Source: Lachnospiraceae bacterium YSB2008
GTDB taxonomy: Bacteria > Bacillota > Clostridia > Lachnospirales > Lachnospiraceae
DNA: 64,000 nucleotides
Reading direction: 5' to 3'
Assembly: GCA_000687655.1 (NCBI GenBank)
Contig: JHWR01000003.1
Location: 1-64,000, forward strand
Part shown: in pieces, positions 1 to 64,000 of the stretch
Layout: each line of letters opens with the position of its first letter
Numbering within the stretch: position 1 is the first letter of the stretch
Made by a program: the position numbers and the translations under genes
Notes under the pieces: generated by a model
Database searches by the model: none
What the model saw: only the letters and a program-made list of their open reading frames with translations
Told to the model about the DNA's origin: nothing

Positions 1-255
1 ATCCACCTCATCTATAATGAATTCATAAACAGCTCTGACATTTGAACCTTTAATGGCAAGCTTCTTAGTAATGAGCTGTTTGTATTTATCAAGTTTACTT
101 GGCTTAGAATGATGCTTAGGTTTACCATCGTATCCGTCATAATACTTTTTGACGGTTCGCCAATCTAGATCATATATCCGAGCCAGCTCAGCAAAGTTAG
201 GCTTAACATTGCTCAATTTAAGTATTTTTAGCTGAGTGATAAGTTTCTGTTCCAT
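1..255 (-). CDS. istA: IS21-family transposase IstA, N-terminal part (runs off window)
   Basis: An 85-codon open frame starts at ATG 255 and continues off the left edge. It is preceded by a GGAGG site at 264-268, eight bases from the start. The visible residues begin MEQKLITQLKILKLSN, followed by a helix-turn-helix-like stretch (FAELARIYDLDWRTVKKYY) and a basic segment. This is how the DNA-binding N-terminus of IS21-family IstA transposases usually looks. The DDE catalytic domain would be off-window. Assignment rests on this short segment plus the matching IS21-type terminus at 327, so the family is likely and the exact group unknown. Confidence 0.72.
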   Translation of the reverse strand, partial: MEQKLITQLKILKLSNVKPNFAELARIYDLDWRTVKKYYDGYDGKPKHHSKPSKLDKYKQLITKKLAIKGSNVRAVYEFIIDEVD

Positions 256-327
256 GGTTTATACCTCCACGGAAAAGGATATCACTCTTAGTGGAAACCT
301 ACATTTTTATTTTCCACTTTTACGACA
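1..327 (-). mobile_element. IS21-like insertion sequence, one end
   Basis: On the minus strand the element appears to begin at 327 with TGTCGTAAAAGTGGAAAA, a TGT-start terminus of the IS21 kind. It is followed by further GTGGAAA/TTTCCAC-type short repeats before the transposase start at 255. The rest of the element, including an expected istB-like ATPase gene and the other end, lies outside the window to the left. The end abuts a fic reading frame that opens immediately beyond it, so the insertion seems to have split that gene. The exact last base is an estimate because the other end and the target duplication cannot be seen. Confidence 0.65.
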
Positions 328-387
328 TTTTTATAGTATCATTTACATCTTTCTTTAAACGAGGTTAGGGATGTCATAAACGGTCAT

Positions 388-1164
388 TTGGTTATAGGAG
401 ATCAGAAGGAGATTCAGGAGGTAAAGAATGCTTACGCAGCTTACGAAAAAATCTCTGAGATTGATCCTTCAAGCGCAAAACAATTGAAAGAGATCCATGG
501 GATAATGACGCATCTGACTGTTGAAGAATCAGGTGTTTTCCGCAAAGGTGATGAGGGAGTATTCTCCGGAGATAAGTGCATATTTGTTGCTCCCCCACCA
601 AACATGGTATCTGAACTTATGAAAGATTTGCTTTCATGGGTGAAAAAATACGAAGGGAAAGTACACCCTCTTATAATGGCGTCGGTATTTCATTATGAGT
701 TTGTGTTTATACATCCATTTGCTGATGGAAACGGGCGTATGGCAAGACTTTGGCATACGGTTTTGCTATATCGTTGGAGAAGTGTATTTGAATATATTCC
801 ATTAGAAAGCCAAATAGAGCGATTTCAGGAACAATATTATGATGCAATTGCCAAGTGTAATACGTCAGGTAATTCCAACATCTTTATTGAATTTATGCTT
901 GATATGATCGACCAGGTTTTAGATGACGTCATATTACAGGTTAATAAAGCAAATGCTGAAACCAGTGAATATGTGAAAAAGATGCTTGATCTGATGGAAT
1001 ATGATATCCCGTACACATCAAATGATATTATGGGCAGACTTGGACTAAAGTCTAAAGAAACACTTCGAAAGAACTATATTAATCCTGCGATTGAATTAGG
1101 AATGATACGTATGACAATACCTGATAAACCTAATAGCAAAAATCAAAGATATGTTAAAGTGTAA
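388..1164 (+). CDS. Fic-domain protein (AMP-transferase type), 5' truncated by the insertion sequence
   Basis: The Fic motif HPFxxGNGRxxR is intact at about residues 109-120 (HPFADGNGRMAR). A C-terminal winged-helix-like region follows, as in many bacterial Fic proteins that transfer AMP from ATP to a target hydroxyl. The listed start is a TTG at 388 with no convincing ribosome site. The frame is open further upstream to about 337 and encodes LSLNEVRDVINGHLVIGDQKE in two adjoining pieces, which matches the region normally following the inhibitory [S/T]xxxE[G/N] helix. That helix and everything before it are missing, and the frame ends at the IS terminus at 327. The gene is therefore most likely a remnant. 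If expressed, its product would lack the N-terminal self-inhibitory helix. Confidence 0.8.
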   Translation: MVIGDQKEIQEVKNAYAAYEKISEIDPSSAKQLKEIHGIMTHLTVEESGVFRKGDEGVFSGDKCIFVAPPPNMVSELMKDLLSWVKKYEGKVHPLIMASVFHYEFVFIHPFADGNGRMARLWHTVLLYRWRSVFEYIPLESQIERFQEQYYDAIAKCNTSGNSNIFIEFMLDMIDQVLDDVILQVNKANAETSEYVKKMLDLMEYDIPYTSNDIMGRLGLKSKETLRKNYINPAIELGMIRMTIPDKPNSKNQRYVKV

Positions 1165-1218
1165 GATTTTGTACCGGAAGATAATCGCATCATCCCGGCA
1201 TTTTCATCACCATGTTTA

Positions 1219-1926
1219 TCATCTGACCATAATCTCATTTAGACACTTATTCCAGGCACGAAAAATTGTTTCGTGCCCTTCTTTTGTTGGATGTGAGCCA
1301 TCAAGCGTCTCGTAATATAATCCCAGTTTACTGACATCCGCTAAATAACAGCAATTATTATAACTCAATTGTCTTATAACATTATTATAGCTTTCTAAAG
1401 AATACCCTGCGAATTCTTCAGGATAAACCCAATCCTCTTTTCCCCTCATCTTAGATCTCATTAATGTACCGCATATTATCATGGATTGAGGATACTTCTT
1501 GGTAAGTGATTTCAATAAATAATCATAGGCAATCTCGAAACAGCCCCATTCATTTTGGGGAGCACAATCTGCTCTAGTTACCGGAATTCCATTTCCAAAA
1601 TCATTAGTTCCAATGTATATCAGAATGATATTTGGAATATAGTTACCCTTTTTAAGATTATTCAAGCGTATTTCAGAGGTAGCACTCGGAAAATCTGCTC
1701 CTGTAACCCGACTGCCGGAGTATGAATCATTGACACAGAGGTAGGCATTTAATGATTGATTTACCTTAGCCCACCACGTGTCATACACACTACTTAATCC
1801 GTTAACGCTCTGCAAATATTCATCATAAAACACTGCATATCCTTCAGGATTGAATCCTTTGAAAGTACTGACTGAATCACCAAGTATTGAGACGAGGGGT
1901 CTGTTTAAATATGTTTGTGAACTCAT
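1219..1926 (-). CDS. SGNH/GDSL-family hydrolase
   Basis: The 235-residue protein carries the four SGNH blocks in order: GDSVST near residue 17 (nucleophile Ser), a Gly-containing block NDSYSGSRVTG, GTNDFG (Asn block), and DGSHPTKEGH near the C-terminus (catalytic Asp and His). Members are esterases or acetyl-hydrolases acting on lipids or carbohydrate O-acyl groups; the substrate cannot be read here. No signal peptide is seen, so it is probably cytoplasmic. ATG at 1926 follows AAAGGGAA with good spacing. Two short segments of this gene reappear between it and the next gene (see the repeat at 1961-2024). Confidence 0.85.
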   Translation of the reverse strand: MSSQTYLNRPLVSILGDSVSTFKGFNPEGYAVFYDEYLQSVNGLSSVYDTWWAKVNQSLNAYLCVNDSYSGSRVTGADFPSATSEIRLNNLKKGNYIPNIILIYIGTNDFGNGIPVTRADCAPQNEWGCFEIAYDYLLKSLTKKYPQSMIICGTLMRSKMRGKEDWVYPEEFAGYSLESYNNVIRQLSYNNCCYLADVSKLGLYYETLDGSHPTKEGHETIFRAWNKCLNEIMVR

Positions 1927-1960
1927 AACAATTCCCTTTCTTTGGAGAAAGTGTATTTCC

Positions 1961-2024
1961 CTAAAGAATACCCTGCGAATTCTTCAGGATAAACCCAATC
2001 TCCTTATTCCAGGCATGAAAAATT
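1961..2024. repeat. Mosaic duplication of two SGNH-gene fragments
   Basis: Bases 1961-2000 are an exact 40-base copy of 1395-1434 inside the SGNH hydrolase gene. Bases 2003-2024 match 1246-1267 at the end of the same gene with one difference. In the copy the two pieces are adjacent and in the opposite order to the gene. The second piece covers the last codons and stop of the PARG-like gene, so that gene's present C-terminus was probably shaped by the rearrangement. Confidence 0.85.
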
Positions 2025-2888
2025 CCTGTAAAACTCCCGGAAATTATACTGATTCTCCGTCCTGTCAAGTACAGCAAAATCAATTCTTCTGAACAGGTCT
2101 TTCTCAACATACCCGTTATAATTGATTTCTTTAAGCGCCTTATAAAACAAATCCGAAATTACACGTGCATCATTTCCAAATGCACCGCATCCCCAAGCTC
2201 CGAGCACAAGGTTTTTATATCCTAGATATGCAACACACTTCAACATGTCCATGATTCGGTTATATACCATAGTTTCATATTCTTCTTCACTCATTCCTTC
2301 TTTACCAAACGACACCATAGGCGCTGCAAAGGTAAGCACCGACACAATAACTGTGTCATCCAAATACTCCCCGTTCTCATCTCTTATAATCTCAACTTGT
2401 GGAGTAATCATCAACGCATCAGATCCCATATATGTATGCAGGCTCTCATTATATTCATAGTATTTATCAGCTGCCCAGCTCTCCAGAGAAAGAAGAAGAG
2501 AACTTTTACGGCAAAGGTCTTCTTCCTGAGCCCTTGCACCATTTCTGACACCACCACCCGGATGAACCGGATTCGCAAGATTAAGAACAAGAATGCCCTG
2601 ACCGTCCTTCGCATAAAAGCCATCAGATACAGCCCTCTTCCTTGCAAGTGTAAATGAATCTATATTCTCACAGCCATGTATACAACTTCTGCCCATCACA
2701 AACGTAGGATTAAAATCACTAATATTCGCGTTCCTTTTTACATCCTCAGGCAAATAAACCTGAATCTCTCTCATCTCTTCCCTTGAAAGCTTCAAATGTA
2801 TTCTTTTTCCATTCTTCTCATACCAGCCTTGCTCAAGTATCCGCAGGGTATCATGAAGCATGTTGATGTCTGCCATTCTATCTCTCAT
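2004..2888 (-). CDS. TIGR02452-family / microbial PARG-like macrodomain protein
   Basis: The 294-residue protein has the PARG-type signature GGGVRNGARAQEE (GGG-X6-QEE) in the middle. It also has flanking features of the bacterial TIGR02452 group: NPTFVMGRSC, LNLANPVHPGGG and LVLGAWGCGAFGND. Family members have a macrodomain fold and the QEE motif is the catalytic signature of poly(ADP-ribose) glycohydrolases, so removal of ADP-ribose from proteins or nucleic acids is the likely activity. ATG 2888 has AGGAAGGG upstream. The last residues (about FREFYRNFSCLE) are encoded partly by a sequence shared with the neighbouring SGNH gene in another frame, so the natural C-terminus may have been lost or altered. 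Confidence 0.85.
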   Translation of the reverse strand: MRDRMADINMLHDTLRILEQGWYEKNGKRIHLKLSREEMREIQVYLPEDVKRNANISDFNPTFVMGRSCIHGCENIDSFTLARKRAVSDGFYAKDGQGILVLNLANPVHPGGGVRNGARAQEEDLCRKSSLLLSLESWAADKYYEYNESLHTYMGSDALMITPQVEIIRDENGEYLDDTVIVSVLTFAAPMVSFGKEGMSEEEYETMVYNRIMDMLKCVAYLGYKNLVLGAWGCGAFGNDARVISDLFYKALKEINYNGYVEKDLFRRIDFAVLDRTENQYNFREFYRNFSCLE

Positions 2889-2959
2889 TTATTATTCCCT
2901 TCCTAGGCATGTATCATATACGAAAGTGGTAGCCTTGTTTTACACTACAGTACCATAAA

Positions 2960-3109
2960 TTATAATGCCTGCGGCCGAAAGCAACTCTTAAAGTTTTCTT
3001 TATATAGTCCGCAGGCATATCCACACTCAGGACAAACATCATAGCTATTACCTATTACTCTAATACATCCCAAGCAGATTCTATTATTTGAGTTGTCGCC
3101 ACTGTACAT
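2960..3109 (-). CDS. Small zinc-ribbon protein (49 aa)
   Basis: A 49-codon frame starts at ATG 3109 and ends with TAA at 2960. A strong GAGGGGG ribosome site lies just upstream. The product contains CLGC near residue 12 and CPECGYACG near residue 26, a CxxC...CxxC zinc-ribbon arrangement, in a short otherwise polar protein. Similar ribbons occur at the N-terminus of some Clostridia Ser/Thr kinases, so this could be a stand-alone ribbon or the remnant of a larger gene. The frame, the ribosome site and the four cysteines are seen directly; function is unknown. Confidence 0.6.
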   Translation of the reverse strand: MYSGDNSNNRICLGCIRVIGNSYDVCPECGYACGLYKENFKSCFRPQAL

Positions 3110-3439
3110 TTATGTTCCCCCTCAATTCATCAATGATGTAATAATTAAATAATTACTCCATACAAAATTAGTCTACTTATGAATATTATATCACAGTTTA
3201 ATACTCACTTGAATACTCGAGCAGTAAATAAGCAACTAGGCGTCACTAATAAGCAACCAGCTCAAGCATGATACGTTTACATACAGTTAAATAACCTCTT
3301 TGTGATTCTTATAGCTCTGGATTTAGGTGATAACATAGAGTTATTGGTGCCTGATCAGACAAAAAGACCCAGCTATTATTTGGAAAAGTCTGAAAATATA
3401 ACGAAACGAGTCATTTACTTTTATATACATAAACAACGA

Positions 3440-3481
3440 AAAAGAAACCCAATGCTCAATAAACGAACCTGGGTTTTCTTT
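3440..3481 (-). terminator. Terminator after the effector/immunity operon
   Basis: AAAGAAACCCA and TGGGTTTTCTTT form a stem around an 18-base loop. On the minus strand the stem is followed by CTTTTTCG. It sits 26 bases past the stop of the lipoprotein gene and is the likely end of the 10996-to-3507 transcript. The rest of 3110-3439 is AT-rich and I see no gene in it. Confidence 0.6.
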
Positions 3482-3506
3482 CCCTCGTAAATACGAATAA
3501 TTAACA

Positions 3507-4013
3507 CTACATAATAAATAAATAGTATGAATTCTGCGAATCTTTAGCCAGAAATATCATTGTATCATTTTTTGACTTAGTATCTCCGTTAATGTTACTT
3601 TTGAAGTAAACCTTTTCAACTGACATTTCTCTTAACTCATTACAAATATCATTCCTAAACTGTGGCATCGAAACCGTTGATGGTTCAACTCCCTCTCCAC
3701 AGATTTTAGTTATTTCACTAATAAAGTCTTCTTTTTTACTGTTGTCTAACGATAACTTTATGAAATGCCACTTGTTATTTTGAATCACACCCTCTGCATC
3801 AGTCAAATAATCTCGAATTGTGATTCCCATAACATTTTCTACATACTCTATAACTTCTTCGTAATTCATTTTTGTATCATCCCCATCTTCATCTTCTTTA
3901 AAAACAGTAGTGTTTGTGTCTACATCAACCGATTGCTCCTTTGCACAAGAGGAGAATACTACTCCTGCAATTATAAACAATAATACTATTCTTGCAATTA
4001 TTTGTTTGGACAT
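3507..4013 (-). CDS. Lipoprotein, candidate immunity protein for the RHS effector
   Basis: The start is ATG 4013, which has GGAGG at correct spacing; a TTG 12 bases upstream has none. The 168-residue protein opens with a basic n-region and hydrophobic stretch (IIARIVLLFIIAGVVFSSC) ending in a lipobox-like FSSC. It should be anchored outside the membrane. The rest is acidic, with no domain I recognise. The gene overlaps the 3' end of the RHS gene by 16 bases, so the two are translationally coupled. A small protein directly after a polymorphic toxin is the usual place for its immunity protein. An externally anchored immunity protein would fit protection against a toxin delivered from sister cells. 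Function is inferred from position only. Confidence 0.6.
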   Translation of the reverse strand: MSKQIIARIVLLFIIAGVVFSSCAKEQSVDVDTNTTVFKEDEDGDDTKMNYEEVIEYVENVMGITIRDYLTDAEGVIQNNKWHFIKLSLDNSKKEDFISEITKICGEGVEPSTVSMPQFRNDICNELREMSVEKVYFKSNINGDTKSKNDTMIFLAKDSQNSYYLFIM

Positions 4014-7000
4014 CTTTTCCTCCAATTATTAAGACGATCTACCATATTTTCAAGAGTCATAGATATCGTGCCAACACTTGTTACAGTTGTATGACCATCT
4101 CTTTGCTGATATATATGCCAGCCTTCTGGATCAGTTCTATCATTCCCATAATAATTAGACCACCAATTAAAATCATGTTCATACTGTCTTCCATCTCTCG
4201 ATATGTACGAACCGTCGCCTTGTCTCATAGAAACAAATCCGTCACTGGCTATTACCGGAGCACCCTCTACTTTCCTACTGAAATTAGCTGCTGGATTCTC
4301 AATCGGATTATCAATATGACCTGAATTACATCCGTACAAAACAAGTTGATCCATTTTCTTGTTTTCCAGCCTAGCAATATCTTCTGCAGTAAATCTATCA
4401 TTACTACTATTATATGCTAATGACTGAGGGTCTGCGTGAGTGTTAATAACAACTGTATCTATATCTACAGTATGCCCATCTACAGTTCCCATGCTATTCC
4501 ACCCATCAGTAAGCTCCTGATTATTGCTAACAGGAACCAAATGTACTTCATCAATACTACAATTATATTGTTTAGCTAAGACTTCTCTATCTGCTTTTGC
4601 CTCATCCTCCCATTCAGGAAGATAAAAATAGTAACAATCATTTCCGGAAGGATCCATATATATCATCGGATTATTATAACAATATGTATATAGATTTATA
4701 CTACTTGAAACTGTTTTATGAATAAACCTTTCATCGTCCTTCTGTAAAAACCTTCCCAATTCAGGTGCATACTCTCTTGCATTAGTATGTAAGCTTTTTT
4801 GCCTATTATCAATTAAGAGCCCTATAAACCCAAATGGCTGAATAGCACTTTCGCCTGATAGATTATTTCCAAATTCATCATAATAATTGCTTTCTTTTAG
4901 ATCTCCATTATTTGATAAATAATTGATAACACTTCCATGACCATTGCAATGGTAATAACTATTACCCTCTTTGTATATTTCAGCAGTTAATGCACCATCG
5001 TATACGTAGTCTTTTAAGCCAAATTCTTTTTCGATACCCATTAAGCCATTATACTCTTTTATTGGATTATAGATATATTTTGTCAAACCAGTTTCTGTTT
5101 GTTTTTCCTTACGTAATCCCAATCCGTCATATATATATTTGATCGAATCGCCATCTTCAAAAGACACCTCCGCAAGCTTTCCATCCGAACCATATCGATA
5201 GTGTTGCTCACCTTCTTTGCCTGTTCTAGAAATCATTCTACCATCGTTGTCGTAATTCCAAACAACTCTTTCATTTGTTTCTGTGCCTTTAATATCCTGA
5301 AGTATCAGCTGATTAAGCTTATTATACTCATATTCAATATTAAGACCGTCCATTTCACAGGATACTCTGTTTCCAAATGGATCATAACCATACTTTCTTA
5401 CATATTTACCATTTTCTTTTACCCCTGTTATCCTTCCATCAGAATCATAATCATATACTACGTTTATCATTTCTTGCTTTCTTGGATATTCCATTGAGTA
5501 TCCAGCAACATTTCCAACCTTGTCGTAGGAAACTTCCTCGCTTGATATTATGCCAAGATTATCATAATAAGTAGTTTTTTCAAGTTTATTATCATTTCTA
5601 TATTCATATGTAATTCTACTATTATTCCCTATTCTTTTATCTAATAATCTTCCGCGAGAATCATAAGTATAGTCTATGTTTATATCCGCGCCGTCTATAG
5701 ATGAAAGCTGTCCTTTGTCATTATAATGATAAGCAACTCTATTACCATCAGGATATATAATTGATTTATTTCGTCCAAAACTATCCCATTCATATTTAAG
5801 CTCTTTACCTGCGTAATCTTTGAATGAAATCATTTTCCCACTATCATCATACTGAATAAATGAACGACCATTCCAGTCTTCATATTGAATCATCTGATTG
5901 TAATCATCATAAGAAAAATGAACAGTCCTTCCATCTCCATAAATGATATTTGATACAAGATTATAGGTCTCATATTCATATTGTTTCTTATCTCCATTAG
6001 CGTCAACATGGAGGACTAATCTTCCAGACTTGTCATACGCATATTCATTTGTATTCCCATTTGCATCAATTAATCTTGATATATCACCTCTTAGATTTCG
6101 TATAATCTCTGTTTTACGTTCCTCCATGCCTGATGCTGACTGTACTATCCCAATAATATTATCCATGGAATCATACTTATAACTGGTTATAAGATTGGAT
6201 GGAGAAACAACTCTTTCCAACATTCCTTTTTTATCATAAGAATATTCCGTTCTGTTCCCATTCCCATCAATTCTGGCATTAACCTTATTGAGCGCTCCAT
6301 ACTCATAACCCACCATCCTGCCGTTAGAATCATACATTTTGGTGATTCGATTTAATTTATCATATTCATACTTTATCGAATAGTCTTCTTCCTTCTTCTC
6401 AATAATATTACCTGCTGCATCATAGAAGAATTGTAGCGATTTACCAGATGGATATTCCACCTTTTCTAGCTTTCCGTTTGGATAATATGAGTATTTAGTC
6501 TCCCTACCATCGCCTTCAGTGATGTTTTCAAGTCTTCTTCTATTATCATATTTAAAATGACGTTCATTTCCATTTTTATCTACACGAAGAACGCACTGAC
6601 CTGCCTTATCATATTCATACTTACACTCTTTTCCATTAGAATAAGTAAGCATTATAATATTTCCTGTGTCATCTCTATCTACTTTCTTTATTACGCCATT
6701 TTCTATTACTTCTGATACTCTTCCACAAATATCATAGGTGTATTCATAAGAGGAAATACCATTTTCTTTATAGATAACATTTCCCAAATCATTATATTTT
6801 ATTATAGTCTTTCTTCCTTCAGGATCGACACTTTGAATTAATCTATTAAACCCATCATATTGGTTTTCTACCTTACCTCCATTTGGAAGTGCTATCTCGG
6901 TAATATTGTACATACTATCGTACTTATACTCTGTGGAATTACCCGCCTTATCTATATGTTTTTTAACTAAACCACACTCATTGTATTGCCAGCTTTCCAC

Positions 7001-8794
7001 ACCACCATCGAAATCTACAGCCCTCACTCTATTACCAAGTTTATCATACTGAATCTGTCTCACATATCCGGCAGGATTCTGAATCTCTATAACTCTATCC
7101 TTCAAATCATATTTGTAAATTGTTGTATTATTATTTGGATCTGACTCTTCTATCATACGACCCGCTTCATCATATTTGTAAGTCCAACTATTACCACATT
7201 CATCAGTTTTCTTTTTTAATCTTCCGTATTCATTATATTCATATTCTTCTGTACTTCCATCTGGATTAGTTACTTTAGTCACCTTTCTATTCTCATACTC
7301 AAAATATGTTACATTACCCAATTCATCCGTGTAACTAATCATATCTCCATCTTCATTATAGTTTTTAAATATTACTTCCCCATTTTTCCCTTTTATAGAG
7401 ACTGGAAGGTTATCCATATCATATGTGAGTTCTATCCTCTTCCCAAGAGGGTCAATATATGCCGTCAAATTACCACGATCATCATATTCTCTTCTATATT
7501 CAGCACCCACTTCATTTCTAAATAGAATTCTTCTTCTATTATCATTATATTCGTATGATTCTATACCTTTTTCCGTAATAATCTCGGTAGACAGTTTTTT
7601 TTCATTATGCCTATATACAGTCTTTAAGCCATTTCGTTCAATTACCTCTACTTCATTATCTTTATATGTATAGACTAAGGAAGCACCATCTGCCATAGTC
7701 TGTTTAGTTACTCTATCTAAAGAATCATATTCATTTATTATTGTAGTATAACCCAGTGCATTTATTGTTTTTATTAATCTTCCTTCTGAATCATACTCAT
7801 AATTTACTTCTGCTCCATCAACTCCAACTACTTTTGTAAGCAGCATACCATTATAATAAAACTCTACTTTCCTTCCAAAATTATCTTCAACTCTATTTAC
7901 ATGATCTACTTCATCATAATTAAGAGTGATACTACGACCAGTATTATCAAAAGCCTTTTTCAATCTATCATTTTCGTAAGTAAAGTCTAGTTTTCCACCA
8001 TTAGAAGCTACAATTGAAAATAGTTTTTTATGAGAATCAAAGAAATATGTTTCACCATCAGTAATATGACATACATATCCTTCTCCCTTAACAATATAAT
8101 CTAATGTGCCGGCATGGCTATAAAATATCTCATCATCTCCCTTGACAAATCTTTCTCTCCATTTATCGCCCAAACACAAATCTAAAGTATCTCCATCTCC
8201 CTCTAAAGATACTTCATAAGTATGTGACCATCCTATGCCAAGAATACCGTTTGTCCTAAACATAGCGTTGTAATGTCTTTCGAAGCCAAGGTTAAGAAGT
8301 CCCGAAAACATTATATCTGTTACTGATTCAACATAATTCCCTGTAACAGTATTGACCGGGTCACCGGCATAATCGCTATTTCCATCACCAGAACCTCCCG
8401 GTAATATCCCTACCTCTTGGAGCCATCCTATCACCTTACTAATAAGATTTCCTAAAATTGCCAATAAAGAACCCCATAGTCCACTCTCTTCTGCTTTTTC
8501 AATTCCATTAATCCCCTGGAGTTCTCTATAAGCCTTTTTCTCTGCCTCTTCATAAATGCTTACAATATCCGAAAGCGCACTTGATAATGTCTTTAAGTTA
8601 ATCGACTCTCCTGAAAGACGATCTTTTATACTATTCATCCTATTCTGCAATGCCGCATTAAAAGCACCTGATCTTGAGAAAGTCGAAATAATACGATTAG
8701 CTTCAGACACTAAATCTTCTACAGTCCCTGAACAATTTGATAAACTTCTAATATCTCTTTTTACCTGATTGATATCTAATTCCGTTTTGCTCAT
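3998..8794 (-). CDS. RHS/YD-repeat T7SS effector with C-terminal His/Cys protease-like toxin domain
   Basis: A 1598-residue protein. Residues 1-130 are helical, without a signal peptide, and resemble WXG100/LXG-type targeting domains. From about 160 to 1330 there are dozens of YD/RHS repeats (GxxxxYxYDxxGRL-type) that build a hollow shell. The RHS core closes with REYAPELGRF...NLYTYCYNNPMIYMDPSG at about 1330-1386. The last 212 residues differ from the core: VVINTHADP (His about 1453) and LVLYGCNSG (Cys about 1489) form a His...Cys pair with the spacing and context of clan CD (caspase/gingipain/CHAT-like) peptidases. It lies directly after five WXG100 genes and a helper, and overlaps the candidate immunity gene. 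RHS and effector roles are well supported; the peptidase activity is inference. Confidence 0.85.
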   Translation of the reverse strand: MSKTELDINQVKRDIRSLSNCSGTVEDLVSEANRIISTFSRSGAFNAALQNRMNSIKDRLSGESINLKTLSSALSDIVSIYEEAEKKAYRELQGINGIEKAEESGLWGSLLAILGNLISKVIGWLQEVGILPGGSGDGNSDYAGDPVNTVTGNYVESVTDIMFSGLLNLGFERHYNAMFRTNGILGIGWSHTYEVSLEGDGDTLDLCLGDKWRERFVKGDDEIFYSHAGTLDYIVKGEGYVCHITDGETYFFDSHKKLFSIVASNGGKLDFTYENDRLKKAFDNTGRSITLNYDEVDHVNRVEDNFGRKVEFYYNGMLLTKVVGVDGAEVNYEYDSEGRLIKTINALGYTTIINEYDSLDRVTKQTMADGASLVYTYKDNEVEVIERNGLKTVYRHNEKKLSTEIITEKGIESYEYNDNRRRILFRNEVGAEYRREYDDRGNLTAYIDPLGKRIELTYDMDNLPVSIKGKNGEVIFKNYNEDGDMISYTDELGNVTYFEYENRKVTKVTNPDGSTEEYEYNEYGRLKKKTDECGNSWTYKYDEAGRMIEESDPNNNTTIYKYDLKDRVIEIQNPAGYVRQIQYDKLGNRVRAVDFDGGVESWQYNECGLVKKHIDKAGNSTEYKYDSMYNITEIALPNGGKVENQYDGFNRLIQSVDPEGRKTIIKYNDLGNVIYKENGISSYEYTYDICGRVSEVIENGVIKKVDRDDTGNIIMLTYSNGKECKYEYDKAGQCVLRVDKNGNERHFKYDNRRRLENITEGDGRETKYSYYPNGKLEKVEYPSGKSLQFFYDAAGNIIEKKEEDYSIKYEYDKLNRITKMYDSNGRMVGYEYGALNKVNARIDGNGNRTEYSYDKKGMLERVVSPSNLITSYKYDSMDNIIGIVQSASGMEERKTEIIRNLRGDISRLIDANGNTNEYAYDKSGRLVLHVDANGDKKQYEYETYNLVSNIIYGDGRTVHFSYDDYNQMIQYEDWNGRSFIQYDDSGKMISFKDYAGKELKYEWDSFGRNKSIIYPDGNRVAYHYNDKGQLSSIDGADINIDYTYDSRGRLLDKRIGNNSRITYEYRNDNKLEKTTYYDNLGIISSEEVSYDKVGNVAGYSMEYPRKQEMINVVYDYDSDGRITGVKENGKYVRKYGYDPFGNRVSCEMDGLNIEYEYNKLNQLILQDIKGTETNERVVWNYDNDGRMISRTGKEGEQHYRYGSDGKLAEVSFEDGDSIKYIYDGLGLRKEKQTETGLTKYIYNPIKEYNGLMGIEKEFGLKDYVYDGALTAEIYKEGNSYYHCNGHGSVINYLSNNGDLKESNYYDEFGNNLSGESAIQPFGFIGLLIDNRQKSLHTNAREYAPELGRFLQKDDERFIHKTVSSSINLYTYCYNNPMIYMDPSGNDCYYFYLPEWEDEAKADREVLAKQYNCSIDEVHLVPVSNNQELTDGWNSMGTVDGHTVDIDTVVINTHADPQSLAYNSSNDRFTAEDIARLENKKMDQLVLYGCNSGHIDNPIENPAANFSRKVEGAPVIASDGFVSMRQGDGSYISRDGRQYEHDFNWWSNYYGNDRTDPEGWHIYQQRDGHTTVTSVGTISMTLENMVDRLNNWRKRCPNK

Positions 8795-8824
8795 TTTTTA
8801 CCCCTTTCGCAATATATATCTATG

Positions 8825-9256
8825 TTAGTTTCCCCCATGTAACCACTCAACTAACCAGTCTTCAAAATCATAATTACTGTTTCCTACATATATTGAACTG
8901 TCGCTCACTATATGATAATTGTTATTTATATTTAAACCCGAACGCCCACTAGCAGGATCTACCTCACTATAATCACCGGATGGTAAATCCTCCACCAATC
9001 GAAGGTTCAACTCCTCAACTTCCGTAAATGCATTCAGTAGTTTTTCTGCCTTATCACTATGCTTTAAAATTTGTTCCTCAGCACGATATAGCTCTTCTTT
9101 TATTTCACATATCCGATTAAAAAAAATAGAGTTATCTCCAAGTTTTAGCAGGATATTGTTTAACTCACTACTAAAATCTATTAGTTTATCATATTCGACG
9201 GCATACTTACTCTTTAGTAATGCCATTTCGTCTGTATCAAAATAGAAACTATTCAT
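8825..9256 (-). CDS. Small helical T7SS effector partner
   Basis: The start is ATG 9256 with AAGGA seven bases upstream. An earlier GTG at 9298 is poorly placed. The 143-residue product is mostly helical and acidic (FDTDEMALLKSKYAVEYDKL...AEEQILKHSDKAEKLLNAF) with a polar, Ser/Asn-rich tail ending DFEDWLVEWLHGGN. No family is recognised with confidence. It sits between the last WXG100 gene and the RHS effector, 30 bases upstream of the latter. Small helical proteins in this position (Lap/WXG100-like) usually bind the N-terminus of an LXG-type effector and target it for export. That role is inferred. Confidence 0.6.
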   Translation of the reverse strand: MNSFYFDTDEMALLKSKYAVEYDKLIDFSSELNNILLKLGDNSIFFNRICEIKEELYRAEEQILKHSDKAEKLLNAFTEVEELNLRLVEDLPSGDYSEVDPASGRSGLNINNNYHIVSDSSIYVGNSNYDFEDWLVEWLHGGN

Positions 9257-9333
9257 CTGATAATCCTTTTTATCAACGTAAGTAATGAATAGGGGCACAG
9301 AAATCCGTACCCCTTATTCACCATAGATTAGCC

Positions 9334-9651
9334 TTAATTAAAAATATTCTCGGTAGATAATTCTTCAACCATTGCTTTCTGTCTGCTCTCTGCATCGTCA
9401 TATTTTGATGCTACTTCATTAAGATTAGCCACATGTTTAGCAAGAAGATCAAGGGAAGCTTCAATAGATGCAACAAGTGATGTAAACTTTGAATAATACT
9501 CCTGTCCGGATGGACTGTTCCATGCATCCTGGAGCTGATTGATTTTAGCCTGCATATCTGAAAGATATGTACTCATAAACGTCCTCTGACTATCTATTTC
9601 TGATGCCTTTGTTCTAACCTCTTCTGGTGTAACCTTAAGTATAAGTGCCAT
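9334..9651 (-). CDS. WXG100-family protein 5 of 5
   Basis: A 105-residue two-helix protein. The turn is WNSPSG, so the classical W-x-G is W-N-S here. A YxxxE-type export signal (YDDAE) follows the second helix. The C-terminus ends LSTENIFN, echoing LSTDNIF in the protein at 10348. WXG100 proteins form four-helix-bundle dimers and leave the cell through the EssC motor, alone or as carriers of effectors. It is the last WXG100 gene before the effector pair. Confidence 0.88.
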   Translation of the reverse strand: MALILKVTPEEVRTKASEIDSQRTFMSTYLSDMQAKINQLQDAWNSPSGQEYYSKFTSLVASIEASLDLLAKHVANLNEVASKYDDAESRQKAMVEELSTENIFN

Positions 9652-9690
9652 AATTGTAATCTCCTTTTCTCTATATTCAAAATCTTATAT

Positions 9691-9981
9691 CTATCTCTGT
9701 ACTATAGTTGTTGCTTCTTCTTCTGCAGCTATATAATTACTTGCTGCTGTCTTGATAGCCGTTGCATATTCAGACATTACTGTAGAAAGCTGATTAAACT
9801 TTGTCCTGTCCTCACCAAAACGTGCATTAAATGCATTATTTGCATCACCATCCCACATTACATCCATTTCTGCTGATAATTCATAAATCTTATTAACAGC
9901 CTGACCCCACTCATCAATTTTCTCTTCTACTCCATTTGCTAAAGTAATCATTGTTTCCGGTGTTACTAATGTTTGTGCCAT
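9691..9981 (-). CDS. WXG100-family protein 4 of 5
   Basis: A 96-residue protein with the canonical turn motif as WDG (VMWDGDANNAF) and a C-terminal YIAAEEE export-type signal. Two amphipathic helices flank the turn. It follows the WXG100 gene at 10042 after 60 bases and has its own ribosome site (GAGAGG). It is the most EsxA-like of the five by length and motif. Expected role: secreted dimer or core substrate of the T7SS. Confidence 0.92.
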   Translation of the reverse strand: MAQTLVTPETMITLANGVEEKIDEWGQAVNKIYELSAEMDVMWDGDANNAFNARFGEDRTKFNQLSTVMSEYATAIKTAASNYIAAEEEATTIVQR

Positions 9982-10041
9982 AATTATCCTCTCCTTTTCT
10001 TTAATTATTTTGATTATGGTTCTATATTTAACTAGTAAAAA

Positions 10042-10332
10042 CTAGTTGTTTACTTTTTGTGTCAATTCTTTTTCCAGTCTCTTCATCTCTGTTGTATAGT
10101 TCTTTATAGATGTATAAAGCGAATCAAGCTGATCTGCAATCTTCCTTAACCGTACAGATGTATCTTCTACTTCCGCCGCATAATTTGTAGATGACTTCCC
10201 TTGCCAAGCCACTCCAACATTATCAGCTATACCTGTTACAGCAGTAGCACTTTCTCTTACTCTTCCAGCAAGGCTTTGCGTTTTTATCGCAGCACTTTCC
10301 AACAAGTCAAAATCTATATCTATCATCATCAT
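10042..10332 (-). CDS. WXG100-family protein 3 of 5
   Basis: A 96-residue protein with a canonical WQG turn (VAWQGKSSTNY) and a Y-x-x-E-M segment (YTTEMKRLEKEL) near the C-terminus. It is predicted to be a helix-turn-helix hairpin without a signal peptide. The start lies in a run of three ATGs just after a ribosome site, so the exact first residue is uncertain by one or two codons. It is the middle gene of the five-gene WXG100 run. Confidence 0.9.
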   Translation of the reverse strand: MMMIDIDFDLLESAAIKTQSLAGRVRESATAVTGIADNVGVAWQGKSSTNYAAEVEDTSVRLRKIADQLDSLYTSIKNYTTEMKRLEKELTQKVNN

Positions 10333-10347
10333 AGCAACTATCTCCTA

Positions 10348-10671
10348 TTAAAAAATATTATCTGTCGACAACGAATCAACAATCCCGGTATTGGATTCTT
10401 CATTTTCACTGTAGATTCCTATAACCTGTGACAATGTAGTTTTAGCAGTATTAACACTCTCTTTCACGTCGTCAATTCTTTTCATAGTTTCTATATTTCT
10501 TGTTTTAAACTCTTCACTAGCATTTCCGACCCAATAAGTATCAGCATAGTCATTTATTCTCTTCAAAGTCTTACTTATACCTGATAAATCCGTACAGATT
10601 GCCAATAACTGAGATTCTTTTGATCTGAGAACTTCAAGATCATACATAAAAGTCTCTGTTACTCCCATCAT
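10348..10671 (-). CDS. WXG100-family protein 2 of 5
   Basis: A 107-residue protein with a WVG turn (DTYWVGNASEEF), a YSENEE export-type signal and the C-terminal motif LSTDNIF. GGAGG is placed five bases before the ATG and sits in the end of the upstream gene, seven bases away. The WVG and Y-E signals support WXG100 membership. The C-terminal tail shared with the protein at 9334 suggests the two may be related partners. Confidence 0.88.
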   Translation of the reverse strand: MMGVTETFMYDLEVLRSKESQLLAICTDLSGISKTLKRINDYADTYWVGNASEEFKTRNIETMKRIDDVKESVNTAKTTLSQVIGIYSENEESNTGIVDSLSTDNIF

Positions 10672-10678
10672 TCCCTCC

Positions 10679-10996
10679 TTATCTCAATATCTGTGTACTT
10701 AACAGATTTACACGATTTTGAACTTCCGTCTCACCATTACTATAATACTGTGAAACTTTTCTTAACTTATCTATTGTTTCTGTTAATCTGTCTATAACAA
10801 ACTTAATATCTCTAGCATCTACATCTACAGTACTTGTATAACCTGTTCCTGCTATACTCTGCCAGGACCCTTCAATCTCCTGCTTAAACTTCTCTATATT
10901 CTTAGAATCTGTTTCAAGCTTTTCCTTCTCATTGCTTAGCTTTGTAATCATTCTTGACAACTCAGCTACATCCCACCGATATACTCCGGATCTCAT
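10679..10996 (-). CDS. WXG100-family protein 1 of 5 (first gene of operon)
   Basis: A 105-residue helical protein with a divergent turn (GSWQSIAGTGY, W-x-S instead of W-x-G) and a C-terminal YYSNGETEV followed by LLSTQILR. AAGGAG precedes the start. It opens the downstream T7SS transcription unit. The shared 21-bp direct-repeat operator ends 67 bases upstream, and a -10-like TAGTAT lies at 11030-11035. Membership is inferred from size, helix-turn-helix layout and position among clearer WXG100 genes. Confidence 0.85.
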   Translation of the reverse strand: MRSGVYRWDVAELSRMITKLSNEKEKLETDSKNIEKFKQEIEGSWQSIAGTGYTSTVDVDARDIKFVIDRLTETIDKLRKVSQYYSNGETEVQNRVNLLSTQILR

Positions 10997-11029
10997 TTAA
11001 CCATCTCCTTCCTGTCTCTCACTGTGTTC

Positions 11030-11101
11030 ATACTACAACATATTAATTTAATTATTTTCCAAACTGATAAAATGCATTATTTTTTCTATAAAATGCATTT
11101 T
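11030..11101 (-). promoter_or_regulatory. Promoter and 21-bp direct-repeat operator A of the T7SS WXG100/effector operon
   Basis: AAAATGCATT occurs twice with exactly 21 bases from one TGC to the next (11074 and 11095), starting at ACTGATAAAATGCATT (11063). Downstream on the minus strand are a weak -35 and TAGTAT at 11030-11035 as -10, then the first WXG100 ATG at 10996. The same block, with the same 21-base period and a start-codon distance differing by one base, lies upstream of the 29503 operon. On the minus strand the promoter-proximal copy runs into ATCAGTTTGG, a match to the 9-base LytTR site consensus. Binding by the LytTR protein at 11777 is inferred. Confidence 0.7.
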
Positions 11102-11364
11102 TATACCAAAATCAGTTTGTCTCCGCCCATTATTCCTGACTGGCTGACCGTATATTCTTTATTAAGAATATCCCCTGAAGTAGATACAACAAGAATAAGG
11201 TTTTCCTTTGACTTCTCATCATAAAGCCCATCGTTGTTTTCATATATCATGATATCTTCAGCCAGCTTTTTAATGACATCCTTTATAAGCCCCTTTTTAG
11301 GAAGCCAGAACTCATATTTCTTTATGGTTGCAACACTTATAATTTCAACTAAAACATCATTCAT
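11101..11364 (-). CDS. yukD: YukD/EsaB-family ubiquitin-like T7SS protein
   Basis: An 87-residue single-domain protein: beta strand (DVLVEIISVATIKKYEFWLP), a helix (IKDVIKKLAEDIMIYE), then strands ending IMGGDKLILV. This layout and the late GGDxLxL turn are typical of the WXG100-associated ubiquitin-like YukD family. In Firmicutes T7SS loci YukD/EsaB is a small cytoplasmic component needed for secretion and is not conjugated like ubiquitin. It is the last gene of the upstream unit, and operator A begins at its stop codon. Confidence 0.85.
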   Translation of the reverse strand: MNDVLVEIISVATIKKYEFWLPKKGLIKDVIKKLAEDIMIYENNDGLYDEKSKENLILVVSTSGDILNKEYTVSQSGIMGGDKLILV

Positions 11365-11399
11365 ATCAGTTTCCTCACCGATCAGGTTTTCTTTTCATC

Positions 11400-11780
11400 T
11401 CAGATCAAAAGATCCGTTCCATAATCCTCAACGACCTCTTCAATCCCTTTGTATGGAATCATTTTTACTATCGCCGTATTACGCACATCTTCTTCAAGTA
11501 CAACAGTTATACTTCCGACCGCTGCAATTACATGGTCCTTTCCACATATATATTCCGCGGCAGCTATTTCATTCACCAACGCCACAAACATCTTATCTAC
11601 TGAAATGTCTGTATTATTGACTCTGTATATAAGATTCTTTGATATAAGACTCTCCTCTGCTGCTTCAAACTCATCCTGTTTTAGTTCTGCAACATCAAAG
11701 AGCTCACATTTGAAATCCGTATGTCCCGTGAGATAAAACAATGTCTTTAATTCACTTTTTGTAAAAATGTATTTAATCAT
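11400..11780 (-). CDS. Unknown T7SS-locus protein
   Basis: A 126-residue soluble, acidic protein starting MIKYIFTKSELKTLFYLTG. I do not recognise a family with confidence. The opening (a short strand, then an S-E-L helix) loosely recalls EspG-type ESX chaperones, but at 126 residues it is far shorter than them. It overlaps the LytTR gene by four bases (ATGA type) and is 35 bases upstream of yukD, so it is co-translated with the secretion and regulatory genes. A chaperone or adaptor role is possible but unproven. Confidence 0.55.
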   Translation of the reverse strand: MIKYIFTKSELKTLFYLTGHTDFKCELFDVAELKQDEFEAAEESLISKNLIYRVNNTDISVDKMFVALVNEIAAAEYICGKDHVIAAVGSITVVLEEDVRNTAIVKMIPYKGIEEVVEDYGTDLLI

Positions 11781-12490
11781 ATTTCTCCGGTCTGTATATA
11801 CTCTTCAACATCCTTCTTATAACCACGAGAAATGTATGCCACTGCGCCATCTCTGAATGACAGCCACATTTCCTTGAAATCAATATTCTTGACATTATTC
11901 ATGTTAACCAGAAAGCTTTTATGCGTTCTAAGAAAATAATCCGGAAGAAAAGTTTTAATATTATCAAAACTGTCGTAATACTCATATTCCTGATTTGCTG
12001 TCCTGAGTATCATCTTCTTGTTTGCCGCTTCAAAATAGTCAATGTTTGATATATCCACACTGTATATACGACTCTTTATCTTAAATCTGAAGCAGGCTGA
12101 TTCTCCGGTTATGCTTTCGTATTCTTCGCACACACTCTTAATTATCCGCGTTACCTCATCTCTTTCAGCCGGTAAAAGCAGATAACCGGATGGCCTCATA
12201 TTCGTTGAAATGGTATCAAGAATTTTCTTCATATTATCTGCCATGAGTATCAGATAACTTCCTTTAGCTGACTGCTGAAGTCTTTCTATCATTAAATCGG
12301 TTATCTCACTGCAATCAAGGAAATATACTGCAGATAATTCATAATCATTTACCTTCTCTATCAGTTCATCACTGCTGGAAAAGTTATAAATCTCGCTGTC
12401 ATAGTTTTTATTGATGTAATACTCCGCACACCCATTAACTATCTTTACACGATCCTTTTCATTTTCCTCACAGATAAATACATCTATCAT
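11777..12490 (-). CDS. LytTR-family transcription regulator with degenerate receiver
   Basis: A 237-residue protein. Residues 1-120 have a receiver-like fold (DVFICEENEKD; AVYFLDCSE with a possible phospho-Asp; SGYLLLP where receivers have K-P). The acidic pocket reads C-E-E and the conserved Lys is missing. Residues about 130-235 are a LytTR DNA-binding domain (FKIKSRIYSVDISNIDYFEA; FLRTHKSFLVNMNNV; ISRGYKKDVEEYI). LytTR proteins bind two short direct repeats about 21 bases apart, and exactly such repeats precede both T7SS operons. No histidine kinase is encoded nearby. It overlaps both neighbours by four bases. Control of this locus is a well-founded inference. Confidence 0.85.
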   Translation of the reverse strand: MIDVFICEENEKDRVKIVNGCAEYYINKNYDSEIYNFSSSDELIEKVNDYELSAVYFLDCSEITDLMIERLQQSAKGSYLILMADNMKKILDTISTNMRPSGYLLLPAERDEVTRIIKSVCEEYESITGESACFRFKIKSRIYSVDISNIDYFEAANKKMILRTANQEYEYYDSFDNIKTFLPDYFLRTHKSFLVNMNNVKNIDFKEMWLSFRDGAVAYISRGYKKDVEEYIQTGEI

Positions 12491-15400
12491 TTTTTATTCT
12501 CCGGTACATACACCTTGACTGCTTTGTTCTCAAGAATTGTGAAGCCTACATTATCAGGCTGCTTCTTGACCTGCTGATTAAGCGGGAGGTCGAAGGTAAA
12601 CAGTTTTTGTGAATTCAGGAGTCCGCCCATACAGATTCCGGTCTTATATTCAAACATAGTCTTAACTAGTTTCTGACTAAGTGTTCTGACAGGCATCTCA
12701 CCGGCTACGCCATTAATAAACTGTATTCCGAGTTTTGACCCCTGCTTTGCAAACAGTTCAAAGATTGGGAATATCCTTTCCTCATTATCCTCGTCATATG
12801 TGATTTCCACACATTCAACCAGGTCATCAATAACGATGATTTTTCTTCCAAACTCTTCTACTATCTGCTTTGTTATGTTCTCTGCTCCGGAAGCTACGAG
12901 TTCCTTTCTTCTGTCACTTCTCTTTTTAAACTCGTCTCTCAGCATGATCAGAAGCTTATGCAATCCTTCGTAGCCTTCATAAACAGAAACATTATCGCCC
13001 TCTGCAAGAGATGCCATGCTCACATCATTGTTGACAAGGATTATATCTGTATTCAGTCTTTCGGCTGCGGTCATGATATTGCTGAGCACATTAAATACCT
13101 GTAGTCTGCTGGTTCCCCATACTGTATAACAATATGTGTTTTCATCATTTATACTGAGAATCTCTATCTTTTCAATGTCGTAACCAACAGGTATCTCTCC
13201 GCTCTCAATAATCTCATATGCCTGATTATCAAGAATCTCCTCGTATGTGCTATCCTGAGGAAGAATAGGAATTCTCTTTGCCTTACCACCTGTGTAGTTA
13301 CTCCTGTACATTGCGAAGTAACTCTTAAGATATGCATTTCTGTCAGCTTCTGTATATCCTTCAGCAGGAAGTGCTGTCTGGAATTCAAGGACTTCATCAA
13401 GCATAACAAGTCCTCGTCCCGGCATAGACGAAGGTATAAATCCCGGTGTCCTGCCCAATATATCCAGATAATCAGCCTTCTCTACAAGTCTGAGCGGTAT
13501 CATACATGTGAAGTTCTGTCTCAGCTTGTAGCGAATATCTGATGCTCTGTTAGCTGTTACGATAAACTGAATACCATATCTGCTGCCATCTCTTGTCAGC
13601 TTCAGTATCGCCTCTTCCTGATTCTGATACTCAGCCAGGAGGTCATAAATGTTATCAATAACAAATACCATGCAAGGAAGAGCCTTGTCCGGATTCGCCT
13701 CATTGTACTCTATGTATCCACCTATTCCACTCTTCTGAAAAAGTGCAGTTCTTCTTGCAATCTCATCAAATGCAAACTGAAGAGTACGGGCAACTCCCTC
13801 TGCCTCTTCAGGGTAGAATACATCACCAACGTGTGGAAGCTCACTAAATGACTTAAGTGTCCTACTTGAAAAGTCAAGTATGTAGAACTGAACCTGCTCA
13901 GCAGAATAATACATAACAAGCGACATAATGATGGTCTTGATCATTGTTGTCTTTCCGCTGCTGTTGATACCTACAATAAGCATATTCGCTATAGTATTGA
14001 GGTCTATCACAAGAGGTTTAATATTCTGTTTTTCAGGTTCATCTACAAGACCTATAACTGCATTTAGACCGTATGTATAATCAATGTAATAATTACTAAA
14101 GATGTCATTTAAGAAAATCTTATCTGAAAGAGCTGGAAGCCATAACGGTCTTGTCTTTGCATAACCATATTTCTCACACATTTCTGTGATATATCTAATA
14201 CTTGCCTCGAGCTGGGATTCTTTAGGCCCTTCATCTTCACCTTTATTCTTGGACTGTTTTACAATGAGTGAATGACCATCTATTCCTATCATATCCAAAG
14301 TATCTGCAGTACTGCTTTCATCTAGCTTAGGATTATACTCAGCTCCGGAATATCCCGACTGGAACATTTCAAATATCTCATCATTTCCTATCTGCAGATA
14401 TGCCCGTCCAGTCTGAGTAAGATATGCAGCTTCAGGTCTTTTCAGCATTCCCTGACTATCCTGCTTATCCTGAACTCTAAGACAAATCTTAAATCTTGAG
14501 TTACTCCATATTTCATCATCAACAACACCGGCAGGCTTCTGTGTAGCCAGTATGAGGTGAATACCAAGACTTCGTCCTACACGTGCTGTTGAAACAAGTT
14601 CCTTGATGAATTCAGGCTGTTCTTTTTTCAGTTCGGCAAACTCGTCCGAAATGATTATGAGATGCGGGAGTGGTTCCTCCGCCTTGTGTTCACGATAAAG
14701 CCTCATATAAAGATCTATATGATTGACTTTGTATTTGTTGAACATAGCCTGTCTTCTCTTAATCTCACTTCGAATTGATATAAGAGCTCTTCGCATCTGG
14801 TTCGGATCAACTGATTCTCCATCTTCATTGTCTCCTGTACCAAGGTTTGTTATGGCACCTGCTACATGCGGAAGTCCGAGGAATACATTTGCCATTCCAC
14901 CACCCTTATAGTCGATGAGGATAAATGCAACTTCATCCGGTGAATAATTCATAATAAGAGAGAGTATAAATGTCTGTATCGTCTCACTTTTACCGGAACC
15001 GGTTGTACCTGCAACCAGTCCGTGAGGTCCATATTTTTTCTCATGAATATCAAGATAAAGCGGTTTTCCTCCGGCCTGTACACCTACGAATGAAGGAAGA
15101 CCCTCGTAAGAACGATTCTGCTTATAATTCTTGATAAGATCCCATTCTTCGATCCTCTTGATACCTATCATGTCAAAGTATTCAATGCTGTCAGGAATCT
15201 GTCCCTCTAACATTTCGCTTACACTGTATCCGCTCATGTATCTTGCAAAGTTTTCTGCTTCTGTAATGGAAATATCATCAAATCTGATATCTCTTGTGAC
15301 ATCATAAGCTTCATTAAGTATGTATATTCCGTTATAATTAGAGCTTCTTTCTACTATGAGATTACACTCGTTCGGCAGATAATTGACGGTTCCGTAAAGA

Positions 15401-17103
15401 AGAACAAATGTAAAGCCATAATCAACTCCCGACGTAAGATATTTATAGATCGCTTCATTTTCGAAGAAGGATTTATTAGTACAAAATACTATGTATCTGT
15501 CATTAAACTTAACCTTGTCGCTCTCTTCCCTTAACTTCTCATCACGAAGACGGAGCTCATTTGTAAGTGCATAGATAGTATTCTGTATTGAAGAATTGTC
15601 ATTCCCAACGAATCTGTTCTTCTTATCATTACTGAATACATGAGGAAGCCATCTAACCCACTCAAGATCAAAGTGGTCATCAAAAAGGAATGACATCTTT
15701 ACATCGGTATAAGAATGCAGTGCCGCAATCTGAATGACCATATTACGTGTAAGTGCATCTATATCCTTATAGTTACCTATAACACCAATAATCTTATGTT
15801 CCGCCAGATTAAGAGTCTTTACAGTATCCGGAACATATTCATATTTCTGTGATACCTGCTGAGGAAGCTCAGTTAAAGAATCCTGCTCAACGGAGAACTT
15901 CTGCTTTGGTGCCTTAACGGTTACAGGTGACTTTATATATCCCTCACCAAGTCTTATAGTAAGAAAATCTTCGTGGTTAATATTTCTGTCCCACAAGGTA
16001 ATGTTATTGGCAGGGATGGTCCTTGCAAGCTCGGTAGAACTCTTGTACTTTTTCTGAAGAACAGCCCTGTTATGCTCCATCTTACCGTTAAGGTACTCAT
16101 CGTTCTGACTTATATAAATTGAATAAGCATTTACTCTGTTGGTTTCATTTTCCGCGCGTGACTTCTTATCATATCTGGTTCGAAGGACTGACCACATAAC
16201 TCCAAGAAGTGCAAACATTACAACCGATACGAGCATTCCGACATACATTCCGCCGCCACGTCCGCTGCTTCTTTGAACAAGTGAATTCACAAGCACTGTC
16301 ATAAGTATAGGGAGCGGCATAGTCATTGCAGGTCCGAGTGTAAGCCAAAGCGGAGTCTTTCTATCCTTTTCCTTCTGAGGCGGTGCTTCTATCTCTACCT
16401 CTGATTCGTCGAGCGGCTCTATAAATCGAGGAGCTCTCGAGAACACACTTACATCCTTATACACTCTTGTATCAGCTGCTTTATCAGCATCAAACGGCTT
16501 TAAATGAATATCTATATCTTCAACTCGGTTTATCGCAATGAACTGGCCGAGGAAGATAATCTTATACCCAACTATATATAATGAATCGCCGACTTTAAGA
16601 TTCTCACGTCCGGTTATTCTTTTTGAGTTAAGAAATGTACCATTCCTACTCATGTCATCTATAACCCAGCCGCTTTGCAGCTTCGTAAGAACAGCATGAG
16701 CATGACTGATAAAGGACTGCCTTATACATATGGATGAATTAGGAGCCGAACCTATAGTAATGGCCCCAAGTCCTGAGATATCATACTTCTCATAGCTGGT
16801 CATTCCATCACTTATAAGGTGGGCTACACAGGTAAGTCTCTTCCCTGAAGAACGGACCTTTATATTGAACATAACTCCATTCTTTATAGGAACCCTGTCC
16901 TGAACCATATGATCTATACTAAGACGCATATACTCATTTGTTTTGATAAACCACTCGCCATCCCATACTTCATATGAAAAGATGAGATCCGGAACTGCAA
17001 GTTCATCCTGAAGGTCTATCGTTCCCTGTCTGTTATCTTCACCGGGAAGCATATACTCAAGTATTTGATTCTCTTCATTTATATATAAAATATACTTATT
17101 CAT
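12487..17103 (-). CDS. essC: T7SS motor ATPase EssC (FHA - TM - FtsK/SpoIIIE x3)
   Basis: A 1538-residue protein. Residues 1-95 are a first FHA-like/EssC-N domain. Residues 112-190 are a clear FHA domain (ITIGSAPNSSI, SHAHAVL, DDMSRNGTFLNSKRI) that reads phosphothreonine. Two membrane segments follow at about 252-275 and 286-307. Three RecA-like domains come next. D1 has Walker A GTTGSGKSE at about 700 and Walker B LIDYKGGG. D2 has GINSSGKTT at about 1046. D3 is degenerate (WGTSRLQ near 1329). This is the membrane-bound motor that drives WXG100 substrates out. Length fits Firmicutes EssC (about 1480). It starts one base after the kinase-TPR stop and overlaps the LytTR start. The intact FHA beside kinases suggests phospho-control. 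Confidence 0.95.
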   Translation of the reverse strand: MNKYILYINEENQILEYMLPGEDNRQGTIDLQDELAVPDLIFSYEVWDGEWFIKTNEYMRLSIDHMVQDRVPIKNGVMFNIKVRSSGKRLTCVAHLISDGMTSYEKYDISGLGAITIGSAPNSSICIRQSFISHAHAVLTKLQSGWVIDDMSRNGTFLNSKRITGRENLKVGDSLYIVGYKIIFLGQFIAINRVEDIDIHLKPFDADKAADTRVYKDVSVFSRAPRFIEPLDESEVEIEAPPQKEKDRKTPLWLTLGPAMTMPLPILMTVLVNSLVQRSSGRGGGMYVGMLVSVVMFALLGVMWSVLRTRYDKKSRAENETNRVNAYSIYISQNDEYLNGKMEHNRAVLQKKYKSSTELARTIPANNITLWDRNINHEDFLTIRLGEGYIKSPVTVKAPKQKFSVEQDSLTELPQQVSQKYEYVPDTVKTLNLAEHKIIGVIGNYKDIDALTRNMVIQIAALHSYTDVKMSFLFDDHFDLEWVRWLPHVFSNDKKNRFVGNDNSSIQNTIYALTNELRLRDEKLREESDKVKFNDRYIVFCTNKSFFENEAIYKYLTSGVDYGFTFVLLYGTVNYLPNECNLIVERSSNYNGIYILNEAYDVTRDIRFDDISITEAENFARYMSGYSVSEMLEGQIPDSIEYFDMIGIKRIEEWDLIKNYKQNRSYEGLPSFVGVQAGGKPLYLDIHEKKYGPHGLVAGTTGSGKSETIQTFILSLIMNYSPDEVAFILIDYKGGGMANVFLGLPHVAGAITNLGTGDNEDGESVDPNQMRRALISIRSEIKRRQAMFNKYKVNHIDLYMRLYREHKAEEPLPHLIIISDEFAELKKEQPEFIKELVSTARVGRSLGIHLILATQKPAGVVDDEIWSNSRFKICLRVQDKQDSQGMLKRPEAAYLTQTGRAYLQIGNDEIFEMFQSGYSGAEYNPKLDESSTADTLDMIGIDGHSLIVKQSKNKGEDEGPKESQLEASIRYITEMCEKYGYAKTRPLWLPALSDKIFLNDIFSNYYIDYTYGLNAVIGLVDEPEKQNIKPLVIDLNTIANMLIVGINSSGKTTMIKTIIMSLVMYYSAEQVQFYILDFSSRTLKSFSELPHVGDVFYPEEAEGVARTLQFAFDEIARRTALFQKSGIGGYIEYNEANPDKALPCMVFVIDNIYDLLAEYQNQEEAILKLTRDGSRYGIQFIVTANRASDIRYKLRQNFTCMIPLRLVEKADYLDILGRTPGFIPSSMPGRGLVMLDEVLEFQTALPAEGYTEADRNAYLKSYFAMYRSNYTGGKAKRIPILPQDSTYEEILDNQAYEIIESGEIPVGYDIEKIEILSINDENTYCYTVWGTSRLQVFNVLSNIMTAAERLNTDIILVNNDVSMASLAEGDNVSVYEGYEGLHKLLIMLRDEFKKRSDRRKELVASGAENITKQIVEEFGRKIIVIDDLVECVEITYDEDNEERIFPIFELFAKQGSKLGIQFINGVAGEMPVRTLSQKLVKTMFEYKTGICMGGLLNSQKLFTFDLPLNQQVKKQPDNVGFTILENKAVKVYVPENKK

Positions 17104-17104
17104 C

Positions 17105-19021
17105 CTACTGCAGTTCTCCTAACTGATTCATGATAGGGTCAACCGTCCCCTCGTTATATGCTGTACTATATGAAGGCATGCCCTTTGCCTGCTCATAGTA
17201 CATAGAAGCTGTACTGTTTAGCCTTTCCTGCCCTGACGATTTGTACTCCACGCAGGCAAGCCACATATTGATTCTGTAATCCGTATAAATGAATTCCGAA
17301 CCGTTTAGAAGTTCTCTTGCTTTATCATACATTTCGAGATATGTATAAACCCTTGCAAGCCCAAGCACATCGTCTACTTCGACAGCATCGGACTCCATAA
17401 CCTTTTCACCATAAACAAGCGCCTGGTTATAATAGCTGTTTACAGTGAGTTCATCTTCCTCACTCTCAACTTCCTTTCCGGCCTCATAAATACATGCATT
17501 AAGAAGAAGTCTGTTAAGCCGTGTCATGTCATTTCCGGAAAGATTTACGCCTCTGAAAGACTCAATAAACTGGGTGAAATCTCCCAGTTCCTGGGAAGCT
17601 TTGCTACCAACCATAGCAGCTCTTATGATTAGTTCCCCCGTCGCTCCATTTCCTGATTCAGCAAGTCTTGTGCTTTCATCTAATGCATCCTGATATGCTT
17701 TTTTTGCATATGAAAGCTCGGCTTGCATTAGTGCCATGTCTACATCTTCAATATCCGTTTCTCTTGCATTATCCAGATAATACTGAGCGTTCGAATAATC
17801 TCCGATTCTGGAATGGCATATAGACAATTCTCTATAAGCTTTTCCACATGACTTATCACTCTTAATGGCTGTTTCATAGCAGCCGATCGCACTTTCATAG
17901 TTCTCTTCCAGATAATATGTATAGCCCTTTATATAATTGAGCTCTGCTTCCTGATTATTCTTCTTTTTCAGTATCTTTTCGTAGTCTCCGTTATTCAGAA
18001 GACTGTTATCTATTTCCTGCCTTAGTTCATCAGGATCATAATCCGAAGAATTGTATTCATTTACTACTTCGTTATAATCTGCAGAATACTGTCTCTCGAG
18101 CTTTTCTCTTTTGTGCGTAAAAAATGAAACGCCCCCCGCCACAAGACCTAAAGTAATAAGCACGCCCGAGGCAGCCAGAATAATATTTCTAATCTGCTTT
18201 TTCTTATACTCATCAGTAGTTTTCTCGATTGCCCTGTGCATCTCGTGAGCAGACTGGAATCTGTTATTCGGCCGCTGATTCATTGCAATCTTTATGACAT
18301 CAATGAGACTGGTTCTATAGAACTCGTACATCGGGCTGTAATCTACAATCGCGTCCTTTGAAAACTGAGGCTTTATGAGTGACATCACATGATAGAATGT
18401 AGCTCCAAGACTGTAGATATCTGTCTTTTGATCAATTGGGACCGGATATCCCATAGAATTCGCTATCTGTTCAGGTGATGAATAAGCCGGTGTGATACCG
18501 GAAACAGAACCTGATCCATCTGACATAGAAATATTGAAATCAATAAGACAAACATCCATATCAGAGTTTATTATTATGTTTGATGGTTTTATATCACTAT
18601 GGATAATCTGGGGGTGATGATTATGAAGATATTCCAGCACTTCCGTTAGCTGTAGAAGCCATTTAATAACCAGCTCCTCCGGAACTCTGAAACTGTTATG
18701 AATATAATAAGAAAGGTCATTGCCTTCTATATAATCCAGGACAGTATAGACATTTGCCCCGTCCTGAAAGAAATCATATACCTGAGGTAGATATTTATGA
18801 TGAAGACCTTTCAGCATATCAACCTCTTTACGAGTATCAATTCTGCCTACTACGCCTTCTTTTATTTTCTTTAATATTACGTATTTCTGAAGTCTGTGAT
18901 GAATAGCAAGATATATAACTCCTGCCCCGCCTTCTCCTATTTCATCAACTATTTCATATGTATTTTCAAGAATCTGTCCCTTTGTATATGTAATCCCCAC
19001 AACTATAGTTTCCCCAAACAT
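17105..19021 (-). CDS. Membrane Ser/Thr kinase-like protein with TPR-like exterior (possible EssB substitute)
   Basis: A 638-residue protein. A kinase domain spans about residues 20-280: glycine loop GEGGAGVIY, Lys in VILKKI, HSDIKPSN where HRD is usual, and LIDFNIS where DFG is usual. The catalytic Asp and metal Asp are therefore present but two flanking residues are not. One membrane segment lies at about 290-310, followed by TPR-like helical repeats (AELNYIKGYTYYLEENYESAIGCYETA). EssB of known T7SSb systems is also kinase-fold/TM/exterior, which makes this a plausible functional counterpart just upstream of essC. ATG 19021 lacks a ribosome site; GTG at 19000, after GGGGA, is a good alternative. 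Confidence 0.85.
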   Translation of the reverse strand: MFGETIVVGITYTKGQILENTYEIVDEIGEGGAGVIYLAIHHRLQKYVILKKIKEGVVGRIDTRKEVDMLKGLHHKYLPQVYDFFQDGANVYTVLDYIEGNDLSYYIHNSFRVPEELVIKWLLQLTEVLEYLHNHHPQIIHSDIKPSNIIINSDMDVCLIDFNISMSDGSGSVSGITPAYSSPEQIANSMGYPVPIDQKTDIYSLGATFYHVMSLIKPQFSKDAIVDYSPMYEFYRTSLIDVIKIAMNQRPNNRFQSAHEMHRAIEKTTDEYKKKQIRNIILAASGVLITLGLVAGGVSFFTHKREKLERQYSADYNEVVNEYNSSDYDPDELRQEIDNSLLNNGDYEKILKKKNNQEAELNYIKGYTYYLEENYESAIGCYETAIKSDKSCGKAYRELSICHSRIGDYSNAQYYLDNARETDIEDVDMALMQAELSYAKKAYQDALDESTRLAESGNGATGELIIRAAMVGSKASQELGDFTQFIESFRGVNLSGNDMTRLNRLLLNACIYEAGKEVESEEDELTVNSYYNQALVYGEKVMESDAVEVDDVLGLARVYTYLEMYDKARELLNGSEFIYTDYRINMWLACVEYKSSGQERLNSTASMYYEQAKGMPSYSTAYNEGTVDPIMNQLGELQ

Positions 19022-19030
19022 TTATTTTTA

Positions 19031-19068
19031 TAAAGCGGAGTCCCATATCTCTATGTAACTCCGCTTTA
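19031..19068 (-). other. Intercistronic hairpin
   Basis: TAAAGCGGAGT and ACTCCGCTTTA make an 11-bp perfect stem around a 16-base loop in the gap between the Ig-like gene and the kinase gene. It is not followed by a T-run on the minus strand, so processing, stability control or partial attenuation is likelier than full termination. Confidence 0.55.
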
Positions 19069-19078
19069 AGTTTAAAAA

Positions 19079-22000
19079 TTACTGCTCTTCTTTTCTTCTC
19101 TTAGCTACTACGAAGAAGATGATTCCACCAACTGCAAGTGCGCCGATTATTACGAATATCCACCAGAAATTCTTAACTGCGCCTTCAATCGCTCTCTCTG
19201 CTGCATTCTGTGCAACTGAGAATGTGATTCCATCATCGTCTTTCGATTCATTTCCTGCAAGGTCATATACTTTAATCTTAACAGTATGTGAACCCTTACC
19301 AAACTCAACCGGAATGCTATTATTCATCTCGTCAAGCTCTTTACCTTCGTATGTAGACTTAGTACCGTCGATATCAACAACAGCCTTTGCTACTCCAATG
19401 TTATCATGAAGCTCAATTGCGCCTGATACCTTATCCTGATCTTCATAGTTCTGTTCATTTTCAATTCCGTTTACTATGTATTCAGGAGCTGTTCTGTCTA
19501 TAACGAATGTTACAGGAACTTCCTTAGACTCATTATCTGCAACATTTCCTTCTGAATCCTTTGTACTTACAACTATGTTGTACTCTCCTTCAGATTCAAA
19601 CAGACTCTTTTCAAATCTATATGTACTTACATTCCAATGATCGTCACCAGCCTTTGTATCTACTTTGTAACCTTCATTTTCCTTAAGCACTTCAGTATCT
19701 TCGCCTACTGTGAAGTAAACTGTTGATTCATCAATCTTTGCAAGGTTATGCGCTGCTATTACGATATCATCATCACCTTCAAGGTTTGTGTACTTCTTAT
19801 CTACAAGTGCAGCTGTATAATCATCGAGTGTAAAGTATGAACCGAATCTGTTAACCATGAAGCCGATTGTCTTTTCGCTACTTCTACCTGAAAGATCAGT
19901 AGCAACTACTTTTAATAAGTAATAGTCATCATTTGCCTCATCATTCTTGAAGTTGCTATATACAAATCTCTCACCATTAGCGATGGTTGATGCTGTATAT
20001 GATCCCTCAATTCCCTTACCTGTAGATGAATTTCTTGAAGTTGCAAGTGTAATCTTTGTACCAGTGTTGTCGTAATATCTGTCAGTTACTTCAATTGATG
20101 GATTTACTGTTCCTGAATAGAGCGCATCCTCTTCAACATTTGCGATAGTAATTTCAGGATCAGTTAAATCTACTGTAAACTCATCAGATATAGATGCCTC
20201 TTCATGGTTTCCGGCCTTATCAACACCAGTAATAGTGAGTGTATAATCATTCTCTTCGTTAAATGGAATGTTAGCACTGTAACTATCACCACCATTGTTA
20301 GAGAATCCTGCACTAACCTGACTTCCGTTTACTGTAATCGTAATACCCTGAGCCTCAAAATTATGCTCAACTACAGTAAGTGTTCCGGTACGCTCAGCGT
20401 TATAATATTTACCATTCTGAACATTATTATTGTTATAAGTAAGAGTAAGCTTTGGAGCTGTCTTATCTACTGTAAATATCTTTCCTTCCTGCTTACCATT
20501 ATATGTACTGCTGTTTCCGGCTTTATCTACTGCATCAACTACGATATAGTAGTCCCCATCTTCATCAAATGAAACCTTATTAGCTGCCTCAAGATTTGAT
20601 ACTGTCTTATATACAGCCTCATTTCTATAGATAGTAATCTTTGATGAAGCCCCATCAAGGTTTAATTCATCAATTTTGATATCTGATGAAACACTTGTAT
20701 TGTTAAATTCTTCACTACTGCTATAGCTTACTGTTAATACAGGATCCTTTGTATCAACAATGAACTTACTTGATGTATCCTCTATCTCGTTTCCGGCATT
20801 ATCAGTTGCTACTACTTTAATCTGGTATGCACCATCAGTTGTGAAGTCTTTATTTATTGTTTGTTCATCTGTAGTAATATTTCCACTAGGATATGAAACA
20901 TCAAACTTAGTACCTATATTTGGAATGTCATTTACAGAATCTGCTGCAACGTTTGTTAAACGGATTTTGTTAAGTCCAGAAATGTTATCAATGGCAACAA
21001 TTTTAACTCTTGCCACGTCTGAAGCATTATAATATGCAACATTATTAAATATCTTCTTTGCATTTGGAGTTGAAACTGTAATATCTGCAGCCAAACTATC
21101 CGAAATAGCACCTACCCAGCCATTTTCAGAATCCTTTGCCAGTTCCTTCTGAAGTACATTACCTGCATAGTCTGTTAACTTAATTGCTATTTTTCCTCTG
21201 TAGTTTGGATTAACATAGAATACAAATACACTAGCATATTTGTCTGATTTCTCAGTATTTTCATACTTAATATTACTGCTTTCACCATACTTATCTACTT
21301 CGTCTGCAGTAACAACAATTCCGCTCTTACTAGCATCTGAATCAAATGGCTTAAGTCCGGAGATAACATCTTTTGTTTCTATTGTTACCTTAACCCTGCT
21401 ATCAAATACCTGATAGTTATTGTAATTCTTTGTTTCCTGCCCTTTAGGAGTTGTCTTCTCAATTCTTATGCCGTTTGTACTTGGCTTAGTATTATCAAAC
21501 GTAAAGCTCTTTTTAAATGGTTCACTCTGATTACCAGCCTTATCTGTAACGGTCAAAGAAATCGTATAGGTACCCTCTTTGTCAAGTACATAGTCGGTTT
21601 TATTAAAAATGCCCTCATCTACAGTTTCTAGGTCGTTCTTTATATTTTTTGCTACATCTTCCTTTTCTTCTCCACTTTCCCCTATATATTTTACAGTTGC
21701 ATCTATCGTTTTTAAATTTGTATCATTTATATCATTAATAGACACAAGCCCTTTTCCTTCAGGAACATCAGTGGAATTAATGAAATTCTTATCTAATAAA
21801 TCATTATAGGTTATCGTAGGCTTTGTGTTATCAATGATAAAAGTGAACTCCTTAGAATCAGTATTAAGACCTGCCTCTTCATCTTCTGCATGGCACTTAA
21901 TTACATATTCTCCATCTTTGGTGGCATTGGTTACATTTGTATATGTAACCTTATACTGAGCAGCACCAGAATTATCTGTTTCTTCTAGAACCTCTACAGT

Positions 22001-24319
22001 ATAATCAGTTCCCTTTGTTAATCTTATACCTTCACTACCCTCTAATGTTATACTTTCGGCTAATCCTTCGTCTCCATGAACTATAAAAGAAATAGTATCT
22101 CCCGAGTTTACATAGTACTCTGTATTTTCTCCATTTCCCACTTTCTTAACATTATCATCCGGGTCTGCATCATCTACATTTAAAGCGACGATTTTACCAA
22201 CCTTTATTCTTTCATCTTTCGTATTGCCTACTTTATCAACCAAATGACAAATAATGTAAGCATTTTCATCAAAAATTGGTCCTCCCAATGATATATTTCC
22301 TTTGCCATCACTTAACGGACCTGTTGTTGAGGTTTTCTTATCTTTCACATACAAAATATATTCTGATTTCTCATCTACTCCTGCATAATCATCTATCAAA
22401 TTATAGTTGATTGTTTTTTTCAGAGATGATTTTTCTGCAAATTTATCAGGCGTAGATTCGAAATCACCAACTACGTATGATATCTCGCTAAACTCTGGAG
22501 GAGTAGTATCTAATATTATAGTTATACTTCCTTTTCCATATTCTGCATTTCCAAGTGACCTTACCTCTAAAACATTTGCGCCTTTCTCCTCAACTTTTCC
22601 TATTACAAAATGATCGTTTGGAATATCCTTCCAACTATCGTCAGAAGCCCACTTATATTGAGTGTACTCTGTATTTTCAAAAGAAAATTTAACTTCTGAA
22701 GGATGGTTTATTACATACTTTGATCCTTCTATTGAACAATATTTAAAGTCATTATAATTATCATCAGGTATAAAACTGTCTTGATCTATTTTTTTCAGTA
22801 CTTCACTAATATCATTGACTTTTACTATAACTACTTTAGAAGCTAATTTATATTCACCAATACTATATGCTACAGTAAATGACTGTCCATTAGTGAAATC
22901 ATCCTCGCTAGTTAATATAAACTTTCCACCAGTCACCTCATATTTTTCGTAATCATAGCTTCCTCGTGTAACTCGAAGTGAAGGAGAAACATATGAAGGT
23001 AACGATTTTATATTATAGTCATATTTTACGCATGGATATATTTGTCCTGCACCAGTACCTTCACCAAGGAAACCTTCTAACACTTTTGTTCCGTCAATTA
23101 TTCCCACTTTAATCTCGATATCACTATTAAGATTTCCTAATATATATTTTGACGTACCATCATCCTCATTAAATGATGCTTTGCTAGAATCTGTTACTGG
23201 TGAATCATTAATCTCAGAGATTAACTGGTCTTTTTCTGAAATAAGTGCCACTTTTCCATACGAAGTAACATCTTTCTTTAAAATAAAGTACTCACCATCT
23301 TCTCCGGCTAAAACTTGACCAGCCTCAGAGCATAAATCTACTTTGTCACTATCACCTGATATTACAACATGATAATAATTTTTATTATTCACTGTATAAC
23401 TTTCACTAGTTAAAACATCAGCACTTGCGCTATCTGATACTAGTTCAACAGTTAAAATGTCACCAATATCTAATGGAACGCTATTCAGTGTATAAGAAGC
23501 AGTTGGGGCAGCAAACCTTGCCACTTCACTATCATTTTTTTTAATAACAAAATTTCCACTTAAATCATTTAATGATCCATTATTATTAGTTGCAGAGCTT
23601 GCAATTGTAATTGTTGGGTTCGAATTAGTATCAGTTCCCCATGTTGCTACAAAGTCACCAGCTTTCCATGACAACGTAATCTGATTATCATGTCCATTAA
23701 TCTCTGTATCACCGTCAAAATACTTTACGGTTATTACTCTTCCTACTTTTCCAGTATCATCATAACTAAGTTCAGCAGATGTACTTTCGTCAGCAAATGA
23801 CACTTCACCTATTTTATCTGAACCTTTATATGCTATTGCTTTAGTTGCGTAGTCTTTTAAATAAACACTATTACCCGAAGTACTAATTGTTATTTTTTTA
23901 CTATCACTGTTGCAGTTTGTCGTAATATCCCATTCCGGAAGATCGAAATTCTTGGAATCACTAACCCAACTGAGACCATTCTCAAGTACCTCTGGTTCTC
24001 CGCCTTCTTCTGCCGACGCTTTATACAAAGTAAATGTAAATGTAACACCTTCACGTATCCTGTCAGGAATTGAAAACGAAGAAATATTTCCTTCTGTGTT
24101 ATATACAGTCTTTCCATTATAATCCACTTTTGCGCTAACTACTGCAGATGTATTAACGCTGTCAGGATATACAACATTTAGATTAGAGCCACTCCAAGAT
24201 GCTGTAACACTGTCTGCTGCTTTAGAGCGTATCGAGCTAAGACTCTGTGGCAGTACCAAAAGAACAACCAGCATGATAGCCAGTATTCTTCTGTAAAACC
24301 TTTTGTTTACATTCTTCAT
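19079..24319 (-). CDS. Giant Ig-like-domain surface protein with C-terminal membrane anchor
   Basis: A 1746-residue protein with an N-terminal signal peptide (basic MKNVNKRFYRR, hydrophobic LAIMLVVLLVLPQSL, Ala-rich exit). A long acidic Ser/Thr/Asp-rich exterior follows, and a single TM (WWIFVIIGALAVGGIIFFVV) with a basic RRKEEQ tail. The exterior holds many Ig-like repeats, each opening with D-x-T-x-P (DNTKPTITY, DTKDPVLTV, DKTAPKLTL, DLTDPEITI, DRTAPEYIV) and most closing with tDxAGNxs. The position between kinase genes and essC, and one membrane pass, suggest it is the extracellular part of the machine, perhaps replacing the long EsaA exterior. That role is inferred; adhesion is the alternative. 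Confidence 0.85.
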   Translation of the reverse strand: MKNVNKRFYRRILAIMLVVLLVLPQSLSSIRSKAADSVTASWSGSNLNVVYPDSVNTSAVVSAKVDYNGKTVYNTEGNISSFSIPDRIREGVTFTFTLYKASAEEGGEPEVLENGLSWVSDSKNFDLPEWDITTNCNSDSKKITISTSGNSVYLKDYATKAIAYKGSDKIGEVSFADESTSAELSYDDTGKVGRVITVKYFDGDTEINGHDNQITLSWKAGDFVATWGTDTNSNPTITIASSATNNNGSLNDLSGNFVIKKNDSEVARFAAPTASYTLNSVPLDIGDILTVELVSDSASADVLTSESYTVNNKNYYHVVISGDSDKVDLCSEAGQVLAGEDGEYFILKKDVTSYGKVALISEKDQLISEINDSPVTDSSKASFNEDDGTSKYILGNLNSDIEIKVGIIDGTKVLEGFLGEGTGAGQIYPCVKYDYNIKSLPSYVSPSLRVTRGSYDYEKYEVTGGKFILTSEDDFTNGQSFTVAYSIGEYKLASKVVIVKVNDISEVLKKIDQDSFIPDDNYNDFKYCSIEGSKYVINHPSEVKFSFENTEYTQYKWASDDSWKDIPNDHFVIGKVEEKGANVLEVRSLGNAEYGKGSITIILDTTPPEFSEISYVVGDFESTPDKFAEKSSLKKTINYNLIDDYAGVDEKSEYILYVKDKKTSTTGPLSDGKGNISLGGPIFDENAYIICHLVDKVGNTKDERIKVGKIVALNVDDADPDDNVKKVGNGENTEYYVNSGDTISFIVHGDEGLAESITLEGSEGIRLTKGTDYTVEVLEETDNSGAAQYKVTYTNVTNATKDGEYVIKCHAEDEEAGLNTDSKEFTFIIDNTKPTITYNDLLDKNFINSTDVPEGKGLVSINDINDTNLKTIDATVKYIGESGEEKEDVAKNIKNDLETVDEGIFNKTDYVLDKEGTYTISLTVTDKAGNQSEPFKKSFTFDNTKPSTNGIRIEKTTPKGQETKNYNNYQVFDSRVKVTIETKDVISGLKPFDSDASKSGIVVTADEVDKYGESSNIKYENTEKSDKYASVFVFYVNPNYRGKIAIKLTDYAGNVLQKELAKDSENGWVGAISDSLAADITVSTPNAKKIFNNVAYYNASDVARVKIVAIDNISGLNKIRLTNVAADSVNDIPNIGTKFDVSYPSGNITTDEQTINKDFTTDGAYQIKVVATDNAGNEIEDTSSKFIVDTKDPVLTVSYSSSEEFNNTSVSSDIKIDELNLDGASSKITIYRNEAVYKTVSNLEAANKVSFDEDGDYYIVVDAVDKAGNSSTYNGKQEGKIFTVDKTAPKLTLTYNNNNVQNGKYYNAERTGTLTVVEHNFEAQGITITVNGSQVSAGFSNNGGDSYSANIPFNEENDYTLTITGVDKAGNHEEASISDEFTVDLTDPEITIANVEEDALYSGTVNPSIEVTDRYYDNTGTKITLATSRNSSTGKGIEGSYTASTIANGERFVYSNFKNDEANDDYYLLKVVATDLSGRSSEKTIGFMVNRFGSYFTLDDYTAALVDKKYTNLEGDDDIVIAAHNLAKIDESTVYFTVGEDTEVLKENEGYKVDTKAGDDHWNVSTYRFEKSLFESEGEYNIVVSTKDSEGNVADNESKEVPVTFVIDRTAPEYIVNGIENEQNYEDQDKVSGAIELHDNIGVAKAVVDIDGTKSTYEGKELDEMNNSIPVEFGKGSHTVKIKVYDLAGNESKDDDGITFSVAQNAAERAIEGAVKNFWWIFVIIGALAVGGIIFFVVAKRRKEEQ

Positions 24320-24391
24320 AATCTCTCTCCTCCGTTCACTTATTCGGGCTATGCCCGGATGAGCGTAAAAATAATAGTTTTCTCTTTATCT

Positions 24392-24952
24392 TTAGATGAT
24401 ATCTTCATCTGTATGTACCAGCATTATCTCCCTTGAAAGATGAAATCTGAAATCCTGTGGAGATACTCTTTGGTATATCTCGCTTCCGGAAAGAAGTGAA
24501 GTCTCCTGTTCGGATATATCGTTCGAAAGAACGGTTGTTCCGATTGATTCCTCCGGAGAATTGCTGAGAAGTGTCGTCTCGCTTCTTGGATCTGCATAAG
24601 CAGCTGTTCTGTCTATCTGTGTGACAGGAACACTTCCTTCTCTAATATTCAGCTTACCGGAAGCTGAGTACATTTCCTGCCTCTGTTTTCTTCTTGGAGG
24701 TTCACTAACCTTCGATGATTTCTTGAGATTAGTAAGCTGGCTTGTGTATGCTGCATTATCGTCAAGCTGTTTAATCTCTTTCTTCCTTGATATTCCTGTT
24801 ATTTTCATAAACACATTCGGAATATTCAGGATGAAGAATAACGCTATAGCTACAAGTAGAAAACATATAGCAGCAATCAGACATATAAGGAATACTGTGT
24901 GATAAGTCTGAAGGTTCTTTTCAACCTCAATGGCTGTTATTGCAAGCATCAT
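24392..24952 (-). CDS. Single-TM protein with repeated kinase/FHA-type Thr motifs
   Basis: A 186-residue protein. One TM (VFLICLIAAICFLLVAIALFFIL) lies near residues 20-42 and a polar cytoplasmic tail follows. The tail contains ETTLLS, GTTVLS and ETSLLS within about 40 residues. ETTLLS recurs in the juxta-FHA region of the protease-FHA protein at 27569. Clustered T-T-[LV]-L-S sites beside kinases, a phosphatase and FHA domains look like phospho-acceptor or FHA-docking sites. The gene overlaps the end of the kinase gene at 24949 by four bases. No family is recognised; EssA-like size and one TM are noted but homology is not claimed. A short GGGC-ATA-GCCC hairpin lies in the 72-base gap below it (24345-24357). 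Confidence 0.65.
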   Translation of the reverse strand: MMLAITAIEVEKNLQTYHTVFLICLIAAICFLLVAIALFFILNIPNVFMKITGISRKKEIKQLDDNAAYTSQLTNLKKSSKVSEPPRRKQRQEMYSASGKLNIREGSVPVTQIDRTAAYADPRSETTLLSNSPEESIGTTVLSNDISEQETSLLSGSEIYQRVSPQDFRFHLSREIMLVHTDEDII

Positions 24953-26733
24953 TCTGGTTCACCTCCTGACCCATCATCTGTATCTGTCTCCGGAAGATTC
25001 TGAACCCCACCATTCTTATTTGAGACTGCGTCTATCTTGCTTCTCGTAATAGGAATCTGGTTTTTAACGCTGTTATAAATTGCTTCATAACTCTTATCCG
25101 TAGCTACAAACTTCGATGTATTATTAATCTGGCTTTCGATATTGTTAACCATCTGATACAGCTTATCCGTACTTACAACTCCATAAAATCCATTCATGTT
25201 GTTGTTGTCGGAAATGATTCCAAGAATTTTTTGGTAAGCATAAAGCTGAGCCGCCTTCGTGCTGAATGTATCACTGTCAGATGCTTTACTGTATATCGTC
25301 TCTATATTATTCCAGAACTGCGCATAATCCACATTGTTGTCAAATTTGTTCGAAGTTCCGGAGCTGTATTCGGTCAAACTTAGGAGTAATTGAGCTGTCT
25401 GGTAGTCTTTATTATTTGTTATCTCACCATCCTGATATTCCTTAACTCTTTCAAGCCAAGGCTTAGCGGTGTTACCACCATTTTCTACTCCTGTCCATAT
25501 ATCAAGTCCGAATCTGTAACAGAACTGGTAATAATCATATAGATTACTGCCTTCCAGATCATCAAGCCTTGTTCCGTCTGTATTGTTACTAGGCTTTGTT
25601 ACCATATTGTTTACCTTTCCGTATTCGGCAAAGGAAAGCGATCCCTGTTCAGACTCATTTTCATAAAAATCATTTGTATATTTGTCGAGAATCAGATTAT
25701 AAGCCTCTGCTTTTGTTGCATCGAGATCAAGTGCATGTTCTATATTCTCAACAAATTCCTCCTCTGAGGCTGCTGCCTCAGCAAGTTTATAGTATGTCTC
25801 ATAGTTTTGAGACGCATATTTCGTTTCTTTATGGTGTGTTATTCCCGCAGCAGCGAAAAGCGCGACTGAAAGTCCAAGTGTCGATGCAAATGAAACGAAT
25901 TTTCGTTTGTTTTTCTTTATTTCACCTTCATCCAGATCCTTGTAATGCTCAAGTGCATACATGAGTTCACTACAGGATTGGTATCTCGCCGCCGGATTTC
26001 TCTGTGTACATTTAATAATTATCTGCTCAAGTCCGGAAGAAAGATGTGGATTCCACTGTCTTATCGGATACATCTCATATGGCGGCTTTGCCGGGTTGTG
26101 CCCTGTAACAAGATGGTAGATTGTAGCTCCCAGATTATATATATCCGTCCTGGCATCAGTCTGACCATGTCCACCAAACTGCTCAGGAGCTGCATATCCT
26201 TGAGTACCAAGACAGGTTGTATCCTCAATCATCGACTTATTCTTATATTCTCTGGCGGTACCAAAATCGATAAGCGTTACGTCCCCGTTGGATTTAAGCA
26301 TAACGTTTGAAGGCTTCATATCTCTGTATATGATAGGAGGCTTTCTGCTGTGCAGATATCCAAGCACATCACATAGCTGCTTCGCCCACTGAATTACATA
26401 TTCCTGAGGCTGCGCACCATTCTCTTTAATAACACTACTGAGAGATTTACCCTCTATATAGTCCATTACTATAAGAAATGTATCATCTGTATCGATTACA
26501 TCTACGATGCTCGGCAGGTTCGGATGATTCAGTCTTTTAAGCATATCAGTCTCAACTATGAGTCCCTGCTTTACGACCTCGTAATTCTTTGTTCCATCCT
26601 TACGGACCTCTTTTATGGCCCAAGGTTTGTTAGCCGCTTCGTTAATGGCAAGGTAAACGACACTCATTCCACCTTTGCCGATCTGATTCAGTATTTTGTA
26701 TTTTCCATCTATAACTGAGCCTATCTCCAGCAT
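24949..26733 (-). CDS. Membrane Ser/Thr protein kinase (PknB-like)
   Basis: A 594-residue protein with a complete Hanks-type kinase domain at about residues 12-270: GKGGMSVVY glycine loop, AIKEV Lys, YRDMKPSN catalytic loop, LIDFGTA metal loop, and CLGTQGYAAPEQ activation/P+1 segment. A basic KKNKRKF stretch and a TM (FASTLGLSVALFAAAGI) follow, then an exterior domain of about 280 polar residues without PASTA repeats. All catalytic residues are present, so it should be active and is the likely writer kinase of the locus. It lies 49 bases below the PP2C gene and overlaps the small TM gene. Confidence 0.92.
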   Translation of the reverse strand: MLEIGSVIDGKYKILNQIGKGGMSVVYLAINEAANKPWAIKEVRKDGTKNYEVVKQGLIVETDMLKRLNHPNLPSIVDVIDTDDTFLIVMDYIEGKSLSSVIKENGAQPQEYVIQWAKQLCDVLGYLHSRKPPIIYRDMKPSNVMLKSNGDVTLIDFGTAREYKNKSMIEDTTCLGTQGYAAPEQFGGHGQTDARTDIYNLGATIYHLVTGHNPAKPPYEMYPIRQWNPHLSSGLEQIIIKCTQRNPAARYQSCSELMYALEHYKDLDEGEIKKNKRKFVSFASTLGLSVALFAAAGITHHKETKYASQNYETYYKLAEAAASEEEFVENIEHALDLDATKAEAYNLILDKYTNDFYENESEQGSLSFAEYGKVNNMVTKPSNNTDGTRLDDLEGSNLYDYYQFCYRFGLDIWTGVENGGNTAKPWLERVKEYQDGEITNNKDYQTAQLLLSLTEYSSGTSNKFDNNVDYAQFWNNIETIYSKASDSDTFSTKAAQLYAYQKILGIISDNNNMNGFYGVVSTDKLYQMVNNIESQINNTSKFVATDKSYEAIYNSVKNQIPITRSKIDAVSNKNGGVQNLPETDTDDGSGGEPE

Positions 26734-26751
26734 AGTCTCTTCCTTCCGTAT

Positions 26752-26778
26752 CCCGATGAATTGTTATCAGTCATCGGG
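26752..26778 (-). other. Intercistronic hairpin between PP2C and kinase genes
   Basis: CCCGATGA and TCATCGGG form a perfect 8-bp stem with an 11-base loop in the 49-base gap. There is no T-run, so a role in transcript processing or stability is more likely than termination. Confidence 0.5.
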
Positions 26779-26782
26779 GCAC

Positions 26783-27553
26783 TTAACAAGTCTTTATTAA
26801 TCCAACTGTAATGTTGTCTAATTCGTTACGATATTTGTTTAAATCAACGAGATATTTAGAATACTCTGTCATTGCATTTTCATTTACAAGAAGATTTGGA
26901 TTCAGATATTGTAAGAATTCCGCTTCTGTAATAAGATGAACAAATCCATCGCAACAAAGTAAAAATATCTCATTCCCGGTAACAAGCCCAGAAAAATAAT
27001 CAGGGTATATATCTTCAGATGCACCAACGCACTGTAAGAGAACGCTCCTTTGATTACTCACAAGAGCCTCCTCTTTAGTCATTCTTCCTGCATCTATCTC
27101 TCTTTGAATGTACGTATGATCCTTTGTAATCTGCCTGATCTCATTTGGCAGAATATGGTAGATTCTTGAATCCCCCACATTTACTATGTAGTATTTGCCT
27201 TTATATATAAGGATTCCCGAAAGTGTTGTTCCGAGTCTTATACCATTTTTTCTACCATAATTCTGGATAAGATCATTTTGTGTATTAATAATCTGATTCC
27301 AGTCACGCCTAAGGCCTGCTTCACTGAAGCCTTCTGCGACAAGATTCACGAAACGATTGTCAAACCATTCTTTGAATCCTTTTATAAGCGTGGATGAGGC
27401 GAGTTCGCCCTTGGCGAACCCACCCATTCCATCACATACAACTCCAAATGCAATTTTGCCAAATGCAGAATCTGCAGTTTCAAGTAAGAGAGAATCCTGA
27501 TTAGTTTTCTTTCTAAGTCCTACGTCTGTATAAGACGAAAGCATAAAGTCCAT
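26783..27553 (-). CDS. PP2C-family Ser/Thr protein phosphatase
   Basis: A 256-residue protein with the PP2C metal-binding motifs in order: TDVGLRKKTNQD near the N-terminus, VVCDGMGGF at about residue 40, LGTTLSGILI, VNVGDSRIY, ITKDHTY, and LLCCDGF near 200. It is cytoplasmic, with no TM. PP2C enzymes remove phosphate from Ser/Thr and usually partner with a PknB-type kinase in the same operon, as here. It is the second gene of the upstream unit, 15 bases after the protease-FHA gene, and is the likely eraser for EssC/FHA-directed phosphorylation. Confidence 0.93.
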   Translation of the reverse strand: MDFMLSSYTDVGLRKKTNQDSLLLETADSAFGKIAFGVVCDGMGGFAKGELASSTLIKGFKEWFDNRFVNLVAEGFSEAGLRRDWNQIINTQNDLIQNYGRKNGIRLGTTLSGILIYKGKYYIVNVGDSRIYHILPNEIRQITKDHTYIQREIDAGRMTKEEALVSNQRSVLLQCVGASEDIYPDYFSGLVTGNEIFLLCCDGFVHLITEAEFLQYLNPNLLVNENAMTEYSKYLVDLNKYRNELDNITVGLIKTC

Positions 27554-27568
27554 TCAGGTTATTCCTCC

Positions 27569-29503
27569 CTAGCCAAGCTTAAACTGGAACTCCTCGTCAG
27601 AAAACTTAATTCTGTCGTTATTGTTAAGCATCACCTTCTGTGATGCCGGTAAAGCTTCGCCATTCAGATATGTATAGTTAGTTGAGTTATTATCTTTAAT
27701 GAAGTAATTACCATCTTCAAATGTAATGATTGCATGTACTCGGCTTACTGAATTATTGGTTATGCAATAATCAACTTTACTTCTCTCTTTACCAATCTTG
27801 AATTCACGTTTACCGATTGTGATCTTCTCACCTGTCTTAGTCTTAACAAGTACTGCCATAATCTGGTTTGTCTCGCTAAGAAGAGTTGTCTCGCCTGATC
27901 CTTCGTTAAGAAGTACTGTCTCACCAGCTCCTTCTCCCATCTGTGGAATAGTAGGTGGTGCTGGATAAGCGTTCTGCTGTGGAGCACGTCTTGCCGGTTC
28001 TACCGGTGGTGCTACAGGAGGCTGTGGTGCTACAGGTTCCGGTGCATATCCAAGAGCAGGTCTAGGAGGAGTCATTGCTGCAAGGCCACCACCCATTCCA
28101 CCATATGGTGGCAATGTCTGCTCTTCCTTAGCCTTCTTCTTTGATTTTGAAACAAGAACAATTATAAGAACGATTATAAGTATCACTACTGCTGCGATGA
28201 TAGCAATGATTACTATAAGCATTGTATTTGACTTTTCTACAAGATTACTTCTCGCATCCTTTAAGTCAGTCAGTGCCTTATCAACTTCCTCCTGTGTTGC
28301 ATCTGCTTTATCATTAACAGATTTTGCTGTTTCAAGCGCAAGTTCAAAATCTGCAAATGAATCAGCATCATAATCTGCTGCCACTTCTCCTTCTGCTGAA
28401 GAAATCTCTGCGGCAAGTCCGGTCTTATCAACAGTTACCTTCTCCTCGAGATTGCCTATAGCAGTTTCAAGTCCTTCTCTGGCTGATTTATAATCATCAT
28501 CAGTTGCTGCATCGTTGTTAAGAGCAGTGTTAGCTATTCTAAGTGCATCCTGAAGTGCTGCAAAACTCTCTTCTGTGTAATCACTTGCTGCATATGAATT
28601 AGCATTAGAAACAAGATTTCTGAGAAGAACTTCTTCAGTTTCACCAGCCGGATTGTCCGGTTCTGTTGTCGACTCCGTAGTTGTTGATGGTGCTCCTTCG
28701 GAAGCATCAATAAATTCAACATTAAGTACCTTTAGTACGTCCGCTACTTCATTAATATTAAGTGCGTAATAATATGTATTGGAATTATCCTCTGTAAAGC
28801 CCTTAACAACACCTACAACATTTCCGTTTGCATCGATAAGTGGTCCACCGGAATTACCTTCAGCTGTTACTGCTGAATGCTGTATAAAATCATATCCGTT
28901 AAGAGAAACCTTTTTTGAAATTGAACCCTTTGTTATAGTTACATCCTCTGATGTAAATACAGAAAAGTCTTCAAGGTATGTAACGATTCCCGGGAATCCA
29001 AGTGCAAATACATCTGAAGTCTCTTCTATGTTCTGTGTTTTAAGAGGAAGTGTCTTTCTTTCTGATATAGGCTGGTCAAGTTTAAGAATTGCAAAGTCCA
29101 TATCATCGGGAGCACTTTCATTTAAAATTGAAGCTCCTACATAAACAGTACCTTTAACTATAACTCTTATGCTTGTATCAAGCTGACTGGTCTGAGCAAT
29201 TCCAAATGCATCCTTAACCCATGCTACATACTCATCCTCAAGTCTGACTACGTGATCACACGTGATCATGATGTCACCTGTTGTTGCTTCTGTTCCAATA
29301 AGGAATCCTGTTCCTGACTGAAGTACATATGCATTTCCTGTGGCAGGATCTGTATATACGACTTCTATCTGGAATATCGCATCTCTGGCTGCCTGTGCTG
29401 CCTGGTTTGCTTCTCCCTCTGCACTGGCTGTTATGGAAAAACTCATAACGAGCACAAGTGCAAGAGCAAGAGCAAGCCTCATTTTTTTCAATACTCTCTT
29501 CAT
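27569..29503 (-). CDS. Trypsin-like serine protease - FIVAR x2 - TM - FHA protein
   Basis: The start is ATG 29503, which follows GGAGGG and begins a signal peptide (MKRVLKKMRLALALALVLVM). The exported S1C-like protease domain shows ITCDHVV (His), DDMDFAILKLD (Asp) and AEGNSGGPL (Ser). Two FIVAR-type helical repeats follow (LEEKV- and LVEK-ending). A TM (IVIIAIIAAVVILIIVLIIVLV) leads to a proline-rich linker, a GSGETTLLSE segment and a C-terminal FHA domain (IGKERSKVDYCI, SRVHAII, NNSTNYTYLNG). The architecture joins an outside protease to an inside phospho-reader. It is the first gene of the upstream unit; operator B ends 67 bases ahead of its start. Length is 644 residues. Confidence 0.9.
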   Translation of the reverse strand: MKRVLKKMRLALALALVLVMSFSITASAEGEANQAAQAARDAIFQIEVVYTDPATGNAYVLQSGTGFLIGTEATTGDIMITCDHVVRLEDEYVAWVKDAFGIAQTSQLDTSIRVIVKGTVYVGASILNESAPDDMDFAILKLDQPISERKTLPLKTQNIEETSDVFALGFPGIVTYLEDFSVFTSEDVTITKGSISKKVSLNGYDFIQHSAVTAEGNSGGPLIDANGNVVGVVKGFTEDNSNTYYYALNINEVADVLKVLNVEFIDASEGAPSTTTESTTEPDNPAGETEEVLLRNLVSNANSYAASDYTEESFAALQDALRIANTALNNDAATDDDYKSAREGLETAIGNLEEKVTVDKTGLAAEISSAEGEVAADYDADSFADFELALETAKSVNDKADATQEEVDKALTDLKDARSNLVEKSNTMLIVIIAIIAAVVILIIVLIIVLVSKSKKKAKEEQTLPPYGGMGGGLAAMTPPRPALGYAPEPVAPQPPVAPPVEPARRAPQQNAYPAPPTIPQMGEGAGETVLLNEGSGETTLLSETNQIMAVLVKTKTGEKITIGKREFKIGKERSKVDYCITNNSVSRVHAIITFEDGNYFIKDNNSTNYTYLNGEALPASQKVMLNNNDRIKFSDEEFQFKLG

Positions 29504-29537
29504 GTGATTACCCTCCACATTTTCATTTGATGTTGCC

Positions 29538-29608
29538 ATTATAAGTCTTTATGAAGGCTACAACCTTTGAACTGACAAAATGCATTTTTTTTGTAATAAA
29601 ATGCATTT
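29538..29608 (-). promoter_or_regulatory. Promoter and 21-bp direct-repeat operator B of the T7SS upstream operon
   Basis: ACTGACAAAATGCATT starts at 29571 and AAAATGCATTT repeats exactly 21 bases later (TGC at 29581 and 29602 after one-base phasing). A -10 TATAAT lies on the minus strand at 29538-29543 with a poor -35 (AGGTTG) 17 bases upstream. The near repeat therefore abuts the -35, as for class II activators. Sequence, spacing and distance to the ATG match operator A. The 160 bases to its right are AT-rich, with no gene that I can support. Confidence 0.72.
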
Positions 29609-29764
29609 CGATTCATTTCAGGTTCAAAATGTCAACATACTTGTAATAAATTGTAGCTCACATGAGTATTATATGTCAATTTATTGTTCATATTTTGTAT
29701 ACTATTACTATAAAAATTCACATTTACTTAAATATGTAAACCCTTTACCTTGTGTAAGTTGACA

Positions 29765-29800
29765 GAAAAGGCCGGTTAGCTTTATTTTGCTAACCGGCCT
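29765..29800 (-). terminator. Strong terminator after the DUF4143 ATPase gene
   Basis: AGGCCGGTTAGC and GCTAACCGGCCT form a perfect 12-bp stem with an 8-base loop. On the minus strand it is followed by TTTTC. It lies 28 bases past the ATPase stop and insulates operator B. Confidence 0.85.
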
Positions 29801-29828
29801 GTATTTCTATCATAACAATTGCCATACA

Positions 29829-31106
29829 CTAATCCTTAAGGCATCCTATCGGTACCACATACACTCCATCCTTTCTTCTATACGCAAATGGAGCAACCCC
29901 ACACAATACCATTAAGAAGCTTGGCTCATGCATTTTATCTGTATCTATTTTCTCTTTTAACTTCAGAAGATTACTTGCACCTTCTTCTATTAGCTTATCC
30001 CCTCCTAGTTTAATCTCAATGAGACCATATTTACCATTTCTCAGGTGGACAACTGCATCACACTCCAAGCCGCTCTTGTCACGGTAATGATACACGTTTC
30101 CATCTATGGCATCAGCAAAAACTCTGAGATCCCTGACACACATATTCTCGAACAAAAGTCCCGCCGTTGATAGATCATTTATCAGGTCATTCGGACCAAT
30201 ACCCATTGCAGCAGTTGCTATAGATGGATCCACAAAATATCTGGTATCGGTTGTCCTAATAGCAGTCTTTGATCTCAGATTAGGATTCCACGCATGAGTA
30301 TCTTCTATCACATATATTTTTTTCAAAGCAGAAATGTAGTTTCTTAATGTATTTTCACTAAATGAATCGTTTTCATCTGTACGAACGTCCCTTAATAGCG
30401 CTGTAATTGTGGTTTCCGTAGAAACCCCTCTGGCATAAGCTTTTAAAACACGTTTAGCCCTTTCCGGATCACGATATATATCATCTACTCTTGAAATATC
30501 TGATTCGACAACAGACTCATAGTAATCAACAGCTTGAGATAGAGCTATCTTTTCTTTTTGCCCTACTGCTTTAGGCCACCCGCCCCTGCATATCAGATAA
30601 GTTATATCATTTAAGGTATGACTGCAATTTCCGCTGACCTGCAGGTTATCTGAAAAAAGTGACCCTAACGATACATTTCCATTAGAATCCCCTGATTCAA
30701 ATAAGCTCATCGGCCGCATTAAAAGTGATGCTATTCTTCCAATTCCTGTATGTGAGATTTCAGAAATATCCGGTGGGACAGCCGATCCGGTCAAGATAAA
30801 CTGCCCAAACTCATTTCTTTTATCCACCTCAAACCTTACTGCATCCCACAACTTAGGCGCTAATTGCCACTCATCTATCAAATGCGGAACATCCCCCTGA
30901 AGAAGTTGTGACGGATCAACCTCCGCCAGTTCCAGATACTGTCTTTTTCTTGCCGGATCCTCAATATATATTACAGATTTTGATATCCTCTCCGCTGTAG
31001 TTGTTTTGCCACACCACTTGGCTCCCTTTACTAGTACCGCACCTTTTGCTTCAAGCTTATCACTTAAAACTCTGTCACATATTCTATTATAATATTTGTC
31101 TACCAT
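29829..31106 (-). CDS. AAA ATPase with DUF4143 domain
   Basis: The start is ATG 31106, directly after GGAGG; upstream ATGs in frame lack one. The 425-residue product has an N-terminal P-loop (GAKWCGKTTTAE, near residue 30), a Walker B-like LIDEW, and ILTGSAV. DUF4143 sits in the C-terminal half (YFVDPSIATAAMG, GLLFENMCVRDLRVFAD, YHYRDKSGLECDAVV, LIEIKLGG), where a D...E-x-K nuclease-like core is visible. These proteins are common in anaerobes and their substrate is unknown. The gene stands alone between a terminator and a tandem-repeat leader, unlike the operons on either side, which suggests independent acquisition. Confidence 0.85.
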   Translation of the reverse strand: MVDKYYNRICDRVLSDKLEAKGAVLVKGAKWCGKTTTAERISKSVIYIEDPARKRQYLELAEVDPSQLLQGDVPHLIDEWQLAPKLWDAVRFEVDKRNEFGQFILTGSAVPPDISEISHTGIGRIASLLMRPMSLFESGDSNGNVSLGSLFSDNLQVSGNCSHTLNDITYLICRGGWPKAVGQKEKIALSQAVDYYESVVESDISRVDDIYRDPERAKRVLKAYARGVSTETTITALLRDVRTDENDSFSENTLRNYISALKKIYVIEDTHAWNPNLRSKTAIRTTDTRYFVDPSIATAAMGIGPNDLINDLSTAGLLFENMCVRDLRVFADAIDGNVYHYRDKSGLECDAVVHLRNGKYGLIEIKLGGDKLIEEGASNLLKLKEKIDTDKMHEPSFLMVLCGVAPFAYRRKDGVYVVPIGCLKD

Positions 31107-31158
31107 AACATCCTCCAAGCCAAAAACCACGTTTCTCATATGAATTATACTTCCTGTT

Positions 31159-31264
31159 GATGAGTTTGGCAAGTTTTCGTTGATGACTTTGGCAAGTTTT
31201 CATTGATGACTTTGGCAAGTTTTCATTGATCACTTTGGCAAGTTTTCATTGATCACTTTGGCAT
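31159..31264. repeat. 23-bp tandem repeats, four full copies plus a partial
   Basis: The unit contains CTTTGGCAAGTTTTCATTGA and repeats at 31159, 31182, 31205 and 31228, with a partial at 31251. Copies differ at one or two positions (GATGAC versus GATCAC; GTT versus ATT). It lies 53 bases upstream of the ATPase start on the minus strand. No spacers are present, so it is not CRISPR. The rest of 31107-31409 is AT-rich without a gene. Confidence 0.9.
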
Positions 31265-31409
31265 CTCGAATCAGTCCTCGTATGAGTATAGTATTTTATA
31301 TTACTATATATTTGTATGCTATATTGGTATATGTTAAAATAATCTACGTACTAAAAAATCGTCCTAGATTCACATATATCAATTATCTATTCAAGGACTT
31401 GGCATTTTT

Positions 31410-32564
31410 CTATTCGTCGTTTTGACGTTTGAAAGCATATATGAAGTCGCCGACACGTCCGCGAACCATCTTGAGCTTTGCGAATAAAGGATTAAAGGAC
31501 AGCATAAGAAGCTTTCTCTTATCCTTCTTTTCCATAGCATCTATATATTTCTCAAGAAATGCATCTGCTTTTTCAAAAGCATCTCTGTCAGGCCAGGACG
31601 CGATCACCTGGACATCCGATGCAGCTTCAGTATTCTCTGCTTGATCACCATTCCATCCGGTCAGACTGTGCGTGCGGTTCATGTATGCCATATACATCCT
31701 CACAACTCTGAGTGCATCTCTGCCCTCCTTAAGACGATACTCGCCTGAAAGCTCATCTCCGTCCAGTCCAAGTCCGACTGCGTTATCCGGGTGAATTCTG
31801 TATTTTACCAGACTCTTATTGTAGAAATAGAAGCCATTCATTCCGGCACCGATAAGTGCGATCTGCCAGTCATGTGGTATCTCCTCTGAAAGGCTTCTGA
31901 TAATTTCCTTTCTGATATTTCCACGAAATGCCATACATGCTCCCTGACATATATTATGGAACATAATCTCAGTTGGTGTTATCTCCGTAAGAGACTTTTC
32001 TGAAACCTTCTTATGATAGAGGTTGTTGTTTGACCATCCGGATCTTGGCTTTTCAAATAAAGCCGGATAATTCTTCCTGCCTTCTTCTATATCAGCTTCC
32101 GGAAGAAGCGCATAATCTTCAGCCGTTCTTCCATCTCTGTCCATAATAGTAAATGAACAGCCCAGGACTTTTATTGCCTGCCTCTTTTCCATAAGTCTGG
32201 TCATTACCTTAATCTTGTCCGGTTCCCAGACATCATCCTGATCGGAAAGAAAGATTATATCACCTGTTGCGGCATCTATAGCTCTTTTAAAATTCGCAGA
32301 AAAACCAAGATTCTCACTATTCCTTATAAGTCTGAACTCTACATGCTTTCCGTGAGTATTTGCATCAGAATAATCGTCGGAGTCAAATCCTTCACCTTCG
32401 AAAGCATCTCTGTATTCCTCGAGAATCTCATAAGTTCCGTCCGTCGATGCATCATCTGAAACAACAATCTCATCCGGACAAACCTCACCACCCAGTATCG
32501 AGTCAAGCTGTTCCCTTATATACTTTTCACCATTATATGTAGCCATCGCTACTGTAATTCTCAT
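31410..32564 (-). CDS. Family 2 glycosyltransferase (rhamnosyltransferase-like)
   Basis: A 384-residue GT-A enzyme with N-terminal MRITVAMATYNGEKYIREQLDSI, VVSDDASTDGT (nucleotide-sugar binding), and FLSDQDDVWEPDKI (DxD-type metal site) near residue 105. A QxxRW-type element is not obvious. It probably adds sugars to a cell-surface polysaccharide. It has an acidic C-terminal extension (about residues 270-380) not shared by its neighbour. It is the last gene of a run including the second GT2 and a CapA-like protein. Substrate is unknown. Confidence 0.88.
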   Translation of the reverse strand: MRITVAMATYNGEKYIREQLDSILGGEVCPDEIVVSDDASTDGTYEILEEYRDAFEGEGFDSDDYSDANTHGKHVEFRLIRNSENLGFSANFKRAIDAATGDIIFLSDQDDVWEPDKIKVMTRLMEKRQAIKVLGCSFTIMDRDGRTAEDYALLPEADIEEGRKNYPALFEKPRSGWSNNNLYHKKVSEKSLTEITPTEIMFHNICQGACMAFRGNIRKEIIRSLSEEIPHDWQIALIGAGMNGFYFYNKSLVKYRIHPDNAVGLGLDGDELSGEYRLKEGRDALRVVRMYMAYMNRTHSLTGWNGDQAENTEAASDVQVIASWPDRDAFEKADAFLEKYIDAMEKKDKRKLLMLSFNPLFAKLKMVRGRVGDFIYAFKRQNDE

Positions 32565-32657
32565 GATTTAATCCTCTTTCATTTCCTGGTAAAAACTCTG
32601 ATTTTTTATAGATAAACAGCTTGATGCCACTGCAAATGGCATCAAGCGTCGTTTTAG

Positions 32658-33578
32658 CTATATATAAAACATCTGTCCAATTGAACGTACCATATCACTC
32701 TTAAGTATACGATATTTAACCAGCGTGCGTACCCTCTGAATCTTCGGCTTGTCACGCATCAGAAGGAAATCATCCAAAAGCTTTCTGGATTTATCCGGCA
32801 GCTCATCTCCGAATCTTTCCTGCAGAAGTTCCATCGCGTCATATGCATCATTTTTTGCATTTCTCGTTGCAGGATCAAGAAGCTTAAGAAGTCTGTACTG
32901 GAAGCTCTTTACATCCTTGGCGCCGACTTCATTTCCGGAATGCTGTCTGTAGAGCATAAGCTTTTTAGGGAAGTGAACGACCTTACCTATAGCACTTGTG
33001 TAAAGAGCAATCCACCAGTCATGCATATCCATACGTTCATCATATTCTCCGAACATATCCGCAGCCTTACGGTTGATGATCATAGTGCAGCCTGTGACAT
33101 AGTTCTGAACTATAAGTCTGTTAAAAGTCGTATAATGCTTAGCCACTTCGAGGTTCTTTTCATTTACATCGAGAGGATTCAGATTCTCGTCCACAACCTC
33201 ATAATCTGAGAACACTACCAGCGGAAGAGTATTATCATACTTCTTTTCAGCCGCCTTCATGGCTCCGAGCATAAGTCTGACCTTGTCCTTGTCCCATACA
33301 TCATCCTGATCACAGAACATAACATAGTCTCCCTTGGAAAGGCTGAGCAGAAATGCAAAGTTTCTTCCCGGGTCACCAAAAGAAACCTCATCCTCGATAA
33401 AAACTATCTTTGATCTGAAGCTGTCTCTGTATTCCTTAATGACGTTGACGGTTCCATCATTGGAACCGTCGTCATGTATTATTATTCTTATGTCTTTATA
33501 AGTCTGCGAAAGCAGAGAGTCAAGCTGCTCTCGGAGGTACTTTTCGCCGTTATATGTTGCCAATAAAATATCAACCAC
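32658..33578 (-). CDS. Family 2 glycosyltransferase
   Basis: A 306-residue GT-A protein beginning MVDILLATYNGEKYLREQLDSLL, with IHDDGSNDGT and VMFCDQDDVWDKDKV marking the sugar-nucleotide and metal sites. It closely resembles its neighbour at 31410 in the catalytic half, suggesting a duplicated pair acting in sequence on one surface glycan. It follows the CapA-like gene after 58 bases. No TM is seen, so it should act on the inner membrane face. Confidence 0.9.
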   Translation of the reverse strand: MVDILLATYNGEKYLREQLDSLLSQTYKDIRIIIHDDGSNDGTVNVIKEYRDSFRSKIVFIEDEVSFGDPGRNFAFLLSLSKGDYVMFCDQDDVWDKDKVRLMLGAMKAAEKKYDNTLPLVVFSDYEVVDENLNPLDVNEKNLEVAKHYTTFNRLIVQNYVTGCTMIINRKAADMFGEYDERMDMHDWWIALYTSAIGKVVHFPKKLMLYRQHSGNEVGAKDVKSFQYRLLKLLDPATRNAKNDAYDAMELLQERFGDELPDKSRKLLDDFLLMRDKPKIQRVRTLVKYRILKSDMVRSIGQMFYI

Positions 33579-33636
33579 TGATACTTATCTCCATTTATTA
33601 AACCAGTCTCACAGAGTAATTCACTAACTATGAGGC

Positions 33637-34974
33637 TTAATTTCCAACAATCGAGAATGCATCTGTTGAGCTTGCATCCTCAGGCATTACAAGGAACTCT
33701 TTACTAACTACAGTATTGAGAGTATTGATAAGCGAATCATATGAATAGCTTCCGTCATAACCACGGCATCCATGATTTGCTGCCATCTCAGGAGTATAAT
33801 CCTTGAGCCAGTAAACTCTTGAATTCTTTGAACCATAATCATAGTAAGTTACATTCGGAATAAGCTTCGGATCCTCAATTGTTATTGTCCAAGGATCATC
33901 GCCCTCTCTGTAGCAATGGAACTTACAATCAATAGTAAGACCAACAAGGTTATTCGGATGCTGCTGTGTTGATACGAAGTTACCGAGTGAATATGCACAG
34001 AATACCTTTCTGCCATCCTGAGCTGTAATCCACTCAGCAGTCTGAACTACGTGAGGATGTGTACCTATGATGATATCAGCACCCCAGTTTGCAAGCTTCT
34101 GAGCCATATCCAGCTGCATTTCTGAAGGAGTATGACTGTATTCAACTCCCCAGTGAGCACTTACGATAACCATATCAGCCACATGTCTTGCATGATACAG
34201 CTGCTTTTTGATAAGTTCTTCCTCGTCAAATGTAATGACTCTGGTCTCAGACGCTTCAGGAGTCGGTATTCCGTTTGTTCCATAGGTATATCCAAGACAA
34301 GCTATTTTAATGCCGTCATATTCATATACAGGTATATATTCAAGATCATCCTTGTTCCAAAGACCGAAAGCGACAAGGTCATCCGGCATCTGATTATTCC
34401 AGAAATCCATTGTTGCAGAAAGACCTGCTGCACCACAGTCATAGGTATGATTGGTAGACAGATTGAAGAGCCTTACATTTGCATCATAAAGTGCCTGACC
34501 GCACTGTCCCGGAGTTGAGAAAGTAGGATAACCCGAAGGTGTAATCTCCGTATTTACTATCGTCTCCTGATTGATGAAGTTAATGTCATGAGCTTTCCAG
34601 AAGTCAGCAACATTCTCATAAACGTATGTGAAATCATAAGTTCCATCATTACTTCTGGCTGCAGCAGACTTAAATATACCCGAATGTATAAGGTCATCAC
34701 CGCTTGCCGTGAAGGTTATGTCCTTCTCTTCAATAGGAACTTCTGTAGTTATCTCTTCTTCCTGACCTTTTTCAGCGAGATAATTATCCACTCTGCCCGC
34801 AATGCTGTCTGTATCCGTTGCATCACTTACAGTATGTGCATCCGGATATCTGACATCCTCGTTGGAAGCAGTCTCCTTACCGCCACAACCTGAGATTGTA
34901 AGTATCATAGCCAGCGAAAGTGCTATGATCCTGACATTCTTTCTCTTCAATATTTTTCTGCCTTTTCCAAACAT
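33637..34974 (-). CDS. CapA/PGA_cap-family lipoprotein (metallophosphatase fold)
   Basis: A 445-residue protein. The basic n-region and hydrophobic stretch end in a lipobox (LTISGC), so it is a lipoprotein. An acidic linker is followed by the CapA-type domain: FTASGDDLIHS, FINQETIVN, FNLSTNHTYDCGAAGL, VIVSAHWGVEY and IIIGTHPHVVQ. These His/Asp/Asn blocks define the metallophosphatase fold of PGA_cap proteins, which act in poly-gamma-glutamate or capsule assembly. It lies 23 bases after trxB and just upstream of two glycosyltransferases, which fits a surface-polymer role. The substrate is not known. Confidence 0.88.
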   Translation of the reverse strand: MFGKGRKILKRKNVRIIALSLAMILTISGCGGKETASNEDVRYPDAHTVSDATDTDSIAGRVDNYLAEKGQEEEITTEVPIEEKDITFTASGDDLIHSGIFKSAAARSNDGTYDFTYVYENVADFWKAHDINFINQETIVNTEITPSGYPTFSTPGQCGQALYDANVRLFNLSTNHTYDCGAAGLSATMDFWNNQMPDDLVAFGLWNKDDLEYIPVYEYDGIKIACLGYTYGTNGIPTPEASETRVITFDEEELIKKQLYHARHVADMVIVSAHWGVEYSHTPSEMQLDMAQKLANWGADIIIGTHPHVVQTAEWITAQDGRKVFCAYSLGNFVSTQQHPNNLVGLTIDCKFHCYREGDDPWTITIEDPKLIPNVTYYDYGSKNSRVYWLKDYTPEMAANHGCRGYDGSYSYDSLINTLNTVVSKEFLVMPEDASSTDAFSIVGN

Positions 34975-34997
34975 TTGAAATCTCCATCGTCCGTTTT

Positions 34998-35927
34998 TTA
35001 GTTAGATATATAATTCACAGCCTCCAGCGCTGCAACGGCTCCGTCTCCGGCTGCAGTCACAAGCTGTCTGACCTTCTTGGTCCTTCCATCACCCGCCGCG
35101 TATATTCCGGGTGTTCCTGTATGAGTATCTTCACCGGCTTCTATATATCCGGCATCATCAAGCGTTACCACATCTGCAAAGTCCTCATTCTGAGGCATCT
35201 GTCCTATGGCAATAAAAAGTCCGGATACTTCTATCTCCTGTTTTTCACCGGTATTCTTATCCGTAACCTCAACCCCGGTCAGTACACTGAACTTATCTTT
35301 CTCTTCAGCAATCAGCTTCGTTACATTTGCATTAAGGATAAATGTAACGTTCTCCTTCTGCCTCAGCGCCTCCAGAGTTTTAGGCTCACCACGGAAGCCC
35401 TCGCGTCTGTGAATTATGTAAACCTTATTGCAATAGTTCGTCAGGAACATTGCATCCTCCAGAGCGGTGTTTCCGCCGCCGTTTACTGCAACATCCTTGC
35501 CCTTAAAGAACGCTCCGTCACAGGTAGCACAATAAGAAACGCCGTGACCGATCAAAGCTTTCTCGTTTTCAAATCCCAGCGGTCTGTTAACAGCTCCGGT
35601 CGCAAGTATAACTGCGCCTGCTTCGTAAATCTCGCCTGAAGCACCGGTAATACAGAAATCTTTTTCTGCCCTCTTCTCTATTTTAACCGCCTTGTCAAAT
35701 ATGACCTCAGCACCAAGCTCTGTTGCCTGTTCATAGAGCCCCATTGCAAAATCAAATCCTGAAGTCTTTTTGATTCCGGGATAATTCATGATATCCGGTG
35801 TATTCACTATCTGTCCACCGAAAGTATTTGCCTCAAGAACTGCAGCAGTCTTTCCGGCTCTCTCAACATATATTGCCGCCGAAAGCCCAGCAGGTCCGGC
35901 TCCTAATATAATTACATCTTTTTTCAT
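34998..35927 (-). CDS. trxB: Thioredoxin reductase
   Basis: The start is taken at ATG 35927 (MKKDVIILGAGPAGL), which follows a GGGGG site; an ATG seven codons earlier has none. The 309-residue flavoprotein has GAGPAG for FAD, the redox-active CATC (GVSYCATCDGAFF), the NADPH site VNGGGNTALEDA, and a second FAD motif GIYAAGD. It transfers electrons from NADPH to thioredoxin. It lies 34 bases after trxA in one operon, and length and motifs are normal. Confidence 0.95.
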   Translation of the reverse strand: MKKDVIILGAGPAGLSAAIYVERAGKTAAVLEANTFGGQIVNTPDIMNYPGIKKTSGFDFAMGLYEQATELGAEVIFDKAVKIEKRAEKDFCITGASGEIYEAGAVILATGAVNRPLGFENEKALIGHGVSYCATCDGAFFKGKDVAVNGGGNTALEDAMFLTNYCNKVYIIHRREGFRGEPKTLEALRQKENVTFILNANVTKLIAEEKDKFSVLTGVEVTDKNTGEKQEIEVSGLFIAIGQMPQNEDFADVVTLDDAGYIEAGEDTHTGTPGIYAAGDGRTKKVRQLVTAAGDGAVAALEAVNYISN

Positions 35928-35961
35928 TGCAACCCCCGAACTACCCATATGGGATTACGCA

Positions 35962-36273
35962 CTATACTCCAAGGAAACTCTTAAGCTTATCAGCAGGCAC
36001 AAAACCTACACTTCTGTCAGCCTCTTCACCATTCTTAAAAAGAATAAGACATGGGATACTGCTGATACCGTACTTTATAGCAAGTCTTTCCGCAGAGTCA
36101 ACATCTATTCCTACAAATTTAACACTGTCAACCTCTTCAGAAACCTTCTCTACAACAGGAGAAAGCATCTTACAAGGTCCGCACCATCCTGCCCAGAAAT
36201 CAACCAGAACAGGCTTTTCGCTCTGTAATACTTCTGCTTCGAAAGCATCTTCGTTTATCTGTAAAACTGCCAT
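35962..36273 (-). CDS. trxA: Thioredoxin
   Basis: A 103-residue protein with the thioredoxin active site WAGWCGPCKM, the conserved cis-Pro segment (SSIPCLILF) and the Asp of VDFWAGW. It is a cytoplasmic disulfide reductant recharged by the adjacent TrxB. An AGGAGG ribosome site precedes the ATG. It is 11 bases downstream of the EAL gene, so the two are co-transcribed. Confidence 0.96.
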   Translation of the reverse strand: MAVLQINEDAFEAEVLQSEKPVLVDFWAGWCGPCKMLSPVVEKVSEEVDSVKFVGIDVDSAERLAIKYGISSIPCLILFKNGEEADRSVGFVPADKLKSFLGV

Positions 36274-36284
36274 ATTGTTACCTC

Positions 36285-38252
36285 CTAACTCTTGATGATC
36301 TCTATGAGTTCATCCTTTGGTACCGGTTTTGAGAAGTAGAAGCCCTGGAGATACTCTACTCCCAGCTTCTGCAGCATTTCAACATGCTCCTTCGTTTCAA
36401 CACCTTCTACTACTATCTTTCTGTTCATGCTTCTGATCATATTGATACTGTTCTCAAGTACTATACGACCGAATTCTGTTTTTTCCGCTGCCCAGAGTAT
36501 GCTCTTATCTATCTTGACTATATCGAAGTCAAGTGAGAAGCTGCTCTGCATATTCGAGTATCCGGTTCCGTAATCATCCATTGAGAAATGGAATCCGGCT
36601 TTCTTGAGATCGGCCATAGCCTTACTGAGTATATCATAATCATCCGGCTCAACCGACTCAGTTATCTCAAAGTTAACAAGCTCCTTCTTAAGACCATAGC
36701 TTTCTACAACGCCTAAAACTCTTGCAGCAAAATCCTTCTTGATACACTGAAGAACCGAGAGATTAACATTTATACATTCCATGCCATATCTCTGCGGAAC
36801 TCCTGACTGAAGGAATTCACATACGTCCTTCAGAACAAATTCACTTATCTCATCTATGATACCTATCTGCTCAGCAACAGGAATGAATTCATCCGGCGGT
36901 ACATTTCCAAGCACACTGTCTTTGAGACGGAGCAAAGCTTCTGCTCCATAAAGCCTGAAATCATCGGCGTGATATGTAGGCTGGTAATATACCTCGAATT
37001 CTTCGTCCTTAAGTCCTCTTATGAGTGCCTTCTCTACTTCCATCTTTCTGAGTGCAAATGAAAGGTCCTCGCCGTAAAGCAGCTTTCTGTTATAGATTCT
37101 CGGAACACTGCTGTCAGCAACGAAGAGTACTTCAGATGCCTCAACCAGCTCCTTCGGGAATTCTGCTATAGCCACTGTTACATCAAGAATAACCTTTGAT
37201 CTTCCGATAAGCCATTCATGATCAAAACGGCTGAGTATGCTCTCAGATATCTCTTTAGCTGTCTGCTTTACAGACAGTCTTCGAAGAAGGTATTCCATCC
37301 TCTTTCTTGAACCGTCTTCCGACTTTTCCTGCATCAGTATTACAAACTGACCAGGCGAGGTTGCATATATACAGGTCCTTGGAACCAGAGTCTTGAGGAA
37401 TACACCCATGATTTCTGTACAGCCGTCCATATTTGTTGAACCTGTTCTCTTGAGTGCTGTATCAAGATCATTTACTTTAACGAATATTGCCTTGGTAGGA
37501 ATATGCAGCGTTCTTATATTATTAAGATCCATAACCAGAGCTTTACGGTTATAGATTCCTGTATCCTGATTTACGAATTCGTCTTCACCTTCCAGAGCAA
37601 GAAGAAGTCCGAGCATTGCAAGTCCTTCAGCAAAGAGCTCGCTCCTTATTGAAGGAATAAACATCTGAATGAGTATTCCTATAACAACTATGGTGAGGAA
37701 ATACAGCAGCGCAATCTTCTTCTTTGTAGTTATAGCCTTCCAGCTTCTGAGGAGGTGGATGACAGAAACAACTATATATACTGCCGATGCAACATAGATG
37801 AAAGCCTCTCCCCAGCCTCTGTGGAAAACTCTGGCTTCATCATAATAGAAAACAAAGTTTGTAAACGGCTGAATCACCGTAAGTGCAAACATTATTACAA
37901 ACAGCAGTGAATCTCTGAAAAACTCACGGTCTTTCCTCTTTCTTATAAGACTGGTTACGCATATCTCATAATAGTAGAAGCAAGGGGCCAATGCGGAATG
38001 CACCAGGAAATAAACCGTATCACAGGTTCTCATAATAAAGAAAGCCTGATCATCCACATGAATAAACGGACGCACTATTTCCAGTAGGATTTCAAGTGAC
38101 GAGCTTATTATGATAATTCCGAGCATGGCAATATACGCTACATTCTGGTACCTGTCGGTACGTTTCAGAATCAGCGTATAAACAAGACACGTCATAGAAA
38201 GAAGAAGTGCCGCGATATATAAAGCTATATTTGATCCATTTATGACTGGCAT
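36285..38252 (-). CDS. Membrane EAL-domain protein (c-di-GMP phosphodiesterase) with degenerate GGDEF
   Basis: A 655-residue protein. The first 210 residues contain about seven TM segments (ALYIAALLLSMTCLVYTLIL, YIAMLGIIIISSSLEI and others), a sensor-like membrane domain. A degenerate GGDEF-like region follows (SPGQFVILM in place of GGDEF). A full EAL domain ends the protein: GAEALLR, FIPVAEQIG, NVNLSV, NFEITES, MDDYGTGYSNM, KIDKSIL and VEGVETKE. The metal and catalytic residues look intact, so hydrolysis of c-di-GMP is expected. It is encoded between recJ and trxA in one minus-strand run; the link to redox genes is by position only. Confidence 0.9.
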   Translation of the reverse strand: MPVINGSNIALYIAALLLSMTCLVYTLILKRTDRYQNVAYIAMLGIIIISSSLEILLEIVRPFIHVDDQAFFIMRTCDTVYFLVHSALAPCFYYYEICVTSLIRKRKDREFFRDSLLFVIMFALTVIQPFTNFVFYYDEARVFHRGWGEAFIYVASAVYIVVSVIHLLRSWKAITTKKKIALLYFLTIVVIGILIQMFIPSIRSELFAEGLAMLGLLLALEGEDEFVNQDTGIYNRKALVMDLNNIRTLHIPTKAIFVKVNDLDTALKRTGSTNMDGCTEIMGVFLKTLVPRTCIYATSPGQFVILMQEKSEDGSRKRMEYLLRRLSVKQTAKEISESILSRFDHEWLIGRSKVILDVTVAIAEFPKELVEASEVLFVADSSVPRIYNRKLLYGEDLSFALRKMEVEKALIRGLKDEEFEVYYQPTYHADDFRLYGAEALLRLKDSVLGNVPPDEFIPVAEQIGIIDEISEFVLKDVCEFLQSGVPQRYGMECINVNLSVLQCIKKDFAARVLGVVESYGLKKELVNFEITESVEPDDYDILSKAMADLKKAGFHFSMDDYGTGYSNMQSSFSLDFDIVKIDKSILWAAEKTEFGRIVLENSINMIRSMNRKIVVEGVETKEHVEMLQKLGVEYLQGFYFSKPVPKDELIEIIKS

Positions 38253-38288
38253 ATTATGCCCTCTCTCAAGTATTTACATTACTCTTTA

Positions 38289-39962
38289 TTATACCCCAAA
38301 ACCTTCCATATCTGCAATCTGAAACTGATATGACCGCTCTCCTCTGAACCACGACTCTTCAAGGGTTCCCGAGACATGGAAGACAGATGGCTCACCGAGT
38401 TCTCTGTACTTCTTTGCTATGTTGAAGCCCAAAAATGTAACGCCCTCAGAAATGAACTTAATATGAGCGTTCTGTCCGAGATAATTCACAGTTGCAGGGT
38501 CTATATTGCAGACACGGTGGAATATCGGTTTCGGATTACCTTCACCGTAAGGAGCGAACCTCTTCTGTTCCTCCATTAAGGCATCGAGCGAATTCTCAAC
38601 AAGTTCCAGATCATACTCTATCTCAGGAATCCTGTCCCAAGGATACTCTCCTTCAATCTGATCCTCGCAGGCCTTACGGAATGCATCTTTAAACTCTGCA
38701 AAATTCTCTTCTTTTATCGATAACCCGGCTGCACCTGCATGCCCACCGTACTTGTAACAGAGATTCTGTATGCTGTCGAGGACATTCTTTACATGAATCT
38801 CAGGAATGGATCTTGCAGAACCCTTAAGGATCCCGTCATCCTTTGAATCAGTAAGACAGATAACCGGGCATCTGTATTCCTCACAAAGCCTGCCTGCTAT
38901 GAGACCGACTACACCTTCACCTATACCCGGCTGATATACAACTATAGGTTTCTGAATATCAGCTTCCGAAACCTCTTCTCCACCCATGAGCTGTTTTCTT
39001 ATCTCATCCATGGCAAGTCTTACAAGCTCTTTCCTTCTGTTATTGTTATTCACAACTCTCTCGGCTGTAGGAAGAAGCTCCGGATTCCTTTTTCCCATAG
39101 TAAGCAGTCTTACGACCATCTCAGAGCCATCGTCATGAAGCCTTCCCGGCGCATTGAAGAGGGGTGCCAGAGTAAATCCATAGTCAACTTCATTTATATG
39201 GTCGCCCAGTCTCGTCAGAGCAAGAAGCGCCGAAAGGCCGGGTAAGACTGTCTCGTCTGTCTGTTCATTTATCGCCAGAAGCCCTTCACTGACAAGCTTC
39301 CTGTTTGCGCCATATAAAGGCATAACATCTGCAACCGTTGCAATAGATGCAAGCACAAGGAGGGTTCTGAGTTCCTTATCCGGATTCAGTCCTCTTGCAA
39401 TACGATAAGCTATGCCTGCGCCGCAGTAATCCTCAAATCCGGAATTCTCAGGATTGACATGTGGATCAAGTATGATATCCGCTTCAGGAAGAACCTTGTT
39501 ACCATCCTCACCTATTGCAGCAAGATGATGGTCCGTAATTATTACCGTAAGTCCCTTTTCCTTCGCTTTCTTTATAGCATCGATGGCCGCAATACCGTTA
39601 TCAACAGTAATGAGAAGCCCGTCATCTATACTGTCTATGATTCTTTCATTTATACCATAGCCTTCGGAGAATCTGTGCGGGATCCTGAGTTTTGGCTGAG
39701 TTCCTCTCAGCATAATACCTGCAGCCATGATAGTCGTCGCACTTATTCCATCGCAGTCATAATCTCCGACTATAGTAATATTCTTTTTATTACCATCCTC
39801 ACTGTCGAGGAAGCTGTTGATAAGACTGATCGTTTCATCCAGGTTTTCTATATAAGGTTCTCCCTTTTCTTCCATAAACTCCTCGAAGCTTACAGGAAAA
39901 TTCTTCTCAACATTCTGTCTTACGACTTCCTCTATACTGTTGCAGGTCCCGATTTTACGCAT
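38289..39962 (-). CDS. recJ: Single-stranded-DNA-specific exonuclease RecJ
   Basis: A 557-residue DHH/DHHA1 protein. Motifs: VGDYDCDGISATT (motif I), the DHH block ITDHHLAA at about residue 145, DPHVNP, CGAGIAYR, LASIATVADVMPL, and the DHHA1 GGHAGAAG near 400. RecJ degrades single-stranded DNA 5' to 3' in recombination and repair. The C-terminal region (DPATVNYLGQNAHIKF) is the OB-like domain. ATG 39962 follows AGGAGA. Typical RecJ length and order leave little doubt. Confidence 0.92.
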   Translation of the reverse strand: MRKIGTCNSIEEVVRQNVEKNFPVSFEEFMEEKGEPYIENLDETISLINSFLDSEDGNKKNITIVGDYDCDGISATTIMAAGIMLRGTQPKLRIPHRFSEGYGINERIIDSIDDGLLITVDNGIAAIDAIKKAKEKGLTVIITDHHLAAIGEDGNKVLPEADIILDPHVNPENSGFEDYCGAGIAYRIARGLNPDKELRTLLVLASIATVADVMPLYGANRKLVSEGLLAINEQTDETVLPGLSALLALTRLGDHINEVDYGFTLAPLFNAPGRLHDDGSEMVVRLLTMGKRNPELLPTAERVVNNNNRRKELVRLAMDEIRKQLMGGEEVSEADIQKPIVVYQPGIGEGVVGLIAGRLCEEYRCPVICLTDSKDDGILKGSARSIPEIHVKNVLDSIQNLCYKYGGHAGAAGLSIKEENFAEFKDAFRKACEDQIEGEYPWDRIPEIEYDLELVENSLDALMEEQKRFAPYGEGNPKPIFHRVCNIDPATVNYLGQNAHIKFISEGVTFLGFNIAKKYRELGEPSVFHVSGTLEESWFRGERSYQFQIADMEGFGV

Positions 39963-40010
39963 AATGTCTCCTTTAGATTAACAGGCTTTGTACTCCTTGT
40001 TTTAACCAAT

Positions 40011-40061
40011 GGGGACGGTTCTCTTCGGTCGTGCTATCGCATCCTACCAAGAACCGTCCCC
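40011..40061. repeat. REP-like long palindrome
   Basis: GGGGACGGTTCT (40011-40022) and its exact reverse complement AGAACCGTCCCC (40050-40061) flank a 27-base interior. GGGGACGGTTC-type ends are the kind seen in REP elements mobilised by RAYT transposases, but none is in the window. It lies in the recJ-CAP gene gap and may also end the CAP-gene transcript. Confidence 0.75.
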
Positions 40062-40103
40062 ATCGGCTGCCAACCATGTCGGTCAGCTATTTAGATCAGT
40101 CTA

Positions 40104-41579
40104 TTAATTTGATCCTTTTCTGCCTTCTTTTTTACCGTAATTTATGTAATGAATATAATACTTCTGATTATCGTTTCCAAATGCTTTCCTAAGATCAGCA
40201 TACTTATTCTTATAAATTGTCACATTGAAGTTTGCCTTTCCCTGACGGCCTTCCCTCATTCCGTAATTTACGAAATGCTGAAGTGTCTTAACATCATCAT
40301 TTCCGAAAGCCTTCTTTATATCAGCGTACTTATTCTGGTAATAATTAAAATCATAAACCGCACTGTAGTCAACTCCGTTCAACTTGGTGACTGCTCCCTG
40401 AACCGTTGCTACTCCGGTTGCAATTCTGCCTTCACGTTTTCCGTAATTCATATAATGAGTGTAGTACTTCTTAAGATCATTTCCGAAAGCTGCTCGGAGA
40501 TCCGGATACTTATTCTTATATGACCAAACGTCAAATGAAGCGCTCGCGCGACGTCCTTCCTTCATTCCGTAATTTACAAAATGCTGAAGTGTCTTAACGT
40601 CATCATTTCCAAAAGCCTTTTTAATATCAGAATTCTTCTGCTGATAGTAATTGAAGTTATAAACTGCACTGTAGTCAACTCCGTTAAGCTTCGTAACTGC
40701 TCCCTGAAGTGTCGTAACTCCTGTCGCTGTTCTGCCTTCCTTCTTGCCGTACTGTGCGTAATGCTCATAGTACTTTCTGAGGTCATTTCCGAAAGCACTT
40801 CGGAGATCTGCATACTTATTCTTATATGACTGAACATCAAATGAAGCGCTCGCACGCCTGCCTTCCTTCATTCCGTAATTAAGGAAATGCTCAAATGCTT
40901 TTGTCTTATCTGTTCCGAATGCCTTCTTAACATCAGCATTTTTTGAAAGATAATAATCAGCATCGAATACCGCGCTGTAATCAATTCCGTTTCTGACATA
41001 TGCTCCCGGTCTCACCTTAGCCTGAAGTACTCTGTCACCAAAGTCCTGAGTCCAGTATAATCCGTAACCGCTGCTTGTCTTAACGCATCCAATACCTATA
41101 GCCCTATAGCCCGAATCAAGAATATTGGCTCTATGTCCGGAAGAATTCATCCATGCATTTACTACGGATGCAGGTGTCTGATATCCTGCCGCTATATTCT
41201 CACCACGTGCTGATAATCCCGATGGGAAAGCAGTAAAACAGCTTGTGCCATTCGGTCTTGTATGACTAAAATATGTTGTTAACTCTGCCGAACGTCCGAC
41301 AGCCGTATCATAAAGCTTGGCATCCATCGTGAGAGGCGCGATTCCCTGCTTTGCTCTCTCCTGATTAATAAGATCAAGAACCTGCCATGCAAAATTCTCA
41401 TCTACTGTACCGGCATAGGTTTTTCCGCCGAACGTTACATTTCCAAGTACTGTTCCGCCTATAGGTGATTCTTTGATAGGTGCTGCCGCATATACAGACC
41501 CCACAGGCGCAAATGAAAGGACCGCTACCAGAACGAGTGCAAGAAACGCACTTTTTATTCTTTTCCCGCTACTTAACAT
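40104..41579 (-). CDS. Secreted CAP-domain protein with tandem NYG-EGR repeats
   Basis: A 491-residue protein with a signal peptide (MLSSGKRIKSAFLALVLVAVLSF then VYAAAP). A CAP/SCP domain spans about residues 60-190: LINQERAKQGIAPL, SHTRPNGTSCFTAF, GENIAAG, and NSSGHRANIL. Residues about 195-491 are three pairs of repeats, each with YSAV(Y/F)(D/N), KKAFG(N/T)D, HFxNYGM(K/R)EGR and NKYxDLRxAFGND. They are near-identical in the DNA as well, a sign of recent expansion or conversion. The repeats probably bind the cell wall or a surface polymer; that is inference. Confidence 0.88.
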   Translation of the reverse strand: MLSSGKRIKSAFLALVLVAVLSFAPVGSVYAAAPIKESPIGGTVLGNVTFGGKTYAGTVDENFAWQVLDLINQERAKQGIAPLTMDAKLYDTAVGRSAELTTYFSHTRPNGTSCFTAFPSGLSARGENIAAGYQTPASVVNAWMNSSGHRANILDSGYRAIGIGCVKTSSGYGLYWTQDFGDRVLQAKVRPGAYVRNGIDYSAVFDADYYLSKNADVKKAFGTDKTKAFEHFLNYGMKEGRRASASFDVQSYKNKYADLRSAFGNDLRKYYEHYAQYGKKEGRTATGVTTLQGAVTKLNGVDYSAVYNFNYYQQKNSDIKKAFGNDDVKTLQHFVNYGMKEGRRASASFDVWSYKNKYPDLRAAFGNDLKKYYTHYMNYGKREGRIATGVATVQGAVTKLNGVDYSAVYDFNYYQNKYADIKKAFGNDDVKTLQHFVNYGMREGRQGKANFNVTIYKNKYADLRKAFGNDNQKYYIHYINYGKKEGRKGSN

Positions 41580-41642
41580 ATAAAACCCCCTGTTTCTATA
41601 TAGTAATTAATTGCCAAAACCAACTAACATAATGATACTATG

Positions 41643-41677
41643 AAACTCCCCATTTGCATAGTTCAAATGAGGAGTTT
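41643..41677 (-). terminator. Hairpin after the asparaginase gene
   Basis: AAACTCCCCATTTG and CAAATGAGGAGTTT pair over 14 positions with one mismatch around a 7-base loop, just past the asparaginase stop. The following T-run is weak, so termination may be incomplete. Confidence 0.55.
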
Positions 41678-41700
41678 GCCTTACAAAAATCAATGTATTA

Positions 41701-42696
41701 TTATAGTAAAATTGCTACATAAGCGGTCTCTGTCGTAACATGTCCCAGGTCTGTCGCACCGGCATCCAGAAGCGACCTTCCGACAGCATATCTCATAAGG
41801 TCAGACCCACCGTAAATGCACTGTGATTTGGCATATACTTTGACACCTGATGCGACCATATCTTTTATTCCCTGAAGGATGCTCGTTCTACCGGAACCGG
41901 CCTCTTCCGTGTCTGGAACTCCGCCTGCCCCGAAGGTCTCAAGGATTACAGCATCGTATCCCGAGTAGGCTTTCAGAAGCTCTGCATCAAATCCGGGATA
42001 GAGTCGCACGATTCCAACCTTCTTTGGAGAGTCCTCGTTCTTTGTATCATCTGAGAAATGTATCGCTCCCGCCTCCAGATCTTTCAGATAATCTCTGATC
42101 CATGTCATACGGGGATTATCGTCTCCGTGAGGTATTTCTATCATTGCATCCTTACCGGTCGAATCAACCTTAACCGTCCATAGAGCATCCATCAGTTTAC
42201 CTGCGAAGTATATATGTACCGAAGCTTTACGTTCCATCCTCTCGGAACGCTTCATTTCCAGGCATAGGTCATACAGCTTATCAAGACTGCCCGCCAGATT
42301 ATCCTCAGCATCAGAGTCTTCATATCCGAGAGGTATCATTGCCCCCGTTATGATGACCGGCTTATCTATATCTCTCAGAAGAAGTGCCAGCGCCGCGCCT
42401 GTGAAGCTCATAGTATCTGTACCATGAGTCACAAGGAATCCGTCGTAAGCATTCTGATACGACTTAATATAATCCGCCAGATCATACCATTCCTTCGGTC
42501 CGATATTTGTAGAATCCAGGTTCATGACTTCGTGAATATCATAAGTAATATCCGAAGCCAGTCCCCTGTCATTCCCCTCGGCCAGAATCTTCTTTATTAG
42601 TTTATCCAGACCATCAGTTCCTGCAGGACGAAGATTACCTCTTTCATCCCGGAGGGAAACTATAGTTCCACCCGTTGCTAAAACTCCGATTCTCAT
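41701..42696 (-). CDS. ansA: Type I-like L-asparaginase
   Basis: A 331-residue protein with both asparaginase signatures: GVLATGGTIVSL at the N-terminus (catalytic Thr) and LVTHGTDTMSFTGAALAL near residue 90 (second Thr with Asp). ITGAMIP and KSQCIYGG further support the family. No signal peptide, so it should act in the cytoplasm, converting asparagine to aspartate and ammonia. Translation seems coupled to a 37-codon gene ending three bases upstream. It cannot be told from an asparaginase/glutaminase by sequence alone. Confidence 0.92.
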   Translation of the reverse strand: MRIGVLATGGTIVSLRDERGNLRPAGTDGLDKLIKKILAEGNDRGLASDITYDIHEVMNLDSTNIGPKEWYDLADYIKSYQNAYDGFLVTHGTDTMSFTGAALALLLRDIDKPVIITGAMIPLGYEDSDAEDNLAGSLDKLYDLCLEMKRSERMERKASVHIYFAGKLMDALWTVKVDSTGKDAMIEIPHGDDNPRMTWIRDYLKDLEAGAIHFSDDTKNEDSPKKVGIVRLYPGFDAELLKAYSGYDAVILETFGAGGVPDTEEAGSGRTSILQGIKDMVASGVKVYAKSQCIYGGSDLMRYAVGRSLLDAGATDLGHVTTETAYVAILL

Positions 42697-42699
42697 ATT

Positions 42700-42813
42700 C
42701 TAGTACTCTTCATTCTCTCCCTGATTACGTGATACGAATACCATGCTTGCTATAAGCAGTCCTCCGAAGAGAAGTGTTCCGACAACATATATTATAGATA
42801 CAAGTGGTGACAT
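42700..42813 (-). CDS. 37-residue membrane miniprotein, coupled to asparaginase
   Basis: ATG 42813 follows AAAAGGAG at good spacing. The frame ends with TAG three bases before the asparaginase ATG. The product (MSPLVSIIYVVGTLLFGGLL...) has one TM of about 24 residues and a short charged tail ending QGENEEY. It is too short for usual gene callers. A membrane anchor or regulator for the asparaginase is possible; a pure leader peptide is the alternative. Confidence 0.6.
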   Translation of the reverse strand: MSPLVSIIYVVGTLLFGGLLIASMVFVSRNQGENEEY

Positions 42814-42855
42814 TTTTACTCCTTTTCCAAAACCAAATTCTTCTTAGTTTTTCAT

Positions 42856-44301
<1,446 letters not shown>

Positions 44302-44352
44302 CTATTACCTGATTGAAAGTTCCGCCACCTGCCCGCGCAGGCACATCAGTGC

Positions 44353-45330
44353 CTAATCTTGATCCAAATGTTCACGCTGCAGAAGATTGAACAGCGCCCC
44401 ATAAAGATTTGAATCATTCATGTATTTACAAGTATCAATTCTTATATGGTCAAAAATCTTATCCGGTTTCATGAGAATCTTTACATACTTTCTGATTCCC
44501 TCGATAAACCTCGGTTCGTGGCTTATACCGCCGCCTATAAGAATAACCTCCGGATCTACCAGAAGATATATGTTTATACATTTCTTGGCTATGCTGAAAT
44601 ACATGTCCTCGAGAGTATCGATAGCTGTCTCGTCACCCTCGTCGGCCATCTTATAGATCATCTCACCGGTCACTTCCTTGTATGGAATCCCCTTCTTCTT
44701 TGCAAACCAATAGCACATGGAAACCGTACTGTGAGATGCTGCCCAGTGGAAATACACCTTTTCCAGGTAATCAGTAAGGCCCTCGTTAGGATCTCTTTCT
44801 TCAGGTGACTTAACATTCTTCAGATCTTCACGAGTCATATTCTCAATCATATAGGAAACCTCTCCTGCGAGAAGATGCTTTCCATGTATGACCTTTCTGT
44901 TCCTTACGACTGCTCCGCCAATACCCGTACCAAACACAAGCACTGCACAATCCTTTACATCCTTTGCATTTCCGAGCCAGACTTCGGCAAGAGCGGCACA
45001 TTTTGCGTCATTCTCAAGAGCAACCGGAAGATTGTCACATCTCTTCGACAGAATCTCTCCAAGCGGAACCTTATCCATATATGGAAATGCACCGCCACCG
45101 TATACTATTCCGCGTTTAACATCAATCTGTCCGGGAAGTGATATGGCTATGCCCTCCGGAGACATATCCTTCTTTTCTTCGTAAATATTAACAAGATTAT
45201 CTATAAAATCTTCACTCGTTGCACCGCTGTATGAAGGAACAGATCTTTTCCCCTTCTCAACAATCTCACCCTCTATCGTGATAAGCGCATATTTTACAGA
45301 TGATCCTCCTATATCAAAAACCAGATACAT
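44353..45330 (-). CDS. ROK-family sugar kinase
   Basis: A 325-residue protein with FDIGGSSVKYALI (phosphate loop), LENDAKCAALAE, VLVFGTGIGGAVV (ATP site) and LIGGGIS. The usual ROK zinc-binding Cys/His cluster is absent, and an uncommon insert (MTREDLKNVKSPEER) is present. It sits 69 bases upstream of the 6-phospho-beta-glucosidase, so it may be a beta-glucoside kinase that makes the enzyme's substrate from cellobiose and ATP. Glucokinase is the alternative. Confidence 0.85.
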   Translation of the reverse strand: MYLVFDIGGSSVKYALITIEGEIVEKGKRSVPSYSGATSEDFIDNLVNIYEEKKDMSPEGIAISLPGQIDVKRGIVYGGGAFPYMDKVPLGEILSKRCDNLPVALENDAKCAALAEVWLGNAKDVKDCAVLVFGTGIGGAVVRNRKVIHGKHLLAGEVSYMIENMTREDLKNVKSPEERDPNEGLTDYLEKVYFHWAASHSTVSMCYWFAKKKGIPYKEVTGEMIYKMADEGDETAIDTLEDMYFSIAKKCINIYLLVDPEVILIGGGISHEPRFIEGIRKYVKILMKPDKIFDHIRIDTCKYMNDSNLYGALFNLLQREHLDQD

Positions 45331-45344
45331 AACCTTCTCCTCGC

Positions 45345-46019
45345 TTAATCATCCGTTTCCGTGGCATTATATGAAATACCGCTATACTTGAATTCGTCGA
45401 CAGTCATGGTAAGTCCTTCAGTATATCCATCAAAATTATCAGGATCTTTTGCCTTTTCCTTCATGGTTGCTTCGAATTCATAAGACCCTTTGGTAAAACA
45501 AATCGTAGCTGTTCCATCTTCGCCGCTTGAACAACCGGTTATCTCGAAGCCATCATCTGACATCTGCTGACCCGTCTTACCTTTGTATGTATCCAGTTCA
45601 GCCTGGTCCGGTATTCCTGCTGTAAGATCTATTATCTCATCAACAGCCACATCCTTCAGAATATCCTGGATTTCCTTGTCAGTTTCAGAATCATCTCTGT
45701 TCGGATCATTCACAGCATCTCTGTACACAGCTTCTATCTTACTGTATACTTCATCACCGGTTTTACCTATAACCTTATATGCACGGTCGTCATAATGAAC
45801 AACATAAACTATTTTTTCATTGCTGGATGAATAGAATGCCTGGTCATCACCTACAGCAAAAACATCTGCAAATGTTTTGAAGTCCGGAAGATTCTGAGTC
45901 TCCTTAGCTGTGCCCGTTGTATCAGTCGTATCTCCTTTTTTGCCGCAGGCACCCATACAGACAGCCGCACCCAGAATAAGTGCTGCAGTAATCATCTTTT
46001 TAGCAAGTCTCTTTTTCAT
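45345..46019 (-). CDS. Lipoprotein of unknown function
   Basis: A 224-residue protein with a classical lipoprotein signal (MKKRLAKKMITAALILGAAVCMGACG, cleavage before Cys). The mature part is acidic and Asp/Thr-rich; no known domain is recognised. It starts within the end of the MATE gene (20-base overlap) and lies 14 bases above the ROK kinase gene, so it is part of that run. Confidence 0.8.
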   Translation of the reverse strand: MKKRLAKKMITAALILGAAVCMGACGKKGDTTDTTGTAKETQNLPDFKTFADVFAVGDDQAFYSSSNEKIVYVVHYDDRAYKVIGKTGDEVYSKIEAVYRDAVNDPNRDDSETDKEIQDILKDVAVDEIIDLTAGIPDQAELDTYKGKTGQQMSDDGFEITGCSSGEDGTATICFTKGSYEFEATMKEKAKDPDNFDGYTEGLTMTVDEFKYSGISYNATETDD

Positions 46020-47376
46020 TTATTATCCCCTCCTCACTAAGTTTTTGCTTAACTATGTGGATTATTATTATGTACGCCGTAACAAGAAATGCATCCGCGA
46101 AAACCCATGCCAGCGGACTGGCAAGACAGGCTGCAATGTATCCGTATTTCGGTACAAGCACAAAACCTGCCAAAGCTCTCGCTATCATCTCCAGGACGCC
46201 TGCAAGTATCGCAAGTATCGAGTAACCCATACCCTGAATCATGAATCTGACTACATTTACAAGTACCAGCAAAAAATAGAACATCGAATTGTACTTTAAA
46301 TAAGTATATGTGTTATGTACCAGAAGCGGACTCGGATCTTTGATAAATATTAGAGCCACATTTTTTCCAAATATAAGCAGGAACAGAAATGCAAGCAGTG
46401 CATAAGCAAATCCGATAGCAACGCACCATCTGAGTCCGGCGTTGATCCTGTCAGGTTTTTTTGCACCCATATTCTGCCCGCCATAAGTTGCCGCCGTGGA
46501 TCCAAGTGCATCAAACGGACAGCAGAAAAACATAGTCACTTTCAAAGCTGTGGCGGACGAAGCCACATATACACTTCCGAGTACATTTACTGCTGATTGA
46601 AGTATAACACTACCTATAGCTGTTATGGAATACTGAAGCCCCATCGGAACTCCTATATACAGAAGCCTCCCGACATAAGCCATATCAAGTCTGCCTTCGT
46701 CATTTTTAATCCTTAAAATCTCGAATTTATGCCGCATATATAATACGCACAGCACGCCTGATATGAGCTGCGAAATAACCGTCGCCAGTGCAGGGCCGGC
46801 TATCCCGAGTGGCATCACCATAACTATATCAAGTATAACATTTATTACCGAAGAAAGCAGTAAGAAATATACCGGAGTCCGGCTGTCTCCCAGGCTCCTG
46901 AGGACCCCTGAGGAAAGGTTATACAACAAGGTTACCGGGATGCCCAGGAAGATTATTGAAAGATAAATATTTGACTCTTCAATAATATCCGACGGAGTCC
47001 TGAGAAGAGTAAGAATATTTCGACATTCCAGGAAAACTATAACCGTTATGACAATAGCAAAAATAGCCAACGTATATATACTGTTGGCTACAAATTTGCG
47101 CATGGAAACATAATCCTTAGCTCCAAACTTCTGTGCAACAGGTATGGCAAAGCCTGAACAGAGCCCCATACAGAAGCCTATAACCATAAATGTAACGCTT
47201 CCCGTTGCTCCTACCGCCGCAAGGCTGTTCTCGCCAAGGTATCTTCCGATTATGATCGTGTCGACCAAACTATAAAATTGTTGAAACAGATAGCCCGCCA
47301 GAGTGGGAAGCATGAACATAAGAACATGCTTCAGCGGCGAGCCAACTGTCATATCTACTATCTTCTTTTCTGACAT
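46000..47376 (-). CDS. MATE-family multidrug efflux transporter
   Basis: A 458-residue membrane protein with about 12 TM segments in two homologous halves. The first begins GSPLKHVLMFMLPTLAGYLFQQFYSLVDTIIIGRYLG, the typical MATE opening, and the second contains GVPMGLQYSITAIGSVILQSAVNVLGS. It exports drugs or organic cations using a Na+ or H+ gradient; the ion is not readable. An NhaC antiporter lies immediately upstream. Its end overlaps the lipoprotein start. Confidence 0.92.
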   Translation of the reverse strand: MSEKKIVDMTVGSPLKHVLMFMLPTLAGYLFQQFYSLVDTIIIGRYLGENSLAAVGATGSVTFMVIGFCMGLCSGFAIPVAQKFGAKDYVSMRKFVANSIYTLAIFAIVITVIVFLECRNILTLLRTPSDIIEESNIYLSIIFLGIPVTLLYNLSSGVLRSLGDSRTPVYFLLLSSVINVILDIVMVMPLGIAGPALATVISQLISGVLCVLYMRHKFEILRIKNDEGRLDMAYVGRLLYIGVPMGLQYSITAIGSVILQSAVNVLGSVYVASSATALKVTMFFCCPFDALGSTAATYGGQNMGAKKPDRINAGLRWCVAIGFAYALLAFLFLLIFGKNVALIFIKDPSPLLVHNTYTYLKYNSMFYFLLVLVNVVRFMIQGMGYSILAILAGVLEMIARALAGFVLVPKYGYIAACLASPLAWVFADAFLVTAYIIIIHIVKQKLSEEGIINEKETC

Positions 47377-47392
47377 TAGATACTTCTCTTAA

Positions 47393-49057
47393 TTATTTCT
47401 TTTCTTCGAGATCGAGTCCCTCTTCAATCTTCTCTACAACCGGAATATCCTTATTTCCGATAACTTTCTTCATAACAAAGAGAGTTCCGATCATAAGAAC
47501 AATACCGATAGGAAGTACTATATATGCCTTCGGGATGAATCCGGAAATAACATACGTCACGGCACTGACACACGCAACCGTAAGTGCGTATGGAAGCTGT
47601 GTTGAAACGTGTGCAACGTGATCACACTGTGCACCTGCAGATGCCATGATAGTTGTATCAGATATAGGTGAGCAGTGATCGCCGCATACAGCACCTGCCA
47701 TACAAGCAGACACACATACAACTCCGAGAGGATTTGTAAGCGGGAATACGCTGAGTGTTATAGGTATAAGTATACCGAATGTTCCCCAAGATGTTCCTGT
47801 TGCAAATGAAAGGAAGCATGCGATAAGGAATATTATAGCCGGAAGCAATGACTGGAAGTTAGCTGCCCTGTTCATAACGAAGTCAGCAACGAACTCCTTA
47901 GCTCCGAGTGAATCTGTCATAGCCTTAAGTGTCCAGGCAAGTGTAAGTATGAGTATTGCAGGAACCATAGCCTTAAAGCCTTCAGGGAGACAATCCATAA
48001 GATCCTTGAAAGTTAAGCTTCTTCTGAGAAGGAAATAAATGATCGTAACAACAAGTGTAACTGCCGATCCGAGCATGAGTCCTACAGATGCGTCTGCATT
48101 TGAAAATGCATTAACAAAGCTTTCGCCTTCGAAGAATCCACCTGAATAGATCATTCCGATTACACAGGCAACAATAAGTACTATTATTGGAAGTACAAGG
48201 TCTATAACCTTACCCTTCTCATTGGTCTTTTCATTTGCGGCATCAGATGCCTTCTTAAGACCATTGAAGATATCGCCGTTCTTTGCTGCATCCTCATGGC
48301 GTGCCATAGGGCCGAAATCCATGTTTGAAACAGCAAGGAAGAGCATCATTACTATTGTAAGGAGTGCATAGAAGTTGTATGGGATTGCCCTAATGAAAAG
48401 GTGCAATCCATTTCCTTCCTCAACGAAACCTGAAACGGCTGCTGCCCATGATGAAACAGGAGCTATGATACATACAGGCGCTGCAGTAGCATCTATAAGA
48501 TATGCAAGCTTGGCACGTGAGATGTTGTGCTTGTCAGTAACAGGTCTCATAACGCTGCCGACTGTGAGGCAGTTGAAATAGTCATCTATGAATATAAGTA
48601 CACCGAGAGCAATTGTCGCAAGCTGAGCGCCTATACGAGTCTTTATGTGAGTACTTGCCCAACGTCCGAACGCCGCGGATCCACCCGCCTTATTCATAAT
48701 GGCAACCATAGTTCCGAGTATTACAAGGAATACCAGGATTCCGACATTGTATGCATCTGCGAGTGAAGCAACTATACCGTCGTTAAATACATGTGTAAGT
48801 GTTCCCTCAAAACTGAACTTTGAGTACAGGAGTCCGCCCACAACTATTCCTATGAAAAGCGATGAGTATACTTCCTTGGTTATGAGCGCCAGTGCTATAG
48901 CTATGATAGGTGGTACCAGTGCCCAGAATGAATGGTAGAAAGGATTTCCTGCCATAGGATCGATACCGTCTTCGCCTGCCGCAAAAACCGCAGTTGTACA
49001 TACGGATGCAAGCATAAGAACAAGTGCCATGATCCTGATTAATTTCTTCTTGTTCAT
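47393..49057 (-). CDS. NhaC-family Na+/H+ antiporter
   Basis: A 554-residue protein with about 12 TM segments and the NhaC motifs LIFIDDYFNCLTVGSVMRPV and GAVCGDHCSPISDTTIMAS. It likely exchanges Na+ (or malate/lactate-type cargo in some members) for protons. The N-terminus (MNKKKLIRIMALVLMLASVCTTAVFAAGEDG) looks like a cleavable signal peptide before the first antiporter helix. It is 16 bases upstream of the MATE gene, so a Na+ gradient link to export is suggested by the context. Confidence 0.88.
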   Translation of the reverse strand: MNKKKLIRIMALVLMLASVCTTAVFAAGEDGIDPMAGNPFYHSFWALVPPIIAIALALITKEVYSSLFIGIVVGGLLYSKFSFEGTLTHVFNDGIVASLADAYNVGILVFLVILGTMVAIMNKAGGSAAFGRWASTHIKTRIGAQLATIALGVLIFIDDYFNCLTVGSVMRPVTDKHNISRAKLAYLIDATAAPVCIIAPVSSWAAAVSGFVEEGNGLHLFIRAIPYNFYALLTIVMMLFLAVSNMDFGPMARHEDAAKNGDIFNGLKKASDAANEKTNEKGKVIDLVLPIIVLIVACVIGMIYSGGFFEGESFVNAFSNADASVGLMLGSAVTLVVTIIYFLLRRSLTFKDLMDCLPEGFKAMVPAILILTLAWTLKAMTDSLGAKEFVADFVMNRAANFQSLLPAIIFLIACFLSFATGTSWGTFGILIPITLSVFPLTNPLGVVCVSACMAGAVCGDHCSPISDTTIMASAGAQCDHVAHVSTQLPYALTVACVSAVTYVISGFIPKAYIVLPIGIVLMIGTLFVMKKVIGNKDIPVVEKIEEGLDLEEKK

Positions 49058-49090
49058 AAATATCCTCCTAGGATTATATTATAGTGAATT

Positions 49091-51100
49091 CTATTCACCG
49101 AATTCCTTCAGGCCGTCTGAGACCTCATACTTGTATGATTCACGATTTGCAGTAACCAGATCATCATACATCTTTGTTCCTTCAATATAGCCACGGGTAT
49201 CATACCAGCCGTCACTGAAATCTGAACTTCCTACAATACCTTCACATGAAGAAACCATATATTCGTCATCCGGAAGCATTACAACACCGTTATATCTTAC
49301 CGGATAGTAAACTGTTGTTGTATCAAACTCGCCCTCAGAATGAGAAACAGTTGCCGCGAATACAAGGTAATAAACATTATTCTGTGCGAAATCTGTTCCC
49401 AGATCCTTAGCTACAAGGAGGTATTCGCCCTTGAATGAAATCTCACCCACGGAAACCTCTTCTTCATAATCAGATGCTATATAGCTCTTGATTCTGTCTA
49501 ATGCATCTGCTTTAAGAGTTTCTTTATAGTCATCTGCAATATCAGCGATTGACTCTATATGTTCATATGCCTCATATCTCTCAAATCCATCAGCACACTC
49601 AGCATCATAATTCTCTCTGTTGCTTTCAACTATATCAATGTAAGCATTAATAGGATTAACATATCCTCTTGTTGAATACTTTCCATCTACATATGAGTTT
49701 CCGAGTATTCCTGTTGACTCACTGTAATTCACACCTTCGTCATTCTTAAGAATATCTGTAAATCCTACAGGGAAGTATACTGTTCCGGCCGTAAATCTGT
49801 TGTCTGAACTGGAAACCCTGCCCCTGTAAATAATATAGATAATGTTATATGCGTTTCCGTAAGCATCTTCTTTTCTTGTAAGATAAGCATAACCTGCATA
49901 CTCGAGATCGCCTACGGATGCACTGTCATCATTTGCAAAGTTTGCGAGTATTGTATCCTCTGCATCTCCTTTAATCTTATTTATAAAATCATCCGGAAGA
50001 TCGATATATGATGCAACGTATTCATCAAGTCCGGATACCTCATAGTCCTTCTCTGTCTCTGCCGGAATCTTTCCTAACCTCTCAGCATATGAACCCATAT
50101 CATCACTTGGGATAGTAACTGTAACTGTATCCCCATTTGAAAGACCGTTCATAGTCTCACAGTGGAAATCATATGAATTAAGGTCTGAACCTTTATAATC
50201 AAGTACTACTCTTCCGTCAGGAGCGATTCCTTCAAACGATACATCAAGATCAGCAAATGCATCAAATGTACCGACTTCCTCAAGGCCTTCAACTTTGTAT
50301 TCCTTATCCTTGAACTTTACCTTACCCTTGACGTACTTCTTGATGTAATCTTCGTCAACGTTCCATCTATATTCAATCGTATCACCATTGGAGAGGTTAT
50401 CAGACGCAACAAGTTCAACTGATACTGCATCCTTAATATACGCTACAGGTGATGTAACCTTATACAGGATTCCCAGCTCTTTCTTCGCTTTTCTGGTAAA
50501 CTTAAGTCTCTTGCCATATTTCTGTTCTACAGCAACCCAGTCTACATATACATTAGCCTCGCCATAACCTTCGTAACCGCTTGTCTCTACAACTACAAAC
50601 TTGTTGAGGTTTACAGTTCTTCTTGAACTGAAGATTGCTATGCATGAAATGCAAAGTATCAAAACGAGTGCAGCTGCGCCTATTATTCCGGCGATCATAT
50701 ACTTCTTCGGAATCGGCTGCTTCGGAGCTGCCGCCTGCTGGCTGTAACCGGTGTTCTGAGCCGGCTGCTGGCTGTAGTTTGCATTCTGCTGGCTGTAGTT
50801 TGCATTCTGCTGGCTGTAGTTTGCATTCTGCTGACTGTAATCTGCATTCTGCTGACTGTAATCTGCAGTCTGGCCCGTTGCCTGCTGATTGTAATCCACG
50901 GTCTGGCCTGTTGCCTGCTGATTGTAATAGGCAGTCTGATCGTATCCCTGCTGCTGACTGTTATCAGTAGTTGGAGCTGCCACCGGCTGCTGACTGTAAT
51001 TAGTTGCTTCCGGAGTCTCGCTGGATATTAATGAAAAACCACAATAACCGCAGAATTTTGCATCGTCCGGATTCTGCTGACCGCATTTTGGACAAAACAT
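49091..51100 (-). CDS. Zinc-ribbon, Q/N-rich repeat, TM protein with long exterior
   Basis: A 669-residue protein. It starts with a zinc ribbon (MFCPKCGQQNPDDAKFCGYCG). Residues 30-130 form a low-complexity region with tandem NYSQQNA heptads and TGQTxDYNQQA units. One TM (YMIAGIIGAAALVLILCISCIAIF) lies near residue 140, and about 500 exterior residues follow with two similar halves ending in SRG- and TRGY-type motifs. GGAGGG precedes the start. The inside part is ribbon plus prion-like linker. The exterior matches no family I can name; it may be a cell-surface sensor. The repeats are identical at the DNA level, with a 21-base period. Confidence 0.8.
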   Translation of the reverse strand: MFCPKCGQQNPDDAKFCGYCGFSLISSETPEATNYSQQPVAAPTTDNSQQQGYDQTAYYNQQATGQTVDYNQQATGQTADYSQQNADYSQQNANYSQQNANYSQQNANYSQQPAQNTGYSQQAAAPKQPIPKKYMIAGIIGAAALVLILCISCIAIFSSRRTVNLNKFVVVETSGYEGYGEANVYVDWVAVEQKYGKRLKFTRKAKKELGILYKVTSPVAYIKDAVSVELVASDNLSNGDTIEYRWNVDEDYIKKYVKGKVKFKDKEYKVEGLEEVGTFDAFADLDVSFEGIAPDGRVVLDYKGSDLNSYDFHCETMNGLSNGDTVTVTIPSDDMGSYAERLGKIPAETEKDYEVSGLDEYVASYIDLPDDFINKIKGDAEDTILANFANDDSASVGDLEYAGYAYLTRKEDAYGNAYNIIYIIYRGRVSSSDNRFTAGTVYFPVGFTDILKNDEGVNYSESTGILGNSYVDGKYSTRGYVNPINAYIDIVESNRENYDAECADGFERYEAYEHIESIADIADDYKETLKADALDRIKSYIASDYEEEVSVGEISFKGEYLLVAKDLGTDFAQNNVYYLVFAATVSHSEGEFDTTTVYYPVRYNGVVMLPDDEYMVSSCEGIVGSSDFSDGWYDTRGYIEGTKMYDDLVTANRESYKYEVSDGLKEFGE

Positions 51101-51154
51101 ATACTCACCCTCCTACACCAAAGATTAGTCTTGCATAACGTAATAACTATAATG

Positions 51155-51231
51155 GATTTTAGGTCAGTTTTCAATGATTTTAGGACAGTTTTCAATATTT
51201 TCTTGACATAGATAAGCTTGTTTGCTATGAT
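51155..51231 (+). promoter_or_regulatory. tRNA-cluster promoter with upstream 21-bp direct repeat
   Basis: A near-perfect -35/-10 pair, TTGACA (51203-51208), 17 bases, TATGAT (51226-51231), drives the tRNA genes. Immediately upstream two adjacent 21-base units (51155-51175 and 51176-51196) differ at one base; each holds (T/A)CAGTTTTC, near the LytTR half-site consensus. The promoter is seen directly; regulator identity is speculation. Confidence 0.75.
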
Positions 51232-51271
51232 TCTTTAGTGCCGCATTTTGGTACGGGACAAATGTTCAGCT

Positions 51272-51359
51272 GGAGATGTACTCAAGAGGCTGAAGAGGCG
51301 CCCCTGCTAAGGGTGTAGGTCGGGTGACCGGCGCGAGGGTTCAAATCCCTCCATCTCCG
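51272..51359 (+). tRNA. tRNA-Ser (anticodon GCT)
   Basis: Acceptor GGAGATG pairs CATCTCC with discriminator G. The anticodon arm CGCCC-CTGCTAA-GGGTG gives anticodon GCT. A long variable arm (TAGGTCGGGTGACCGGCG) follows, then the T-arm GAGGGTTCAAATCCCTC. CCA is not encoded. First of three tandem tRNA genes opposite to the surrounding coding strand. Confidence 0.96.
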
Positions 51360-51371
51360 ATAATTTAATAT

Positions 51372-51443
51372 TCCTCGATAGCTCAATGGTAGAGCACGCG
51401 GCTGTTAACCGCGGGGTTGTAGGTTCGAGCCCTACTCGGGGAG
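51372..51443 (+). tRNA. tRNA-Asn (anticodon GTT)
   Basis: Acceptor TCCTCGA pairs TCGGGGA with one G-T, discriminator G. D-arm TAGCTCAATGGTAGAGC. Anticodon arm GCGGCTGTTAACCGC gives GTT. T-arm GTAGGTTCGAGCCCTAC. It lies 12 bases after tRNA-Ser. CCA is not encoded. Confidence 0.96.
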
Positions 51444-51447
51444 CTAT

Positions 51448-51518
51448 GGCGCCATGGCCAAGTGGTAAGGCAAAGGTCTGCAACACCTCTATCACCAGTT
51501 CAAATCTGGTTGGCGCCT
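51448..51518 (+). tRNA. tRNA-Cys (anticodon GCA)
   Basis: Acceptor GGCGCCA pairs TGGCGCC with discriminator T. Anticodon arm AGGTCTGCAACACCT gives GCA. T-arm CCAGTTCAAATCTGG. It is four bases after tRNA-Asn, with no encoded CCA, and followed by a strong terminator. Confidence 0.96.
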
Positions 51519-51522
51519 CTAA

Positions 51523-51552
51523 AAAGAACCTGCTTTTTCAAGCAGGTTCTTT
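51523..51552 (+). terminator. Bidirectional terminator between tRNA genes and XRE gene
   Basis: AAAGAACCTGCTT and AAGCAGGTTCTTT form a perfect 13-bp stem with a 4-base loop. T-runs lie on both strands. It ends the tRNA transcript and, in the other direction, the minus-strand XRE/ART transcript that stops at 51576. Confidence 0.9.
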
Positions 51553-51575
51553 CTTCATGTATATTAAGCGGTCGA

Positions 51576-52223
51576 TTACTTACTCTTTTCAATCAGATCT
51601 TCAATCGTACATCCCATAACTTTTGATAAACTGTATAACGTTTCTGCACTTGCCTTGTTAATATCTTTTCGGCGTTGTTCATACATCTGAATAGATCGAA
51701 GACTTACTCCTGCCCGTCTTGACAGTTCCGCCTGTGAACATCCGTATGCCGTACGTATACGTTTCAAGTTAGTATCCTTGAAATAGCCTCTGGTTCTTTC
51801 CTCTGCTATATCGACAAACTTAGTGATATCAGCTTCGTGCAGGGTGTGATACATCTTCTGCAGATCATCAAAAGACAATGCCTTGAAAATGTCACTGTAT
51901 CTTCTTGACGAATACCATTGATAATACGCAACAGCCCAACCAATCCAGTATTCCACGGAACGTTCAAACCGCTCCTTCGGATCTGATTCTATTCGTCTGC
52001 CAGTGGTTTCGAAAATAACTTCCCAGGCTATCTCGATTCCACTTTTCCCGGCAATCACAGCCGGTTCTCCATTTTCCATTCGACGACTGACGGAACTGGA
52101 AACAAAGAGTTGTACAAAATCATTTCCGGATATCTTACAGGTATTCACCGCATAATCGAATGCATCGCCCAGCACCGATTGAGCACTATTCAGATATGTT
52201 TCTCGGTATGCGTGAATCATCAT
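51576..52223 (-). CDS. XRE-type regulator, probable antitoxin
   Basis: A 215-residue protein with a C-terminal XRE helix-turn-helix (IRTAYGCSQAELSRRAGVSLRSIQMYEQRRKDINKASAETL) at about residues 145-205. The N-terminal 130 residues are helical and of the kind that pair with DUF3990-type genes. It starts 37 bases inside the end of the ART-like gene with GGAGG at good spacing, so the two are translationally coupled. A palindrome in the shared promoter (52919-52934) is a likely binding site for it. Role as antitoxin and repressor is inferred from layout. Confidence 0.78.
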   Translation of the reverse strand: MMIHAYRETYLNSAQSVLGDAFDYAVNTCKISGNDFVQLFVSSSVSRRMENGEPAVIAGKSGIEIAWEVIFETTGRRIESDPKERFERSVEYWIGWAVAYYQWYSSRRYSDIFKALSFDDLQKMYHTLHEADITKFVDIAEERTRGYFKDTNLKRIRTAYGCSQAELSRRAGVSLRSIQMYEQRRKDINKASAETLYSLSKVMGCTIEDLIEKSK

Positions 52224-52884
52224 TCTTGATACCTCCTCTTATAATATCCTGAATGAATAGCCCATCAGTTTCTTCTTCCAAAATCCCCATATAGGTCCTG
52301 TTAGCATCTTCGTCCCTGGTTTTGCGAAGAATATAATACTTGGCTCTATCAGCTTGTTCAAATCCTTCATACTTAATCTTAGAGAACGCAAACTTTGATT
52401 TAATAACAATCTGTTCTCCCAGCTTTCCAAGATGCATAGCTCGTGCCAACTGCTCCACCGTTATTCCGTTATTAACAAATGCCTCCGCGTAATCAAAGTA
52501 GGAATCATCCGCCCTATAACCGACAATCAGATCGAACGCATTTACATTAATGCTGAAGTTATCAATCAAATACTGTTTTGCTCTTCTTGCCACCGGTGTA
52601 TTAATAGAGAATAAGCGATGCTCCACAAGAACTGCAATCCAGTTAAGGATTGTATAATCCGGAGTGTTGAGGTATAAAATATTCAGATGTTCAGTATCAA
52701 GTGTGTACCTGTTAGAAAAACCATCACTCAGCGATGATACTGCCCATTCTTTTGCAAGTTCGTTGCTTTCGGTACAATAGAAGCCTAATCCAAAATCATT
52801 ATTCTTTCTCCCTTCTCCAAAAACAGGAACTTCCACAATCTGCTTTGATCCATGATATATTGTTAGCTTCTTTTCCATTTCCAC
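52186..52884 (-). CDS. DUF3990 protein, ADP-ribosyltransferase-like, probable toxin
   Basis: The start is the GTG at 52884, with GGAGG at correct spacing; the in-frame ATG two codons later is too far. The 232-residue product has YHGSKQIVEVP near the N-terminus and NDFGLGFYCTES...LAKEWA, the DUF3990 pattern that places it in the ART fold (H-Y-E-like). The catalytic Glu is not certain. It is first in the two-gene unit with the XRE gene. A modifying toxin with transcriptional antitoxin is the best reading; exact chemistry is unverified. Confidence 0.8.
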   Translation of the reverse strand: MEMEKKLTIYHGSKQIVEVPVFGEGRKNNDFGLGFYCTESNELAKEWAVSSLSDGFSNRYTLDTEHLNILYLNTPDYTILNWIAVLVEHRLFSINTPVARRAKQYLIDNFSINVNAFDLIVGYRADDSYFDYAEAFVNNGITVEQLARAMHLGKLGEQIVIKSKFAFSKIKYEGFEQADRAKYYILRKTRDEDANRTYMGILEEETDGLFIQDIIRGGIKNDDSRIPRNISE

Positions 52885-52914
52885 GATTTACACCTCCCTC
52901 CTATTGTTAATATC

Positions 52915-52943
52915 ATTATATCACCACAGTGATAGTTTTCCAA
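52915..52943 (-). promoter_or_regulatory. Promoter with XRE operator for the ART/XRE unit
   Basis: On the minus strand, -35 TTGGAA (52938-52943), 17 bases and -10 TATAAT (52915-52920). The spacer contains a perfect inverted repeat TATCAC-CACA-GTGATA (52919-52934). An operator placed there is the usual way an XRE antitoxin represses its own unit. Confidence 0.72.
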
Positions 52944-52944
52944 G

Positions 52945-52977
52945 TAAAAAAGGGAAACCTTTTAAAGGCTTCCCTTT
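52945..52977 (-). terminator. Terminator after the anti-sigma gene
   Basis: AAAGGGAAACC and GGCTTCCCTTT make an 11-bp stem (one G-T on the minus strand) with a 7-base loop. On the minus strand it is followed by TTTTTT. It lies 22 bases past the stop at 53000. Confidence 0.85.
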
Positions 52978-52999
52978 CCTGTGTATAGGATTATAAAAA

Positions 53000-54151
53000 C
53001 TATTTACTTATCCCTGTTCCGACGATTCCGTTTACCTCGTCCTTAGATATGATCCAGTCAACAGAGATATGATTATCACCATAATAAAGTTCAAAGAACA
53101 TAACTGAACTCTCTACAGGTGCGCCGTCTGCAGCTTCGAATCCACCATACTCGATACGATCAGGTTCGCCAAGTCCGAACTTTGCTTTAACAAATTCCTT
53201 GACGGTTTTTTCGCCCTGGTCCTTATACTCCTGTGCTTCTTCCCAGGAATACTCCTCACAGTCTGCGTATACTGATCTGCCTCCTCTTGATAATATAAGG
53301 ATTCCATCTTCGTTCTTCGGAAGCTGAAGCTCATAGAATTTGGCGTTAGGAGCATCGCTTTCTGACCAATTCACGCTGTAACCGTCCCATTCCTCTCCAA
53401 ATGTAGAGAGCTCTGACAGATTTGCTCCACGAATCTCACAGTTCCAGGTGTCATCAACTTCTTCACCATAGAACTGATATATAAGCTTCCTGGATTCTTC
53501 TTTTATTATCGCCTCATCTTCTGATGAAACATCGACAGTGATTCGGTCATATGCATCTTCTTCTGCTTCATTGTTTTCAGCATCATCAGACGCTTCGGTC
53601 TTCTCTGCTTCCTGTTCAATGGTGTAAATATACTTTGCTTCGTAATCAATGTACTGAAGTAACTGCTCGTCTGAGAGCTCTCCATCCGGAATGTGAAGCT
53701 TGTTATCCTCTTCAACGAATGCTATCATACCCTCTTTCAGTTCACTGAGATTCTTAAGGAATGGCATACTCTCCTGCGGGAACACTCCATTTTTATAATA
53801 ATCTACTTCCAGTTTAACGAGTCTTTCAACTTCAGTCTTTGTAAATGATCTTGTCATTGACTCGTCACCGACGTCGTACGTGTCATTTGCTAATTTATCA
53901 TTATAATCTGCCTGTTCCTCCTGCGGCATGTTCTCAACACGGTTTCTGTAGCTGACAAATGCTGCATTGGCTGTGACACCGCTTGCAAATGAAATGATAG
54001 CCATACAAAGAGCCATAATTACATTTGAATATCTGAATCTTATATCTGATGTCCTTTTTCCTTTCTTAACATCATTTATAAGACTGTCCCTCATTTCATC
54101 AGGTATTTCTATATTCGAAACAATGCTTTTATCGATATCATGTTCTGTCAT
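53000..54151 (-). CDS. Membrane anti-sigma-factor-like protein
   Basis: A 383-residue protein with a short cytoplasmic part, one TM (VIMALCMAIISFASGVTANAAFV) near residue 45, and a long, very acidic exterior (Glu/Asp-rich at 180-215) followed by a compact domain. It starts 14 bases inside the end of the ECF sigma gene. This placement is standard for a membrane anti-sigma factor. No ZAS motif is present. Signal unknown. Confidence 0.72.
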   Translation of the reverse strand: MTEHDIDKSIVSNIEIPDEMRDSLINDVKKGKRTSDIRFRYSNVIMALCMAIISFASGVTANAAFVSYRNRVENMPQEEQADYNDKLANDTYDVGDESMTRSFTKTEVERLVKLEVDYYKNGVFPQESMPFLKNLSELKEGMIAFVEEDNKLHIPDGELSDEQLLQYIDYEAKYIYTIEQEAEKTEASDDAENNEAEEDAYDRITVDVSSEDEAIIKEESRKLIYQFYGEEVDDTWNCEIRGANLSELSTFGEEWDGYSVNWSESDAPNAKFYELQLPKNEDGILILSRGGRSVYADCEEYSWEEAQEYKDQGEKTVKEFVKAKFGLGEPDRIEYGGFEAADGAPVESSVMFFELYYGDNHISVDWIISKDEVNGIVGTGISK

Positions 54152-54653
54152 ATAATAAGCCTCCTTCTTCTTTCACAGATTCTCTTATCTCTTTTCTGGC
54201 TCTCTCAAGCCTCTTCTTTACTGCTGATTCCGATATATCAAGAATCTGACTGACCTCCTTTACGCTGTAGCCCTCAATATAGTATAGAATAACAACGCTT
54301 TTGAGCTTATAATTCAGATTCCATACGAAGCTGAGCGCATCTATCTCTTCCGTATCCATTCCGTCTGTAACACTCACGCTCTGCTCCACCTCATCAAGAG
54401 GGACTGCAGCGTGTCTTTTGTGAAATCTCAGGAATTCCTTACATCTATTCTGTGATACCTTTATCAACCATGCTTTTTTGTGATCTTCAGATTTGAAAAC
54501 AGGCGACTTTGTGTAATACTTTATAAATGTTTCCTGCAATACGTCTTTAACATCATTCTCGTTTTTAAGTATCAGAAAACAGATTTTGTATAATATATTG
54601 CTGTATTCGTTGATTGTCTGTTCTAAATCCAAATCCTTGTCTTTAGCAATCAT
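54138..54653 (-). CDS. ECF-type RNA polymerase sigma factor
   Basis: A 171-residue protein with region 2 (YSNILYKICFLILKNENDVKDVLQETFIKYYT) and region 4 (LKSVVILYYIEGYSVKEVSQILDISESAVKKRLERARKEI). These are the two domains of an extracytoplasmic-function sigma factor, with no third domain. It is coupled to the downstream membrane protein that probably holds it inactive. Target promoters are not identifiable here. Confidence 0.92.
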   Translation of the reverse strand: MIAKDKDLDLEQTINEYSNILYKICFLILKNENDVKDVLQETFIKYYTKSPVFKSEDHKKAWLIKVSQNRCKEFLRFHKRHAAVPLDEVEQSVSVTDGMDTEEIDALSFVWNLNYKLKSVVILYYIEGYSVKEVSQILDISESAVKKRLERARKEIRESVKEEGGLLYDRT

Positions 54654-54745
54654 ATATGCCTCCTTTGCTTTCGTTCAGGGTGTCGCGATGCGGAAGTCCT
54701 TCCTCACCCCTTCACCATATATATGCCTTAGAATGCATAAAGGTG

Positions 54746-54775
54746 ACAAAACGCCCTTGAAAAATCAAGAGCGTT
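54746..54775 (-). terminator. Terminator after the metallophosphoesterase gene
   Basis: AACGCCCTTGA and TCAAGAGCGTT pair over 11 positions with one wobble around AAAA. On the minus strand TTTTG follows. It lies 5 bases past the stop at 54781. Confidence 0.8.
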
Positions 54776-54780
54776 CATAA

Positions 54781-55773
54781 CTACTGCTTTGAATGAAGCG
54801 TCACTACCACTATCTCAGGGTAATTATTAATCCTGACAGGCAGGATGCTGTTTCCGAGTCCGCGACTGACGAACATCGTCGTATCGCCTACGTTATACTC
54901 CCCGGCATAGTACTTTGGGAAGAATTCAATATCCGGTGATATAAATCCTCCCTTTCCGGGAATTATGATCTGACCGCCGTGAATATGTCCGCTCAAAACG
55001 ACGTCCGCACCGGCACGCTCATAGGTATCAATGTACCTCGGTTCATGAGCCAGAAGTATATGCAGTTTCTGATCATCTTCAAAAAGCCCCAGTCTGTCCA
55101 CACTGCCTAAGCTTCTTTCCTCCGCACCTGCAAGCTCAATACCGTCCAGATCCACCTTTAGGTTATCTATAAACTGCACTCCCATATTATGGAGCTTCTT
55201 AAGGTATTTACTGAACCTCTTTGTATTTATATTAGTCTCATGATTACCGTCGATATAATAAACCGGTGCGATTTTCAGCGCTCCTTCAAAGAACTGTTCC
55301 GTAAATGGATAGATAGGATGTGTGAAATCTACAGCATCTCCTGTTACAACGATGATATCCGGATCCTCTGCTTCTATCTTTTCAAGCAGCGTCTTCTGAT
55401 TGATTCCGAACAACTGACAGTGGAGATCTGACACTTGTACTATCCTGAAGCCATCGTTCTCCGATATTACTTTTTTATTCGTATATTCATACCTTGTAAC
55501 GACAAGATGATAATTCTGATACAGACAAAATGCGCATATGGCCATCCATAGCAGCGTAAGTACGGGAATCAAAATACGGAACTTCGGTTTTCTTGTCTTA
55601 TGATGCCACACGATCATTCCTATGAATGCACCGAAAGCCCCGCCAAAAACTGCATAAAGAATCAGCGAAGCCTCACTGATTCTTCGCTGATGTTTCTCTG
55701 CTTTCTTTTTATCTACGCCATAAAAAATGAAAGCAACTATATTTATGATTATTAGATACAGAACTAATACCAT
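54781..55773 (-). CDS. DUF1294 - metallophosphoesterase fusion
   Basis: A 330-residue protein. The first 90 residues are a DUF1294 membrane domain (IFYGVDKKKAEKHQRRISEASLILYAVFGGAFGAFIGM) with about three TMs. The rest is a calcineurin-like metallophosphoesterase: QVSDLHCQLFG, VVTGDAVDF, YIDGNHET, LLAHEPRYIDTY and LSGHIHGGQI. The membrane-bound enzyme likely faces outside and acts on a phosphodiester or phospholipid headgroup (YaeI/UDP-type relatives); the substrate is not readable. It lies alone between terminators and the fumarase genes. Confidence 0.85.
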   Translation of the reverse strand: MVLVLYLIIINIVAFIFYGVDKKKAEKHQRRISEASLILYAVFGGAFGAFIGMIVWHHKTRKPKFRILIPVLTLLWMAICAFCLYQNYHLVVTRYEYTNKKVISENDGFRIVQVSDLHCQLFGINQKTLLEKIEAEDPDIIVVTGDAVDFTHPIYPFTEQFFEGALKIAPVYYIDGNHETNINTKRFSKYLKKLHNMGVQFIDNLKVDLDGIELAGAEERSLGSVDRLGLFEDDQKLHILLAHEPRYIDTYERAGADVVLSGHIHGGQIIIPGKGGFISPDIEFFPKYYAGEYNVGDTTMFVSRGLGNSILPVRINNYPEIVVVTLHSKQ

Positions 55774-55785
55774 TTGGGTTCCTCG

Positions 55786-56340
55786 CTACTGCTGTGCCAA
55801 GAAGTCTTCAACTGCTGATTCGTACAGATTTCCACCTACAGTATCAAGTATTACGATAACCGGAAGATCTTCGACAGTAAGTTTTCTTATTGCCTCTGTT
55901 CCAAGGTCATCATATGCTATAACCTCTGACTCTTTGATACATTTTGAAAGAAGTGCACCTGCACCTCCTACAGCTGCAAAGTATACTGAACCATACTCTG
56001 TAACCGCTGCCTTAACCTCATCATTTCTCTTGCCTTTGCCTATCATTCCGGCAAGTCCGAGAGACAGAAGCTTAGGAGTATATTTATCCATACGGCTTGA
56101 TGTAGTTGGCCCTGCGGATCCTATAACCATACCCTCTCTGGCCGGAGTAGGTCCAAGATAATATATAAAGCTTCCCTCGATATCTATCGGAAGCTCTTCT
56201 CCTCTTTCCAGTGCCTCGTACATTCTCTTATGAGCAGCATCTCTTGCTGTATATATAGTTCCTGTCAGATAAACATAGTCACCTGAACGAAGTTCAGCGA
56301 GTTCCTGTTTACTGCACGGTACATTTATATGTCTTTCCAT
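55786..56340 (-). CDS. Fe-S fumarate hydratase, C-terminal (beta) subunit
   Basis: A 184-residue protein matching the beta domain of class I fumarases/tartrate dehydratases: GDYVYLTGTIYTARDAAHKRM, GPTPAREGMVIGSAGPTTSSRMDKYTP and FAAVGGAGALLSKC. With the alpha subunit it hydrates fumarate to malate. The two-subunit form is typical of anaerobes. Tartrate dehydratase cannot be excluded. It starts 29 bases after the alpha gene. Confidence 0.9.
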   Translation of the reverse strand: MERHINVPCSKQELAELRSGDYVYLTGTIYTARDAAHKRMYEALERGEELPIDIEGSFIYYLGPTPAREGMVIGSAGPTTSSRMDKYTPKLLSLGLAGMIGKGKRNDEVKAAVTEYGSVYFAAVGGAGALLSKCIKESEVIAYDDLGTEAIRKLTVEDLPVIVILDTVGGNLYESAVEDFLAQQ

Positions 56341-56369
56341 TTTTATCCTCTGCTAATTCTAAGGTGGTT

Positions 56370-57209
56370 TTATAATACTACTGTTTTGTGACGGTTTACG
56401 TGACAGCACATGTTTACAGCAACCGGGAGGCCTGCGATATGTGTCGGGTATGTCTCGATATTCACTGCAAGTGCAGTGTTGCTGCCACCGAGACCTGCAG
56501 GACCAATACCGAGAGCGTTGATGCTTTCGAGAAGCTCATCCTCGAAAGCTTTTATATGCGGAAGCTTACTTCTTTCATCTGTATTTCTTGTGAGAGCTTT
56601 CTTTGCTAGCTTAGCAACCAGCTCGAAATCTCCGCCTATTCCGACTCCGACTACGAAAGGCGGACATGCATTCGGTCCTGCAGCTGCTACTGTATCAAGC
56701 ACTACTTTTTTCACGCCCTCTACACCGTCAGCAGGCTTAAGCATTACAAGACGGCTCATGTTTTCACTTCCAAATCCCTTCGGAGCTATAGTTATCTTCA
56801 GTTCATCACCGGGAACTATATCATAATGAATTATAGCCGGTGTATTGTCCTTGGTATTCTCTCTGATAAGCGGATCACTGACTACAGACTTTCTGAGATA
56901 TCCCTCTGTATAACCCTTTCTGACACCTTCATTTATGGCCTCAGTCAGATTACCATCTATAGTTACATCCTGGCCTACCTCAACAAAGAATACCGCCATG
57001 CCTGTATCCTGGCATATCGGAATTCTGTCTTCTCCGGCTATCTCAAGATTCTGAACCAGCTGATTCAAAACCATACTGCCAAGGGCACATTTTTCAGTAC
57101 CCTTGGCAGTTCTTATCTTGTTCTCCATATCCTGTGAGAGATGCAGATTCGCATCAATACACATCTCGCCCACAGCATTTACAATATCGTCAAAACTAAT
57201 TCTTTTCAT
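56370..57209 (-). CDS. Fe-S fumarate hydratase, N-terminal (alpha) subunit
   Basis: A 279-residue protein with the three cluster cysteines of class I fumarases: PICQDTGMAVFFVEVG, GPNACPPFVVGVGIGG and NMCCHVNRHKTV. IHYDIVPGDELKITIAPKGFGSENMS fits the substrate site. It carries the 4Fe-4S cluster and pairs with the beta subunit downstream. The enzyme belongs to a partial reductive TCA branch. ATG 57209 is a clean start. Confidence 0.92.
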   Translation of the reverse strand: MKRISFDDIVNAVGEMCIDANLHLSQDMENKIRTAKGTEKCALGSMVLNQLVQNLEIAGEDRIPICQDTGMAVFFVEVGQDVTIDGNLTEAINEGVRKGYTEGYLRKSVVSDPLIRENTKDNTPAIIHYDIVPGDELKITIAPKGFGSENMSRLVMLKPADGVEGVKKVVLDTVAAAGPNACPPFVVGVGIGGDFELVAKLAKKALTRNTDERSKLPHIKAFEDELLESINALGIGPAGLGGSNTALAVNIETYPTHIAGLPVAVNMCCHVNRHKTVVL

Positions 57210-57241
57210 CTATTATTACCTGCATATAATTATCGTAAAAT

Positions 57242-57433
57242 CTAATCAAGGAAATCCCTGTTCTTCCTATCCTTGTCTTTTCGATGCACCAGATAATTCC
57301 TGGCCTTGATCCACAGATAGAAAACTGTAGCTATGATTATGAGCACTATAAGAAATTCTGCCAGACTTCGGAGCTGTTCCTCCAGAAGTGCAGTATTCGA
57401 CCAGGATTCCATTGTATTGAAGAATTCTTTCAT
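57242..57433 (-). CDS. Small single-TM protein of unknown function
   Basis: A 63-residue protein with a GAAGGG ribosome site eight bases upstream. It contains a short N-terminal region, one TM (FLIVLIIIATVFYLWI) and a basic, charged tail ending RKNRDFLD. It lies between gyrA and the fumarase genes on the same strand. No family is recognised, though the start context and hydrophobic profile support a true gene. Confidence 0.55.
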   Translation of the reverse strand: MKEFFNTMESWSNTALLEEQLRSLAEFLIVLIIIATVFYLWIKARNYLVHRKDKDRKNRDFLD

Positions 57434-57459
57434 AGTTTTTGTCCCTTCACATGCCTTGT

Positions 57460-59976
57460 CTATTCAGCCGGTTTTTCCTCAGCCAAAGACTCCTCTTCTC
57501 TCTTTATAGCCTCAAGCTCCTCAGGAAGAAGTTCCCTGACCTTTGCAATACCTGCAACCTTGATGTCGCTGTCTTTATCTATCTTCATAAGTCTTACGCC
57601 CGACGCAGCTCTTCCCATAGTGGAAATATCATCGCACTTAAGTCTTATGATTATACCCTGGTTTGTGATGAGCATTATCTCATGATCATCATTTACTGCC
57701 TTAACACCAACTATATCACCTGTCTTGTCAGTGATCTTATAACACTTGATTCCAAGACCGCCTCTGTTATGAATGCTAAATGAATCGTTCGCCGTTCTCT
57801 TACCCATTCCATTTTCAGTTACAACAAGAAGTGTCTTACCCTGGGTTGAAAGCTGCATTCCGACTACCTCGTCGCCGCCTCTCAGTCTCATACCACGGAC
57901 ACCCATGGCTCCTCTTCCCATGCTTCTGATATCTGTATCCTTAAATGCAAGGCACATACCCTTCTTTGTAACCATGTAAATGGTTCTTGTATTGTCAGTA
58001 GTCTTAACCTCTATAAGTTCGTCATCCTCACGAAGACCTATAGCTATAAGACCGTTCTTTCTTATGTTGGAGAATGCACTTTCCGGAGTCTTCTTGATAA
58101 CACCCTTCTTAGTTACCATGATGAAGTACTTATCCGGTGAGAAGTCCTTGATGGCAACCATAGCCGTGATCTTCTCATCTGCTTCAAGAGGTACAAGATT
58201 GATTATCGCAACACCTCTCGCAGTCCTGCTTGCTTCAGGGATACGATATCCCTTGAGACAGAATGCCCTGCCTCGGCTGGTGAAGAAAAGAATCTTGTGC
58301 ATGGTCGTAGTCATAAGGATATCTTCTATGAAATCATCCTCTATGGTCTGCATGCCCTTGATACCCTTTCCGCCTCTGTTCTGAGCACGGAAGTTATCAA
58401 CTGTCATTCTCTTAATATATCCAAGATGAGTCATGGTTATAACTGTACTCTCATCCTTGATAAGATCCTCATCTGTAAGGTCATCTTCATCTTCACCGAG
58501 AGATGTTCTTCTGTCATCACCATACTTATCAGCAGTAATGCTTATCTCTTCCTTGATAACTCCGAGAAGAAGTTTCTCATCTGCAAGGATAGCTTTAAGC
58601 TCTGCTATCTTAACCTGAAGCTCTTTATACTCAGCTTCAAGCTTCTCTCTTTCCAGACCTGTCAGTGCACGGAGTCTCATGTCGACTATAGCCTGAGCCT
58701 GAACATCTGTAAGTGTGAAACGCTCTATGAGGGTAGCTTTTGCTTCCGCTACATTTGCAGCTCCTCTTATGATCTTGATAACTTCATCGATGTTGTCGAT
58801 GGCGATAAGAAGACCTTCCAAGATGTGCGCTCTTTCTTCAGCCTTCTTGAGGTCAAACTGAGTTCTTCTTGTAACAACCTCTTCCTGATGCTTGATATAA
58901 TATTTGAGCATATCAAGAAGATTCAGAACCTTTGGCTGGTTGTCAACAAGCGCGAGCATGTTAACACCAAATGTATCCTGCATCTGAGTATGCTTATAAA
59001 GGTTGTTCAGAATAACTCCCGGATTTGCATCCTTGCGGAGCTCTATTACTATCCTCATGCCTTCTCTTGAAGATTCATCACGAAGATCTGTAATTCCGTC
59101 GACTTTCTTGTTCTTAACAAGTTCAGCAATCTTTGTTATCAGAAGTGCCTTATTAACCATGTAAGGAAGCTCTGTAACAACTATTCTCTGCTTTCCGCCG
59201 TTCATAGGCTCGATCTCTGACAGAGCTCTTACCTTAATCTTACCACGGCCGGTTCTGTAAGCATCATTTATTCCACGTCTTCCAAGAATCTCAGCACCTG
59301 TCGGAAAGTCAGGACCCTTAACTATATCCATGACTTCTTCGATGTCTGTATCCCTGTCCTCCTGTACACGGTTATCTATAATCTTTATAACCGCATCTGT
59401 TACCTCACGAAGATTATGAGGAGGAATGTTCGTTGCCATACCAACTGCAATACCTGTCGTTCCATTTACAAGAAGATTCGGGTAACGTGCAGGAAGAACT
59501 GTTGGTTCCTTCTCTGTTTCATCAAAGTTAGGAACAAAATCAACAGTATCCTTGTTGATATCTGCAAGCATTTCCATAGAAATCTTGGTAAGTCTTGCCT
59601 CTGTGTACCTCATGGCAGCTGCGCCGTCACCGTCCACAGAACCAAAGTTTCCATGACCGTCTACCAGAGGATATCTGGTATTCCATTCCTGAGCAAGCTT
59701 AACAAGAGCCTCATATATGGAGCTGTCACCATGTGGATGATATTTACCCATGGTATCACCGACTATACGGGCACATTTTCTGTGTGGCTTATCCGGACCG
59801 TTATTCAGTTCTATCATAGAATAAAGTATTCTACGCTGAACCGGTTTAAGACCATCCCTTACATCAGGAAGAGCACGTGCCACGATTACGCTCATCGCAT
59901 AATCGATGTACGAATTCTCCATAGTCTTTTTGAGATCCACTTCATTTATTTTGTCGAAAATCTTTTCGTCATCCAT
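57460..59976 (-). CDS. gyrA: DNA gyrase subunit A
   Basis: An 838-residue protein with [28 protein letters not shown] at the start, the quinolone region [19 protein letters not shown], catalytic Tyr in [10 protein letters not shown], and a C-terminal beta-pinwheel with a GyrA-box-like QNRGGKGI (consensus QRRGGKG). It cuts and rejoins DNA with GyrB to introduce negative supercoils. Length is normal. It is separated from gyrB by a 351-base hairpin-rich spacer, so it may have its own promoter. Confidence 0.97.
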
Positions 59977-60132
59977 TATCTACATACCTTTATAAATTAT
60001 GATTAATAACCAATATACTCAAAACCTACCCAGAAGCTCATAATGCCTGAATATGTGAAAAACTTGATTCTTTATATTATCCTGTTCACAGATTTACAAT
60101 AATCATAAACATGAGAAACCCTTGACGACTGC

Positions 60133-60263
60133 CGGTACTTAACGAGTAAGTAACTTGTTGCTTACGAGTTTAGTACCGCTGCGCGGCGTTGCACCGAACG
60201 CAGTGAGGTGAACTAACCGCGTAGCGCATTGCACGAAGTGCAATTCAAGACGCGCGTAGCGTC
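60133..60263. repeat. Array of small hairpins between gyrB and gyrA
   Basis: A 46-base hairpin (outer CGGTACTTAAC/GTTTAGTACCG with one mismatch; inner GTAAGTAA-CTTG-TTGCTTAC) is followed by CCGC-TGC-GCGG, TTGCAC-GAA-GTGCAA (60229-60243) and GACGC-GCGTA-GCGTC (60249-60263). Further smaller palindromes follow. The spacer 59977-60327 is otherwise AT-rich. It contains no gene that I can support. It may be a structured transcript region or a mobile intergenic repeat. Confidence 0.7.
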
Positions 60264-60327
60264 CTAATAACGGAGCCGAGAGGCGCGTTTCGAATGTTTG
60301 ATGATAAATTGTAAATCGTCAACCTCA

Positions 60328-62253
60328 CTAGATATCAAGATTTTTCACAAACTTCGCATTATCCTCGATGAACTTCTTACGCGGCTCAACATTATCACCC
60401 ATGAGCACATTAAACGTAAGATCAACCTCTGATTCATCCTCGCCATCCATAGATACTCTGAGGAGAATTCTCTTCTCCGGATCCATGGTTGTATCCCAGA
60501 GCTGCTCGGCATCCATTTCACCAAGACCTTTGTAACGCTGAACCTTATTGTTCTGATCACGTCCAACTTCTTCGATGATAGATGAAAGCTCATCATCGCT
60601 GTATGCATACCAGAACTTCTTGTTCTTCTCCAGTCTGTAGAGAGGTGGCTGAGCCAGATATACGTGACCCTGCCTTATGAGATCAGGCATGAATCTATAG
60701 AAAAATGTAAGGAGAAGCGTTGCTATATGAGCACCGTCGACGTCGGCATCCGTCATGATTATTATCTTGTCATAACGAAGCTTCTCTATATCGAAGCCCT
60801 CATGAATACCTGTTCCGAATGCTGTGATCATAGCCTGAATCTCTTTATTCTCAAGGATATGATCTATACGGGCCTTCTCTACATTTAAAATCTTACCTCT
60901 AAGAGGAAGTATAGCCTGAGTTGCTCTGTTTCTTGCTGTCTTTGCTGAGCCGCCGGCGGAATCTCCCTCGACTATGTATATCTCGCAGTTCTTAGGATTC
61001 TTGTCTGAGCAGTCTGCAAGCTTACCCGGAAGAGTCATGGACTCGGAAAGTGTAGACTTTCTGGTTACATCTCTTGCCTTTCTTGCTGCGATACGAGCTC
61101 TCTGTGCAAGAAGTGCTTTCTCAACTATAACCTTTGCAACCTTAGGATTCTGCTCAAGGAAATAAGTGAGCTGTTCAGCCATTACACCTTCAACTGCTGT
61201 ACGTGCTTCAGCATTTCCAAGCTTCTGCTTCGTCTGTCCTTCGAACTGAGGTTCCTCTATCTTGACACTTATTATGGCTGTGAGACCTTCACGAAGATCT
61301 TCACCTGACAGATTGTCATCCTTTTCCTTAAGTGTTCCTGACTGTCTTGCATAATCATTGAAAACCTTTGTTATGGCAGCTCTGAAACCTGTAAGATGCA
61401 TACCACCTTCAGGAGTAATGATATTATTTACGAAGCTGTATACTGCCTCGTTATAAGAATCATTATGCTGTAATGCTACCTCAACATATATTCCATTTTT
61501 CTCACCCTCGGCATATATAACTGTGTCATAGAGAGGAGTCTTGTTCTTGTTGATGTATGAAACGAACTCTTTTATGCCGCCTTCATAGTGAAATGTATCG
61601 CTCCTAGGTTCTTCTCCCTCTTCGGTACGAAGATCTGTAAGTGATATCTTCAGATTCTTGGTAAGAAATGCTGTTTCACGAAGCCTTACCTTAAGAGTCT
61701 CATAATCATATATCACGTCATCAAATATGGTATCATCCGGAAGGAAAGTAACCTTGGTACCTGTCTTATCAGTATCGCCGACAATCTTAAGGTCATACAT
61801 TATCTCGCCTCTTTCGTAGCGCTGCTTATATATATGACCGTTACGTGATACCTCTACCTCAAGCCAGTTCGACAGAGCGTTAACAACTGAAGAACCAACA
61901 CCGTGGAGACCACCGGAAACCTTGTATCCTCCACCGCCGAATTTACCACCTGCATGAAGAACCGTAAATACAACTTCAACAGCAGGTCGTTGTGCTTTCT
62001 CCTGTATATCTACAGGGATACCACGACCATTATCTATAACGGTTATGGAATTATCCGGATTAATAAAAACCTGTATCTCTGAACAGTATCCTGCAAGTGC
62101 TTCATCTACAGAGTTATCTACAATCTCATATACGAGATGATGAAGTCCTCTGGTTGAAGTACTTCCGATATACATACCGGGTCTTTTTCTAACAGCCTCA
62201 AGACCTTCCAGAATCTGTATTTGGTCCGCGCCGTAGTTTTCTTTCTGTTCCAT
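60328..62253 (-). CDS. gyrB: DNA gyrase subunit B
   Basis: A 641-residue protein with the GHKL ATP-binding block ([40 protein letters not shown]), [16 protein letters not shown] and [10 protein letters not shown] metal site, and the C-terminal [10 protein letters not shown] block. It provides the ATPase for GyrA. Length is usual. It starts two bases after recF, so the two are co-transcribed. Confidence 0.98.
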
Positions 62254-62255
62254 GA

Positions 62256-63347
62256 TTATCTCCTGTTCTCAACTGTTACAGTTCCATTTGTCACGTTTAT
62301 AATCTTATCTATATTTATTCTCTCTTTTATAAAATCATCATATCCCGTACATGTTATGATGCACTGTATATCTTTGACTTTATTGAGGAGAGCATCTCTT
62401 CTCTTACTGTCAAGCTCAGACATGACATCATCAAGAAGAAGAATGGGATTATCATCAATAATCTTTTTGGTAAGCTCAATCTCCGAAAGCTTGAGTGACA
62501 GAGCTGCTGTTCTCTGCTGCCCCTGGGATCCGTAGAGCCTTACATCCTTTCCATTTATGAATATTCCTATATCGTCCCTGTGAGGACCTATCTGAGTACT
62601 CATATATTTGAGGTCCATATCCCTCTTTTTCTTTAAATCTTTATCATATTCATATTCCAGAACGGAAGCCTCGTATCTGAGTTCAATCTCTTCCTTTCCG
62701 GATGTCAGTGAAAGATGAATATCTTTGATTATTTCATTCATCATCTGAATGAAGTTTCTTCTCTCTTTGACGATTTTTACGCCGCAGGAGACCAGCTGAT
62801 CATCCCACACATCAAGTGTATCTATCAGCTTATTATCAAAACTAATACTTCTTAGAAGATTATTTCTTTGATTGATTATCTTATTGTAAGTACCCAGATT
62901 ACTGTAATAAATCTTACTTAACTGGCAGAGTGATGTGTCCATGAACTTACGTCTTTCATTTGGACCATCCTTAATGATAGAGAGATCTTCAGGTGAAAAG
63001 AATATAATATTTACCATACCGAAGAGCTCTGCAACTCTCCTTATTGGAAGTCCGTCTATGGCAGCACCTTTATTTCCATTTCTGCGAAGATGCATATCTA
63101 TGCGTCTGTCTACTTCCTTCTTCTCAATGTTCAGCTTTATATGAGCTTCTTCTTCATCGAATCTTATAATTTCTTTATCCTTGGCTCCTCTGTGCGACTT
63201 CGTAGTTGCAACCAGATACAGGGCTTCAAGGATATTCGTCTTCCCCTGGGCATTATCCCCATAGAGAATATTGATTCCATGACTGAATTCTATCTCTGCT
63301 TTTTCATAATTTCTATAATTTCTAAGTGCCAGCTTATCTACATACAT
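62256..63347 (-). CDS. recF: DNA replication/repair protein RecF
   Basis: A 363-residue SMC-like ATPase with Walker [26 protein letters not shown], the signature [15 protein letters not shown] and Walker [14 protein letters not shown]. RecF loads RecA at gaps during recombinational repair. It sits between yaaA and gyrB in the conserved dnaA-dnaN-yaaA-recF-gyrB order. It starts just after yaaA, at 8 bases. Confidence 0.97.
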
Positions 63348-63355
63348 ATCTGAAT

Positions 63356-63562
63356 CTACTCTACTGAAACAGTTTCTCCGTTATAGGTAAATGTATCGCC
63401 CGGTACGAGTTTCTTTCCTCTGCGGGTATCAACCTCACCATTAACCATTACCTGTCCATCCTGAATGACTATCTTTGCTTCTATACCGGAATCAACAAGT
63501 CCGGCAAGCTTCATAGCCTGACCAAGCTTTATGAATTCATCTTTAATCTTAATACTTTTCAT
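63356..63562 (-). CDS. yaaA: S4-domain RNA-binding protein YaaA
   Basis: A 68-residue S4-like domain protein (FIKLGQAMKLAGLVDSGIEAKIVIQDGQVMVNGEVDTRRGKKL). It is found in this position between dnaN and recF in most Firmicutes, with a likely RNA-binding role. Motif and context agree. Confidence 0.95.
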   Translation of the reverse strand: MKSIKIKDEFIKLGQAMKLAGLVDSGIEAKIVIQDGQVMVNGEVDTRRGKKLVPGDTFTYNGETVSVE

Positions 63563-63596
63563 AATTATTCTTTCTGAAAAATGAATTGCTCAAATC

Positions 63597-64000
63597 TTAA
63601 TATGCTGCAGAATTAATGTTGATAGGAAGTATTACATATGTAAAGCTTTCCTGATCATCCTTTATTATACAAGGATTCTTAGAATCACTCATATATATGC
63701 TTACTCTGTCATCATCGATTACACGAAGTGCATCCAGAAGGAACTTAGGATTGAAACCTATAACGATCTCTCCGCCTTCCTTATCAACTTCAATATTCTC
63801 ATTGAATGATCCCATATTCGTATCAACTCTGAGATACATATTGTTATCATCCTTAACACTTACGATTATAGGCTTCTTATCTGTTTCCTGGATAAGAAGG
63901 GTAGTTCTGTCTATAGCATCAATAAGCTCTTTCTTATCAACATTTACTATCATGCTGTGATCAATAGACATGAATCTTGAAATCTTATAATACTCACCTT
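63597..64000 (-). CDS. dnaN: DNA polymerase III beta clamp DnaN (C-terminal part; runs off window)
   Basis: The last 134 or so residues are visible. The frame stays open through the right edge (GEYYKISRFMSIDHSM). Clamp motifs include NVDKKELIDAIDRTTLL and GGEIVIGFNPKFLLDALRVI. The C-terminus is YVILPININSAAY, whereas many clamps end MPVRL, so the final residues are unusual. The true start lies beyond the window; an internal ATG at 63971 is not the start. dnaN forms the sliding ring for replication. Confidence 0.96.
   Translation of the reverse strand, partial: GEYYKISRFMSIDHSMIVNVDKKELIDAIDRTTLLIQETDKKPIIVSVKDDNNMYLRVDTNMGSFNENIEVDKEGGEIVIGFNPKFLLDALRVIDDDRVSIYMSDSKNPCIIKDDQESFTYVILPININSAAY

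Follow-up and report, generated by a model that had tools for sequence, protein, structure and literature searches.

A putative phosphothreonine-signaling module joined to a type VII secretion locus in a Lachnospiraceae bacterium

In Lachnospiraceae bacterium YSB2008, a minus-strand gene block joins two units, a five-gene set J-F-D-K-I (unit A) and a type VII secretion system (T7SS; unit B). We put the probability at roughly 0.6 that J-F-D-K-I is a portable envelope-signaling module that works with a Tad pilus in some loci and with a T7SS in others, neither machine being nearby in the rest. The analysis suggests that the set acts as a switch of general use and not as a component of the exporter. 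Its phosphothreonine circuit is apparently completed by the module's own proteins, with docking on EssC being optional. The class of T7SS found in the window (the whole stretch of 64,000 nucleotides that was analyzed, contig JHWR01000003.1) is already known, T7SSe and T7SSj, with near-identical parts, having been described in 2024 (Garrett et al., PMC11217815); the new part is the comparative result.

Organization of the Locus

All genes named in an earlier note on this DNA were located, every one on the minus strand (Table 1). Its EssC, five WXG100 proteins and RHS effector are present by profile matches (two WXG100 proteins slightly below the cut-off), as are the two transmembrane (TM) kinases, the PP2C phosphatase, the two FHA proteins (EssC and the protease) and the giant Ig-like protein. 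The note had described two adjacent units; because consecutive genes from J through the RHS gene are never more than 104 bp apart, this part of the locus looks like one transcript. The flanking signals come from consensus scans that returned 13 hairpins in the stretch versus 8.4 expected and 63 promoter-like sites versus 64.9 expected, and the promoter-like site is the sole 11-of-12 match among the matches listed for 10900-29900.

Table 1. Features of the minus-strand block and its upstream flank, in order from the upstream end
Feature	Position	Strand	Remarks
Terminator-like hairpin, 12 pairs	29769-29800	.	Upstream of locus; consensus scan only
Promoter-like site TTGACA-18-TACAAT, 11-of-12	29650-29679	-	Upstream of J; consensus scan only
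J	27569-29539	-	N-terminal hydrophobic segment, Trypsin_2, FIVAR, TM, linker, FHA
F, PP2C phosphatase, presumed eraser	26783-27553	-	PPM phosphatase
D, PknB-type Ser/Thr kinase, presumed writer	24949-26733	-	TM near residue 280, extra C-terminal domain
K	24392-24952	-	N-terminal TM; tail with ETTLLS, GTTVLS, ETSLLS; C-terminal VHTDE
I, giant Ig-like protein	19079-24319	-	Hydrophobic segments at both termini
TPR kinase	17105-19021	-	Directly upstream of EssC; HSD and DFN motifs, TM near residue 277, TPR
EssC/TsxC	12487-17103	-	N-terminal FHA; TIGR03928 and FHA model
LytTR protein	11777-12490	-	About 140 N-terminal residues without Pfam assignment
126-aa protein	11400-11780	-	Fold unassigned; 70% identical homologue in L099
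YukD/TsxB-like small protein	11101-11364	-	By size and place
Five WXG100-type proteins	9334-10996	-	10679-10996, 10348-10671, 10042-10332, 9691-9981, 9334-9651
157-aa protein	8825-9298	-	Between WXG100 and RHS genes; homologue in L079
RHS effector	3998-8794	-	C-terminal region without Pfam assignment
172-aa lipoprotein-like protein	3507-4025	-	Overlaps RHS stop; lipobox by eye

The trypsin-like domain of J has His, Asp and Ser motifs, and its linker carries an ETTLL site. A trypsin domain is also found in J of other loci, by Pfam match (L172, L197) or by similarity to the window protein (L176-L178, L186, L194, L198-L200), while DUF6382 scored above its cut-off in J of L049, L161, L163 and L187. 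The hydrophobic ends of I probably represent a signal peptide (SP) and a TM anchor. Unit B comprises the remaining genes, from the TPR kinase to the lipoprotein-like protein. Relatives of the TPR kinase adjoin EssC in L047/L087 and L092, with one ORF between them in L089, and relatives of the LytTR protein lie 3' of EssC in L079/L099, L087, L089-L091 and L097. The 157-aa protein is a possible partner of the RHS effector, and the lipoprotein-like protein is, from its place, a candidate immunity protein.

A T7SS without EsaA, EssA and EssB

The window contains both an EssC/EccC ATPase and WXG100 proteins, the pair that marks a T7SS. EssC scored 1110 bits with TIGR03928 (cut-off 778) and 46.6 bits with the FHA model, and three of the five WXG100-type proteins exceeded the Pfam cut-off of 27.3, the other two scoring 24.0 and 26.5. 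The YukD of the earlier note holds as to size, place and a weak similarity to equally placed proteins in relatives, but this protein has no YukD match in Pfam or NCBIfam. With its RHS effector, unit B makes up a T7SS that lacks EssB and is of T7SSe/T7SSj grade.

The reported absence of EsaA, EssA and EssB was borne out by models of all three, which gave zero matches at E 0.001 in the bacterium's own genome; the trio that stands alongside EssC in T7SSb is not found there. The EssA model was run on this genome only, and those of EssB and EsaA on 80 of the 94 EssC-positive genomes. Full-length EssB matches of 194 to 225 bits (cut-off 229.75) were recovered in 6 of the 80, and the negative result for EssB in the own genome is therefore informative. 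Of four weak EssB matches, two were inspected by eye, one being a kinase-like protein (L043) and the other an ABC-2-like membrane protein (L046). EsaA-model matches, all below the cut-off, occurred in 31 of the 80 genomes; the one in L220 proved by eye to be a large membrane protein adjoining a TetR-like gene, and we take such matches to be YhgE/Pip-type proteins. A 15.6-bit EssA match within J coincides with its membrane helix.

The idea that kinase and FHA parts stand in place of EssB found no backing in profile comparison. When the EssB matches of four relatives were aligned and run by hhalign against ten J proteins, D and the TPR kinase, no significant match was obtained (probability 3.7% and P 0.012 for J, 0.7% and 0.084 for D, 0.3% and 0.2 for the TPR kinase). 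The J match, retained as a lead only, involves the N-terminal part of EssB. Searched against the PDB, the D profile found bacterial PrkC/StkP/PknB-type and other kinases over residues ~4 to 260, and EssB is absent from the best 60 of 2818 matches.

Unit A in Genomes without EssC

In 32 genomes (94 to 100% complete) F phosphatase was matched and EssC was not, their EssC-free status being based on draft genomes. None of the 32 has an EssC above the TIGR03928 cut-off, the best match being an FtsK-like stretch of 127 bits, and WXG100 exceeded its cut-off in one (G288). The F neighborhood was read in 24 of them, including a 3.9-kb contig (L173). Fifteen neighborhoods combine F with D (at least 330 bits to window D) and a giant SP+TM protein, two do so partially and seven fail to do so. 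Fourteen of the 15 loci belong to genomes in which neither EssC nor WXG100 was detected, and in these F, D and I are full-length open frames. J relatives accompany them in 10 of the 14 loci, K relatives in 12; six of the loci lie directly 3' of Tad genes on the same strand. In L212-L215, a short kinase is all that accompanies F. The own genome carries a second copy of unit A on a different contig.

These loci bear on the reading in line with the published plan (PMC11217815), in which J, F, D, K and I would be core T7SS parts, I an EsaA-like envelope conduit and the EssC-free copies relics. Loss of EssC after the module had arisen as a T7SS part could yield such orphans, and the operon-like fusion in the window, the adjacency to EssC elsewhere and the association of F with EssC (see below) all speak for it. 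Relics should decay, however, whereas the 14 loci retain full-length frames; the position of six of them behind Tad genes and the frequent lack of binding residues in linked EssC FHA domains also count against this reading, which we consider unlikely.

Linkage to Tad Pilus and EssC Genes

Homologues of TadZ, A, B and C lie upstream of unit A in 10 of the 20 regions read, an assignment checked with Pfam in one region. With TadZ at 130 bits or more, 15 of 17 such genomes have F within 30 kb; 15 of 33 TadZ genomes are without an F match. Among 90 F genes from 393 genomes, 20 are near EssC, 17 near TadZ, none near both and 53 near neither. For some of these 53, the contig is too short. The association between F and EssC is real too, EssC being present in 44 of 76 F genomes versus 50 of 317 F-less genomes (odds ratio 7.3, kinship ignored).

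Gene order across genomes shows that adjacency of the module to EssC recurs (L070, L186, L198-L201, L206), with K followed by EssC within 3 bp in L198, but also that the module occurs without EssC or behind Tad genes. The tight fusion to EssC in the window and elsewhere indicates that selection often couples the module to a T7SS. In many EssC-positive genomes the module is far from EssC, and in two of these (G392, G446) a full-length EssB match lies no more than 0.5 kb from EssC. Such distances would suit a view of units A and B as unrelated neighbors merely sharing an operon, which is nevertheless very improbable given that the adjacency recurs, in varying order, in several lineages.

Genomic contexts are clustered on the tree of D, with labels assigned by hand from coordinates. 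The T7 label required 8 changes versus a shuffled mean of 12.0, with 5 forced by starred branches, and the Tad label 4 versus 9.5, with starred branches forcing only 1; 16 of 52 D rows, whose context was unread or unclear, were excluded. Tad and T7 contexts are separated by 3 changes. An EssC-linked label likewise gave 8 changes, nine loci of unclear linkage being excluded. The trees cannot separate gain from loss. TadZ proteins encoded in Tad loci and the TadZ-like ATPases of T7SS loci form separate clades, and we therefore do not claim a TadZ common to both. Two of the T7SS ATPases were scanned; the TadZ receiver model gave 17.8 versus 27.4 bits in L070 and was unlisted for L199.

Acceptor Sites and FHA Domains

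The TM protein with repeated T-T-[LV]-L sites described earlier is K, and the sites (TTLL, TTVL and TSLL in the window) exceed chance. In 50 K proteins (8268 residues in total), 65 copies of T[TS][VLIM]L were counted, compared with 99 in a background of 564,497 residues, which gives K 7.9 per 1000 residues and an ~45-fold excess; K tails hold 64 sites, whereas 500 shuffles averaged 1.7 and never exceeded 6. The narrow pattern is missing from 24 of the 50 K proteins, and among 9 isolated modules it is absent from both J and K in 4. J-type proteins contain 55 sites in 25,110 residues, while EssC, TadA and TadZ are at or below the background rate.

Of 53 J-type FHA domains, 47 keep the Ser/Asn residues that bind phosphothreonine. 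Among EssC sequences, 60 of 70 had a scorable FHA-like stretch; of the 17 linked to a module, counting G021, in which an I fragment precedes the TPR kinase, 6 retain both Ser and Asn, with Arg or Lys also present in 3 of the 6, and 11 have lost them. A conserved phosphothreonine site in the EssC FHA belongs to the T7SSe description; of its residues, the window EssC has Ser, His and Asn, with Ser at the Arg position, and docking there may occur.

The earlier note proposed that kinase-controlled FHA docking gates assembly of the channel, a model taken here to mean that phosphorylated K docks on the EssC FHA and thereby licenses assembly. Writer, eraser, acceptor sites and readers are indeed all at hand, with K in the same apparent operon as EssC, but the mechanism as stated is weakened by the loss of Ser/Asn in most linked EssC FHAs and by the background site rate of EssC. 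Moreover, since J-F-D-K-I occurs without EssC and behind Tad genes, gating the EssC channel cannot be its only job. With the J FHA better conserved than that of EssC, we regard docking on EssC as the mechanism as rather improbable.

Proposed Working of the Module

In the portable-module reading, I and the outer domain of D would report a surface or contact state. D would then phosphorylate Thr in the T-T-[VL]-L sites observed in the K tail and J linker, and the J FHA, which has the residues for it, would bind the phosphorylated sites and gather J at the membrane. Gathering may turn on the effector domain of J, a trypsin-like protease in the window and DUF6382 elsewhere, and F would reset the switch. 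PppA is the eraser of the analogous threonine phosphorylation pathway of the type VI secretion system (T6SS). As module and T7SS apparently lie in one operon, the module probably controls or accompanies export in the window. That J-F-D-K-I is a self-contained envelope phosphothreonine switch serving interchangeable secretion machines, a Tad pilus in some members of this taxonomic order and a T7SS in other members, has, in our estimate, an even chance of being right.

Should the module prove portable, fewer proteins would count as T7SSe/T7SSj core, and writer, eraser, acceptor and reader could be studied as a defined set in EssC-free strains. Whether Tad and T7SS genes are co-located by coincidence, a question left open in PMC11217815, would become testable, and a switch would explain the co-location.

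Comparison with Known Systems

Kinase, phosphatase, FHA and Ig-like proteins were assigned to the T7SS core from EssC neighborhoods, and control by phosphothreonine or phosphorylation was already raised for T7SSe/T7SSj (PMC11217815). Like T7SSe, the locus has an EssC with FHA, a YukD-like protein, at least two WXG100 proteins, a TM kinase, a PPM phosphatase, a short TM protein, a giant Ig-like SP+TM protein and a separate FHA protein, and EsaA, EssA and EssB are absent from both. The T7SSe gene set (D, F, I, K, B and two WXG100) is present, with B recognized by size and place only. In contrast, TseJ combines DUF6382 with FHA, whereas window J combines Trypsin_2, FIVAR and FHA without DUF6382; the window adds a second (TPR) kinase, the LytTR gene and the 126-aa gene, and a separate TseH was not recognized in it.

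With T7SSj, the locus shares the kinase with C-terminal TPR (Pfam TPR matches), which agrees with the published description of TsjD and is the mark of that class, as well as the Ig-like protein, phosphatase, FHA protein and YukD-like protein, TseH being absent from both. An extra D kinase and the protease-FHA protein set the window apart from T7SSj, and its J lacks the DUF6382 plus FHA architecture of TsjJ, a component common to T7SSe and T7SSj.

The Kil Tad-like killing apparatus of Myxococcus is described in the main text of PMC8460266 as a Tad machine with several FHA proteins, for which contact signaling is proposed; Myxococcus is diderm, however, and that main text mentions neither a kinase nor a phosphatase. 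The T6SS threonine phosphorylation pathway (PpkA/Fha; PMC3953482) uses, as proposed for the locus, a kinase, an FHA reader and a phosphorylated membrane protein. The comparison is one of working only, the locus being without T6SS genes: only weak matches were obtained in it, to a TagH FHA model (23.4 bits) and to TssO (12.7 bits), with NCBIfam run on 9 locus proteins. Should the switch reading be true, J-F-D-K-I would be a counterpart of this pathway outside the T6SS.

Occurrence of the module without a type VII secretion system

The module consists of an FHA protein (J), a PP2C phosphatase (F), a kinase (D), a short transmembrane protein (K) and a giant Ig-like protein (I), and it appears to be a portable phosphothreonine unit whose partner is in some cases a Tad pilus and in others a type VII secretion system (T7SS). 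The genome that contains the window holds a second, divergent copy (see table). A survey covered 393 genomes of the order, each with a completeness of 90% or more. F was detected in 76 of them (threshold E 1e-30, scores reaching down to 107 bits) and EssC in 94 (threshold E 1e-60); the two occur together in 44 genomes, F alone in 32, EssC alone in 50 and neither in 267. None of the 32 F-only genomes has an EssC above the TIGR03928 cut-off (the best match, 127 bits, falls among FtsK-like stretches), and only one of them, G288, has a WXG100 match above cut-off, that of G401 lying below it. The WXG100 search returned 2 to 5 matches in each of the four EssC-positive genomes that it included.

F neighbourhoods were read in 24 of the 32 F-only genomes. 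Fifteen contain F, a D kinase (at least 330 bits to the window D) and a giant protein with a signal peptide and a transmembrane segment, 2 are partial, and 7 fall short of this combination. For fourteen of the fifteen loci the genome lacks any WXG100 match; one of these genomes (G022) belongs to the window's own genus. By clustering, all 14 loci have the giant protein, 12 have a K relative and 10 have a J relative.

Coordinates of module copies and other features
Feature	Location	Positions	Content
Second module copy (L083)	own genome, contig 17	4708-14495	FHA-PP2C-D-K-I; no EssC in the stretch read; J gene reaches the contig end, upstream side outside the stretch
Kinase-rich locus (L082)	own genome, contig 7	3232-13173	two large TM kinases, two PP2C, three FHA proteins; no EssC in the stretch read
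Tad-like locus (L081)	own genome, contig 7	1968-10059	weak TadZ, TadA, TadB, TadC, TadE/G-like, then FHA-domain protein
Pilus-type genes	stretch L092	2763-9985	TadA-like gene and further pilus-type genes (by eye), upstream of a TPR kinase-EssC pair related to the window's
RHS effector	window	3998-8794	C-terminal region without Pfam match; spaced His and Cys motifs by eye; stop overlapped by lipoprotein-like gene
126-aa protein	window	11400-11780	between LytTR and YukD-like genes; 70% identical in stretch L099
K	window	24392-24952	VHTDE within last 20 residues

Association with Tad pilus genes

Upstream regions were read for 20 modules, 14 in EssC-free genomes and 6 in genomes with EssC elsewhere. 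Homologues of TadZ, TadA, TadB and TadC are all present upstream in 10 (6 and 4, respectively), while no Tad genes were seen in 9, and the stretch read in G329 contains only TadE/TadG-like, peptidase-like and WG-repeat genes. In the Tad region of G299, Pfam matches above cut-offs include the TadZ receiver (160 bits), T2SSE (209), TadE (27.9), A24 peptidase (39.8) and DUF5702 (123); two T2SSF matches (23.3 and 23.0) are under the cut-off of 25.2. With nearness set at 30 kb, 20 of the 90 F genes across the 393 genomes are near EssC, 17 are near TadZ and none is near both; the remaining 53, near neither, form a class inflated by contig ends and the single TadZ query. TadZ matches occur in 33 genomes, 18 with F (adjacent in 17) and 15 without an F match; where TadZ scores at least 130 bits, F is adjacent in 15 of 17 genomes.

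A TadZ-like ParA-type ATPase gene also occurs near EssC in four stretches (L070, L192, L193 and L199) and ten other T7SS loci. These ATPases form a clade apart from the TadZ of Tad loci.

Phylogeny of the D kinase

On the 36 D kinases of known context, a three-state label requires 9 changes (shuffled mean, 16.5). T7 versus the rest requires 8, of which 5 are forced by starred branches, Tad versus the rest 4 (1 forced), and Tad versus T7 alone 3; the contexts are therefore clustered yet apparently exchanged. On all 52 D kinases, the EssC-linkage label needs 12 changes, hardly fewer than the 13.8 for shuffled labels; omitting nine unclear rows brings the count to 8. The exchange may have gone in one direction or the other, and the Tad context may have had a single origin. 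The window D sits on a long branch whose position is uncertain, separate from the contig 17 copy.

Candidate phosphothreonine sites and FHA readers

The candidate acceptor motif T[TS][VLIM]L is about 45-fold enriched over background in K: the 50 K proteins hold 65 copies, with at least one in 26 of them (36 by a broader pattern). The 53 FHA proteins from module loci hold 55, and 35 of them have at least one. Frequencies are near background in D, F and I, as in EssC (11 in 63,629 residues), TadA (0 in 8,012) and TadZ (1 in 9,993). Since 10 of 11 Tad-linked modules and 5 of 9 isolated ones have at least one site in J or K, as do 12 of 15 T7-linked modules (window excluded), the sites are independent of a T7SS. 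An alignment of ten J proteins, four of which were checked for DUF6382, has two E-T-T-V-L sites among its invariant or nearly invariant columns. Separately, an H-[TS]-x-[ED] motif lies within the last 20 residues of 23 of the 50 K proteins.

Ser (or Thr) and Asn persist in 47 of 53 J-type FHA domains, and every one of the 53 has His together with Lys or Arg. Among EssC proteins the Ser (or Thr) and Asn pair is retained by 6 of the 17 that are linked to a module and by 22 of the 43 others, 60 of 70 EssC being scorable and degenerate domains aligning less certainly. By the distribution of sites and the conservation of FHA residues, the module itself holds the putative writer and eraser, the acceptors and the reader; docking to EssC would be optional, though possible for the window's EssC. 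The earlier proposal that kinase-controlled FHA docking gates assembly of the export channel is partly supported.

The window locus

Open reading frame, Pfam and NCBIfam calls bore out the gene list of the earlier note. EssC scores above the curated TIGR03928 cut-off and is the only one in the genome, beside an FtsK-like stretch at 105 bits; three WXG100 proteins are above the Pfam cut-off and two slightly below. The reported lack of EsaA, EssA and EssB also held, the respective models having no match in this genome, whose completeness is rated 100%. Among 80 EssC-positive genomes of the order, the EssB model gives full-length matches in six (194 to 225 bits; cut-off 229.75), at most 0.5 kb from EssC in four, about 6 kb away in one and on separate contigs in one, and two further short, weak matches. 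EssB absence is therefore informative, and, with 74 of 80 genomes missing a full-length match, ordinary in the group.

From J through the RHS gene no gap between neighbours exceeds 104 bp, and four neighbouring pairs overlap between J and the last gene; the genes apparently form one operon. A terminator-like hairpin (12 pairs) and a promoter-like site (11 of 12 consensus positions) precede J, both being consensus matches only, and promoter-like sites taken together occur about as often as in shuffled sequence, or less.

Comparison with known systems

A search of the open PMC library for DUF6382 or T7SSj returned PMC11217815 only. In that paper, T7SSd, T7SSe and T7SSj have a kinase D, an Ig-like I and an FHA-bearing C, T7SSe and T7SSj further have a phosphatase F, an FHA protein J, a short transmembrane K and a ubiquitin-like B, and control by threonine phosphorylation is raised as a possibility. 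On this plan the window system is a variant of the published grade, classed here as T7SSe/j-like and assigned to neither type. Its J, however, has a trypsin-like domain in place of the published DUF6382, and it has two kinases: one is D, within the module, and the other, a TPR kinase immediately upstream of EssC, matches the description of TsjD of T7SSj. The paper also mentions Tad genes next to T7SSg and T7SSh, without settling what they signify. No description of the module in Tad loci or T7SS-free genomes was found among the titles and abstract openings of the matches listed, and we consider its portability more interesting than the window architecture.

Domains, hydrophobic segments, sites, conservation and gene contexts were observed for the module. 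Its mechanism would involve a predicted membrane topology of its proteins, surface sensing by I and D, phosphorylation of the sites, FHA binding, and control of both the effector domain of J and the partner machine. Of known systems, the threonine phosphorylation pathway of the T6SS is the nearest analogue in how it works (PMC3953482). Elsewhere, FHA proteins occur with the Tad-like Kil apparatus of Myxococcus (PMC8460266) and with a class of CpaF motors (PMC12019362).
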